Source: Hexactinellida sp. DTS-2022 (Eukaryota; Porifera; Hexactinellida). Taken from it: DNA of 64,000 nucleotides. The stretch is from NCBI GenBank assembly GCA_028753945.1, contig JAPNXP010000006.1:310001-374000 (forward strand). Direction: 5' to 3'. The notes under the pieces were generated by a model, which was not told the DNA's origin, made no database searches, and saw only the letters and a list, made by a program, of their open reading frames with translations. Position numbers and translations under genes: made by a program. Shown piece by piece: positions 1 through 64,000 of this stretch (position 1 is its first letter; each line of letters begins with the position of its first letter).

Positions 1-588
1 TATTCTAAGTATATTAGCAAATTATTTTCATTTTCTTGTAGTTCTTTAGACTCGAATTATATATTTTTGTATATTTGTGGTGGTGTCATCATTAAATGGC
101 GCCAAAATAGCTTAACCACAAATCTGAGATTCTCAAAAGTGGTTCCAATGGATTCACAATGGTTGATTACCCCATATACAACCCAATAAACCACAATAGG
201 AGGCATAGTTTAGCTTTGAATGAAATTTAAAACTGGCCTTCTTGTTTGAAGGCCAAGTCGAGAACATACACAGCCGTATATAAGCCATGTGAAACGCATT
301 ATCCGGAATTCGTATTAATCGGTGAAATTTGTATTGAAAAGCCTTTGAAGGGTACTGAAAATAGTGTTTGTATTAACCATGTTCCTACTAAGTACTAACG
401 AGGTTATATTGTATATATTTCTATATTTAGTAACATTTATTAATTGTCAAATAATTATTCAATAATTAAGTGTTTATCCTGTGCTTATTACCTAAGTATT
501 ATTTGAGTATTAATTTCTAAGTTTAGGACCTGTTAGTTCTAAATATAAACTACTGCAATTCCATTCATTAGACTATTATATATACGTA

Positions 589-773
589 CAGTAGAACCTC
601 GTTAGTACGAACACGGTTAGTACGAATTTCTGGATAAGACCAACAAACAGTTCCACAAAATCAGGTCCCTACAATGGCTATTCAAATGGTACGAACTCCG
701 GATAATACGAACTCTGGATAAAGCGAACAAATTTTTACCGTCCGTTGGTGTTCGTATTAACGAGGTTCTACTG
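589..773. mobile_element. MITE family 1, intact copy with TA flanks
   Basis: 185-bp palindromic element from CAGTAGAACCTCGTTAG to AACGAGGTTCTACTG, flanked by TA, as for Tc1/mariner-pogo insertions. Other copies: 2836-3017, 3040-3195, 3651-3776, 6621-6819, 11660-11933, 26150-26329, 30043-30223, 35752-35898, 36826-36966, about 41606-41761, 47600-47750, 48276-48458, 54441-54600 and 62850-63023. Copies are non-autonomous; no transposase frame is present. Confidence 0.85.
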
Positions 774-1427
774 TATATTCCATATTCCAATATATAATAA
801 GTTAGAAATATAAGCAAGAAAATAAGTCTTAGTGCAAAATGTGAAAATGCCCGTATCATGGAACGAATAGCTGTAAATAATTGATAGAATAAAGATAACT
901 GTTATTATTTTAGTTTGTGCAGTAAAACTTACAATACTTTAACTCTGAACTTATTGCGTATTTAGATTAGTGGCTGTATTGTGGTTGTTGTTTCAATAAA
1001 ATATCTAATTTCTGCAATTCCATCAAATTCCTTTGAACCACTAATTTAAAATATATTTTAGTTTGTACAGTATGTTCTGTTAATAGGAACACCAGGGGAC
1101 CGTCGAAATATGTTCGTATTAACCGGAGTCACTTGCATGCATTTGTATAGACTAGGGGAATTAAACCTTGTGCTCCTTAACCGATATTCCCTTTTTCGTG
1201 TCCCTATTAACAGAGTGAAATTCTTTTTGAAATTCTAAATATAGATTACAATTATATTATTACATACTAACGTATTCTGGTTTATATTCAATTAACTACT
1301 TGAATTTCTAATTTCATTATTTCGCTTGGAAATGGAGGTGTTAAATATGAATAATCACACTCTTTGTATAACCTATAATATTATTTTGTTAATAATTACC
1401 CATATTAGCGTTATATAATGTCATATA

Positions 1428-1624
1428 CAGTAGAACCGAGTTTTAATACGAATACCAACGGACGGTCAAATTTGTTCGCTTTATCCAGAGTTCGTATTAA
1501 CCGGAGTAATACCCATTGAATAGCCATTGTAGGGACCTGATTTTGTGGAATTGTTTGTTCGTCTTATCCGGAAATTCGTATTACAAATGGCTGTATAATT
1601 ATATAAGCTAACGAGGTTCTACTA
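1428..1624. mobile_element. MITE family 1 (CAGTAGAACCTCG), copy at the IARS1 start
   Basis: Palindromic element with ends near CAGTAGAACC(T/G)CG and CGAGGTTCTACT. It contains repeated words such as TTAATACGAA and CCGGATAAGACGAAC. It is flanked by a direct repeat of about 25 bp (1398-1423 and 1631-1653), the second copy of which contains the IARS1 ATG. Confidence 0.8.
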
Positions 1625-1649
1625 TAATTACCCATACTAGCGTTATATA

Positions 1650-4600
1650 ATGTCAGACAATGGATTGAAACCAGTTCAGTCAAATATAAACTTTCCAAAT
1701 GAAGAAGAGAATATTCTCAAATTCTGGAGGAAAATTAATGTTTTTCAGCAGCAACTAAATCTGTCTAAGGATCGACCGAAATATACTTTCTATGACGGAC
1801 CACCGTTTGCCACTGGTTTGCCACATTACGGACACATTCTAGCTGGAACCATAAAGGATGTCGTCACTAGGTTAGTTCCTATTATATCTCTATTGGTATC
1901 TCTATTGGTATATGTTGTTAGTTAGTTGTTGTTTGTTTGTTTGGTAGGTTGTTTGTTGTTTGTTTATTTGTTTATTTGTTTGTTTGATTGTTTGTTTGAT
2001 TGTTTGTTTGTTTGTTTGATTGTTTGTTTGTTTGTTTGTTTGTTTGTTTACTCCTATTGTTTATTTGTTTGTTATATTTTGTTTCTTTGTTTCTTTGTTT
2101 ATATTTTGTTTCTTTGTTTCTTTGTTTATATTTTGTTTGTTTATTTTTTGTTTGTTTGTTTGTTTGTTTGTTTACTCCTATTGTTTATTTGTTTGTTATA
2201 TTTTGTTTCTTTGTTTCTTTGTTTATATTTTGTTTGTTTGTTTGTTTGTTGGTTTATTTGTTTATATTTTGTTTGTTTATTTTTTGTTTGTTTGTTGGTT
2301 TATTTGGTTGTTTGTTTACTACTCCTGTTGTTTACTTGTTTACTCCTATTGTTTACGCTTGTTTGTGTACCTGTTCACTATTTACTCCTGTTGGTCCCCT
2401 GTAGATACGCCACTGCCAGCGGGTTCTACGTAGAGCGTAGGTTCGGGTGGGACTGCCACGGACTGCCTGTGGAGTTTGAGATCGACAAGGCTAACGGGAT
2501 TATGCAGCCAAGCGATGTGGAGAAGATGGGCATAGACGTGTGAGAATATATGTACATATATGTACTATGTATAATAACTTCATATACCGTATATACTATA
2601 CATAAACACTATAGTGTGCTGTATTAATATAATATAGTGGAATTGCTTTATTAGCAACTCGCATTTTGCATGAAATTTGGTTGCTATTAGGCAAAGTTGG
2701 TTGCTATTAGAGGAACAGAAATAACATTAAAAGCTCGCTTGGGGACTGAAAATAAGTTGCTAATAAAGCAATTCCACTGTATAATATATACTAATACTAT
2801 AGTAGTGTGCTCTATAGATATGAATGTTCTATGTATAGTAGAACCTCGTTATAGGAACACGGTTAATACGAAATACGAACAAACAGTTCCACAAAATCAG
2901 GTCCCTACAATGGCTATTCAATGGGTATTATATATTACTCTGTTAATACGAACTCCGGATAAAGCGAACACATTTTACCGTCCGTTGGTGTTCGTATTAA
3001 TTAACGAGGTTCTACTGTATGTAATAGAATATTCATATACAGTAGAACCTCGTTATTACGAACACCAGGGGACATTCAAAATGTGTTCGCCTTATCCGGA
3101 ATTTGTAGTAACCAATATCATTTGTATTGCAAAGGCTTTGAAGGGGACTGAATTAGTGTTCGTATTAACCGTGTTCGTACTAACGAGGTTCTACTATATA
3201 CACCGTATTTATATAAATATCTCTCTTCTAGATATAACATGAAATGTCGGAGTATTGTAATGCGCTACGCTGGTGAATGGGAGGTTATAGTAGAGAGATT
3301 GGGAAGATGGATAGATTTTAAGAACGATTACAAAACTATGTATCCATGGTTCATGGAGAGTATTTGGTGGGTTTTCAAACAGATTTATGAGAAAGGAATG
3401 ATATACAAAGGCTATAAGGTATTTATATTAATATTCTCACACCTTTTAATTAAGATACAGTCAGGTTCTGTTATTATGAACATTCAAGGGACGAAAATTG
3501 TGTTCTAATAGAGACTTTGTAATAAGCGAACTCAACTTAATGCAAACCCTATGTAAGTTCTTAAATTGGGACCATAGGGCTTGTTCTTAATAAAAATTTG
3601 TTCACTATAACTGTATTCAATTCAGTACTGTAGTATTATTATTCAAAATACAGTAGAACCTCGTTAATACACTATTTCAAAACCTTTTCAACCCGATTAT
3701 TATCGATTAATACGAATTCCGGATAAGGCAATCATATTCTGACGGTCCTAACGAGGTATTACCGAGATTCTACTGTAACATGTATCAAACAGAGTTTTAT
3801 GCCTATAGCCTATAGGTAATCCCTTTTATACATAGGGTGACCATTGTCCAATCTTTAGCCTGGACAGTCCAGTTTATTTACAATTATTGTGCGATGTCCA
3901 GTAATTTTCTAAATTGACAGGTTTCTTTGCAGTTATTTTTTACTATCATCCATTTGTCTCCGATTCGCTCACATTAAACTAATAGTGTCCAGTTTTTTAT
4001 GACCTATTTTTGTCGAAATTTTGAGAAATGTCCAGGTTTTGGCCTTTATGTCCCCTAGGTAATACCTTTATAACTGTCCCATAACTATGTCCCTAGGTAA
4101 TGCCCTACTCGACAGCTTGCCACACGCCGCTCTCTAACTTTGAGGCCGGTCAGAACTACAAAGAGGTTGTGGACCCGGCGATAATAATATCATTCCCGCT
4201 CCTATCAGATTCCACTGTTGCTTTAGTAGCGTGGACAACCACACCGTGGACGCTACCTTGTAACCTGGCTTTATGCGTGCATCCTGATATGACGTATGTT
4301 AGGCTTAGAGATATAGGGAAGGGAATAGAGTATATAGTGATGGAGAGTAGAGTTTGTGCTCTGTTTAAGAGGGATAGTGAGTACGAGATTATTGATAAGT
4401 AAGTTGTTGTTGTTGTTGTTGTTTACTTAGTTAGTTTGTATGAGACTACTTTATATGCTATTTGTATGTTTGATTGTTTAGTTAGTTAGTTAGTTAGTTA
4501 GTGATTATGGTTATTACTAAATGGTTATTATTATTGTTGTTGTTGTTTGCTAGTTCAAAATTGATCATAGAATAACCTTGAAAATTTGTTATGTATTTAC

Positions 4601-7600
4601 TTATATTGTTGTTGTTTATGTTGTTGTTATTTAGATTCCCTGGAAAGAAGTTATTTGGGGAGAGATATGTTCCTCTCTTCTCTTACTTTAGTCACATGCG
4701 TTCTGAAAACCCAAATAAAGGTAAATTCTAAAACGGTAATGTACAGTGAACTCTCGTTATAACGAAATGGAATTTTCTACTTTATTTCCATGCAAAGAAT
4801 TGGTTAGAAATAAACCGTTTCGACTGTACTATTTTTTGTAATTTTTAATTTTTTTTATTTTATTATATTTTTGTACTGTTGTTGTTGTGTTTACTATGGG
4901 CATTAACTGTTGTTGTTGTTGTTGTTTACTAGGGGCATTCAGGGTGTTAACAGACACCTACGTGACGTCATCAGAGGGGACAGGAGTGGTCCACCAGGCT
5001 CCCGGGTTTGGAGAAGATGACTACCGTATTTGTTTGGCTAATCAGGTGTTTGTTAAGAGCGACGGAGTTGTGTGTCCGGTCAATGAAAGCGGAGTTTTCA
5101 CTGAGGAAATAACCGATTTCGCTGGACTGTATGTTAAGGTATTAACTGCATAGAAACTGTGATATACACACGAATACATAAACAAATAACTAAATGGACA
5201 AATAAAGAAATAAACAAACAAACAAACAGATAAATGAATTGGTTAATTAATAAACAAACAAACGGATTAATAAATTAATAAATAAATACACAAATAAATA
5301 AACAAACAAACAAATAAATAAATAAACATACAGACTAATTAACTAATAAATAAACACACATACTAATAAACAAACAAACAAACAAACAAACAAACAAACA
5401 AACAAACTAACTAACTAATAAACTGATAAACAAACAAACTAACAAGTAATCAAATTATGTGATTAATTAGTTAGTTAGTTTGTTTGTTTGTTTGTATGTT
5501 TGTATATGTGTTTATTCATTCATTCATTCATTTGTTTGTGTGTCCTATTACCATGTCCCACTAACGAGGTTATACATACATACATACATACACCTAATAG
5601 GATGCAGATAAGAAGATAATACGATATCTCAACACATCAGGTAGACTGATACACAACAGTACAGTTAAGCACAACTATCCATTCTGCTGGAGATCTGAGA
5701 CCCCTCTCCTGTATAAGGCGGTGCCTAGTTGGTTCATTCGTGTGGAGGATATTATTCCACAGCTCCTGGAAAACAATAGGAAGAGTTATTGGTATGCTGC
5801 TTATTGGGGTCAGGGGGAATATCTGTTTATAAAGTTTATATAGCAGTTAATAGGGTAGTATAATATTGTACAGTAGTATGTATTAAGTTTATAAAGCAGT
5901 ATGTATTTAAGTACTTTATGTACATAGTAGTTTGTAAATACGCTACTAATCCTGGTCTGATCCAATTTCCATACGTCTAAATCACAAATTAATGTTGCTG
6001 TATAGGAGAGGATTCCAAATTTTCGCGCTCCTAAATTAATAATTCTAAAAATCATACTCCAAAGGAGCGTCTCGCGCTCCTGGATAATTGCTTTGGTACA
6101 TAGGGCAACTCTGTTAGTACGTACAATCGGATTTTAGCATTACTATAGAACTCTAGGATACCTTCTATAGTTATTTGATAGTTATACTTAGTTATACTGT
6201 ATACTATTTATGGTAACTAGCATTACAATATATCTACACGTATAGGGTAACTAGTACTATTACAATACACTATATCTATAGGGTACCTACTACGTGTATT
6301 ACTATTACTATTACAATACACCCATAGGGTCCCTGAGTTTGTTCAGGAGAGACGGTTCCACAACTGGCTCGAGAGCTCCCGGGACTGGTGCATATCTCGC
6401 AGCAGATACTGGGGCACCCCCCTCCCCATCTGGTCTAACCCGGACAGCAGTGAGGTGGTGTGCATAGGCTCCATACAGGAACTGAGGGAACTCAGTGGAA
6501 TTACCGTTACAGACCTGCATAGGGAGAGGTAGTACTGATATGATATGATATGTAGCATAAGTGTAGTATAGTGTATAACAGTATAAGGTGTTCGTATAAG
6601 TGGATAAGTTAGTTCAGTTAAGTAGAACCTCGTTAGTACGAACATGGTTAATACTAAATTCCGAATAATACGAACAAATAATACGATCGTAAATACGAAC
6701 GATTCCCCTTCAAAACCTGTTCAATACAAATGATATCGGTTAATATACTTAATACGAATATCGGATAAGGCGAAATATTTTGACGGTCCCCTGTTGTTCC
6801 TACTAACGAGGTTCTACCGTATATATTCCTGTTACAAACTAAGGGTCTTATACTTAGTTATAACGAGGTACTACTGTACATATACCTATAACAAACACTG
6901 TGTGTCCGTAGCATTGACCACATCGAGATCCCGAGCCGGAGGGGGGGCCCTAACCTGCGCCGCATTCCCGAGGTGCTGGACTGCTGGTTCGAGAGTGGCA
7001 GCATGCCGTATGCACAGGCGCACTATCCGTTCGATAGAAAGAGACAATTCGATACCTGCTTCCCAGCAGACTTCATAGCAGAGGGAATAGATCAGACCAG
7101 GGGATGGTTAGTAGGGGGGTAATAGTTACTGTTATGGTATTTGTATGTTAGTTACTTAGTTAGTAGTTCGTTTGTATGTTTGTTTGTGTGTGTGTGTGTG
7201 TGTGTGTGTTTGTTTGTTTGTTTGTTTGTTTGTTTGTTAGTTATGTTAGTTTGTTTGTTTGTTTGTTACTTAGTTAGTAGTTCGTTTGCTAGTTAGTTTG
7301 TGTGTTAGTTTGTTTATGTGTTAATTCATTTGTTAATTTTATTTGTTTGGTACGTTATAAGTCAGGTTCTTTTATTATGAACATTCAAGGGATCAAAATA
7401 TTGTATTCATAATAGAGAGAATATCCAAATAATACAAACCCTTTGTGTTGGGACCATAGAGCTTGTTCATAATAAAAATCTGTTCATATTAGGCAGACGA
7501 AAAAGTGTTCATAATAATCATACCTGACTTAATTAACACCTCAAAAGTTAGTTTCAGTTCCATTTCCATAGGTTCTACACTCTGCTGGTAATATCAACAA

Positions 7601-8088
7601 TTCTATTTGGGAAACCTCCCTTTAAGAACCTGGTTGTTAACGGAATTGTGAAGGCATCAAACGGACAGAAAATGTCTAAAAAACTTAAGAACTACCCAGA
7701 CCCTATGCTTGTGGTTAACAAGTTCGGTTCGGACGCAATACGTTTGTATTTGGTGACGTCACCAGCTGTGAGGGGGGAGGACCTTAGATTCAGGGAAGAG
7801 GGAGTAAGGGATGTTGTTAAAGATGTGCTGCTACCCTGGTTTAATGCGTATAGGTTCCTAGTACAGACTGTGTTGTGGAGAGAAGAGGTTAGTTAGTTTG
7901 TAGTTAGTTGTTTGTTTGTTTGTTTAGTTATCTATTAATTTATTAGTTTGTTTGTTTATTATGTTTTTAGATATTTGTTTATTTAGTTAGTTGGTTAGTT
8001 AGTTATTTAATTATCTATTAATTTATTAGTTTGTTTGTTAGTTTGTTTGATTATTATGTTTTTAGATATTTGTTTATTTAGTTAGTTG

Positions 8089-8124
<36 letters not shown>

Positions 8125-11100
8125 TTTAATTATCTATTTATTTATATATTTATTTGTTTGTTTGTTAATTTGTTTTTTTGTTTTTTTATTTACGTATTTA
8201 TTTATCTACTTTTCTATTTATTTGTTGTTGTTTGTTTGTTTGTTTATCTATATATTTTATCTATCTACCTATATTTTATATATGTATTTGTTTGTTTGGT
8301 TCATATTCCTAAAAGTTCCCAATTATTATATTTAACTTGTAACTTAAACTAATGAACTTTATTTACACTTGTAGGATAAAACAACACATTAATTAAACCA
8401 CCTATTTACACACTCCGTAATTAAACTAAAACAAACAAAATAATGTATTCCTTCTAACTGGAACTAAGTATTATCATTAGTTCCAATTTGAATTTCATCC
8501 ATAATATACTCATTATCTCCATTCCTACTTAGTGAGTCCTTCTTCTTAATAGAACCCTTAATCGTTTCCTTCTTAATAGACTTTTGTGATCCCCTAAGCT
8601 GTTTCTTTAACTGGGTGTTCTCTTCTTCTAAAGTATTAACTCTTGTTCTCAGTTGTACGGCGAAATCGTTATCACTTAGACTTGCTTTTAACAGAGGAAT
8701 TGCTCCATATTCATTTAGGTCCTTTTTGTCTCTCCATACTAGGATTAGCTTTGGTATAACCATCAGGCTTGATACTATTACGAGACCTATTGTTAGACTG
8801 TAGGCTGTTATTCCATATCGGACCTCAATCTGGAAATAGATATAGTGTAAACAACAACAACAACAACAACAACAAACACAAGTCAATAAACAAGAAACAA
8901 ATAAGCGAATGAACAAATACACACATTAACAAATGAACAAATAATCAAACATATTAACAATATACAAATAAATAAATAAATACTCAATAAATATATGAAC
9001 CGTTAAACATATGAACATTGAACAACAACAATAAACAAATACAGTAGAACATCTTTTAATGACGGCCATCCAAGGGACTGGCCAAAAATGGCCGTTATAG
9101 ACAAGTTTTACTGAATACACAAAAAAACAACCAGACAAACAACAAACAAACAAACAAACAAACAAACAAACAAACAAACAACAAACAAACAACTTACGCT
9201 TAGCTGCATTATCTCGCTTGCCCCATAAGCGAAAGCTCCAAATATAACAAGTGAATACACACTCACTCCGATATAAACACTGTCATTCAACCCTTTGTAT
9301 TTCAGATCCTTAGTTAGTATTACAAACGCCATACCCAATACTAACAGCACACAGTTAACTAGCAAGAGAATTCCGATTGTAATCTGTCTGCCTATTTGCG
9401 AATAGGAGCCACAAAATGGTGTTGATATTGTTGTTGGGATGTTGTTTATTGATACTTGTCTGTTGTCACTCATTAATCTATTGTAAACATATATACAAAC
9501 TCTCATTAATCTAATGTAAACATATTCATACAGTAGACTCTCATTAATGTAATGTAAACATATGTATATACAAACTCTCGTTAATGTAAGGGTCGTTTCG
9601 TCCGAAACACCTTTATGGCGATGATGACGTTTACAAAAAATCTAAAATTACAGCTGTGCCGATGTTATTTTTGGAGGAGATGTTCTTTTGGAGGCACTAT
9701 CAAACAACAAATTACCAAAAGATAGTGCCTTCAAAGGAACATGCTGTCGGCACAGCTGTAATTTTAGATTTTTTGAGCTATTATTTGAGTTGAGCTACTA
9801 TTTCTATTTAGGAAATACATATACGTCATTAACCAAATGTAAATATACATACAGTAGACTCTCGTTAATAGGAACACGGATAAGGGAAATATCGGTTATT
9901 GAGTACAAGGTTTAATTCCCCTAGCCTATACAAATGCATGCAAATGACTCCGGTTAATACGAACATATTTCCTAACTTCCTATTAACGAGTCAATACCAA
10001 TTTGTAACTAACACCTCTCTATAAGGAACAGTTATCAGTTCTCTATAGACATTAGGTGTCAACTTAATTCACACATTCCTTACCTCAATCTGGTTGAGCT
10101 GTTAGCTGTCCATATAATCAAATACAGTACTGTTCCACTCAAATACACAATTAGGATTATAATAAGATGATATGTCTTCAGAATGAATTTATTTCTAGCC
10201 ATCGGTCGCTTTGTCTTGTACTCCACAATATACAGTGCTTCTACTGTACGTAGAAATATAGGCACATATGTTAACCCGAATCCTATGAATCCCAACCATA
10301 GGTCTAGATTGCATATGACGTCATAACCTACTTCTCCGACTATAAAACTGTCTCTTTCAACTGTTAAGTTATTCAGACCGTAGAGTATTACGCAGGCGTA
10401 GAGAAGGAGTGTGCCTATTGAATGTATAGTTCCATATTATAGTTCCATATATACTACAGTCGACTCCGCTTAATAGAGCCACCGGTTAATAGATTTCACT
10501 GCTTAATCGGGTCAAATTTCACAGGATTTATAGGACGGAATTAGATTTTGGCTTAAAATATTTTCGGTTTATAGATTTCTTCACTTAATCGGGTCAAAGC
10601 GACCTGGTCCCGAGGTGACTCTATTAAGCGGAGTCGACTGTATATGTATAGTTCTATTTTGGAGTACTTTTATTGTGTTAATATATACTGTAGAACTCTT
10701 ATAACGTACCTGGGTTAGTACATACGGTACTAATTTATTAGCTAAGAGCCTAAAACAGTATGTATTTATATGTAGGGTAAACTCGGTTAATACAGTGGTG
10801 TTCGCTAATAGCAATATTTCTCTATTAACAAATTGTTTTCAGCCCCAAAGCGAGCATTTAATGTTATTTATGTTCCTCTAATAGCAAGTTCGCCTATTAA
10901 CAAGCATATTTCATGCAAAATGCGACTTGCTATTACACGAACACCACTGTATTTACACTCGGATAATACGTACTTATTCCTATTCCCGAAGGGGTACGTT
11001 ATAACCGAGTTCTACTGTAATCACATATTGAATTGTTTTAAAAAAAAGTTGACATTTAAATTTAAATTTATTCATAACTGGTTAATATTAACTATAATTT

Positions 11101-14100
11101 TAGGCACGTAAATTGTGGCCATAAACTATGTTGACCAATTAAAGGTGAATTTTTCGAATTTTTTTTAGATTTGTAATCTTGGTATATTTTCGCACTATAT
11201 TTAACAATAATAATAAATTTTCATGTCCAAACTTTTTCAACGATGATCTATACCGATGCCCCTTAAAACAATTAAACTCACCTATCAGCATTGCAAACGT
11301 GAGAATCGGTTGATAGGCTTGTACAACTTTCCTCTTCCAATGTACCAAAGTTAGAACAATATACACAACAGACAAAATAGCACCTGTTACCGTTAACACT
11401 GTTGTTATTGAGAATTGTATTATACCAATTGAGTCCTGTCGAAATTCCACACCATCTGATGGCACTACGTCACCTGGCCATTTTATAATACCATATTCCT
11501 CTATGATTTCCTCTTTATAACTTAAGCCTATTAACTGGGGGACTCCGTTGAACCATTGAGATACTGTAGCGTTTGCTATTCTGTCACCAACACTGTCGAA
11601 TTGAATACGACCTGATACACCTAATAGAGATATGTATAGTAATATAGTAGTACTGTATACAGTAGAGTCTTGTTAGTAGGAACACGGTTAATACGAACAC
11701 GGTTATTACGAAACTGCGCTTAATACAACACTATTTTAGTCCCCTTCAAAGCCTTTCCAATACAAATGATATCGGTTAATACGAATTCCGGATAAGACGA
11801 ACAAACAGTTCCACAAAATCAGGTCCCTACAATGGCTATTCAATTGGTATTACTTCGGTTATACGAACTCCGGATAAAGCGAACATATTAAGACGGTCCC
11901 CTGGTGTTCGTACTATTAAACGAGAGTCTACTGTATTTGTGTTAAAATATTATAACATAATCTTGTAATTGTATTGGCAAGTACATATTTGTACAAAATT
12001 AACTTGCTATTATTAATTAAACCATACTAGTTAAACAGCAACAACAAATTAGCAAACAATCTCTATGACTTATAATACAAAAGTATATTTGTTTGTTTGT
12101 TTGTAAGTAAGGAAATCTTGTCACTCACCTGTTTATTTATTGTTGTTATTATATTTATTGTTTACTTACCTAAAAAGTCTGTATTCAACAATTCCACATT
12201 CAAAAGATCTGAAATTCCTTTACTCCCATAATCAAAATTCTCCAAACAATAACTTGAATCCTGTATACACATAAAACCATACTTTTTATCGTATTTATCC
12301 AAAGCAGACACTATTGTAGCAAACGAATCGAAAATAAACATTTCTAAAGCAACAGTAGCATTGAAAATAGAACGAAATTGTATTGAAGTTGGGCCCAGAA
12401 ATGTAGGTGTATTTGGTTCTAAGGAAGTTGGATACGAAACGAATGAGACTGCATATTCTAGTGTGTCCCTTAGTTGTTCTGGGGTACACGATGTTGTTGT
12501 TGTGTTCCAATACGTCTCGGGGTACCTAGTAAACAACAACAACAACAACAACAACAATATTTTGAGGTTTTTATAATATTATGTTATGAATCTCTACATT
12601 ATTAATAACGAGTTAGTTCCAATAGGAACTTACCGTGTTACAGTCGAAACGGGTTTTTCTATCTATTTTTATCTGAAAAGAAATGGTTAGAAAAAACCGG
12701 TTTCGACTGTAGTTCCAATATGAACCTAACATATTAGTTCCAATATGAACTTAACAATTAGTTCCAATATTAACTTAACGTGTTAGTTCCATTATACACT
12801 TAACGAGTTAGTTCCAATAAGAACTTAACATATTATAGTTCCAATATGTACTTACCATCCCAACAACAACAGAGTTATTCTCGGAGATCTCAAATCTCGT
12901 TTGTAGAATTCACATAGAAACTGCACTGCATCTTCTGCATAGAAATTCCCAATTAAAATTCTATAACTCTCGACCTGTATCCTAGTTACGATCTCAGGAA
13001 TGCTTGTGTCATCCACATATAGGAATAGTTCTGTATTAATGCTGGCGTTTGTTAGAAGCGCGTTTATCTTGCTGGCAGTAGCAGAGAAGAGAGAATCAAC
13101 GTTTGATATTATTCCTGTTAAAGAGAGTTGTTAGTATGTTGTTGTTGTTATTATTGTTGCATGTTGTTGTTATTGTTAATATTGTTGTTGTTATGTAGGT
13201 AGAGTGTCCCTTAGAAACGCATATGGTCTATTGAAATGTAGTATAAAAGTCTGTATAATACAGTCAGGTGACAGGTTATTTTATTCTGAACACATACAAA
13301 CTTTTTCTAATTTAATTTTAGGCACTGATCATTTTATCATCAAAATTTTACGTTGAAAATATGTTGGCCGTTATATAAGTAAACCCATAAGATATACAGT
13401 TGACTCCGCTTAATAGAGCCACCTCGGGACCAGGTTGTTTTGACCCGATTAAGCGGAGAAACCGATTAACCGGTGACTCTATTAAGCGGAATTGACTGTA
13501 GTAGTACGTATATGTTAGAAATGACATTATAAGATGTGTTGGCTGATATATAAGTGTTACTTATGTTAAACTCACCGACTCGTTTCCAGCCTTGCTTTAA
13601 CACGAAGTTAACTCTAGCTTGTACCAAGACAAGTTCTGAGGGTATTACCCTGAAGAAGTTACGAAACGTAGCATTATTCGATAGCTCGGTGCTGCTGGCT
13701 GAATACGATACTATGTGGATGTTGTTGAATATAGCGTCTCTAGCGATTGGGTTAGCAGCCGGGGAACAAGCTGGGCCTATAGGAATGTTAGATATATACA
13801 TAGTCTTATAATGTAGTTAATTATACACTAATATAGTCTTATAATGTAGTTAATTATACACTAATATAGTCTTAAAAATTATTATAAGAATACAGTAGAT
13901 GCCGGTTATAAGAACACCGGATATATGAAGGTTCTACTGGACAACGGTTGCCATATACCCTATATAATTTATGTCGGTTATAAGAACATTAAGTGCAGTT
14001 CCCGACGATGTGCTTATAACCGGCATCCACTATATTCTTGTAATAATTTTTTATACAGTCGACTCCGCTTAATAGAGCCAAAGTAACCAGGTCCCGAGGT

Positions 14101-17100
14101 GACTCTATTATGCGGAATCGACTGTATCTTAATTCAGTAAAAATAAAGTAACCAATAATTTTAAACTACAGTAGACTCTCGTTATTAGGAACACCAGGGG
14201 ACCGTCTTAATATGTTCGTATTATACGGAATTCGTATTAACCGGAGTCACTTGCATGTATTAGTATAAGCTAGGGGAATTAAACCTTGTACTCCTTAACC
14301 GATATTCCCCTTATCCGTGTTCCTATTAACGAGAGTCTACTATATGTCATAAAGTGCTTATTATTTTCTTACCAAGTATGAATATATTTCTCTCACTACT
14401 CTGCAGCATTTCTATATAAGCTCTGTTCCCATTGGTCTGTGTACAACCGGAATCATATACCGTTATATTTATAATAAACCCATTTAGCAAGCCTGTATTC
14501 TCTGTGACTTTATTAATCCCGTAAGCAACGACAGATTCCAAACCCAGTTCGCTTTCTGCTAACTCTTGAGACGCCCGTGGGTAGAAGAATGCTATGTGCA
14601 GAGTTCTCTGAGTTGTAGAGAGAGTTAGTAGTAGAGTTGTTAGGATTAGTACGAATAGAATGTTCTAGAAGAAATACAGGAGAGCGTTAGTAGTATTGTT
14701 AGGGTTAGTACGAATAGAATGTTCTAGAAGAAATACAGGAGATAGTTAGGGTTAGTACGAATAGAATGTTCTAGAAGAAATGTAGGAGAGAGTTAGTAGG
14801 AACACCAGGGGACTGTTGAAATGCGTTCGCTTATCCGGAATTCGTATTAACCAATATCATTTGTATTGAAAAGGCTTTGAAGGGGACTGAAATAGTGTTC
14901 GTATTAACCGGAATTCGTATTAACCAATATTGTTGTATTGGAAAGGCTTTGAAGGGGACTGAAATAGTGTTCGTATTAACCAATATCATTTGTATTGAAA
15001 AGGCTTTGAAGGGGACTTAAATAGTGTTCGTATTAACCGTGTTTGTATTAAAGAGGTTCTACTGTACATTACTAACACCTCTCTATAAGGACAATTTAAT
15101 GTCCATTGTATGTCTGTCGATTGATTTAACAAACTTACCATATTTGTGAATCTGAATTAATAAATTGAAATTTCTACGCAGACTATTTGAAACAGGGTTT
15201 TATATGAAATTTGATCTCAATTCTATTACACTATTCTATTACGCCTGTAATTCAAATTATAATTGCATTCTTAATTAAATCAGAATATATTTACGTAAAC
15301 TGATTTATTCTGTTAGTTATATAATTATGCTTACCTGCAATTTCTTGGAAATTTGTTAAGTAATTAACACAATTATTTTTAATTAGTGTTATTATTTTAA
15401 ATATTATGTTAGTAGATGTAATATATACAGTAGACTCTCGTTAATAGGAGAATATCGGTTAAGGAGTACAATTTAACCAGAATCAGTTTTTGTCTTGAAA
15501 TAATTTTAATTATTTATCCATAGTGTTTTACTGTTTATTTTTCAATGACTTTATCCGTAGTTTGTTGTTGCATTCGTTTCAGTATTAATTGTGAGTCAAT
15601 TTGTGACATTTATATTATGATTAATATCTTTTAGATAACAGGAACTAAGTTTCTATTTAACGAAAATGATACACTTCAGCCTAACAACCAAATGGATCAA
15701 TGGATTCTCTCTCTATCCCAATTCTTAATAAAATTTGTAAAATCTGAAATGAAGTTATACCACTTATACACAGTAACACCAAAGTTGTTGCTATTTATAG
15801 AACAGTTAACAAAGTGGTATTTAAGGCTAAATAAGAAAAGATTGAAAGGTGACGAAGGGTCTGTTCAATGGGAAGAATCTTTAAAGACATTATTTGCTGT
15901 TATACTTAACATGGTCAAGTTGATGGTAATATTATATACATAGTCCATTTATAGTTTATAGAAAACTTTTAGTCCAAACTATAATACAGTAGACTCTGTT
16001 AATAGGAACACCAGGGGACCGTCGAAATATGTTCGTATTAACCGGAGTCACTTGCATGCATTTGTATAGACTATGGGAATTAAACCTTGTACTCCTTAAC
16101 CGATATTTCCTTATCCGTGTTCCTATTAACGAGAGTATACTGTAATTTGTTTAGTATTTTTGGAAAATTTGTTGTTGGCTAAATATATATAATTCGTGAA
16201 ATATTTTCTATTGGTTCCAAAACTACATACATTCTCCATATAGTATGTAACTTTTACAAATTGCATTGTTTACTTTTTATTTGTTTATTTCTAGTCTTCT
16301 TTCACACCTTTCATAACAGAGTTTATGTACCAAAACCTAAAATCAGCTCTGGCAATCCCTCAACACATCGATGTAAACAACAACAAACAATTCTCTCACT
16401 ACCTCTCACAAACAGAGTCTATTCATTACCTACTTCTACCAGAATACAAAGAGGATTATATAAACAAACTTATCGAAACGGGAGTGGCTAATATGCAAGC
16501 TGTGATAGAATTGGGATGGAATATTCGAGAAAAAAATAGTGTGCCTCTTAAAGTGAGGATAGTTATAAGGCATTGTACTCTCGACCAATTAAATTACAGT
16601 CTCAGTTAGGCATTCTATAATGCACACTTAACAATTGATAGAGACATTAAAATATATCATACTACAGTCGAACCCGGTTTTTCTAACCAATTCTTTGCAT
16701 CAAAATAAAGTAAGAAAAATCAGATAGTTACAATAAACCGATTGAAAATAAAACAAAATCACATTTCTTGCTCATTTAGAAAACCGATTAGTTTAGACTA
16801 AACAGGTGTTAGAAATATCCAGTTTCGATACTAATTGAATGTTAGCTGCTAATCCATACTGGGACAACCCTAGAATTTGACTGGTAAACTTTAGTCACCT
16901 TTTGGGAGGGAAGATGTGAATATTTTTCTTAGATATTTAAAAAGAAAAAAGTATGCCTCTTAAGTGAGTTTACAAAAATAGGTAAACAAATTAATGAAAA
17001 TTCAAAATCAACCTAGAAGTTAGGTTTTAACGGATACTATAATTATTGGTAAACAACTTAAAACTATGGAAAATGGTAGAAAGGGTGATGCGTAGCACCG

Positions 17101-20100
17101 ATCCGTCCCAAAGCAACCGAGATCGAAGGGCTCGTTTTACTGAAAGTATAATTTCTCTGAAATGAAGTGAGCTAAAAGGAAACTTCCAACACACTAAGAG
17201 TCATTTCCGTCCGAAATACCTTTCTAAAATGGTTTAACACCTTTATAGTGATGATGACGTTACAAAAAATCTAAAATTACAGCTGTACCGATAGCATGCA
17301 TGTTCTTTTGGAGGCACTACCAAACGACAAACCACGAAAAGATAGTGCCTTCAAAGGAACATACTGTCGGCACAGCTGTAATTTTAGATTTTTGAGCTAT
17401 TATTTGAGTTGAGCTACTATTTCTATTTTAGGAAATATGTATTTAGCATTTATTCGCGATTATTAATTTTAAACCCCTTAAGGGGCGATTATTATATGGG
17501 CTAATATTAGAGTAAATACGGTAAGTAATAAATTGTTTGTTTATTTCCATAGCAACCACTGAGGACCTTAGTTATTATATCAGATGACCAAGAATTCATT
17601 AACCTGACGACCCCATACATTTCGTACATTAAAGAGGTAAGTTGTTTAAACTGAATGTCAAAGTGTTGTTTTTGTGTTATGTAATATGTGTGATCCGATT
17701 AATCAGTTAATTATTTATTTTTAATCGTAATCACAAAAATTATCGCAAGTTTTTATTCAGTACATACTACATAGGACAAACAATTATTGACAAGAAAATA
17801 TTTGTAGTGTATAGTTATTATTCCTAGACACAACTATTAATTTCAGATTTTCAGTTAGAACTATTCCTACAGGGACATAAAACATTCCTACTTCATATCC
17901 TGGTTCCCCTATAGTGTGGAGGTGTGTCCCTTCTTTAGAGAATATTCTAACTTCATGATTCCCATAATCACTGATCAGCAAATTCTGTTTTCTGTCCAAA
18001 CAGAAGAAGTCAGCTGATCCTATCTGCATTCCTGTAAGCCGTGTGATTAGGGAGCGTATCTTCTCTCCTGCGTGAGAGAACACGAGTATGCAGGGAGAGT
18101 CAACACAGAGCACGTACACCTCATCTGGTGTCAGTTTAACGTCCCACGGGTATTTCATTGTTTGGTGCGTTATGGATCTTTGGAAGTGTAGGGAGTCATC
18201 TAGAACTTGGATTCTGTTGTTGATAGAATCCGCTACGAACACATCTCCGTTGGTAGAGACGGTGAGTCCGCGAGGGCCATTGAACTGTCCCACACCAGAT
18301 CCCCTACTCCCTAGGCTAGCGACGAGACGCATGTCAGCCTCTATTTTGAATCGGAACACAGCGTCTACTCCTGTGTCCGTCACGTACAGGTTGTCTCGAT
18401 GGATCGCTATACCCCATGGCGCTCTCATGGCTTGGTTTGTGAAAGTATTTAGGAATTCGCCTGTCTCCGAGAAGATTGAGACTCTACAGGAACCCCCTTC
18501 AGCGACATAAATCAGATTTGTGTTCCCATCGATAGCGACACCTTGAGGATACGCGAGCTCTCCAGGAGCATATCCTGTCTTCCCGACAGCTACAATCGGT
18601 CTCATTTGTTCATATCGGGGTACATCGGGCACCTCCTCCTCGACTACCTCTCCCACACCTGCGATCACCTGCTCCAGGTGTCCACAGGTGCCTCGGAACA
18701 CCACGCGTGTCTCGGGCTGGGGTACCCTCACCTCTGCTAGCGCTTGTTCTAGTTCCGCTAGGATTCGCTCCTGGGTCTCTCTCAGTTCGTTCATTTGGAA
18801 GAGACGCTCGGTTTCGGTTTTCAGTGCGATCAGTTCTTGTTCTTTTCGCGCGCGGGTTATGGGCCTAGCGGCTATTTGGTCGCGTGTGTCGCGGTATGTG
18901 GTTAGGAGTGCCACTCGTCGCTGCTGGACACACATAATTATGCGGTCGAACAGTTGGTGTATTTCCAACTCGACAGGGTCTACGGGGTGTATCGGGTCAG
19001 GGAATCGAACGGCCATTTTGTTATTATTTGCTAGTTAGCTAGTTAGTGCTATGGAAAGGAAAGTAGTTTGTTAGTAGAATGCTATAGAGAATGTGTCTCG
19101 TATCTTATAGCAGAGCTAGGTGGTGGAACTGAGTGGAATGTGGCATCTGTTTGTGTGCCGCCTCTTCTGATGCACATGGTGACTCCATCCAGTCAGGAAT
19201 GCAGTGAAAGGAAATACTTTCATTGTGAGTAATCTGGCACAACCAATTTCCAAAAGTATAAGATTACTTTCTTAGCTTAGAATAAAATTTCTTACTTAAT
19301 TACCATTGGAACGTACCTTAAAATATGTGGTATACATTATAACAAATGTTTGATATTTTCTTGAAATATACGAGTTAATCCACTTAGTTCCACCGTCTTT
19401 GCTAAATAATTATTTTGCAATTATGATTATTTTTTAGACGGGATTCTATGAAGAATTTAATGCATCTAAATATAACTTCTGTTGTTGAATATTTGTTACA
19501 GGGAAATATCAGTTAAGGAGTACAAGGTTTATTTCCCCTAGCCTATACAAATGCATGTAAGTGACTCCGGTTAATACAAATTCCGGATAATACGAATATA
19601 TTTCGATGGTCCCCTGGTGTTCCTATTAACAGTCTACTGTATTTTATTTATACTTAAAGTTTTTGCCGATCCCATATTTTCTGTTTTTTTCTGTATTTCC
19701 TTATAATGTTCTTATAACCGGCATAAATTATACAGGCTATATGGCAACCGTTTTCTAGTAGAATGTTCTTATATCCGATATCTACTGTACCCTATTTAAT
19801 TTATGTCGGTTATAAGAACACCGGACCAAAGTTACCCATTTGTACAGACCTGACTGCTATAACTATTGTACATTATAGTAACTGATTGTATAACTATTGC
19901 ACATTATAGGAACTGAATGTACAGGATATATTATGGTCGCACGAACCAACAAGATTCGGTTATTACAGAGCCGCGGAGCCCGAATACCAGACTCTAGGTC
20001 TACGGGTTAAAAACAGAATGCCAGCTGTCTCAGAGAAGATACGACAATTGGATGAGGAATCTATTCTGAAACTGAAGAGTGGACAAATTGACCAATTAAC

Positions 20101-23100
20101 TATCGAGGGTTTCCATATAGGCCCAGGGGATATAAAGACTGTGTTTAAGAAGAAAGAAGAACATTTGTCTTTCTTTGAAGCGCAGTCAGATGAAAATGTA
20201 GGTGTTGTGAGGTTGTAACCGAATAGTTCGGTACAGACTACAGTAGAATGTTATAACATAGTCGAATATACATATACCTATATTATAGGTATATGTATTT
20301 CCCCGAATAAGCGCCCCGGCGCTTATTGTTTTCGTGGGCCAAATTTATCTGAAATTTTTGTGAAAAATCCAGAATATAATATTTAGGTCGGTTCTAATGG
20401 TTTCCAACAAGACTCTACCAACCGTAGTTGACAAAATCAATGGAATTACGTTACAGTGATCTACTAATGTGTTTCAATTTTATGATACCAATGTCATTTT
20501 TATTGACCCGGCGCTTATTCGGGGAAATACGGTATATGTATATCCGACTTGGTTTCTAGCAAAAAATTAAATTTTTAAATTTACAAAAATCAGGTGTAAA
20601 AATATAATTTACGAAGCCATTACGTGACCCCTAAATCAGTTCATAAATACCTGAAATTTTTTCCACAATCATTTTATGACATATAGAAACTTCTTAGGGA
20701 GTCCCCATAAACATTTCAAAAATTCTTTATACAGTTTGTTTACGAACAGGTGTTGGTGTTGTTGAGTGTGTGTCCCACGTACCAGCTTATATCGGAAGGA
20801 GCTCTGCGAGAAGTTACAAACAGGGTTCAGAGACTGCGGAAGTTTATGAAACTATCTCCCACGGACTCGGTTGATATTTGCTATAACATACAGACTGCTA
20901 GATTTGTAGGGTGCAGTCAAGAACTGGTCACTAATGGGAAGTATGCTATTCAAGGTACCTGTTGTTGTTGTTGTTGTTGTCTTTATTAGAAAAGTTTTAC
21001 TGCATTTATTTCTGTATTCTATAATAAGCTGAATATATCTTTATACTACACTAGTATACTCTGGTTCATAGGAACACCAAGGGACCGTCTTAATATGTTC
21101 GTATTATACGGAGTCACTTGCATGCATTTGTATAGGCTAGGGGAATTAAACCTTGTACTCCTTAACCGATATTTCCCTTTTTCGTGTTCCTATTTACGAG
21201 AGTCTACTGCATTTGTTTATTTATTAATTGGTCTGTTTATTAATTTTTTATTTTTTTATTTGTTTGTTTACCAATTGATCAATTGGTCTGTTTATCAATT
21301 GATCTGTTTATTCATTTGTTTGTTTACCAATGTGTCTGTTTACAGGACATCTAACAGCGTGGCTCACCTCGCTATCGCAGCTATTACTAGACTCCTGTGT
21401 GCCCTCAGAACAGACATACTGCATGCTGGAGTGCAGCATAGCTTGGTTAGAAAGCGAGGCAGTCTGCAGACTAGAGGATCTGTTGGAGGAAGAGAAAGTG
21501 AGAATACTGAGCAAACTTAAATGTATACTCACAGACAAAGGTTTGTTATACACCAGGGTTCTCGCTAGGCCTCTATCAAAAGGTGCATGCCCTTCTTGAA
21601 AGCTATTGTACCCTTTATTCACATGTTGTGAGTGGGTATGTACCCTTTGAGTCAATATTATTATTTGAAGGTTTCATCAAATCATTGACAATTTGAGATT
21701 AAGTAATATCTCACTCTCATTTACCCTTACTACGAAAAATCTTGGCGATAACCCTGTTATACACAGTGGTGTTTGTCTGATAGCAGTTGTCTAATAGCAA
21801 TATTGCTCTAATAGCAAGTTATTTCAGTCCTCAAGCGAGCGTTTAATGTTAATTCTGTTCCTTTAATTAGTTTAATGGCAAACAAACTTGGCCAGGGTGC
21901 AAATATGCCAGATTCCAACAAATTGACAAATTTAGTCCGGGTTAATTTAGGCAGTGATAATTTTATCTGGCCTCTTAAAGATCTATAACTAACTTTTTCC
22001 GGGTTAATTTATGCTGTTATATGGCCTCTCTAATAAGTTAAAATGACCTTGCCAGTGCCTGAAAATTACATTAAAAAAAGGTTTGGCTGATATATAAGTA
22101 ATTCCATAGCTATGGTAATTCCTATTTTTATATATTTTAACTATTTTTATATTTTTATATTTTTAGCTGAAAAGGTTAGCAGAGAAGTGGTTAACTGGTC
22201 TTTGGAACTTGTGCGGAATCTGACCAATCAGGTCCCTAACTCCGCATGCTCAGAAGCTATAAATAGACTCGTTTCTAATTTGGGACAAACACAAACACAA
22301 ACACAAACAGAACCGAAATCAAAGACTCGAGAAATCCCAAAGAATTACAAAAATGTTGTAGAGAAGGAAACCAATCTGGAACCTAAAGAAGTTACTTATT
22401 TGGTGTCAGAAATAGAAGCGCGTTTTGTTGAAGTGGCACGAAATGAAGGTGTGACTGTCTCACACGATTTAGAAGGTAATTAGAAGTTCGTACCATTAAG
22501 TAACATTAGTTATTATATACAGTAGAGTAGATCCCACTTAATAGAGCCACCGGTTAATTTGGTCAATGTACAGTCAGGTCTGCTTAAATATGAAACTTTT
22601 TATTATGAACAAGCCCTATGGTCCCAGTTTAACAACTTACATAAGGTTTGTATTAAGTTGAGTTTGCTTATTATAAAGTCTCTCTATTATGAACACAATT
22701 TTTGGTCCCTTGAATGTTCATAATATAAACCTGACTGTATTTGAATAATTGAATAACATTATCAATGATATAATGGTTAATAAATTGGTTTAAATTATTA
22801 CCAGAATAATTGTCCCAATTTCCCTCCTTGAATTCTCTAAAATTTGAACGAGCCCTTAACCAGAGGCAACTGTATCACATTCCAAAGTACCATACGAGTA
22901 TCTACCGTATTTCCTTCTTGTTCCAATTAGTGTATCTACAGTAGAACCTCGTTAATACGTGTTCGTACTAACGACACCATAAAATTCTGCGTCTGATGGG
23001 TGAAGAAAATTGTCAATAAAGGGTTTAATTTCTGCCATAAATGGGAGTTGAAATTTCTTTGTTTACTCACACTTCAATTTCAGTAAAACTGTGAAATCTA

Positions 23101-25976
23101 ATTCCATTGTTTCAACTTGCGATAATTAACTGTGTTCGTACTAACGAGGTTCTACTGTTACCGTATTTCCTTATTGTTCCATTAGATTTCCAGCACCAGT
23201 TATCAGGTAGACTATTGTCCCTATTTACCTCAACCGAATCGAGACTGTTATTCGATATAAAAAGCTTTGCAAACACCTCAATCACGCTCACAACAGAGAG
23301 AAGAGAGATTCTACGAAATTCCTGGTTAGATACTCTCACGCCTAAAATCGCTTTGTGGTTAGATCAATTCCAAGTGCTTGATCCGTTACTAAGGAACTTT
23401 GGGGAAGAATTGAATTCGAAATGTTACCCAATTGGATATGTGGAAGATAAGAAAATAAACAAACTTATTACAGAGAAAACATTCCAGAAGGTATTTTGGT
23501 AACTACAGAGACAAACTTAAATTCTTAATTCGAACTTTCATAAATTCGAATACACATTTTAATTCCCTTGAAATCGTAGTATTAATTCCTTATAAATCCA
23601 CCCTATAATTCGAAATCCCTTAAAGCGGCCTTTTACTTATTCGGACAAATTTTTATTCCCTTGAGTGTTCGATTTAACAGGTGTTGACTGTACATACTTG
23701 CCTTAATATAATAATGAATTCCAGGATTTTCGGATTTTTTATGAAATTTATTGGTTTGCCAAGGATTTCCATAGCTAAATATACCTGAAAATAGATATAG
23801 TACTATAGTTTATATTCACTTTTCAAGTTATCTTCTTGAAAATACCATAATTTGTACTCATTTTGCATATTTATTAAATTAATTATAAGTCATTATAAAG
23901 CTAAATTCCTGATTAATTGGTATATTTAAAGAGAGGTGTAATAACATGAGTAATATATGCCAAAATAATTTCTAGACACAAAATAATCACTAAAGGCTCC
24001 TAATTATAAGCTATAGATATTACTTTAGTTGGACTTAATTAAGCATTCATTTAGCAATCGATACAATATCTATTCTGCACCTGACTTGTTAATTAGTTGC
24101 GTATCGAGTCTCCTCCCATTGCATTCTATGATATTCTAGAATATGTGAATCGTACGAATTCCATTCTTATAAGTTATTAATTAATTAATTAACTCTTACA
24201 TAACTACAGATCGAATATCATAATTTAAATTAATTAATTGATATTTTAGAAACTACAGTCAACTCCTGTTATAACGAAGTGCTCGGGACCGTAGTTTCAT
24301 TTCGTTATAACCGGAGTTTGTTATAAACGGATTTCGTTATAACCGAGTTCGTTATAACAGGAGTAAAATCAATAGCTTAGATATGGGAAATAAATGACTT
24401 CGTTATAAGCGGAATTTTCGTTATAACCGAAGTTTTGATAATGTAATAAGCAGGTACTTCGTTATATCCGACTTGGTTATAACGGGAGTTGACTGTATTT
24501 GTTATTTAGCCTAAGTAAATTGTAATAAAATGTTTTTTTGTTGGTATATTCGTATTTTTTTGTTTGTATATTTGTTATTAAATCTATTATATATTATATA
24601 TTTAGCCTAATGCCACTCGGTTCCTACGCCTACAGCTGGGATTGATTGAGAGCAGAGATTCTACTGGACCAATCAGCTGCTTCGCTACTGTAGAACTCAA
24701 TGAATCACAGATTGCTGTCGTTATGTTAGAGAACCCTAAGGGGACTAGCATTCCTGTTGACGATGTTGTTGCTAACGTAAGTATAGTGGTGTTCCCTTAA
24801 TACTAATAGCAATTGCTCTAATAGAAAATATTGCTTTTATTTTAGATCAAGAATATATTTGGATTACAGAGCACAACTGAATTGAGTAAAGTATTGAAAA
24901 GTTTGTAGTGTAATTTCTCAATTTATTAATAGTTAAGCTATCTTTTGTTTATTACTTATTTGTTTGTATTTTGTAGAGGATTGTAATTTAGCGTCGAAAA
25001 CAGTCCAAATACAGCAGAGCAAGGTAACTACAGTAGAACTAATAAAAAACAAATTTTTAAATACAGTATAACTCGGTTATAACGTACCCCCTCGGGAATA
25101 GAATAAGTACGTACTAACCGAGTTTACCCTACATAGAAATACATACTGCTTTATAAACTTGGTTAAATTAGTACGTACTAACCCAGGTACACTATAACCG
25201 AGTTATAATGTACTCTATACAAACAACAACAACAACAACAACAACAATAGTAGTATAACCTAATATATCCGAGTTTTACTGTATTAATTAATTAATCCAT
25301 TTAGTCTGGAGAAGTTACAGTCACTTTGAGTGAGAAAGAAAACACAAACAAATTCAGTTTTGTGAACATACAAACACAGAATATGCGAGAGAATACAAAA
25401 GCCACTGTTCTATTAGAAAACCCGATAGGACACAATCTAGTGTTGTCGCGTACTGAATTAGTTAAAAAGGTGTGAATTAATGTTTATACAGTCGACTCCG
25501 CTTAATAGAGTCACATCGGGACCAGGTTACTTTGACCCGATTAAGCGGAGAAATCTATTAACCGGTGGCTCTATTAAGCGGAGTATACTATATTTACAAT
25601 TTTTCAAAAGGTCTTACATATATATCGACTAACACCTTTTCAATAAATAAAACCTGCTTCGCAAATGCGAATTTTATGTTAAATATAAATTATCTTCCCA
25701 AAGCCTAAAAATTACATTATAAAAGTTTTGGCCAATATATAAGTAATTCCTTGTTAATTTCAAATTTATTTAAATTTTTCTTTACTTTTAGATCAAAATG
25801 GTTTGTAATATCACCAGTAATATTAAACTCTATCAAGGTAATATTAACTATATACAATTAATATATCTACACATTCCAATGTTACAATCCTGTATCTAGG
25901 AACATCTCTATTACCATACTCCTGGGATTCAGTGGAATATCTATCTGGAAAAACCATTTCAGTTCAATTAGCATAA
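1650..25976 (+). CDS. IARS1: Cytosolic isoleucyl-tRNA synthetase, 24 exons
   Basis: Class I synthetase that charges tRNA-Ile in the cytosol. Exons: 1650-1870, 2405-2539, 3232-3418, 4097-4398, 4635-4720, 4933-5138, 5601-5791, 6328-6528, 6912-7106, 7572-7887, 15635-15925, 16295-16552, 17553-17636, 19910-20197, 20750-20954, 21346-21540, 22167-22475, 23186-23490, 24606-24776, 24846-24900, 24977-25023, 25305-25469, 25792-25837, 25900-25976. All junctions keep phase, giving about 1511 residues (human about 1262). Visible motifs: HIGH-type HYGH at 59-62; editing-domain WTTTPWTLP at 227-235 and GTGVVHQAP at 326-334; KMSKK at 608-612, the KMSKS loop; then the anticodon-binding region. The C terminus has two LLENP-type repeats, in exons 19 and 22, as in the animal enzyme. 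Exons 16-18 encode extra sequence absent from the human protein. Introns 10 and 13 contain other genes on the opposite strand. The identity is certain from continuous similarity; only the 5' UTR is unplaced. Confidence 0.97.
1921..2390 (+). repeat. TTTG/TTTA microsatellite filling IARS1 intron 1
   Basis: Almost pure TTTG runs with interspersed TTTATATTTTG and a duplicated TTTACTCCTATTG word. Open frames across it are compositional artefacts. Confidence 0.9.
5160..5540. repeat. CAAA/TAAA then TTTG microsatellite in IARS1 intron 6
   Basis: AAAC/AAAT runs switch orientation to GTTT runs near 5460, so the tract can fold into an imperfect hairpin. Confidence 0.8.
8358..8363 (-). promoter_or_regulatory. 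Candidate polyadenylation signal of the GABA-B-like gene
   Basis: The minus strand reads AATAAA about 100 nt past the stop codon at 8464. This is the first canonical hexamer after the stop that I found, but no transcript evidence is available. Confidence 0.45.
8464..15141 (-). CDS. GABA-B-like class C GPCR, nested antisense in IARS1 intron 10
   Basis: Seven-transmembrane receptor of the metabotropic GABA-B family. Exons, in transcript order: 15141-15139 (ATG only, then gtaagt), 14664-14373, 13776-13576, 13114-12856, 12525-12170, 11620-11282, 10414-10084, 9459-9198, 8829-8464; phases agree and give 802 residues. Residues 1-20 form a hydrophobic signal peptide. An extracellular Venus-flytrap domain follows (to about 425), with the family's GPACSPAAN and [11 protein letters not shown] segments and FFRVIPSE. 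Seven hydrophobic helices run from about 436 to 713, with CNLDLW before TM3 and [12 protein letters not shown] before TM6. The cytoplasmic tail carries a short coiled coil (about 735-765, [12 protein letters not shown]), as in GABA-B subunits, where it mediates dimerisation. The ligand cannot be inferred; sponge members may not bind GABA. The first exon is the least certain part. Confidence 0.9.
9635..9774. mobile_element. Family 10 hairpin element (AATCTAAAATTACAGCTGTG)
   Basis: Long inverted repeat, arms about 55-60 bp, from AAAAAATCTAAAATTACAGC to GCTGTAATTTTAGATTTTTT. Nearly full copies: 17263-17393, 33109-33238 and 45020-45163. Partial copies: 33360-33425, 40551-40636, 45360-45395, 45453-45483, 57742-57801, 58058-58155 and 58265-58360. 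Shared outer flanks (CACCTTTATAGTGATGATGA; GAGCTATTATTTGAGTTGAG) show that the hairpin is the core of a larger element. Confidence 0.85.
10457..10640. mobile_element. MITE family 3 (CAGTCGACTCCGC)
   Basis: Ends CAGTCGACTCCGCTTAATAG / CTATTAAGCGGAGTCGACTG; interior repeats of TTAATCGGGTC. Other copies: 13397-13499, 14056-14124, 25488-25589, 26706-26808, 36162-36347 and about 57880-57983. Short and long versions coexist, with deletions in the middle. Confidence 0.85.
10688..11017. mobile_element. MITE family 5 (CTCGGTTATAACGTACC) interrupted by a family 6 MITE
   Basis: Outer element with GTAGAACTC... and GTTATAACCGAGTTCTACTG ends and the interior word GGTACGTTATAACC. It is split by another MITE at 10793-10949. 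Other family 5 copies: about 25065-25212, 34774-34924, 44727-44800 (partial), 50247-50395 and 59007-59160. Confidence 0.8.
10793..10949. mobile_element. MITE family 6 (CAGTGGTGTTCGC), nested insertion
   Basis: Ends CAGTGGTGTTCGCTAATAGC / CGAACACCACTG with a TA on both sides; inserted inside the family 5 copy above. Other copies: 2636-2779 (variant), 21773-21880 (partial), 35915-36075, about 43945-44105, 47751-47896, 56035-56103 and 63720-63800. Confidence 0.85.
12641..12709. mobile_element. MITE family 7 (CAGTCGAAACCGG), 69-bp minimal copy
   Basis: Ends CAGTCGAAACGGGTTTTTCT / AAAAAACCGGTTTCGACTG. It is one of the shortest elements here. Longer relatives: about 16665-16850, 53706-53890 and 54892-55041, with partial copies near 40464-40520 and 49225-49650. 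Confidence 0.75.
13893..14030. mobile_element. MITE family 4 (CAGTAGATGCCGG)
   Basis: Ends CAGTAGATGCCGGTTATAAG / CTTATAACCGGCATCCACT; interior GTTCCCGACGATG. Other copies: about 30233-30360, 35482-35622, 38232-38330, 41942-42082, 47920-48053, 49257-49456, 50024-50161, 58420-58600 and 63037-63103. Confidence 0.8.
14168..14341. mobile_element. MITE family 2 (CAGTAGACTCTCG)
   Basis: Terminal inverted repeats CAGTAGACTCTCGTTA / AACGAGAGTCTACT, interior with CACCAGGGGACCGTC and TTGCATG. Related copies: about 9851-9988, 15987-16142, 19500-19639, 21058-21210, 32350-32522, 37689-37857, 39895-40062, 43410-43500 (partial) and 55306-55482. Confidence 0.85.
14647..14795 (-). repeat. Triplicated 3' splice-site segment of the GABA-B-like gene
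   Basis: Three tandem copies (about 47-58 bp) of a segment that on the minus strand contains TTTCTTCTAG followed by AACATTCTATTCGTACTAA. Each copy therefore carries an acceptor plus the first codons of the signal peptide. Only the copy nearest the coding exon (acceptor before 14664) opens a long frame; use of the middle acceptor runs into a stop after about 25 codons. Confidence 0.85.
17752..17757 (-). promoter_or_regulatory. Candidate polyadenylation signal of NHL gene copy 1
   Basis: AATAAA on the minus strand about 30 nt beyond the stop codon. It lies just outside the sequence shared with copy 2, so the two copies must use different 3' ends. Confidence 0.5.
17784..19016 (-). CDS. Intronless coiled-coil/NHL-repeat protein, copy 1 (in IARS1 intron 13)
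   Basis: Single-exon gene of 410 residues, antisense inside an IARS1 intron. Residues about 15-120 are charged and heptad-like, predicted coiled coil, as in TRIM proteins. A GTCGHLE segment near 130 links to NHL repeats over about 140-405, with recurring GVAI, LYVTD, GDVFVAD and NLLISD strands expected to form a beta-propeller for protein or RNA binding. There is no RING or B-box, so it is not a full TRIM ubiquitin ligase. ATG context is aaaATGGC. A TATA-like box lies about 90 nt upstream and an AATAAA about 30 nt downstream. It is nearly identical to the gene at 31052-32272. Function unknown. Confidence 0.92.
   Translation of the reverse strand: MAVRFPDPIHPVDPVELEIHQLFDRIIMCVQQRRVALLTTYRDTRDQIAARPITRARKEQELIALKTETERLFQMNELRETQERILAELEQALAEVRVPQPETRVVFRGTCGHLEQVIAGVGEVVEEEVPDVPRYEQMRPIVAVGKTGYAPGELAYPQGVAIDGNTNLIYVAEGGSCRVSIFSETGEFLNTFTNQAMRAPWGIAIHRDNLYVTDTGVDAVFRFKIEADMRLVASLGSRGSGVGQFNGPRGLTVSTNGDVFVADSINNRIQVLDDSLHFQRSITHQTMKYPWDVKLTPDEVYVLCVDSPCILVFSHAGEKIRSLITRLTGMQIGSADFFCLDRKQNLLISDYGNHEVRIFSKEGTHLHTIGEPGYEVGMFYVPVGIVLTENLKLIVVSRNNNYTLQIFSCQ
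19101..19110 (-). promoter_or_regulatory. TATA-like box of NHL gene copy 1
   Basis: The minus strand reads CTATAAGATA about 90 nt upstream of the ATG. The same word sits at the same distance in copy 2 (30958-30967), inside a flank shared by the two copies, which suggests the promoter was duplicated with the gene. Confidence 0.55.
20290..20535. mobile_element. Family 12 MITE (ATTTCCCCGAATAAGCGCC)
   Basis: About 245-bp element ending in TTTCCCCGAATAAGCGCC and its inverse. A second copy is at about 32727-32962, reversed. The ends resemble a MITE type seen widely in invertebrates (from memory; not checked). Confidence 0.7.
21346..23490 (+). other. IARS1 exons 16-18: unassigned insertion
   Basis: Three exons (21346-21540, 22167-22475, 23186-23490) encode about 270 residues (codons 1056-1325) between the anticodon-binding region and the C-terminal repeats. 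The human enzyme has only about 40-55 residues there. Splice phases (1, 1, 1, 0) join smoothly to IARS1 exons on both sides, so this is not a separate gene. The sequence looks helical and leucine-rich, with a QT-repeat linker (about codons 1155-1165). I do not recognise the family. The last 25 or so residues may correspond to the ordinary linker. Confidence 0.8.
22571..22737. mobile_element. MITE family 9 (CAGTCAGGTCTGC)
   Basis: Ends CAGTCAGGTCTGCTTA / TAAACCTGACTG, interior GAACAAGCCCTATGGTCCCA. Other copies: 3458-3613, 7361-7529, about 29829-29997, 43500-43700 (rearranged) and 53025-53190. Confidence 0.8.
24256..24495. mobile_element. MITE family 8 (CAGTCAACTCCTG), 240-bp copy
   Basis: Ends CAGTCAACTCCTGTTATAAC / GTTATAACGGGAGTTGACTG with TA flanks. 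The interior is a string of TTCGTTATAA words in both orientations. Fragments near 28220-28280. Confidence 0.85.
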
Positions 25977-26515
25977 AACAGTTCATTTAGTAGTATAGCT
26001 GTTAGTTCAAATTAGAATATAGAGAAAATATTAGGAAATTTGTTGATAGTTAGTTTATAAATGTTTTTGTTTACTTTGTATTCATATTGTTGTGGGGGAA
26101 AGTACTGTATTATAGTAGCTCCTACTCGAATGATCGAGTAAATTAATATTAGAACCTCGTTAGTACGAACACGGTTAACACGAATTTCCGGATAAGACGA
26201 ACAGATATTTACACAAAATCAGGTCCCTACAATGGCTATTCAATTGGTATTACTCCGGTTATACGAACTCCAGATAAAGCGACCAAGTTTGGACCGTCCT
26301 TTGGTGTTCTTATTAACGAGGTTCTACTGTATTTCTTAAAATAACAAATAGTAATTACTAGTAACTCTACTCAATCGCCTAGGCTACTATTTGGGTAAAT
26401 ACAGTAATTATCCACATGGGATTTTTAACAACACAATAATAAACTAATAATTTATGCATAATCAGAATCTATTTATACTAAATCCGGAGCTCATATGGTC
26501 TGTCAACCAATCAGA
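25977..26515. other. IARS1-TEX264 convergent 3' region
   Basis: It contains a palindromic MITE of the CAGTAGAACCTCG family at about 26150-26329 and little else that I recognise. A plus-strand AATAAA at 26438-26443 is a possible but distant IARS1 polyadenylation signal. Confidence 0.5.
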
Positions 26516-28071
26516 TCACTCCACATGTGTCTTCTGTTTCCTTGTAACGCCTATAACATAGAACTTAGCCATGTTATCGATAGGAACCAAGTACTTTATA
26601 TACGTCATACCGTAGACCTCTATCACAGGGAATTGTGTGTGTTTTTGCTACAAACAAATTGGTGTTAATAATACTATACCCGTTGTCAACAACACATAAA
26701 ATGATACAGTCGACTCCGCTTAATAGAGTCAACTCGGGACCAGGTTGCTTTGACCCGATTAAGTGGATAAATCTATTAACCGGTGGCTCTATTAATCGGA
26801 GTTGACTCAACTTGAGATTGGCCTTTTCACAAACCCGGCTTCGTAAAAGTGAATTAATGCAGAATAATTATCTTACTAGTACTACCTGAAAATTATATTC
26901 GAATGTTGTGGTCGATATATAAGTAATTCCTTCAAAAAATCTAAAATTACAGCTGTGCCAACTACATTTTCATTTGCACATTAAATATGGAATTATTTGT
27001 ATATAGGCCAACATCTTTTTAATATAAAATTTCAGGACATGGCAAGGTCATTTATACACCAAAAATTCACTTTTTTTGCGAAACCGGGTTTTATATTATA
27101 AAGGCGTTGACCGATATAAGTAAGCCCAAATATTGGCTAATATAATGCTAAAATCCTTGATTTTGGGATTTATGGTTTTCTCTGGATTTCCATATTGCTA
27201 AATATCTGAAAATAGATATACTATAGTTTCTATTACACTTTTCGAGTTATCTTCTTGAAGAATAACATAATTTTACTCGTATGGCATATTTGTTAAATTA
27301 ACTCTAAGCCAATATAATGCTAAATTCCTGGATACCTGGAGGGTTGATTGGTATGTGGGTATCAACTTACTTTTTCCATAATCCGTTTAATTTCTGGAAT
27401 TATTCTCCAGCATGCTAAGAACAAAGAAAGTCCTGTATAATTTGGGAATTCTGTTATAAGTGCATTCCTGCAAGCTGGAAATGTGTGGAATTTATAACCG
27501 GACCTATCTAGGCGATTAGCTAAAGTTTCAGATTGAATATTGTCTGTTTCTGATAACATACAGCCAACTAGAAAGTGGAGTTCTGATTTCGGCACCTGTA
27601 AATAATATTTGTTTATTTTTATACTCGTAAACAATGTGTAAACAAACAAGAATGAATTTATACAATTAATTTAAAAGGTGAATTTCCCTCAACTCTTAAA
27701 ACTCACCTTTTGTGTCTGGCAAGAAAATATCGCCGTATACCCTTATACTTCTACCTAGATACGTATATGATACATAGGAATGTAGATTAACTTACCTTTT
27801 CAGGGTCGTCATAATAGATTGCAAAAACTTTAGCATTCGGTGCCAAATGCATTGTTTCTCTAACTAACATTCCAGCTTGCCTATACGGTCCCTGGGCAAG
27901 TAAATACGCTACTTTTTGTGGCAAAACATCTTTGGTCGGACTACCGAATCTTAGGCTCACTGTATAAAACAACCCTGATCTACTTAGGAATGATAATAAG
28001 CATACCAAAGTCACCAAGATGGCTCCAAGGAAAATGTAAAATATACTAACTTCGTAACCAAACAATTCCAT
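26516..28071 (-). CDS. TEX264: TEX264-like ER membrane protein, 3 exons, no long C-terminal tail
   Basis: Exons 28071-27796, 27595-27371 and 26647-26516 join in phase 0 to give 210 residues. An N-terminal membrane helix (about 10-30) precedes a soluble domain matching TEX264: PYRQAG, FAIYYDDPEKVP, VGCMLSE and FHTFPA, ending in an EVYGMTYIKYLVPI segment. Human TEX264 is an ER-phagy receptor and DNA-repair cofactor of about 313 residues; its LC3-interacting motif sits in a disordered tail that is absent here. The reading starts at MELFG; an in-frame ATG four codons upstream (28083) is possible. The gene converges on IARS1 and is head-to-head with PDAP1. Assignment is by eye from conserved blocks and exon phase. 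Confidence 0.85.
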
Positions 28072-28868
28072 TTTGAAATACACAACTTATAATACTGTTG
28101 GATAAGTAATGGAGTCAATACTTAATTTGTGGGTGAATAATAAATTAAAATATTGTAATTTGACCATAGAACACATTTTGACGGTCCCCTGATTTTCATA
28201 CTAACGAGGTTCTACTGTGTATAACTACGTTATAAGCGGGTATTTCGTTATATCCGACTTAGTTATAAGTTTACTGTATATTATTCAGGAACCTTTGAAA
28301 ATTGGCAACTTTTTTTTTGGTGAGCTGTGAGTCTATATTACAGAACCATAGCTTTGAAATTTACATAATTATTCAAACGGGTTATGTTGTATAGGATTCC
28401 TGTTATTACCACAATTGATAATTCGCTTATAACAAATTTAGATAAGGGACCGTTAAACGTTACGTAACGCAAAATTCAAGGAAAATTATACACCCCCTCC
28501 TATGTCACGCTTTTGACCATTTTGTAATACAAAATTTGTTGTGTAACACTTGGGTAAACTTGGAATATTCGAACGGCCCCTAATTTGATGTTGCTATTTT
28601 AAGAAGAATCATTATCCAGTTTATAATGTACTATTAATAGGTATACAATATACATGTGTACTATTTATAGGTATACTATGTATATACGTAGTAACTAATT
28701 ATAGGTATTTTATAGATGACAAAATGCTATCTCATAAATAGTTCTTTGGAACTTAGCTTGAATTATGGAATATTTTTGAAAGTAACAGAATTCAGAAAAG
28801 GATTATTTTAGTTTCTAACGAAAATACAAACAAATTAGAAATCAATTTCTATACTTCAAAAACACTAA
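28072..28868. other. Head-to-head region between TEX264-like and PDAP1
   Basis: About 800 bp separates the two divergent start codons and must hold both promoters. It contains MITE scraps: an end of the CAGTAGAACCTCG family near 28167-28218, a GTTATAAG-type scrap near 28220-28280, and an element at about 28440-28590 (GTTACGTAACG ... GAACGGCCCC) related to one at about 59206-59358. No clear TATA box was found. Confidence 0.5.
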
Positions 28869-29638
28869 ATGTCTAAACGTAAGTTACTTATTTGTTTATA
28901 TGTTTGCATTATTTCTATATAATTATATATGCATATTCGTATTTGTTTATTTATTTGGTTGTTATTGGTTTACGTATTTGTTTATTGGTTTGTTTGTTTA
29001 TTTGGTTGTTTGTTTGTTTGTTTGTTGGTTTATTTGTTTATTTGTTTGTTTGTTTATTTATTTATTTGTTTGTTGTTTTATTTGTTTGTTTGTTTGTTTG
29101 TTTGTTGGTTTATTTGTTTATTTGTTTGTTTATTTATTTATTTATTTGTTTGTTGTTTTATTTGTTTGTTTGTTTATTGGTTTGTTTATTTGTGTAATTG
29201 TTTATTTGTTTGTTTGTTTATTTATTTATTTGTTTGTTGTTTTATTTGTTTGTTTGTTTGTTTATTGGTTTATTGGTTTATTGGTTTGTTTATTTGTTTG
29301 TTTGTTTATTTATTTATTTGTTTGTTGGTTGTTTTATTTGTTTGTTTGTTTGTTTGTTTGTTTATTGGTTTATTGGTTTGTTTATTTGTGTAATTGTTTA
29401 TTTGTTTATTTGTTTATTGGTTTATTGGTTTGTTTGTTTGTTCGTTTGTATGTTGGTTTACTGGTTTGTATGTGTATGTGTATGTATCACTCTGTGTATG
29501 ACTATGCTGTTCCTGTTAGGAGGAGGTAGACCGAGACAGAAAGTTAAGCACAAGGGCGGAGCCCGCGTATTCTCGACAGAGGAACAAATGAGAGAAGAGG
29601 AGGAGCTGAAGATAAAGGAAGTGGAGTGGATGGTATGT

Positions 29639-29677
<39 letters not shown>

Positions 29678-32600
29678 GTATTGGTGTTGTTGTTGGTGTT
29701 GTTGTTGTTGTTGGTGATGATGTTGTTGTTTTTTTGGTGTGTTTTTGTGTGGTTGTTGTTGTTGTTATTGTTGGTTTTTTTGGGTGTTTTTTCGTGTTGT
29801 TGTTGTTGTTTATATTCCGCCATAAGCTACAGGTCTGCTTATTGTGAACAATTTTCATTTGCTTTAATATTGAAAACTTTTTATATGAACAAGCCCTATG
29901 GTCCCAATTTAACAACTTACATAGGGTTTGTATTAAGTTCACTTATTTTTAAGTATCTCTATTATGAACACAATTGTTTATAATAAGAACATGACTGTAT
30001 TCTTATTATAGGTACAGTAGTTAGGATAAACTTTCTAACTAAAGTAGAACCTCGTTAATACGAACACCAACGGACGGTAAAAATTTGTTCGGTTTATCCA
30101 GAGTTCGTATTAACCGGAGTAATACCCATTCAATGGCCATTGTAGGGACCTGATTTATGGAACTATTTGTTCGTCTTACCCTGAAATTCGTATTAACCGT
30201 GTTCGTACTAACGAGGTTCTACTATATGTACAGTAGAACCTCGTTAGTAGGAACACGGTTAATACGAATACCGGATATAAGAACATCGTCGGGAACTGCG
30301 TATAATGTTCTTATAACCGACATAAATTATATAGGGTATATGGCAACTGTTTTCAAGTAGATTGGAAAGGCTTTGAAGGGGACTGAAATAGTGTTCGTAC
30401 AGTGAATTAGGATAAGTTGACTAACTATGTATCTGTATTTAGGAGAAGAGAACGGAACCAACTACCCTAGATACCGTAGAGGAGACTAGCAATGCGACTC
30501 AGCAGAAGGAAGGAGCAAGCTTCTTGCCCGGATTGGATGATTCAGAAACCTCAAGCGATGAAGAGGTAATATTTATAATTCCTATTGACATATATGGTTG
30601 CTATGCTACTGTGTGTGAATATTAATACTAATACAGTAATTCAATCGAACTGTACTTAATTAAATGATATTGAAATTGAATTTTGTAAAAAATTATTATT
30701 CTAATTAGATAAGTATAAGGTACGTTCCATTCGTAACTAAGTAAGAAATTTGATTCTAAGCTAAGAAAGTAATTTTGTACTGGGTTGTACCACATTCCAT
30801 TTGAGCTATCTGGTATCCTAGCAGAGGTGTGAGATTACTCACAAATGAAAGTATTTCCTTTCACTACATTCCTGACTGGATGGAGTCACCATGTGCATCA
30901 GAAGAGGCGGCACACAAACAGATGCCACATTCCACTCAGTTCCACCACCTAGCTCTGCTATAAGATACGAGACACATTCTCTATAGCATTCTACTAACAA
31001 ACTACTTTCCTTTCAATAGCACTAACTAGCTAACTAGCAAATAATAACAAAATGGCCGTTCGATTCCCTGACCCGATACACCCCGTAGACCCTGTCGAGT
31101 TGGAAATACACCAACTGTTCGACCGCATAATTATGTGTGTCCAGCAGCGACGAGTGGCACTCCTAACCACATACCGCGACACACGCGACCAAATAGCCGC
31201 TAGGCCCATAGCCCGCGTGCGAAAAGAAGAAGAATTAATCGCACTGAAAACCGAAACCGAGCGTCTCCTCCAAATGAACGAACTGAGAGAGACCCAGGAG
31301 CGAATCCTAGCGGAACTAGAACAAGCGCTAGCAGAGGTGAGGGTACCCCAGCCCGAGACACGCGTGGTGTTCCGAGGCACCTGTGGACACCTGGAGCCGG
31401 TGATCGCAGGTGTGGGAGAGGTAGTCGAGGAGGAGGTGCCCGTTGTACCCCGATATGAGGAAATGAGACCGATTGTAGCTGTCGGGAAGAATGGACAAGC
31501 TCCTGGAGAGCTCTACTATCCTTATGGTGTCGCTATCGATGAGAACACAAATCTGATTTATGTCGCAGAAGCGGATTCCTGTAGAGTCTCAATCTTCTCG
31601 GAGACAGGCGAATTCCTAAACACTTTCACAAACCAAGACATGAGAGCGCCATGCGGTATAGCGATCCATCGAGACAACCTGTACGTGACGGACACAGGAG
31701 TAGACGCTGTGTTCCGATTCAAAATAGAGGCTGACATGCGTCTCGTCGCTAGCCTAGGGAGTAAGGGACAGTTCAATTACCCTCGCGGACTCACCGTCTC
31801 TACCAACGGAGATGTGTTCGTAGCGGATTGTATCAACAACAAAATCCAAGTCCTAGATGACTCCCTACACTTCCAAAGATCCATAACGCATCAAACATTG
31901 AAACGCCCGCGTGACGTTAAACTGACACCAGATGAGGTGTACGTGCTCTGTTTGGACTATCCCTGCATACTCGTGTTCTCTCACGCAGGAGAGAAGATAC
32001 GCTCCCTAATCACACGGGGTACAGGAATGCAGATAGGATTAGCTGACTTCTTCTGTTTGGACAGAAAACAGAATTTGCTGATCAGTGATAGGAGGAATAA
32101 CGAAATTAGAGTATTCTCTAAAGAAGGGACACACCTCCACACTATAGGGGAACCAGGACATGAAGTAGGAATGCTTCATTACCCTAATGGAATAGTTCTA
32201 ACTGAAAACCTGAAATTAATAATTGTGTCTAATAGTAATAATTACTCACTACAAATATTTTCTTGTCAATAATATAATATTGGTTATTGTTCTTTTGTTG
32301 ACAACTATTAAAAATATGAAAACATTATGTGTTTAATTATAGTATTCAATTAGCTTCACTCTCGTTAATAGGAACACGGTTAAGGAAAATATCGGTTAAG
32401 GAGTATAAGGTTTAATTCCCCTAGCCTATACAAATGTGCAAGTGACTCCGGTTAATACGAATTCCGGATAATACGAACATATTAAGACGGTCCCCTGGTG
32501 TTCCTATTAACGAGAGTCTATTTATAGTTTCAACTAGTGCATCCCATTTTATTGTTATTGTTATTGTTGTTGTTGTTGTTATTATTGTTGTTATAGGAGA

Positions 32601-35329
32601 AATACAAGGGCATCGGTCATCTTATTGAGATAGAGAATCCCAACAGAAGTCAAGCCAAACTTGAGATCCGGGTTGAAGAAATGGGAGAAGTTAAACTAAC
32701 AAGAAAACAAAAGTATATTTATTTACCATATTTCCCCGAATAAGCGCCGGGTCAATACAAATGTCATTGATATGATAAATTTAAATTTTAAACACATTAG
32801 TTAATCACTGGAGTGTAATTCCATTGATTTTGGCAACTTCGGTGAGATTCAGAACCATTAGAACCGACCTAAATATTATTTTCTGGGTTTTCAAAAAAAT
32901 TATGATCATTTTGGTCCACGAAAAACATTAAGTGCCGGGGCGCTTATTCGAAACAATACGATATGTTGGTAGTTGTTCTAACTGCAAAATGTACACAAAC
33001 AAGGTTTAATAGACTCTCAATATACGTACAATGTTCAAACTTATTAAGAATTACTTTTATATCGGTCAACACCTTTTTAAGGCACTGAAAAGGTCATTTT
33101 TAAACATCAAAATCTAAAATTACAGCTGTGCCGACAGCATGTTCCTTTGAAGGCACTATCTTTTGGTGATTGGTCTTTTGATAGTGCCTCCAAAAGAACA
33201 TGCATTCTATCGGCACAGCTGTAATTTTAGATTTTTTGTAACGTCATCATCACTATAAAGGTGTTTCGGGCGGAAATTACACTTAGTGTGTTGGAATTTT
33301 CCTTTTTGCTAACTTCGTTTGAGAGAAATTCAAGTTTCAGTAGAATATAATAGTCTTTTAGAGGCACTACCAAAAGATAGTGCCTTCAATGGAACATGCT
33401 GTCGGCACAGCTTTAATTTTAGAATTTTAATGTTTAACTGGGCCGTCAGTTTTGTTTTTATACAAATCTTGACTGTTTTTTTTCCTTTTGCCTATGGTTC
33501 TCTATATTAAAATACTGAGTTTGTATGTATGACGTCTATGTGAGCATTTCTCGATTTTCGCGTGTCTAGAAAGTTTTCTTTCAAAATAACGCCCCCCAAG
33601 GCGCATCGCGCACGCCTGGATGAATCCTTGTATGAATATATTCTATAGATCCCTATGGGAGCAGTGATTAACAGCCGTTTGTAAATACGCTCCTAATCCT
33701 GATCTGATCCAATTTTCATACGTCTAAATCACAAATTAATGTCACGGTATAGTAGAGGATTCCGAATTTTCGCGCTCGTAATTAAAATTTTCCAAAAATC
33801 ACACTCCAAAAGGAGCGTCTCGCGTTCCTATTATTCCTTGAATAGGGAGATACTCTATAGTCCCATATTATTAGGGAGCAAATTCTACTGTATATTATAG
33901 ATCCATATGGGAGTATATTATAGATCCCTATAGGGAGTATATTATAGATCCTTTATAAAGTGTGTATCCGGTACAATACTATAGTTGTACTGTACCGTAT
34001 ATATTATACACCCATATGATAGGGAGCATATATTATACACCCATATATTAGGGAGCAGATGCAGGCGGAGCGGGACCGGGCCCGACAGCTGCGACAGATG
34101 CAGGAGGGGTCGAGTGCGCAGGCTAAGCGCGACATATCGAGACTGGAGCAAATTAAGCGAGAGCGGGAGGAGGCAGCCAGGAGGAGGGAGATGGAGAGAA
34201 AAGGTAGGGTATAAGTGGGGTGTTAAGTGGGTTAATATGTGGGGTATTATACAGCCATTTAGTAGCTTTATAATTATAAGTAGTGTGTTTATACAGCCAT
34301 TAATAAGCTTAATAGGTAGTGTATTATAAGTGTGGTATTATACAGCCATGAATAAGTGTAATAAGTAGTGTATTTATACAGCCATTAATAAGCTTAATAG
34401 GTAGTGTATTATAAGTGGGGTATTATACAGCCATTAATAAGTGTAAAGTCAGTGTATTATACACCCATTAATAAGTGTAATAAGTAGTGTATTATACAGC
34501 CATTAATAAGCTTATAAGTAGGTTATAAGTAGTGTACTATTATACAGACATTAATAAGCTTAATAAGTAGGTTAATAAGTGGGGTAATATCAGTGTATTA
34601 TACAGCCATTTGTAAATACGCTCCTAATCCTGGTCTGATCCACAGAATGTCTGATATTTGCTATAGAACGTCCACGGTTGAAAAAGGTTGGGAATCGCTG
34701 CCTTAGTTGGTTCAATATAGAACCATGGATATGTATAGTTCCAATTAGCCACACATATGAACAAATGTTTGTACAGTATAACTCGGTTATAACGTACCTG
34801 TGTTAGTATGTACTAATTTATTATACAAGTTTATAAAGCAGTATGTATTTCTATGTAGGGTAAACTCTGTTAACACGTACTTATTCCATTCCCAAGGGGG
34901 TACGTTATAACCGAGTTATACTGTAAGTAATATATTAATATTTGGGCTTACTTATATATCGACCAACACCTTTTCGATACAAAACCCGGCTTCGCAAAAA
35001 TGATTTTTTTATGCAAAAAAAATTACCTTAAAATTACATTATAAAAAGTGTTGGTCGAATATTATTATCCCAGTTTTATGAAATTACTTATATAGAGCTC
35101 AGCTCTAGTAGAGTTCAGTTTTTCACTATGTGTATTCAGGCACTGAGAAAGGTCAGTTTTTTTCCAGAGTTTTAAATTGACCTTTAGAAAGTAAGCCTGG
35201 GCTTTTAGTATGGGAAAAAATCTGAACTCTACAAAGCTCAGCTCTATATAAGGATTCTCCAGTTTTATTGATTTTATTTGTTTAGCAAAAGAAGTGAAAC
35301 AACAAGACAAATTCGCTTCATTGAACTGA
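28869..35329 (+). CDS. PDAP1: 28 kDa heat- and acid-stable phosphoprotein (PDAP1), 6 exons
   Basis: Exons 28869-28878, 29520-29632, 30443-30565, 32597-32712, 34052-34203 and 35286-35329 join in phase to give 185 residues (human 181). The first exon is only 10 nt (ATG TCT AAA C). The N terminus is basic with HKGGARVF, matching the human GGHKGRARQY block. An acidic, serine-rich segment (DDSETSSDEE) follows, then the family signature GHLIEIENPNR (human GLIDIENPNR) and a charged helix ending REEAARRREMERK. The C terminus AKEVKQQDKFASLN aligns with the human tail. Human PDAP1 is a casein-kinase substrate linked to PDGF signalling and RNA binding; the role here is by homology. Intron 3 hosts an intronless NHL gene on the same strand. 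Confidence 0.93.
28960..29460 (+). repeat. TTTG/TTTA minisatellite in PDAP1 intron 1
   Basis: About 500 bp of TTTG/TTTA/TTGG words in longer repeating blocks, including a repeated TTGTGTAATTG. It occupies most of the intron after the 10-nt first exon. Confidence 0.9.
30717..31051 (+). promoter_or_regulatory. Duplicated upstream flank and TATA-like box of NHL copy 2
   Basis: This block is the reverse-complement relative of 19017-19325, upstream of NHL copy 1. It shares GATGGAGTCACCATGTGCAT and CTCTGCTATAAGATACGAGA; the TATA-like word is at 30958-30967, about 90 nt before the ATG. Conservation of the flank with the frame suggests a promoter and 5' UTR that moved with the gene. Copy 2 has an extra stretch near 30796-30835 not seen in copy 1. 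Confidence 0.65.
31052..32272 (+). CDS. Intronless coiled-coil/NHL-repeat protein, copy 2 (in PDAP1 intron 3)
   Basis: Single exon, 406 residues, near-identical to the gene at 17784-19016 with one four-residue deletion in a propeller loop ([10 protein letters not shown] versus GSKGQF). Domain order is the same: coiled coil about 15-120, a GTCGHLE linker, then NHL repeats about 140-402; no RING or B-box. Unlike copy 1 it lies on the same strand as its host gene. Similarity to copy 1 runs about 330 bp upstream (from about 30717) and stops at the stop codon. The frame is intact and most changes look conservative, so it is probably functional. Confidence 0.92.
   Translation: MAVRFPDPIHPVDPVELEIHQLFDRIIMCVQQRRVALLTTYRDTRDQIAARPIARVRKEEELIALKTETERLLQMNELRETQERILAELEQALAEVRVPQPETRVVFRGTCGHLEPVIAGVGEVVEEEVPVVPRYEEMRPIVAVGKNGQAPGELYYPYGVAIDENTNLIYVAEADSCRVSIFSETGEFLNTFTNQDMRAPCGIAIHRDNLYVTDTGVDAVFRFKIEADMRLVASLGSKGQFNYPRGLTVSTNGDVFVADCINNKIQVLDDSLHFQRSITHQTLKRPRDVKLTPDEVYVLCLDYPCILVFSHAGEKIRSLITRGTGMQIGLADFFCLDRKQNLLISDRRNNEIRVFSKEGTHLHTIGEPGHEVGMLHYPNGIVLTENLKLIIVSNSNNYSLQIFSCQ
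33669..33837. mobile_element. Family 11 interspersed element (AAATACGCTCCTAATCCTGG)
   Basis: About 165 bp, with TTTTCGCGCTC and GGAGCGTCTCGCG. Other copies: 5931-6096, 42345-42525, 50773-50947 and 44836-45000 (reverse), plus pieces at 34607-34640 and 51050-51155. Its ends are not clear inverted repeats, so the class is unknown. Confidence 0.75.
34204..34605 (+). repeat. Degenerate tandem repeat in PDAP1 intron 5
   Basis: Repeats of TATTATACAGCCATTAATAA and GCTTAATAAGTAGTG, about 35-60 bp spacing, starting right after the exon 5 donor. The repeated word matches the left end of family 11 elements (TATACAGCCATTTGTAAATA), so a family 11 end may have been amplified. Confidence 0.7.
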
Positions 35330-37119
35330 CAGCTCATATCTAACCGGAATTAATATTCAGATTATATTCCAGTTAATTCTATATTCTTATAGCTTATATA
35401 CTCTAGTGACAGAGCTAATAAAGTCAATATTGAGATTATTGGGATTTGGTACTTCAAGTTAGGGAAAATAGAAATACAATACAGTAGATATCGGTTATAA
35501 GAACACTATGTTGGAAAACGGTTGCCATATACCCTATATAATTTATGTCGGTTATAAGAACATGCCGGTTATAAGCACATTAAGTGCAGTTCCCGACGAT
35601 GTGCTTATAACCGGAATCCACTTTAGAACCTCGTTAATACGAACACACTTGGACGGTAAAAATGTGTTCCCTTTATCCGGAGTTCATTAAGCATGTACTA
35701 TACTATATTTTACAATAGCTTTCTATCATTAATACTCTGATATAATAAATACAGTAGAACATCGTTAGTACGAACATTATTCAGTCCCCTTCAAAGGCTT
35801 TTCAATACAAATTATATTGGTTAATACGAATTCTCTATAATACAAATAAATTACGACGGTCCCCTGGTGTTCCTACTAACGATAACGAGGTTCTACTGTA
35901 GTTTGAAATTAATACAGTGGTGTTCTCGTTATAACATATCACATTTTGTACGAAATTTGTTTGCTAATTTGCGAACTTGCTATTAGAGGAACAGAATTAA
36001 CATTAAATGCTCGCTTGGGGACTGAAATTAACTTGCTAATAGAGCAATATTGTTGCTATTAGGCGAACACCACTGTACTTCTATATAGCAACTAAGGATA
36101 TATAATACATAACAAACCACAACAAATATCAAACATATCCTATTGCATTGTATTATAATACAGTCGACTCCGCTTAATAAAGTCACCTCGGGACCAGGTT
36201 ACTTTGACCCGATTAAGTGGAGTAATCTATTAACCGAAAATATTATAAGCAAAAATGTAATTCCGTCCTATAAATCCTGTGAAATTTTGACCCCATTAAG
36301 CGGAGAAATCTATTAACCTGTGGCTCTATTAAGCGGAGTATACTGTATCTTATAAATTGCAACACTTAATTCTAGCCAATTAGTGGCTATTCTATTTCAC
36401 TAAAATATAGTTTTAAGTGAATTTGGATATATCCGTATATTGTCACATAAAACCGTCGTTGAATTAATACATTTAACGCCTTTATGCTAGCTTATACGAT
36501 TTAAGAATTACTTTAAATAAACATATGATACATTCTATATGCCCATATGTGTTGTTAGGTTATAGCTCTGCTTAAATACCCATTATTAGATGTGTTATTA
36601 TATAATAGAATTATCTTTCATTTAATTAGAATAAGAATGGATTGTTTGATTAGTAGTCTCATTAGTTACTATGTAAGGTAAGGTATTATTCGTGTCGTAT
36701 ATATATTCAGCTAAATTGAACTCACTTAGTTCTCCTTAAAGATTGTAAGTTTTAAAAATGCCGATTATATTCAAGTTAGGAAGCTTATTTACTGATATTT
36801 GTAAACAAATTTATGTTCCAATATACAGTAGAACCTCGTTAATACGAACACAATTTCAGTCCCCTTCAAAGCCTTTTTCAATACAAATGATATTGGTTAA
36901 TACGAATTCCTGATAAGGCGAACACATTTGACGGTCCCCTGGTGTTCGTACTAACGAGGTTCTACTATTGTTATTATAGGAACTGAATCAATCCTTAATT
37001 AAAATAGAAATTTGAAAGATTTTTGATATACCTGTTTGTTTGTTGCTTATAATTGACTTTCAATTCACACAATATAGAAATTATTTTATGAGAAATATTT
37101 TAACACCTAATTGGTTGCC
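35330..37119. other. Intergenic region PDAP1-ITPR
   Basis: No exon recognised. MITEs fill much of it: CAGTAGATATCGG family at about 35482-35622, CAGTAGAACATCG family at 35752-35898, CAGTGGTGTTC family at 35915-36075, CAGTCGACTCCG family at about 36162-36347 and CAGTAGAACCTCG family at 36826-36966. The ITPR promoter should lie in or near 36970-37119, but I see no clear core element. Confidence 0.55.
35417..35422 (+). promoter_or_regulatory. Candidate polyadenylation signal of PDAP1
   Basis: AATAAA about 90 nt beyond the PDAP1 stop codon; first canonical hexamer I find downstream. Confidence 0.5.
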
Positions 37120-38713
37120 ATGGAGACAGACAACGCGCCTTTAAAGTTCGGAGACATAATTTCTCTTTTCTCGAATTCGGAACCCGGAGCAGCTGTGCCC
37201 CGAGATGGGCATCTCGCGTCGCTAGGGTGAGACACACAAATATGTAGAGTTATTGTTTGTTTAATTGTTAGTTTGTATGTTAGTTAGTTTGTAGTTTGTT
37301 TGTTTATTTATTTGTTGATTTGCTTGTTGATCTGTTTGTTTGTGTGTTAGTTAGTAGTTAATTCATTAGTAGTTAATTAGTTAGTTAGATAGTTTGTTAT
37401 TTGTTTGTTTGTTTACCACTTGTTTGATTGTTAGTTTGTTCGTTTTTGGATTGTTAGTTTGTTTGTTTATGCCAGCGATCCAAACCTTTTTCAACCGTGG
37501 ACCCCCTATAGTCATTCTGTGGACCCCCTCCCATTGACCGTAATACATCTTGTGGACCCCAGGTTGGGAACCACTGTATTATGCGTTTGTTGTTTAGATT
37601 AGTTGATGAGAGATGTGCTGTGAAACACATGCGAGACTTACCAACTTGTCCACCGGATAAATTCAGTGGTAAAATACATTATATTATACAGTAGACTCTC
37701 GTTAATAGGAACACGGTTAAGGAAAATATCGGTTTAGGATTACAAGGTTTAATTCCCCTAGCCTATACAAATGCATGCAAGTGACTCCGGTTAATACGAA
37801 TTCTGGATAATACGAACATATTAACACGGTCCCCTGGTGTTCCTATTAACGAGAGTGTTATTGTGATTATGTTTATTTTTGTTGTTTATTTGCTAGATTG
37901 TTTGTTCAAAATTTGTCCTCAATTAAAGTACACAGCCAGATCCCAATGTGAGAGGTCAGAAAGAATATCTTCGAGAACAAAGAATGTAGTCGAACTAGCT
38001 TACTACCTCAAATGGAGAGTAAGTTGTAAATAACAACAAACTACAAATACACAAATACTCAAATTGACTAACTATCTAACATACTAACGAACGAATGAGC
38101 GAACGAACGAACAAACAAACAAATTAACTAGTATACAACATCATTATATAGTAAACAAATAAACTTCCAACTAACCAACAAACAAACAAACAAACAAACA
38201 AACAAACAAACACACGAACCAATTAACTACAGTGGATGCCGGTTATAAGAACATCGTCGGGAACTGCATATAATATTCTTATAACCGACATTTTCTTATA
38301 ACCGGTGTTCTTATATCCGGCATCTACTGTAGTAAACAACAATACCATTTAGTAAAACAAACAAACATACCAACTATTCAACAAACAAACTAACAAAATA
38401 ACTACTAAACAACAACACCATATAGTAAAACAAACAAACAACTATTTGTTTTTTAGAAAGCAGCAGATCTGGAAGAAGAACAGAACGAAAAACAATCCTC
38501 AAAAGATCAAGGGGTTATATTAAAATACGGAGCAATTTGTCAGGTATATATTCACATTTTCACACCTCAATACTTGTGTTTCACATTCCTAACTATTCCA
38601 TAGTTACTGCATGTGAAAAGTGGAAAGTTTCTAACAGTAAACAAACAACAAGCGGCCTTTGTTGTTAAATCTGCTATGAGAGTATCTCTATGTTCCAAGG
38701 GTAGCGAAGTGAG

Positions 38714-38745
<32 letters not shown>

Positions 38746-40869
38746 GCTTACTTGTCAATTTGTTGTTTTGTATGTTGATTAGTTGGTTTGTTTGTTTGTT
38801 TACTATATGGTTGGCTTTAGTAGTTATTTTGTTTGTTCATTTATTTGTATGTCTGTTTGTTTGTTTTACTATATGGTTGTTCTCTAGTAGTTATTTTGTT
38901 TGTTCATTTGTTGATTAGTTGGTATGTTTGTTTGTTTACTAAATTGTTGTTGTTGTTTAGTAGTAAATTTGTACGTATGTTAATTATATTGTATGTTTGT
39001 TTATCTAGAACTGTTGGCTATACGTCAGACCAATATTTAAGAGGAAAGCACTCGGGGATGAGGTGAGAGAGTTATAGTTCTAATTGGAACTAACATTATA
39101 ATTACTGCTCTGTAATTAGGTGCTGAACTGTGATAAAGTGACTCTAATTCCGTATCATGCCGGCCAACCCGTACATGTGTCTGATAGATGCCTGCATGAT
39201 TACCCAGAGTTATATGAGGTTAGTTGTTGTTGTTTGTTGTTTGTTAGTTTGTTAGTTAGTTAGTTAGTTAGATTGTTTGATATTTTGTTTGGTTGTTTGT
39301 TAGATTGTTTGATTTTTTGTTTGTTTGTTTGTTTGTCTGTTTTTAGGTAGGTAGTTAGTTAGTTAGTTAGTTAGTTAGATTGTTTGATATTTTGTTTGGT
39401 TGTTTGTTAGATTGTTTGATTTTTTGTTTGTTTGTTTGTTTGTCTGTTTTTAGGTAGGTAGTTAGTTAGTTAGTTAGTTAGTTAGATTGTTTGATATTTT
39501 GTTTGGTTGTTTGTTAGATTGTTTGATTTTTTGTTTGTTTGTTTGTTTGTTTGTTTGTTTGTCTGTTTTTAGGTAGGTAGTTAGTTAGTTAGTTTGTTTA
39601 TTTGTTTGTTTGTCTATTTTTTAGGTAGGTAGTTAGTTAGTCTGTTAATATAATGTTGTTAATGTTGTTGTTGTTGTTGTTGTTTACAGGTGAATGCAAT
39701 GCCGCCCCAGCCTGGCTCTCCTAATGGAATCAGTTGGAAGCTATATTTGTTCATGGATCATTTCGATGATAAGGAATATAACCTCAAAGGGGTAGGTTGA
39801 TAGATACCAAATTAAAAAAACCCGTGATATAGTAATATGTTCCTAATCTTAGAGACACTCCGTTATATGCTCTTCCAAACCCAATTTTAAATAATAGATT
39901 TTGTAGAAACACGGATAAGAGAAATATCGGTTAAGGAGTACAAAGTTAATTCCCCTAGCCTATACAAAAGCATGCAAGTGACTCCGGTTAATACGAATTC
40001 CGGATAATAAGAACATATATCGACGGTCCCCTGGTGTTCCTATTAACAGAGTATCTACTGTATACATTACTTAACACTGAACTTTAATCTTGTCTATATA
40101 ACATTCTCTATAACATTTCTCTATACGTAGACTATAACATTTCTCTATAACATTTCTCTATAGCTTTATTCTACTTTACTAGGGCAGTGTAATCCGTCTC
40201 TTCCACGCGGAGCAAGAGAAGTTCCTGACCTGTGACCCTCACGGGGAGGGAGAGGAGTACAAGAAAGCTAAAGACTTTAATAAAGACAAACTAGGGCACA
40301 GTGTGTTCTTAAGATATTCTGCCCGTCCAAACCCCACTGAAGCAACCTCTAGCAAAGCCATGTGGGAAGCTCAAGTAAGCATTTGATTGGTTTGCTGTAC
40401 TCACTCACGAGTATAAATAGAGGGAACTGTATTCAAATGCTGTTAATTTTATTAAACTAAATACAGTCGAAACCGGTTTTTTTCTAACCAATTTATTTGA
40501 ATGGTTTAACTAAAATGGTTTAACAACTTTAAATTGACGATAAAAATCTAAAATTGGAAAAATCTAAAATTACAGCTGTGCCGACAGCGTTTTCCTTTGA
40601 AGGCACTATCTTTGGTGGTTAGTCGTTTGATAGTGTAAGTTAACTTCATTTATAATTCTTATTTGTAGTTGGTTGTACAAGATCAACCGTTTCGAAGTGG
40701 CTCAGCTAAATGGAACGGTTCTTCAATGAGATTCAAGCATTTAGCTTCCAGAGAGTATTTAACCGTAGCTCCATTCGGATTGGCTTGTGAAAATGCTAGA
40801 TTTGCAGGCCCCGTTAACGGCCCTAAGCCTATTCACTTAGAGGATATTCCTAATAAAGATCAGGTAGGG

Positions 40870-40903
<34 letters not shown>

Positions 40904-43900
40904 GTTTGTTTGTTGTTTGGTTGTTTGGTTGTTTGTTGTTTGTTTGTTTGGTTGTTTGTTTGTTTGTTTGTTTGGTTGTTTGTTAGTTTGTTTGTTTGTT
41001 TGTTTGTTTGTTTGTTAGTTTAATTGTTTGCCTGTTTGTTAGTTTGTTTGTTTCTTTGTTAGTTGGTTTATTTGTTTTTGTTAAATTTCTGTTTGTCTAT
41101 TTGTCTATTTGTTTCTTTGTTGGTTTGTTTGTTTCTTTTTTAGTTGTTTGTTTGTTTTTGTTAAATTTCTGTTTGTCTATTTGTCTGTTTGTTTACTCGT
41201 TTGTTTGTTGTTCTGTTGTTTATTTATTTGTTCCTATCTATTTATAGACAGATCACGTGCTAACGATTGGTCTAAAAAAGGCGCCGTTCTTCAAAGATGA
41301 GCCCAAACATGACGAGCCACAAGATCTCTCAAAAGACTTAACTATTTTCCAAATATTCCCAACTAGAAATGAAGGTGACAACGTAAACATATACAACAAG
41401 GCTTATATTAGACTTTATCATGCTGCCACTGATTCCTGGGTTAAGTCAACTAGCATCCCTCTGTGCGTTAATAACACCATGGTGAGTTGTTGTTGTTGTT
41501 GTTGTTGTTGTTGTTATATGAATTTTGTTTGTTTGAACTTGTTTATACCAGTAGCTTACAGTAAACTCCAATTATAGTAAAAACTTATAACAAATTTATA
41601 AATACAGTAATACCTCATTAGTATGAACACGGGTAATACGAACACTATTTCAGTCCCCTTCAAAGCCTTTTCAATACAAATGATATTGGTTAATACTAAT
41701 TCCGGATAAGGCGAACACGTTTTGACGGTCCCATGGTGTTCGTACTAACGAGGTTATACTGTACTCCCCAAACGGATAAAGCAATTGATTTTACTCTACT
41801 TTTAACGAAGTAAACCAAAGGCCCCTTTGACTTCGTTTTATATTATCAAAGGGACTTTTGACTTCGTTTTATATTATCTTAATATCTTATTTCAGTTCAT
41901 ATAATTTCAGTTTTTGAATGTACACTCACATATTTCACATACAATAGATGTCGGATATAAGAACATATCGGTTAAAAAACATTATTTTGGAAAACCGTTG
42001 CCATATATCTCTATATAATTTATGCCGGTTATAAGAACATTATGTGCAGTTCCCGACGATGTTCTTATAACCGGCATTCACATATTTAACATATTTAACA
42101 TATTTCCCTGTTGCCATGTAGGTGGGTCTCTCCGGCAGTTTGGAAGACAAAGAAGCGTTCGCGCTTTTATTCGTCCCAACCCAGGAAGTCAGGGATCTAG
42201 ATTTCGCGACGGACGCAGCTAAAATGATTAATTCTATGAGCACACGATGGGAAGAGTTGCCTCCTAATGAGCTCAAGATTCTAATACAGTTGTTAGAGAA
42301 ATTAGTGCTATTCCTTTGTAGGAAAGAGGGTACGTTACAGTGTATTATACAGCCATTTGTAAATACGCTCCTATTCCTGGTATGATCCAATTACCATACA
42401 TCTAAATCACAAATTAATGTTAAGGATAGGAGAGGATTCCAAATTTTCGCGCTCCTAAATTCAAATTTTCCAAAAATCATGCTCCAAAAGGAGCGTCTCG
42501 CGCTCCTGGATAATTCCTTGGTTACAGTGTATTATACAGCCATTTGTAAATACGCTCCTATTCCCTTATTACCAACAGGGTTTTATACATAAGGAACTGT
42601 ATACATAAGGAAGCTATTTAAAAAACAAAGACAATAATTTGAAGAAACTTAATAGGAGTTTCGACTTATTCCCAACATGGTTTATCCAGGAGCGCGCCAT
42701 ACGCCTAGAGGCGTATAAATTGGGATATGTTTGCGTTTAGGAGCTATTTATACTTCTGTTTATGTGAAAAAAATCCATTTTAACTTTCACTTCAATTGAA
42801 ATTGAATTAACTTTCAGTTTGACTTCCATATTCCGGGACTACGAAGTGTTTTACTTAATTAAATTTAAACTTATCATAACCTATTAACGAGGGATATTTA
42901 TTGTAAAAATATTTAGAATTCTGTTTGTTTGTGTGTCACTTTATCATCAAATATATTTATAATTCTGTTTGTTTGTGTGTCTATTTATCATCAAATATAT
43001 TTATACTTCTGTTTACTAGTGTGTCTATTTTTCATCAAATATATTTATACTTCTATTTACTAGTGTGTCTATTTTCATCAAATATATTTATACTTCTATT
43101 TACTAGTGTGTCTATTTTCATCAAATATATTTATACTTCTATTTACTAGTGTGTCTATTTTCATCAAATATATTTATACTTCTATTTACTAGTGTGTCTA
43201 TTTTCATCAAATATATTTATAATTCTGTTTACTAGTGTGTCTGTTTATCAGCTGTTATTATAGGCAGCACTGAGGATGCTTTGAAAGTTGAGCTTATTCA
43301 GAACGAGGCTGTGACCCGTAGACAGAAGCTAATCCGGGAGCAGAATATTCTGAAGGAAGTCAGTTAGCTGATTATTCACATTATTTCCGATATCCATAGT
43401 CCATATGTACAGTAGACTCGTTAATAAGAACACCAGGGGATCGTCGGAATATGTTCGTATTATCCGGAATTCGTATTAACTAACCGATATTTCCCTTATT
43501 ATTACCTTATTAAGACTTCATAATAAGCGAACTCAACTTAATACAAACCATATGTAAGTTGTTAAATTGGGACCATAGGGCTTGTTCATAATAAAAATAT
43601 GTTCATAATAAGCAGACGAATATTGTTCACAATAAGCAGACGAAAACTGTCATATTAAGCAGACGAATATTGTTTATATTAAGCAGACCTGACTGTTTAC
43701 AATGTATGTTCATATTAAGCATATTACTACGTCTTATATCTGTAGGTATTTAGGCTATTAAAGAGGCCGTATGACATTAACCAAGATAAGAGAGTAACAA
43801 TGAAGAACCTCCCTGATAAGAAGTTTGAAGCTAGTCTGCATTTATTTAAGCTTTGCTACAGATTGATACGACATTCTCTCGATGGGTACAGGAAAAATCA

Positions 43901-46900
43901 AGTTAGTAAATTCATATATTATTATATTATATTCTAGTGAGTACTTTGTTAACAAGTCGCATTTTGCACTAAGTTTGCTTGCTAATAGGCGAACTTGATA
44001 TTAGAGGAACAGAATTAACATTAATGCTCGCTTGGGGACTGAAAATAACTTGCTAATAGAGCAATATTGCTATTAGGATAATTACTATTAGGTTGAACAC
44101 CACTGTCCTGAATTTGTTGTTAGAATAAACTGAGCAATATATAAGTCATTTTATTAATTTTACTTGTTGACTAACATACAACAACAACGACAGCAAAACA
44201 TACAAACAGCAACAATAACAAACAAAAATGTTTACTGTACTATTGGTTATACCTTATAGGAGACAACAAACAACAACAACAACAACAAACAATATATTTA
44301 CTGTACTATTACTTATATGAGACAACAAACAACAACAAACAAACAACAAACAACAAATAATATATTTACTATACTATTGCTTATAGGAATATGTTGCAAA
44401 GGATTTCTTTTGGTTCATGCAACAACAACTTGGTAAGGGAATAAACGCAGAAGAGACAATGGCTCATTTAGTGAAACAGAATGCTAAAGTTCTAGATAAC
44501 TATATGGGTGATGAACAAATAAATATGTTCTTAGACTTATTGAACAAACACAAGCATGCTAGATATCTACAGCATTTGTGTGCTCTATGTGTTATGAAAA
44601 ATAGCGATACACCAATATCTCAATCTGTACAAAAACTGGTGAAAAAGAATTTGTTAGATGTGCCAAGCCAGAATATACTCATTAAGATCATGTTAGTTTT
44701 CCTATAAGGACCGATTTAATATGAACTACAGTAAAACTCGGTTAATCGTACCCCCTCGGGAATGGAATAAGTACGTACTAACTGAGTTTACACTATTTGC
44801 TTTATACATAGTATATAACTTTGTATTTTCACACAAGGAATTATCCAGGAGCGCGAGACGCTCCTTTTGGAGCGTGATTTTTGGAAAATTTGAATTTAGG
44901 AGCGCGAAGATTTGTAACATTCTCCTATACCGTAACATTAATTTGTGATTTAGGCGTATGAGAATTGGATCAGAGCAGGATTAGGAGCGTATTTACAATT
45001 GGATGTATTTATTACTCTGCAAAAATCTAAAATTACAGCTGTGCCGACAGTATGTCCATTGCATGCGCATTGGAGGCACTATATTTAGGTGGTCTGTTGA
45101 TAAATATAGTCATAGTGCCTCCAAAAGAAAATGCTGTCGGCACAGCTGTAATTTTAGATTTTTCATTTTTGCGTTATTAAAATTTTTGCTAAATTGTCTA
45201 CGAATCGCACACTAATGTAATTGTTCTCATCCATTACGAACAATTAAAGGAATTTATGGATATTTTATAATGATGTAGTTAACACACTTTTTATAACCTT
45301 GTAATTAACATATTTTGACGAGGATTAGGAGCGTACTAGTGTTTGTATAGTATTACTCTGCAAAAAATCTAAAATTACAGTTGTGCCGACCTTGTAATTA
45401 ACATATTTTGACCAGAATTAGGCGCGTACTAGTGTTTGTATATTATTACTCTGCAAAAAATCTAAAATTACAGCTGTGCCGACCTTATAATTAACATATT
45501 TTCACACCTGTAGGTATGAGGATGACGACTCAGATTTAGAGGACAGATACCAACTGAATGTCCCTTGGAACGAATCTTTGGACAGAATAGGTCAAAAGAA
45601 ACTTTGCGAAGACAAGACAAACTCTAAACTAACTCGAGTATACGAATATTGGAAATGGCAATTAGAGTTGTATTCAGCTTTATGTTATGGGAGACATTAC
45701 TCGGCTATTGATCATCCTATTCTTAAGGAACAGTTAACTGTACAAACCGTATTCCAGTAAGTATACAGTATATACCTTATATGAACATAAGTATACGTAC
45801 AATAAGTATACAGTAGATATGTTATAAGAACATGGTTAGGGTAAACCATAATTTATATAATAAATGTGAAAATGTGAGATATTGTTTTAATGTTTACTTT
45901 ACAAATTAATGAACGACAAAACTAATACAAAAGCTAACTAAATATTTGGAGACCGAAATTCTTGTTCTGTGACACACAAACTAATCTCCCGTTTGTATCT
46001 ATAGCTATTCCTTGGGGCTGATAGAACATTCCTTGTTCGTGTCCCTCTCTTCCTATGGTGTGTAGGAGGTTGCCTGCTGGGGAGAATACACGAATGGAGT
46101 TTGTGCCTAGATCGCTTATCACGATGTTGTTATTTGTGTCCAAACAGAAGAACCATGGCCCTAACACATCCATTTCTCGTCCTCTGCTAATGAGAGAGTG
46201 TAGCAAGTCTCCCTCTAGTGACAGTACCAGCATACACTGATTCTTGTTTGGACACAGTACGTATACGCGGTCATGCGATATCTTGACGTCATATGGTCGT
46301 AATATTGCCTGATGTGTGATGTCCCTCACATGGTTTAGGTCTGTGTCGAATACACAGATTCTGTGGTTATCGCAATCTGCTATGAACACCTGTCCGTTGG
46401 GATCCGTTGTTAGTTGTCTGGGAAATTGGAATTCTCCGTTATTCGATCCCATCTTACCAATCTGCTTAACGAAGCTAAAATCGGTTAGCGAGTATTTGCT
46501 TATAGTGTGTCTCCAGTCGCTACTAACATACAAACTATTCCCATGAATAGCTATGCCCCATGGATAATTCAACTGTCCGTAACCTAACCAATTGAGATAC
46601 TCTCCTGTTTCGGATAATATCTCCACTCTGTGATTGTACCGATTAACTACGAATATCTGATTTGTAGCTTCGTTAATGGCGACACCACATGGCACACATA
46701 ACTCGCCAGGAGCTAAACCTTGTTTCCCAGTAGCGACAGTGGGCAAATGGAATGTGGCGTAGTTAGGCAGCCCTACTGGTACCAGTGCAATCTTTCCGAG
46801 ACGGGAAATGCTCACTTCGAGGTCTCGTGTGTCGCACTGCCACTTGAATTCTGTCTGGACTGGTATGTTCGTTCTCAGTTCCCTCAGTTTCTGGTCAATT

Positions 46901-49900
46901 TCTGAGACCGTTTTATCGCGGACGGACTTTAGGGGGTTCTCCTTCAAATCGGTTAGGAGGTGTGTCCGGGCGGTGGTTAGTTGTGTGTCCATTTCTTGTC
47001 GAGCCACCTCTGCGGCTCTCTTCTCCTCGCGTGCGTCGCGGACCTGAGTCAGCAGCTGAGCTCTGCGGAGATTCAGTAGCGCTATGAGGCCGTCTATGGC
47101 TCTGTTTATTCGTGTCTCTACGGGGTCTGCTGCTGGAGGGGGAATGGGATAGCGAGCTGCCATTTGATTGTTTGTAGAAGATTATTTGAATAGTTTAGGT
47201 ATGAATTGGTTGCAATGGATAATATGTGTATTTATAGCTGTGTTATGATTTGTTTGTTGCAACAACAACAATGATGATATGATGATGTGAGTATAATGTG
47301 GTAGTAAACAACAACACGAGTTATACACGTGTATGTTGTAATGTCTCGTTACTAGGATGCTGTAAGGAATGTGGTTTAAGTTCTTATATTCTGTCCTAAT
47401 TGCAATTCAGTATAGAATAACAAGATATCATATTTACAAAGTGCAACCCAAGATACATGAACTTTCCTTAAGAGTATAATTTGATATTCCAACAACAACC
47501 AAATATAGTTTTTCTTACCATCCAAAATAATTAATAAATTTTCGCTATTGAAATTGAACGCCCCTATAAAACTGGGGTATTTGTAATCTCAATACAAGAT
47601 AACCTCGTTAGTAGGAACACAGTAAATAGAACACTATTTCAGTCCCCTTCAAAGTCTCTTAAATACAAATCATATTGGCTAATGCGAATACCGGATAAAG
47701 CGAATATATTTTGACTGTCCCCTGGTGTTCGTACTAACGAGGTTTTACTGTGGTGTTCGCGTAATAGCAAGTAGCATTTTTCACCAAATTTACTAATAGG
47801 CGAACTTGCTATTAGAGGAACTGAATTAACATTAAATGCTCGCTTGGGGATTGAAAATAACTTGTTAATAGAGCAATATTGTTATTAGGCGAACACATAT
47901 ACAGTAGTATAATACAGTAAATGCCGGTTATAAGAACATTCTATTGGAAAACAAATGCCAATTTGCCATTTACCCTTATATACTTTATGTCGGTTATAAG
48001 CACACTATATACAGTTCCCGACGATGTTCTTAGTATAACCGGTATCCACTGTATTGTATTTCCTTAGATGCATGAAAGATACAGATCTCCCGCTAAGCTT
48101 AAGGGCTGTATACTGCAAACTGCTACAAACTATGTATTTGGATGTGAATCCACAAACCCTTATATCCCCCATTGAGTATGCTAGACTTTGGCAAGATATT
48201 CCACAGGAAATGGACCATGTTATTAACTCGTGAGTTCCTAATACAGTATTATACTATGTAATATTCTGTTATATACAGTAGAACCTCGTTAGTACGAACA
48301 CAGTTAATACGAATGTCCGGATAAGACGAACAAACAGTTCCATAAAATCAGGTCCCTACAATGGCTATTCAATGGATATTACTCCGGTTAATGCGAACTC
48401 CGGATAAAGCGAACAAAATTTACCGTCCGTTGGTGTTCGTATTAACGAGGTTCTACTGTACGTATTGAAATACTATAGCACTACTCTGTACAATAACAAT
48501 GTTTGTAGAAAGTTAATGCGGGAGGTGCCTCAGCCAATAGAGCTGTTAGAAGAAGAGTTACAAGATAGCGAGCACGATAAGAGAGTATATGAGTGTCTAA
48601 TTGAGACTACTGAGTATATAAAAACAGAGCTATCTCGGGAATCCTGCTTGTTAGGCTCAAGTCTGGAACAGGACCAGTTTATATTCGAGGTGAGACAGAC
48701 AACTAGTCTAATAGACAAATAAACAAATAGCCTAATAAACAAACCAACAAACACAAACAGACAAATACATAAACAGACAGACAAACAGCTTAATAAACAA
48801 GCCACCTAGCCTAATAAACAAACAAACAAACAAACAAACAACCAACTAACCAACCAACCAACCAACAAACAAATAAACAAACAAATAAGCAAGCAAATGA
48901 ACACAAACTCTGACAACAAATATATGACAGTATATACAAATCCTATTTCTCCTGTATAGTTATTCCCATTTACTGTATAGTTATTCCTATTTCTCCTGTA
49001 TAATTATTCCTATTTCTCCTGGATAATTATTCCTATTTCTCCTGTATACTATAGTTAGTGCACACGGCAGAGATGCTAGTTAAGTTCGGATTCTATTCTT
49101 TCGACAAACTCCTTAATCTCACGGATACTCTGCTGGGTCTCGTGGAGAAGAACATGATAGACGTGGTTACTCCCAAGGAAGAAGATTCCGTTAAGGAAAA
49201 CATAGAGCAAAAGGTTATACAGTAGACACCGGTTTCTCTAACACTGGTTTTATAATTACAGTAACTACAGTAGAGCCTCGTTAGTACGAAACCGGATATA
49301 AGAACATGCCGATATAAGCACACCGGTTATAAGAACATATCGGATATAAGCACACTATGTTGGAAAACGGTTGGCATATACCCTGTATAATTTATGTCGG
49401 TTATAAGAACATCAAGTGCAGTTCCCGACGATGTGCTTATAACCGGCATCCACTGTACAGTATAAACGGGTTTCTTCTAACACTGGTTTTTTATATCAGA
49501 TCTGTTATTTGTAACTAACTATTTATTCAAAATGTGTAAGAAGTTACAATTTTGTTTTATCTTCATCGGTTTATTCTAACTAGTATATGATTTTCTTACT
49601 TTATTTCCATGCAAAGAATTGGTTTGAAAAAACCGGGTTTCAGGTATCTTATTGTGAGCTTTTTATTATTAATGGTCCCAATTAAAAAACTTACATAGGG
49701 TATTATTTAGTTGAGTCCGCTTACTATAAACAACAACAACAACAACAACTTATAATTATCTACATTATATTCCTTTAGGAGATGATCCATACAACTTATC
49801 TGGAAGTTCTAAAGATTATAGATTTCGTAATGAACCTCAGACTAGATATTCGTCTCTCTATTATTCTAGTTTTATTCAAAAACAAATATAAACAAAAAGA

Positions 49901-51968
49901 ATTACATCAAAACTCTGGAATATCCTCAGAAGATCATCTTGATATTATTACTGAAGTGGACAAGTATTTCCAATCTCGGTTAGTATTGATTAGCAGCTAG
50001 CTTTCAATTAGTATACAGTACAGTAGATACAGGTTATAAGAACACTGGTTATAAGAACATTATACTGGAAAACGGTTACCATATACCCTATATAATTTAT
50101 GCCGGTTATAAGAACATTATATGCAGTTCCCGACGATGTTCTTATAACCGGCATCCACTGTATAACCTCGTTAGTACGAACACGGTTGATACGAAATTCC
50201 GGTTAATACGAACACTATTTCAGTCCCCTTCAAAGCCTTTCAATACAGTAGAACTCGGTTATAACGTACCCCCTCGGAATGGAATAAGTACGTACTAACT
50301 GAGTTTACCCTACATAGAAACACAAACAGCTTTATAAACTTAGTTTAAAATATTAGTACGTACTAACCCAGGCACGTTATAACCGAGTTATACTGTACGA
50401 ATGATATTGGTTAATACGAATCCTGGATAAGGGAACATATTTTACGGTCCCCTAGCATTCGTACTAACGAGGTTATACTGTATTAGTTTGACAGTTCCTA
50501 TATGAATGTATACCACTTAAATATACATATTGTAACACCTCTACAGATCCTCATTGCTGCTATCCCTCGACGAAGAATCTGGCAAGAAGTTGGTTAAGGT
50601 TCTACTCTTCCTGATAACGGAGGGAAGAATCTCTAAAGAGGAGAAGTTAATCAAAAGAATAAAAGAGGAATCGCTTAGTATTCTGTTTAGACACTTTAAT
50701 CAGCGGAAAGAATTCATACACGCTTTCAAACAAGTTAGTATTGTGTAATAATCGAGATTATCCGAACCAGTGTATTATACAGCAATTTGTAAATACGCTC
50801 CTAATCCTGGTCTGATCCAATTTTCATACGCCTAAATCACAAATTAATTTCACGGTAAAGAGAATTCCAAATTTTCGCGCTCCTAATTAATTTTTTTCCA
50901 AAAATCATATACTCCAAAAAGGAGCGTCTCTCGCTCCTGGATAATTCCTTTATCGGAACCCTCCTAGTTAGTTATTCCTTAAATCAGTTCAGCCTTAAAT
51001 TATCCGAACATGTCCCAACGAGTTCGGATAATTGTACGATACATACATACAATCATTTGTAATTACGCACTCTCTAACCCTGGAGTAGTCCAGTTTTCAT
51101 ACGCCTAAATCACAAACAGTGATTTAGGAGATTCCAAATTTTCGCGCTCCTAAACACCTGTATACAAAGTTCTACTGCAAGTTGCATTTTGTACGAAATT
51201 TGCTTGCTAATAGCTTTTTTTAATGCACTGCATTTTTTCATTTTTTTGCATTTTATCGTACACTTGGTTCTATCTATTATATATGTTGTAGGCGAAATTG
51301 AGTACCAGGCGAGATTGAGTCTCAATTTCGCCTGAAACTCAATTTCGCCTGCGAGGGTCAGGCGAGATTGAGTACCAGGCGAAATTGAGACTCAATCTCG
51401 CCTGGTACTCAATTTCGCCTGCGACATATACATTTGCTTAATGTAGATACAATGTTCTACTGTATACATGTGTATAGATACAGATGTTGGTATCAGAACC
51501 AGACCGAGAGGACTATCTGATTATAAAAGATGCGCTAGAGAACCTGAAGAAGTTTCTAGATCGGAAGTCCTTATCTCTCGGGGAGGACGGGAGAGATGGC
51601 GGTAAGGTCCCGTCCCGTATACACAGTATGCGGAGACTCACTGTTAAGGGAGATCTGGAGATCATGATGCATAACCCAGAGATGGTTAGTTTAGTGAGAA
51701 TATTATGTTATATATAGTAGAACTCGGTTAGTAGGTACCCCTTATATTGGGAATACAGTAGCTGCCGGCTATAAGAACACAAGTTAAACATGTCGGATAT
51801 AAGAACATTCTACTAAAACTAACTAACTAACTAACTAGCTAAACAACCAAATAAACAAACATACAAACGAACAAACAAACATACAAATAGCATATAAAGT
51901 TCTACTTATATAGAGGTGTTAATTACGAGTGTTTCTTCCTATTATTATTGTTTTATATTTAGACTAAT

Positions 51969-52015
<47 letters not shown>

Positions 52016-54257
52016 ACAACCAAACAAACAAACAAACAAACAAACAAACAAACATACAAATAACATATTAAGTTCTACTGTATATATAGATTTTAATGCG
52101 GCTATCTGAGTTGTGTCACGACAACACATCTCGCAGGGTACATGTGCAGAGATTGCTTAGGAATCTGGGTTCTCATAAGAGCGTTATTAATCTCATTGAA
52201 ATGGCAATCAAGGAGAAAGTGAGTTATCCATTATACTTTGTGTTGTTGATCATATTTAATGAGATTATCATGTTGTCATATATCAATGTTTTAGTGTAAT
52301 AGACAAATACATACGATATCTAGGTAACCAAACTAACAGTAAACAATATGTAATAACGAAGTGATTTATGGGCTTACTTATATTTTGCCAAAAATCCTAA
52401 TATTTTATTATGGACTTGTTCGATTACTAAAACAATTTATTCACGTATTAACGACAAAAAGACCTGATGAAACAAAAAACCCGGTTTGGACTTTTTATTT
52501 TAACTTTATTTGATATTATAACCAGATATCTAGGCAACTAATTTCTACATTTGGAAAGTTATAATAATTCTATTTAGAGTGTCTCTTCTGAATCTTTGAT
52601 AATCGAAGCGCACAGATTCTTACAGAAATTCTGTCGCGGTAATGTTAACAATCAGAAGCTCCTCTACCAAGATATTAAGCTCCTCATCAACACTGATAAT
52701 CCTGTAAGTTATAGTGCATTATAAGTACAGTAGAACCTCGTTATAGGAACACTGTTATACGTACACTATTCCAGTCCTATTCAAAGCCTTTTCAACAAAT
52801 GACACCGGTTAAATTCTGAATTTCCGGTTAATATGAACACTATTTCAGTCCCCTATAAAAGCCCTTTCAATACAAATGACACTAGTTAATACGAATTTCC
52901 GGTTAATATGAACACTATTTCAGTCCCCTATAAAAGATTTCAATACAAATGACACCAGTTAATACGAATTTTGGATAAGACATATACATTTTGTACGTAC
53001 TATTAACAAGGTTCTACAGTATACAATAATGTTTGCTTAAAATGAACTTTTTATTAAGAACAAGCCTATGATCCCAATTTAACAACTTACATAGGGTTTG
53101 TATTAAGTTGAGTTCGCTTATTATAAAGTCTCTCTATTATGAACACAATTATTGGTCCCTTGAATGTTCATAATAAAAGAACCTGACTGTATATGATGTA
53201 TTATATGTCAGAATATATTTCCCTTTTCTTATAACCGATATAGTACGTATACTATATACTATATTTCTTGTTGTCTTTATATTTTACATTTGTCACCTGA
53301 TTAATCACATTTTAACACCTCCAGGCTGAAGAATCTGAGACCTTAAGAAGCATATTTGAAAACAATGAAGAGCTGTGTTTCAAAATAACTGAAGATTTAA
53401 TACAAAAGTTTATTTCTGCAATCGAAAAGGAAGCGGTTCCAAATATGGTGTATTTAACTTTATTTCAAACTTTAGTCAAAGTTAAGAAGAAATGCCTTAT
53501 CAAGAATCAGGATTTGATATTAACTTCGGTGAGTTTTTATAGCAAATAGGTGTTAAAATATACGTATATTATACTAGGGCTTACTTATATATCACCCAAC
53601 ACCTTTCAATATAAAATCCGGGGTTCGTAAAGGTGAATTTTGGTGTAGAAAATGACCTTGCCAGTATATACTAAAATTATTCATTTTGCCATACCAATAT
53701 TAATACAGTCGAAACCGGTTATTCTAACTCGGGTTATTCAAACTTATCGGTTTATTCTAACTATTACTGATACAATCTTTTATAAGAAATTCAAATTATA
53801 CTAATATTTTTCATCGGGTTTTTTTTACTATCGGTTTTAGTTACTATTTTTATCTGTAAAGAAATGGTTAGAAAAACCGGTTTCAACTGTATGTTGTAAC
53901 TTATAACTAGATATTGCCATATATCCTATATAATTTATGTCGGTTATAAGAACACTATAGTACAGTTTGCCATGCCAATATATTCCTATGCTTATAACTA
54001 GATAATGAACTCTGATGACGTATTAAAGCTATGTAACGACGAGAAGTCTATACAAATGCTAGAAGAATCTATGTACAAGAACGATGAAGAGCTATTGAAG
54101 GGATACAAATACCATTTGAATCTAATTAAGCTAATTGCACTATGTGTTGAGGGAAGTAATGGTACCACAATACTGAAATGTCAGTCTGTTATTTCGCTAG
54201 AGGATTTGGCAAGAGTGCTCTGTAATAGTAGTATCACTAATGCTGAGGTAAGTGCTG

Positions 54258-54322
<65 letters not shown>

Positions 54323-57300
54323 GTTTGTCTAATTGTTGTACCCCGTCTATTTGTTTGTTTGTTTAAATAATTGGTTATTTAGTCGTGTATTTGTTTGTTT
54401 GTCTTTATAATATTTATTTATTTGTAATATATTTAGGTGTACAATAAAACCTCGTTAGCACGAACACGGTTAATACGAACACTATTTCAGTCCCCTTCAA
54501 AGCCTTTTGAATACAAATAATATTGGTTAATACGAATTCTGGATAAGGTGAACACATTTTGGCCATCCCCTGGTGTTCGTACTAACGAGGTTATACTGTA
54601 GTAAGTTAGTGTGTTTATTTTTGGTCTCTTTGTTTGTTTGTTTGTTTATTGTTGTTATTGTTGTTGTTGTTGTTTAGGTTAAGAAGGAATATGCCAATCT
54701 ACTACTGCATGCCTACGTTATATTCGATACAGATTTAATTAGCAAGAAAACGGTTTGGACAATCCTACAGTACTTCATATATGATATTGCTATGGTATGT
54801 TAGTTTGTTTGTTTGTTTGTTATTGTTATGTCTTAATAGTTTATTGGTTTATTTATTTAAACATGTTATTATTTGTTTATTAATTGGTTTACAGTCGAAA
54901 CCGATTTATTCTAACTCTAGTTATTCAAACTATTAGTGAAATAATCTTTTGTAAGAAATTCCAACTTTACTAGTATTTTTAATCGATTTTTCTAACTACT
55001 TTTATCTGAAAAGAAATGGTTTAAAAAAACCGGTTTAAACTGTATTTGTTTGTTTGTTTATATGTTTATTTGTTGTTTACCTGTGTATTTGTTTATTATT
55101 TGTTGTTGTTTACCTGTAGGTGTTTAAGCACACAGAGCCTGGTAGCCTGAGTGAGCAGGAACAGCATAGGAAGACATACGCTATGGATTATATTATTCCT
55201 ATCGTTAGTACCTTCTTCTCTGGGTATACTAACTCACAGAGGAAAGTCAGTCAGGTGAGAAATAATATTATATTATTATACAAACTTAATAACTGTATTT
55301 ATATACAGTAGACTCTGTTAATAGTAACACCAGGGGACCGTCTTAATATGTTCGTATTATCCGGAATAAGTAAGTATTAACCAGAGTCACTTGCATGCAT
55401 TTGTATAGACTAGGGGAATTAAACCTTGTACTCCTTAACCGATATTTCTCTTATCCGTGTTCCTATTAACAGAGTATACTACTTTAGTTATGTTTATATC
55501 CCTTTCAAATCTTCTAATACTTATTGACCCTTGTTTATCAAATTTCGGATAATACGAACATATTTCGACGATCCCCTGGTGTTCCTATTAACGAGAGTCT
55601 ACTGTATTGACACCTTATTTACTATGTTGTTGTTGTTGTTGTTTAGCAAAAGTACACAGAGATATTTATCCAGTTAATTCAGCACATATCACAACTGCTG
55701 AGTTGTAAGGCCTTATACCCTGACTTCACTAATGACCAATGGAATGCCGTACAGGGCTGTTTGGAGGTTCTACATAAACTCAGCAAAGATTGGATCGTAG
55801 TGTTTCCTCCTGAACTGGATTCCGTTGTAGAGGATGCTAGAAATGTATGTTGTTGTTGTTTGTTTGTTTGTTGTTTGTTTGTTTGGTTGTTTGTTTGTTT
55901 GGTTGTTTGTTGTTTGTTTATTTGGTTGGTTGTTTGTTTGTTTGTTGTTTGTGTTATTTGTTTGTTTGTTGGTTGGTTGGTTGGTTTGGTTGTTTGTTTG
56001 CCTTAGTGTCGCCTATTAATAATTGTTTTAACAGCAATATTGCTCTATTAGCAAGTTATTTTTCAGTCCCAAAATGTTACTTGCTATTACGCGAACACCA
56101 CTCTATAATTATTGTTTGTTTTGTTTTGTTAATTTGTTTACTGCTTTGTTATTTGTTTATTCAGTTTATTTGTTTGTTTGTTGTTTGTAGTATATTTATT
56201 TGTTTGTTGTTTGTATATTTATATGTCTATTTGTTTGTTGTTAGTTGTTGTTGTTTACTATCTCTCTCTCTCTCTAGAATATCAACCAGCTGTACGTGGT
56301 TCGTAAGATGGTACGAACAACAACAGGGGGATCTCGGTCGAGACGGAAACCTACCATTGACAAGAGTCAGGACATAGAGAGCACTATATCGGTACGTTAT
56401 GTTCTGTGTACAGGGTATACTGTTGTATGGGAGTAGAGTAGATATTGTTTGTTTGTTTGTTTGTTTATATGTTGTTACTCTCGTTATTCCCACTGAAATT
56501 CCACTGAAATTTGTAACAAAATTCGTAGGATTTACTAGTTTACTATTAATTGATCTCATGCAACAGTTCAAAATAAAATTCACACTTAAAGACCCTGATT
56601 GACTGACCATTATATCACGCGAACAAACAACATTTAATTAAATACACAAACAGACAAACAAATAAAGTTAATAAACAGACTAATATATAACAAACAAACG
56701 AACAAACAAACAAACAAATAAATAGTATTAACAGACAAATTTCTAACCAATAAACAAACAAACAAAGAAGCAAATAAACATAATAACAAACAAACAGACA
56801 AACAAACAAACAATCAAACAAACAAACAAACAAACAAACAAACAAACAAACAAACAAACAAACTAACTAACAAACAAACAAACTAACAAACCAACAAACA
56901 AACAAACAAACAAACAAACAACAAACTATAACTGGTTTATTCCCAAAGGTTAACGCCCGTACACACTGCAACCCAATTAAGCAAACCATACAGGTATGTG
57001 TGTGGAGTGATATTACTGTTCTACAGCCAATCATACGGCTGTTTTATGGGTGTATTAGTGTGGATTTTATTTGAACTGTGTATGCATATTAACCATGGAT
57101 ATTGACAAGACACGAAATCCAGTTTTTGTATAGTAGTGAAATTAATAAATCCCTAATTTACGCTACTGAATAATACTCGAATTAATTCCATTAAATATTA
57201 TTTTGTGGATTTTAAGGTCCTTTCAACATCCATGGTTTAAGTTTTCTATCAACAATTTATTTACAATTTTTATTTCTAAGTTTGTTATTTTGTATATTTT

Positions 57301-60300
57301 GTATATCTATTATACACACAATATTGCACTCTTGACCTGACTATACATACACTAGTGCAACAAACCAATATTTCCCTAGGCACTCACTAGTCATCTTGAA
57401 GATGAAATGAATCCTCTTATTGACGTTGATACATTCGTATTAATAGCTTGTCTCATTTATCCTGGCGAGCTATTCCCATCCCATATACCCATTGCCGATA
57501 AAATGAAATCGAGTAAGCATGTAAGTGCATTAATGCATATAGCGACTAACTGTGCTAAATCTAACGAGGCGTTATGTCTGCTCACATTACGGACTTTGAG
57601 AGAGTATATTGAGACTCCGTATTTGGGAGAGACTGACTGTCAATCTGAAGAGGACAGGACTAGAAAGGTGAGACTATAATAACACACCTGTATAGTGTTC
57701 CCAACCTGGGTCCACAAGATGTATTACGGTCAACGATCAACCACCATAAGATAGTGCCTTCAAAGGAACATGCTGTCGACACAGCTGTAATTTTAGATTT
57801 TTTGGGCTATTATTTGAGTTGAGCTACTAATTCTATTTTAGGAAATACGTGGTAAGCTCCCTCTAAAACGAATAAAATACAGTCGACCCCGCTTAATAGA
57901 GCCACCGGTTAATAGATTTCTCCTCTTAATCGGGTCGAAGTAACCTGGTCCCGAGGTGACTCTATTAAGCGGAGTCGATTGTATTTTATTCGTTATAGAG
58001 GGAGCTTACTACGTATTTCCTAAAATAGAATTAGTAGCCAACTCAAATAATAGCTCGAAAAATCTAAAATTACAGCTGTGCCGACAGCATGTTCCTTTGA
58101 ACTTTGAAGGCACTATCTTTGGTGGGTGGTCGTTTGGTAGTGCCTCCAAAAAATAGTTATATTCTACTAAAACTTGAATTTCTCTGAAATGAAGTTAGCA
58201 AAAAGGAAACTTCCAACACACTAAGGGTCTTTCCGTCCAACACCTTTATAGTGACGATGACATTACAAAAAATCTAAAATTACAGCTGTGCCGACTGCAT
58301 GTTCCTTTGGAGGCACTATTTTTTGGTTGTTGATCGTTTGGTAGTGCCTCCAAAAGATAGTTATATCCGTTATTTAGTTGTACCTGGAGTTATATATATA
58401 GTTATAAGCGGGTATTTAGTTATCAGTAGATGTCGGATATAAGCACACCGGTTCTAAGAACATATCGGTTATAAGAACACAATGTTGGGAAAAGATTGCC
58501 AAATACCCTGTATAATTTATGTCGGTTATAAGAACATGCCGGTTATAAGCACATTAAGTGCAGTTCTCGACGATGTTCTTATAACCGGCATCCACTGTAT
58601 CGGGTATTTAGTTATACCTGGAGTTACCTTACATTCCTAGGAGAAGCAGTGTAGCCTAGCAAGAGAACAGTGCATGATATATTTCCGCAACAGACCGTCC
58701 ATAGACCGGAGGGCTAGTCAGTCCTTCCAAGAGGAAGAGTCCACTCCGATACAACGACTATTCGACTACCATTACACTGTAGAGATGGATGATCCGATAA
58801 AGCGATTGATGATCGTAGAGCGACAGTGTGATTTAGATAGCAAGCTTATATCACAGTTGGTTATTAATCTTGTGAAGAACTCGTTTAAGAAGGAAACTAC
58901 ACAGTTGTCGCTGTTCTATGAGTGTTTGCGGTTAGGTATTGCCTTGTTAAACGGAGGGAATAAAACAGTGCAGGTGAGAAAACTATATTTATTTATTTAT
59001 TTGTATAGTATAACTCGGTTATAACTTAACTGGGTTTAATAGTATAGTAGTAATTTGTTAAACAAGTTTATAAAGCAGTATGTATTTCTATGTAAAGTAA
59101 ACTCGGTTAGTAAGTACTTATTCCATTCCCGAGGGGGTACGTTATAACCGAGTTATACTATACAAACAACAACAACAACAACAACAACAACATTTGTAAA
59201 TGCGCCGTACAAACGTTACTTAACATAAAATTCCTGAAAAATTAGACACCCCCTCCCTATATCACCCTTTTTTGACAAATTTGTAAAAAACTAATGTCTG
59301 TCACACATTGGTTAATCCCCCACCCTTGGAAGCGTTACGTAACTTTTGAACGGCCCAAAATACAAACAACAATAACAACAACAATTTAACCAATTAAAAA
59401 CTCCTTAATTATTCCAGAAAAGTCTCTTCACATATTTCCAAACGGAGAAGTCTAATCAGGAATTCTTCACGGCTATCAAGAAGTGCACTGACAGAGCTCA
59501 GATAGAAATTAAGAACTCTACAACGCAATCTGGTCAGCACGAGCCTGCCTACCGACCGAAGAGTGTGGTTGGAATGTCAGATCTAACTTTACAGACTATC
59601 AACCCGGGACTAACTGAACTCCGGTGCATGAAAACTGTTCTCAGATATCTACAGCTACTATGTGAGCATACGTATAACTTGTATAGTTTATAGGAGATAG
59701 ATATAGTAATATATACATAGAACCTCGATAATGGGAACACGAATATGTAACCCTCGGTTAAGGGTTACATATTTAATTCCCTAGCCTATACAGTAGACCT
59801 TCGTTAGGATTCGAAATTCATTATATCTCCACTATAATATTGTACGCATTTTGCTTACAATATTTAGCACATTATACTACAGTAGACCTTCGTTAAGATT
59901 CGAAATTCATTATATCTCCACTATAATATTGTACGCATTTTGCGTACAATATTTAGCACATTATATACAGTAGACCTTCGTTATGATTCGAGATTCATTA
60001 TGTCTCCACTATAATATTGTACGCATTTTGCGTACAATATATAGCACATTATACTACAGTAGACCTTCGTTATGATTCGAAATTCATTATGTCTCCACTA
60101 TAATATTGTACCCATTTTGCGTACAATATATATCACATTATATACAGTAGACCTTCGTTATGATTCGAGATTCATTATGTCTCCACTATAATATTGTACG
60201 CATTTTGCGTACAATATATAGCACATTATACTACAGTAGACCTTCGTTATGATTCGAAATTCATTATATCTCCACTATAATATTGTACGCATTTTGCGTA

Positions 60301-63300
60301 CAATATTTAGCACATTATACTACAGTAGACCTTCGTTATGATTCGAGATTCATTATGTCTCCACTATTATATTGTACGCATTTTGCGTACAATATATAGC
60401 ACATTATACTACAGTAGACCTTCGTTATGATTCGAAATTCATTATATCACCACTATAATATTGTACGCATTTTGCGTACAATATATATCACATTATATAC
60501 AGTAGACCTTCGTTATGATTCGAAATTCATTATATCACCACTATAATATTGTACGCATTTTGCGTACAATATTTAGCACATTATATACAGTAGACCTTCG
60601 TTATGATTCGAAATTCATTATATCACCACTATAATATTGTACGCATTTTGCGGACAATAATAGCACATTATATACAGTAGACCTTCGTTATGATTCGAAA
60701 TTCATTATATCTCCACTATAATATTGTACGCATTTTGCGTACAATATATAGCACATTATACTACAGTAGACCTTCGTTATGATTCGAAATTCATTATATC
60801 TCCACTATAATATTGTACGCATTTTGCGTACAATATTTAGCACATTATACTACAGTAGACCTTCGTTATGATTCGAAATTCATTATATCTCCACTATAAT
60901 ATTGTACGCATTTTGCGTACAATATTTAGCACATTATATACAGTAGACCTTCGTTATGATTCGAAATTCATTATATCACCACTATAATATTGTACGCATT
61001 TTGCGTACAATATTTAGCACATTATACTACAGTAGACCTTCGTTATGATTCGAAATTCATTATTTCTCCACTATAATATTGTACGCATTTTGCGTACAAT
61101 ATTTAGCACATTATACTACAGTAGACCTTCGTTATGATTCGAAATTCATTATATCTCCACTATAATATTGTACGCATTTTGCGTACAATATTTAGCACAT
61201 TATACTATAGTAGACCTTCGTTATGATTCGAAATTCATTATATCTCCACTATAATATTGCACGCATTTTGCGTACAATATTTAGCACATTATACTACAGT
61301 AGACCTTCGTTATGATTCGAAATTCATTATGTCTCCACTATAATATTGTACGCATTTTGCTTACAATATTTAGCACATTATACTACAGTAGACCTTCGTT
61401 ATGATTCGAAATTCATTATATCTCCACTATAATATTGCACGCATTTTGCGTACAATATTTAGCACATTATACTATAGTAGACCTTCGTTATGATTCGAAA
61501 TTCATTATATCTCCACTATAATATTGCACGCATTTTGCGTACAATATTTAGCACATTATACTACAGTAGACCTTCGTTATGATTCGAAATTCATTATGTC
61601 TCCACTATAATATTGTACGCATTTTGCGTACAATATTTAGCACATTATACTACAGTAGACCTTCGTTATGATTCGAAATTCATTATATCTCCACTATAAT
61701 ATTGTACGCATTTTGCGTACAATATTTAGCACATTATATACAGTAGACCTTCGTTATGATTCGAAATTCATTATATCACCACTATAATATTGTACGCATT
61801 TTGCGTACAATATTTAGCACATTATACTACAGTAGACCTTCGTTATGATTCGATATTCATTATGTCTCCACTATTATATTGTACGCATTTTGCTTACAAT
61901 ATTTAGCACATTATACTACAGTAGACCTTCGTTATGATTCGAAATTCATTATGTCTCCACTATAATATTGTACGCATTTTGCGTACAATATTTAGCACAT
62001 TATACTACAGTAGACCTTCGTTAGGATTCGAAATTCATTATGTCTCCACTATTATATTGTACGCATTTTGCTTACAATATTTAGCACATTATACTACAGT
62101 AGACCTTCGTTATGATTCGAAATTCATTATGTCTCCACTATAATATTGTACGCATTTTGCGTACAATATTTAGCACATTATACTACAGTAGACCTTCGTT
62201 AGGATTCGAAATTCATTATGTCTCCACTATTATATTGTACGCATTTTGCTTACAATATTTAGCACATTATACTACAGTAGACCTTCGTTATGATTCGAAA
62301 TTCATTATGTCTCCACTATAATATTGTACGCATTTTGCGTACAATATTTAGCACATTATACTACAGTAGACCTTCGTTATGATTCGAAATTCATTATGTC
62401 TCCACTATAATATTGTACGCATTTTGCGTACAATATTTAGCACATTATACTACAGTAGCAGGGTTGCCGTGGGAGGGGAATTTTCATTCCCATCCCATTC
62501 CCACAGGATTTCTGTGGGAATTCCCATAGGATTCCCACAAGTGGGAAATCCCATAGCATTTACAATTTTACACAGGATTCCTACGTATGGGAATTCGCCT
62601 ATATAGTGTTCATGAATCATTATGGTTTGTCTACAACCATAATGTACACTATGCTTTATTGTAATATGATGATCTATATGAATGTGTAGAAATTCTATTG
62701 ATAATCCTATGGGAATTCCCATAGGATTCGCACAGGATTCCCACATGTGGGAATTCCCATAGGCTAAAAAAAATTCCCATTCCCATCCCATATGGGAATT
62801 CTGTGGGAATTCCCACAGGATTCCCATACCCACGGCAACCCTGCTATACATTATATAGAACCTCGTTAGTACGACGGTTAATACGAATCCCGGTTAACAC
62901 GTACACTATTTCAATCCCCTTCAAAGCCTTTTTAATACAGATAACACCGGTTAATACAACTTCTGGATAAGGAGTACACATTTTTATGCTCCCCTGGTGT
63001 TCCTACTAACGAAGTTCTACTGTATTATACGTTATACAGTGGATGCCAGTTATAAGAACAGTGTTCTTATAACCGACATATTCTTATAACCGGCATCTAC
63101 TATACATTAACTAAATAATCACGTATTATACAACATATTATACAATTATACAAGCACTTAGTTCACTGTACTATACACTACACCTTACCTAAACACGCAT
63201 AATACACTTAGGTGAGCATGGTTAATACTAACTCCGGATAAATCGCGATCGAACAAATGTTTTCCGTCCGTTGGTGTTCCTACATAACGAAGTTCTACTG

Positions 63301-64000
63301 TATTATACTGTACTATACATTATACACTATAGTATACATTATACATGAACTAACACGCATAATGCACTTAGGTGAGAACCACGACATGCACATGCAGAAG
63401 CTCCTGCGTGTCCAGAAGCCTAACATGGTTAAAGAAACCATTCAGTTCTTAGAGGCTATTTGTGGAGGCACCACTGCAGGCCTAGGATTGGTGTCCGCTT
63501 ATATCAACAGAGATAACGAGGAGCTGTTGATACAGTGTCTCGGCACTCTAACAGAGTACTGTCAGGGGCCCTGTAACGAGAACCAGGTTAGTGTCAGTTC
63601 CAATTGGAACTGTGGTGTAATACTAGGATTTATAACTGTTGTACGTTGGTATTGTATTGTATTAAGACACTATAATATAAAAGGACTTACTTATATATAT
63701 CCTCTAATAGAGAAATAATAATTCCTCTTATAGAAAAATGATAGTTCCTATAATAGCAAGTTCGCCTATTAGCAAGCAAATTTCATGTATTATGCGAACA
63801 ATGTATCTACTTTAGATCCAACACCAATTAGATTCGAGTCTACTGTGTATAATATGTGTGTATTATTAGGATTGCCTTTATAGAACAACTTCACTTATCA
63901 ACTAATGGGTATTCTTTGTGTATAATAGTGTCTAATTAATAGTGTATAATGTGTGTATAATATTTAGGATTGCTTGGCTTCCCCAGACACCTTGGCTATC
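37120..64000 (+). CDS. ITPR: Inositol 1,4,5-trisphosphate receptor, first 36 exons (3' end beyond window)
   Basis: IP3-gated calcium channel of the ER. Exons: 37120-37226, 37598-37668, 37897-38018, 38457-38543, 38604-38708, 39009-39062, 39120-39218, 39690-39791, 40183-40374, 40669-40863, 41248-41481, 42122-42329, 43264-43358, 43746-43901, 44387-44691, 45514-45756, 48068-48229, 48509-48689, 49055-49213, 49779-49978, 50547-50733, 51484-51684, 52090-52218, 52578-52703, 53325-53528, 54002-54247, 54678-54794, 55120-55254, 55647-55844, 56278-56391, 56949-56993, 57380-57667, 58641-58973, 59418-59661, 63372-63586, 63968->64000. All phases agree, about 1964 codons. Order: N-terminal suppressor domain (1-~225), MIR beta-trefoil and alpha arms of the IP3-binding core (~245-610), then helical modulatory repeats up to [12 protein letters not shown] and [13 protein letters not shown]3 contacts retained: R254, K262, R293, R297, K547, R550, Y605-R606-K607. 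The channel pore is not in the window. Exon 19 uses a weak donor (gttata). Confidence 0.96.
39236..39640 (+). repeat. Tandem repeat, about 112-bp unit, in ITPR intron 7
   Basis: Three long copies plus partial ones of GTTAGATTGTTTGATTTTTT followed by TTTG repeats and GTCTGTTTTTAGGTAGGTAG. Each unit contains a consensus-like acceptor directly followed by a donor-like GTAGGT. Confidence 0.8.
40870..41240 (+). repeat. GTT then TTTG microsatellite in ITPR intron 10
   Basis: Begins with (GTT)n seven bases after the exon 10 donor and continues as TTTG words to the exon 11 acceptor, so nearly the whole intron is simple sequence. Confidence 0.9.
42930..43245 (+). repeat. Tandem repeat, about 43-bp unit, in ITPR intron 12
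   Basis: Seven or so copies of a unit with ATCAAATATATTTATACTTC and ACTAGTGTGTCTATTTTC. The array ends about 20 bp before the exon 13 acceptor, so the last unit runs into the polypyrimidine region. Confidence 0.85.
45934..47163 (-). CDS. Intronless coiled-coil/NHL-repeat protein, copy 3 (in ITPR intron 16)
   Basis: Single-exon 409-residue gene, antisense within the IP3 receptor gene. It has the same architecture as the two other copies: coiled coil about 15-115, a linker with WQCDTRDLE (others GTCGHLE), and NHL repeats about 140-405 ([42 protein letters not shown]). By eye it is far more diverged from copies 1 and 2 than they are from each other, and its 5' flank is unrelated. A CTATAAATA word lies about 65-70 nt upstream. 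No RING or B-box. Function unknown. Confidence 0.9.
   Translation of the reverse strand: MAARYPIPPPAADPVETRINRAIDGLIALLNLRRAQLLTQVRDAREEKRAAEVARQEMDTQLTTARTHLLTDLKENPLKSVRDKTVSEIDQKLRELRTNIPVQTEFKWQCDTRDLEVSISRLGKIALVPVGLPNYATFHLPTVATGKQGLAPGELCVPCGVAINEATNQIFVVNRYNHRVEILSETGEYLNWLGYGQLNYPWGIAIHGNSLYVSSDWRHTISKYSLTDFSFVKQIGKMGSNNGEFQFPRQLTTDPNGQVFIADCDNHRICVFDTDLNHVRDITHQAILRPYDVKISHDRVYVLCPNKNQCMLVLSLEGDLLHSLISRGREMDVLGPWFFCLDTNNNIVISDLGTNSIRVFSPAGNLLHTIGREGHEQGMFYQPQGIAIDTNGRLVCVSQNKNFGLQIFS
47224..47234 (-). promoter_or_regulatory. TATA-like box of NHL copy 3
   Basis: The minus strand reads CTATAAATACA about 65-70 nt upstream of the ATG at 47163. Position and sequence fit a core promoter for this nested gene. 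Confidence 0.5.
51290..51420. repeat. Perfect 31-bp inverted repeat with nested copies
   Basis: Arms 51290-51320 and 51390-51420 are exact reverse complements, built from AGGCGAAATTGAG and AGGCGAGATTGAG blocks. The loop holds further copies in both orientations. It lies in ITPR intron 21, about 60 bp before the exon 22 acceptor. No similar sequence elsewhere in the window. Confidence 0.9.
54255..54362 (+). repeat. Long (GTT)n tract after ITPR exon 26
   Basis: About 21 uninterrupted GTT units begin 12 bases after the donor (gtaagtgct). It is the longest GTT run in the window. Confidence 0.9.
56600..56935. repeat. CAAA microsatellite in ITPR intron 30
   Basis: AAAC runs on the plus strand, i.e. 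opposite in orientation to most simple repeats in this gene, ending 14 bases before the exon 31 acceptor. Confidence 0.85.
59206..59358. mobile_element. Family 14 element (GTTACGTAACTTTTGAACGG)
   Basis: Carries GACACCCCCTCCC inside and GTTACGTAACTTTTGAACGG at one end. A relative lies at about 28440-28590 in the TEX264-PDAP1 spacer. Both lie on the sense strand of flanking plus genes. Confidence 0.55.
59791..62455. repeat. Satellite array, about 30 copies of an 88-89 bp unit, in ITPR intron 34
   Basis: Head-to-tail repeats beginning CAGTAGACCTTCGTTATGA. Each unit has an internal dyad TTGTACGCA-TTT-TGCGTACAA. Consecutive starts are 59791, 59880 and 59968. Variants (TATATCTCC, TATGTCTCC, GCTTACAAT, GCACGCATT) recur in pairs, giving a 178-bp higher-order period near 61850-62340. 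The left edge abuts the fragment CCCTAGCCTATA of a family 2 MITE. Confidence 0.95.
62458..62844. mobile_element. 387-bp MITE with GCAGGGTTGCCGTGGG ends
   Basis: Terminal inverted repeats GCAGGGTTGCCGTGGG / CCCACGGCAACCCTGC with TA on both sides (62456-62457 and 62845-62846), interior rich in GGGAATTCCCA words and a hairpin near 62615-62645. It interrupts the last satellite unit right after CAGTA. It is the only copy of this family in the window. Confidence 0.85.

Follow-up and report, generated by a model that had tools for sequence, protein, structure and literature searches.

The three intronless NHL-repeat genes found in the window, that is, the whole 64-kb stretch of DNA that was analysed, are likely to belong to a germline repertoire in which hundreds of recognition proteins share a hypervariable ligand face, as judged from sequence comparison. 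A recognition repertoire had been marked as speculation in the earlier note; it is now the best-supported part of that note, owing to hypervariable columns, their coincidence with the RNA contacts of LIN41 and dN/dS ratios. If this reading is right, a new scaffold is added to the few on which hypervariable recognition repertoires are known to be built, and the ligand site of an RNA-regulation fold has been diversified at fixed positions within a constant frame. We regard the family as an entry point to recognition repertoires in an animal whose repertoires have received little study.

Copy 1 (positions 17784..19016, minus strand, 410 aa) belongs to subfamily A and lies antisense in an intron of IARS1. 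Copy 2 (31052..32272, plus strand, 406 aa), also of subfamily A, lies in the sense orientation in an intron of PDAP1, and copy 3 (45934..47163, minus strand, 409 aa), of subfamily B and 41% identical to copy 1, lies antisense in an intron of ITPR. Open reading frames and a domain search agree with the earlier description of three intact single-exon genes without RING or B-box, two of them antisense to their hosts, all host exons being on the plus strand. NHL repeats scored 79–90 bits in the three proteins (cut-off 20), and the domain search listed no RING or B-box in them at E ≤ 1 and found no effector domain. The best PDB match of copy 3 was Thin (6d69, E 9.5e-37). The coiled coil of the family proteins was assigned by eye rather than by prediction, and the linker Cys is found in both kinds of window copy and is absent from two subfamily C copies (L004 and L005). 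The proteins are probably intracellular, as no signal peptide is apparent by eye.

The host IARS1 gene body (1641..24797, plus strand) was delimited by Pfam matches to tRNA-synt_1 at 1641, 5601 and 7552 (that at 5601 below cut-off) and to DUF5915 at 19910 and, below cut-off, at 20711, with a weakly supported last exon at 24606 (E 0.097). PDAP1 (29429..34211, plus strand) was identified by PP28 at 34047; its two upstream exons, at 29429 and 30443, lacked Pfam matches and were picked out by eye. ITPR (37105..64000, plus strand), which leaves the window, carries MIR at 40183 and RIH_assoc at 63242; its first exon near 37105–37227 and several others were placed by eye. Neither tRNA genes nor Rfam matches at gathering score were found in the 64-kb window. 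The proposed preference for introns finds no support here: since gene bodies make up 86% of the window, three of three copies would be intronic by chance with a probability of ∼0.63, and copies form arrays elsewhere (e.g. 29 copies in 0.22 Mb on C17), so that intron location says little.

Between copies 1 and 2, a 925-nt stretch that takes in 208 nt upstream of the ATG is 97% identical, and the final 509 nt are 92% identical; similarity stops 1 nt past the stop codon, which bears out the sharp end and the common upstream DNA noted earlier. In copy 1 this promoter-like region (19017..19224, minus strand) contains TATAAG at 19104–19109 and CATTCC at 19135–19140 and 19196–19201; in copy 2 (30844..31051, plus strand), TATAAG is at 30959–30964 and CATTCC at 30867–30872 and 30928–30933. 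The promoter-like region of copy 3 (47164..47388, minus strand; TATAAA at 47231–47236, CATTCC at 47366–47371) is kept in ten other B copies. The TATA-like boxes of copies 1, 2 and 3 are located at −93, −93 and −73, respectively. Poly(A) signals follow closely behind the stop codons: AATAAA/ATTAAA motifs 26, 58 and 64 nt past the stop in the short 3' flank of copy 1 (17714..17783, minus strand), ATTAAA 34 nt past it in copy 2 (32307..32312, plus strand) and ATTAAA 42 nt past it in copy 3 (45886..45891, minus strand). A simple retrocopy, which would lack a promoter and end in a poly(A) tract, does not fit these features, in keeping with the earlier argument: the upstream region is conserved in A and B and there is no poly(A) tract at the stop. 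With their TATA box, single exon and short 3' end, the sampled A and B copies have the look of autonomous genes and would be transcribed as such.

The earlier suggestion of a large family rather than just a few copies was borne out by a count of at least 382 distinct, full-length and stop-free loci in the 112-Mb genome, 365 from five protein searches and 17 from an NHL search; another 21 full-length loci carry stops, so that 365 of the 386 full-length loci from the five protein searches are stop-free. These searches returned 522 rows, from which partial rows were omitted and 411 full-length rows without stops were merged into the 365 loci. Three loci with one TGA flagged in one search (C15:307878, C1:14904570 and C16:1003607) were counted as intact because a shorter match in a second search had no stop. 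Partial copies of the family exist as well. Among the 30 best matches of the copy 1 search, self included, identity was 80–100%, and a genome protein search with copy 3 gave 18 other near-full-length copies at ≥75% amino acid identity. B-box matches numbered only 20 genome-wide (43 of 43 candidates scored). Family loci lie within 1 Mb of contig ends in 59% of cases, a zone that amounts to 32% of the genome; five consecutive TTAGGG repeats had no match in the genome, so the contig ends are not proven chromosome ends.

Variation was analysed within this one genome in 67 genes of five subfamilies, A–E (n = 29, 10, 10, 10 and 8), and all haplotypes were distinct in A (29/29) and B (10/10). A 30th A copy without an ATG at the usual start (L026) was dropped. 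Outside the selection counts are the chimeras L002, L003 and L007, L006 (the same gene as L028), and L049–L051, L053 and L054, each the sole member of another group; L057, L060 and L061 were taken whole in the five-subfamily comparison with LIN41.

In the 67 genes, variation piles up at recurring positions in each blade. At an entropy threshold of 1.4, 36 and 25 of 264 columns are hypervariable in A and B, respectively, and 21 are common to both where 3.4 are expected (P 9e-18). The RNA-contact residues of the LIN41 NHL domain were taken from the accessible part of PMC5908797. At a threshold of 1.2, which was used for all five subfamilies, the alignable contact positions are hypervariable in 13/13 (A), 12/14 (B), 11/13 (C), 8/12 (D) and 8/12 (E) cases, and at 1.4 in 13/13 (A), 10/13 (B) and 7/13 (C). 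The overlap peaks at zero shift in each subfamily, the closest control being a shift of −1 in D (7 versus 8), with P values of 1.2e-12 to 2.5e-6 from a hypergeometric calculation that treats columns as independent, in subfamilies that share a common ancestry and are not fully independent replicates. By alignment, the hypervariable positions thus coincide with the residues by which LIN41 contacts RNA. They are rich in R, Y, N, S, H and Q, and W accounts for 6% of residues there versus 0% elsewhere. Because each variable position is known at single-residue level, a set of natural variants can be screened for ligands directly.

Selection on this face was assessed by tree-based dN/dS, a check proposed in the earlier note, which gave 1.8–4.1 on the face and 0.40–0.75 elsewhere; pN/pS was 3.06 in A and 2.52 in B at the sites that the opposite subfamily defines, with 0.70 and 0.45 elsewhere, bearing in mind that pairwise and parsimony counts are crude and that recombination violates the assumptions of the trees. 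Taken across the full gene, pN/pS stays under 1 (0.94 in A, 0.89 in B), and for the propeller alone it is 1.12 and 0.88.

These data are consistent with a model in which a six-blade NHL propeller would expose a ligand-facing surface formed, in every blade, by the loop that precedes strand A and the loop that joins strands B and C, with ∼25–40 hypervariable positions on the putative face. Diversifying selection would act on these positions through ordinary point mutation, and recombination between copies would reshuffle blades and may keep the scaffold uniform. The conserved N-terminal segment, probably a coiled coil, may serve dimerisation. The molecule bound would most likely be non-self and differ from copy to copy, whether RNA or protein of a pathogen or allogeneic self, and the effector step could be sequestration or recruitment of a partner through the coiled coil. 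A bolder version can be proposed tentatively: several hundred NHL propellers, perhaps as many as a thousand, would form an anticipatory germline library; the RNA-binding residues of LIN41 would have become its hypervariable site, and each copy would read an RNA shape or protein of its own. Such a library would be an intracellular counterpart of the antibody library, built on an RNA-binding fold in an early-branching animal.

Since the diversified residues align with the RNA contacts of LIN41, the copies might instead be RNA-binding regulators, each for a different endogenous or transposon RNA, engaged in an arms race with transposons or transcripts. At the hypervariable columns, the median net charge is 2 in A, 2.5 in B and 4 in C (7 copies), not far from the +4 that TRIM71 has there. 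However, individual copies range from −3 to +7 in A and from −3 to +6 in B, and Y, N, S, H, Q and W occur there besides R; with such a range and mixture, it is not obvious that every copy binds RNA, and we consider this explanation rather unlikely.

TRIM proteins have a characteristic linker pattern after the coiled coil. The present proteins resemble the TRIM-NHL proteins (LIN41/TRIM71, Brat, Thin and TRIM2/3) in a linker of this kind (by eye), in the NHL propeller and, by alignment, in the ligand face, but differ in that no RING or B-box was found, the genes are single-exon, there are hundreds of copies and the contact residues are hypervariable. In lamprey VLRs and other repeat-scaffold repertoires, variable residues likewise occupy fixed scaffold positions; VLRs are assembled somatically, whereas complete genes are encoded in the germline here. 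HNWD genes, which encode NLRs of Podospora anserina, are few in number, in contrast to the many genes of the present family. According to PMC12222747, they too have a beta-propeller, each repeat of which holds four hypervariable codons that lie at the predicted interaction surface and are under diversifying selection, and the repeats evolve in concert; their WD40 repeats are 80–100% alike within one gene and fused to NACHT and HET, whereas the NHL blades are diverged and no effector domain was found in the three window proteins. The finTRIMs, as described in the available portion of PMC2657112, are also a large TRIM-related multigene family, clustered on several chromosomes and under positive selection in the recognition domain, but number 84 genes in zebrafish, use a B30.2 domain and retain RING and B-box, unlike the several hundred NHL genes here.

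A Smad MH2 domain was found in the present genome, whereas a Wnt search, whose controls gave no signal either, had no match; as glass sponges lack Wnt (PMC10282587, PMC10280926), a glass sponge is a tentative lead to the host. Among glass sponges, Aphrocallistes vastus has single-exon, tandemly duplicated AIG1 genes with a suspected immune role (PMC10282587, accessible part), comparable in these respects but with a different domain and one 75-gene cluster. For the sponge Halichondria panicea, the NHL repeat is mentioned in the legend of a figure about pattern recognition receptors, and the available text of that article (PMC8242945) describes no repertoire or hypervariable face. Literature searches, covering titles and abstract openings among the matches listed in a library without bioRxiv or most subscription papers, found no earlier report of an NHL repertoire. 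Our best reading by analogy is a hypervariable NHL-propeller repertoire whose logic would be comparable to that of HNWD and finTRIMs, on a scaffold for which we found no such report.

Such a repertoire might be directed at self/non-self discrimination, in allorecognition or gamete compatibility, rather than at pathogens. A close mechanistic analogue exists in the Podospora HNWD propellers, which recognise allelic variants of HET-C (PMC12222747, accessible part). Control of fusion would be plausible in a sessile animal, if the host is a sponge. To our knowledge, however, known allorecognition systems use fewer loci than the hundreds dispersed here, and we judge this target improbable, if worth keeping in mind.

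The mutation pattern bears on how variation in the putative recognition repertoire arose. Bases 1 and 2 of face codons differ in 0.29–0.45 of comparisons, whereas silent C/T third bases of these codons differ in 0.000–0.082, against 0.046–0.065 elsewhere. Third bases are free to change, given a mismatch of 0.503 between 10 of the 29 A copies and the 10 B copies. A locally targeted mutator, such as a diversity-generating or hypermutation system, could account for changes concentrated in few codons, for the 70 of 197 amino acid changes in five close pairs that need 2–3 bases, and for silent change slightly raised on the face in C (0.082 versus 0.046) and E (0.079 versus 0.063). Yet in A, B and D silent change at the same codons is near or below its level at other codons, and in all five subfamilies it is far lower than change at bases 1 and 2. 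The AAY template rule limits the residues at targets of diversity-generating retroelements, and the W, E, K, Q and M present at the variable sites cannot be produced in this way. Together with dN/dS above 1 on the face, the near-background silent change argues against a codon-targeting mutator, which we regard as very improbable, and against relaxed constraint. Even less credible is a retrotransposed or mobile family tolerated in introns and drifting neutrally: copies are single-exon, dispersed and intronic in the window, and some are partial, but nearly all full-length loci are stop-free, bases 1 and 2 on the face change faster than silent bases, the A/B upstream region is conserved without a common 3' tract, and arrays are present.

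The abrupt 3' end was traced in 30 subfamily A loci and then in 80 of 406 A pairs and 45 of 45 B pairs. Upstream, similarity is conserved within A and within B and drops stepwise to background by about −300 to −350, with no fixed element ends seen. By eye, L004 and L005 have no upstream 200 nt in common; four copies from outside A and B all lack CATTCC, and the TATA box is present in two of them. In within-subfamily pairs with a significant flank match, flanks differ by ∼3–35% and fourfold coding sites by ∼1–9%. The flank differs more than the coding region in most such pairs, with exceptions (e.g. L012/L018 and L040/L042), and many flank matches are probably dispersed repeats, because A–B pairs show them too; for both reasons, the idea that coding regions have been homogenised between copies is a weak one. 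That similarity breaks off so sharply at the stop codon is probably due to very short 3' ends together with homogenised coding sequence, and not to the boundary of a copied unit. A permutation test for recombination gave 4/500 in A and 93/500, not significant, in B, and one group of chimeric copies was found.

The three NHL-repeat genes of the window (copy 1, 17784–19016, minus strand; copy 2, 31052–32272, plus strand; copy 3, 45934–47163, minus strand) proved to be located as the earlier note had claimed, each as an intact, single-exon open reading frame. NHL repeats in all three proteins score well over the Pfam cut-off, with no RING or B-box among the matches listed. Copies 1 and 2 (90% protein identity) have upstream DNA in common, as the note also described, here 208 nt without a gap, and their similarity ends 1 nt beyond the stop codon; copy 3 belongs to a separate subfamily, with 41% identity to copy 1. 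Because the flanking plus-strand exons identify IARS1, PDAP1 and ITPR (partly by Pfam, partly by eye), the placement of the three copies in introns of these genes, two of them antisense, is upheld. Gene bodies take up 86% of the window, however, so finding 3/3 copies intronic (chance 0.63) is an ordinary outcome. The ITPR gene body also contains a tandem array (59789–62458) of ∼30 copies of an 89-nt unit with 96% matches. A short MITE-like inverted-repeat element with ends resembling GGTGTTCGTACTAACGAG occurs throughout the window (for example at 598–764, 30051–30215, 32361–32514 and 48285–48449), once directly downstream of copy 2; its ends gave 33 matches at ≤1 mismatch in 64 kb, compared with 0.00 expected.

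The genome-wide count that had been proposed gave at least 382 distinct full-length, stop-free loci in 112.4 Mb (18 contigs), 365 from five protein searches and 17 from an NHL model search. This is a lower bound: each protein search scored its best 99–106 of 1164–1239 candidates and the NHL model search its best 150 of 2268, and partial matches were excluded; a further 21 full-length loci carry stops. Of the 382 loci, 225 are located no more than 1 Mb from a contig end, in regions making up 32% of the genome, and the family is missing from the middle of many contigs. In the outermost 5% of contigs there are 23 loci, not above the proportional share, and on contig C1 copies spread over one entire half. 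Dense arrays occur, for example, on C17 (29 copies in 0.22 Mb, 0.29–0.51 Mb, median spacing 3.7 kb) and C1 (23 copies in 0.18 Mb, 13.62–13.80 Mb, median spacing 6.3 kb). As the genome has just 20 B-box matches, the expanded form is the one without RING and B-box. Thirteen of these matches sit in single frames, open over 503–816 aa (C12 at 5.86–5.91 Mb, C11 at 12.99 and 13.02 Mb, C4, C7, C15 and C18) and are possibly intronless full TRIM genes.

Five subfamilies of common ancestry were sampled (A–E, with copies 1 and 2 in A and copy 3 in B), delimited by search identity (A/B 41%; C and E 33–39%). Among 30 subfamily A copies, 80–90% identical to copy 1, diversity clusters at positions repeated in every blade, directly ahead of the first strand (x-x-P-x-G) and behind the second (AD-x-x-N-x-R), with as many as 13 different residues at a single site. 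Subfamilies A and B have 21 hypervariable columns in common (3.4 expected, P = 9e-18), and 13/13 hypervariable columns of C are hypervariable in A too. The published DrLIN41–RNA contact residues (PMC5908797) were positioned via human TRIM71, with which 14/14 agree in letter and spacing. At entropy ≥1.2, 13/13, 12/14, 11/13, 8/12 and 8/12 of the alignable contacts are hypervariable in A–E, respectively (P = 1.2e-12 to 2.5e-6); the coincidence is maximal at zero offset in all five, narrowly so in D (8, against 7 at offset −1). At a threshold of 1.4, the counts for A–C are 13/13, 10/13 and 7/13.

Whole-gene pN/pS is 0.94 in A and 0.89 in B. With the face (the hypervariable positions, which alignment with LIN41 places on the ligand side) defined for each subfamily from the others, tree-based dN/dS on the face comes to 3.07, 2.86, 1.80, 4.12 and 2.26 for A–E; off it, the values are 0.75, 0.60, 0.40, 0.50 and 0.43. 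Bases 1 and 2 differ in 0.29–0.45 of comparisons on the face versus 0.03–0.07 off it. Silent change, measured as C/T third-base differences in NNY codons, amounts to 0.052, 0.000, 0.082, 0.050 and 0.079 of comparisons on the face and 0.047, 0.065, 0.046, 0.046 and 0.063 off it. This pattern speaks against a mutator aimed at the face codons, despite silent change on the face lying slightly above the off-face level in C and E. Nor does relaxed constraint predict fast change at bases 1 and 2 alongside near-background silent change; silent third bases are saturated between A and B (0.503) and are thus free to change.

Since dN/dS on the face exceeds 1 in 5/5 subfamilies sampled, the selective pressure is, judging from these sequences, most likely non-self recognition. 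The protein would act as a modular recogniser, its constant N-terminal part serving oligomerisation and its variable propeller face binding; both the ligand and the downstream effect are putative. Inspection by eye revealed no signal peptide, which makes an intracellular location probable. At the hypervariable columns, net charge in A spans −3 to +7, and medians are 2 (A), 2.5 (B) and 4 (C) compared with +4 for TRIM71; by this measure RNA is a possible ligand. TRIM-NHL proteins have a propeller of this kind too, but strict membership fails here because RING and B-box are absent. finTRIMs (PMC2657112) and HNWD propellers (PMC12222747) follow the same logic on other scaffolds. Among the papers listed by literature searches of open-licence PMC articles, none describes an NHL repertoire, although a figure legend on pattern receptors in a sponge paper (PMC8242945) names NHL.

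Upstream identity in A and B (80/406 and 45/45 pairs compared) is 0.87–0.97 over the 175–200 nt nearest the ATG and ∼0.7–0.8 across the next 75–125 nt, falling to background (0.5–0.6) beyond; downstream similarity is gone immediately in A and by ∼75 nt in B. A TATA box lies at −130 to −60 in 28/29 A and 10/10 B copies. The motif CATTCC, which resembles the TEAD/M-CAT site, occurs 7.6 times per kb upstream versus 0.6 downstream in A (2.6 versus 0.2 in B), and is found within 350 nt upstream in 26/29 A, 9/10 B and 3/3 chimeric copies. The four copies outside A and B have a TATA box in 2/4 and CATTCC in 0/4, and two individual loci, L004 and L005, showed no common upstream sequence by eye. In 33/39 A and B copies a poly(A) signal follows no more than 150 nt after the stop, versus 26/87 control windows. 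In A and B these features read as those of autonomous genes copied as DNA rather than those of retrocopies, which fits the note's case for DNA-level copying over simple retrocopying.

Locus L007 (C14) matches A at 0.83–1.00 per window up to alignment nucleotide 900, then at 0.79, and beyond nucleotide 975 at 0.60–0.65, where A copies are mutually 0.85–0.90. Locus L002 has the same pattern. L007 is thus clearly chimeric, and recombination among copies does take place. Adjacent informative sites are more compatible than permuted ones in A (4/500 permutations as low) and not beyond permuted ones in B (93/500). Four B copies (C14:367943, C15:479558, C13:5058383 and C10:271686) are without residues ∼39–90 of the N-terminal segment and have near-identical breakpoints, apparently a recurrent internal deletion.

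Clear matches to Smad MH2 domains, which are not known outside animals, mark the host as an animal. An uncontrolled search of the genome gave no match to Wnt, which is perhaps consistent with a glass sponge, a group that lacks Wnt (PMC10282587).
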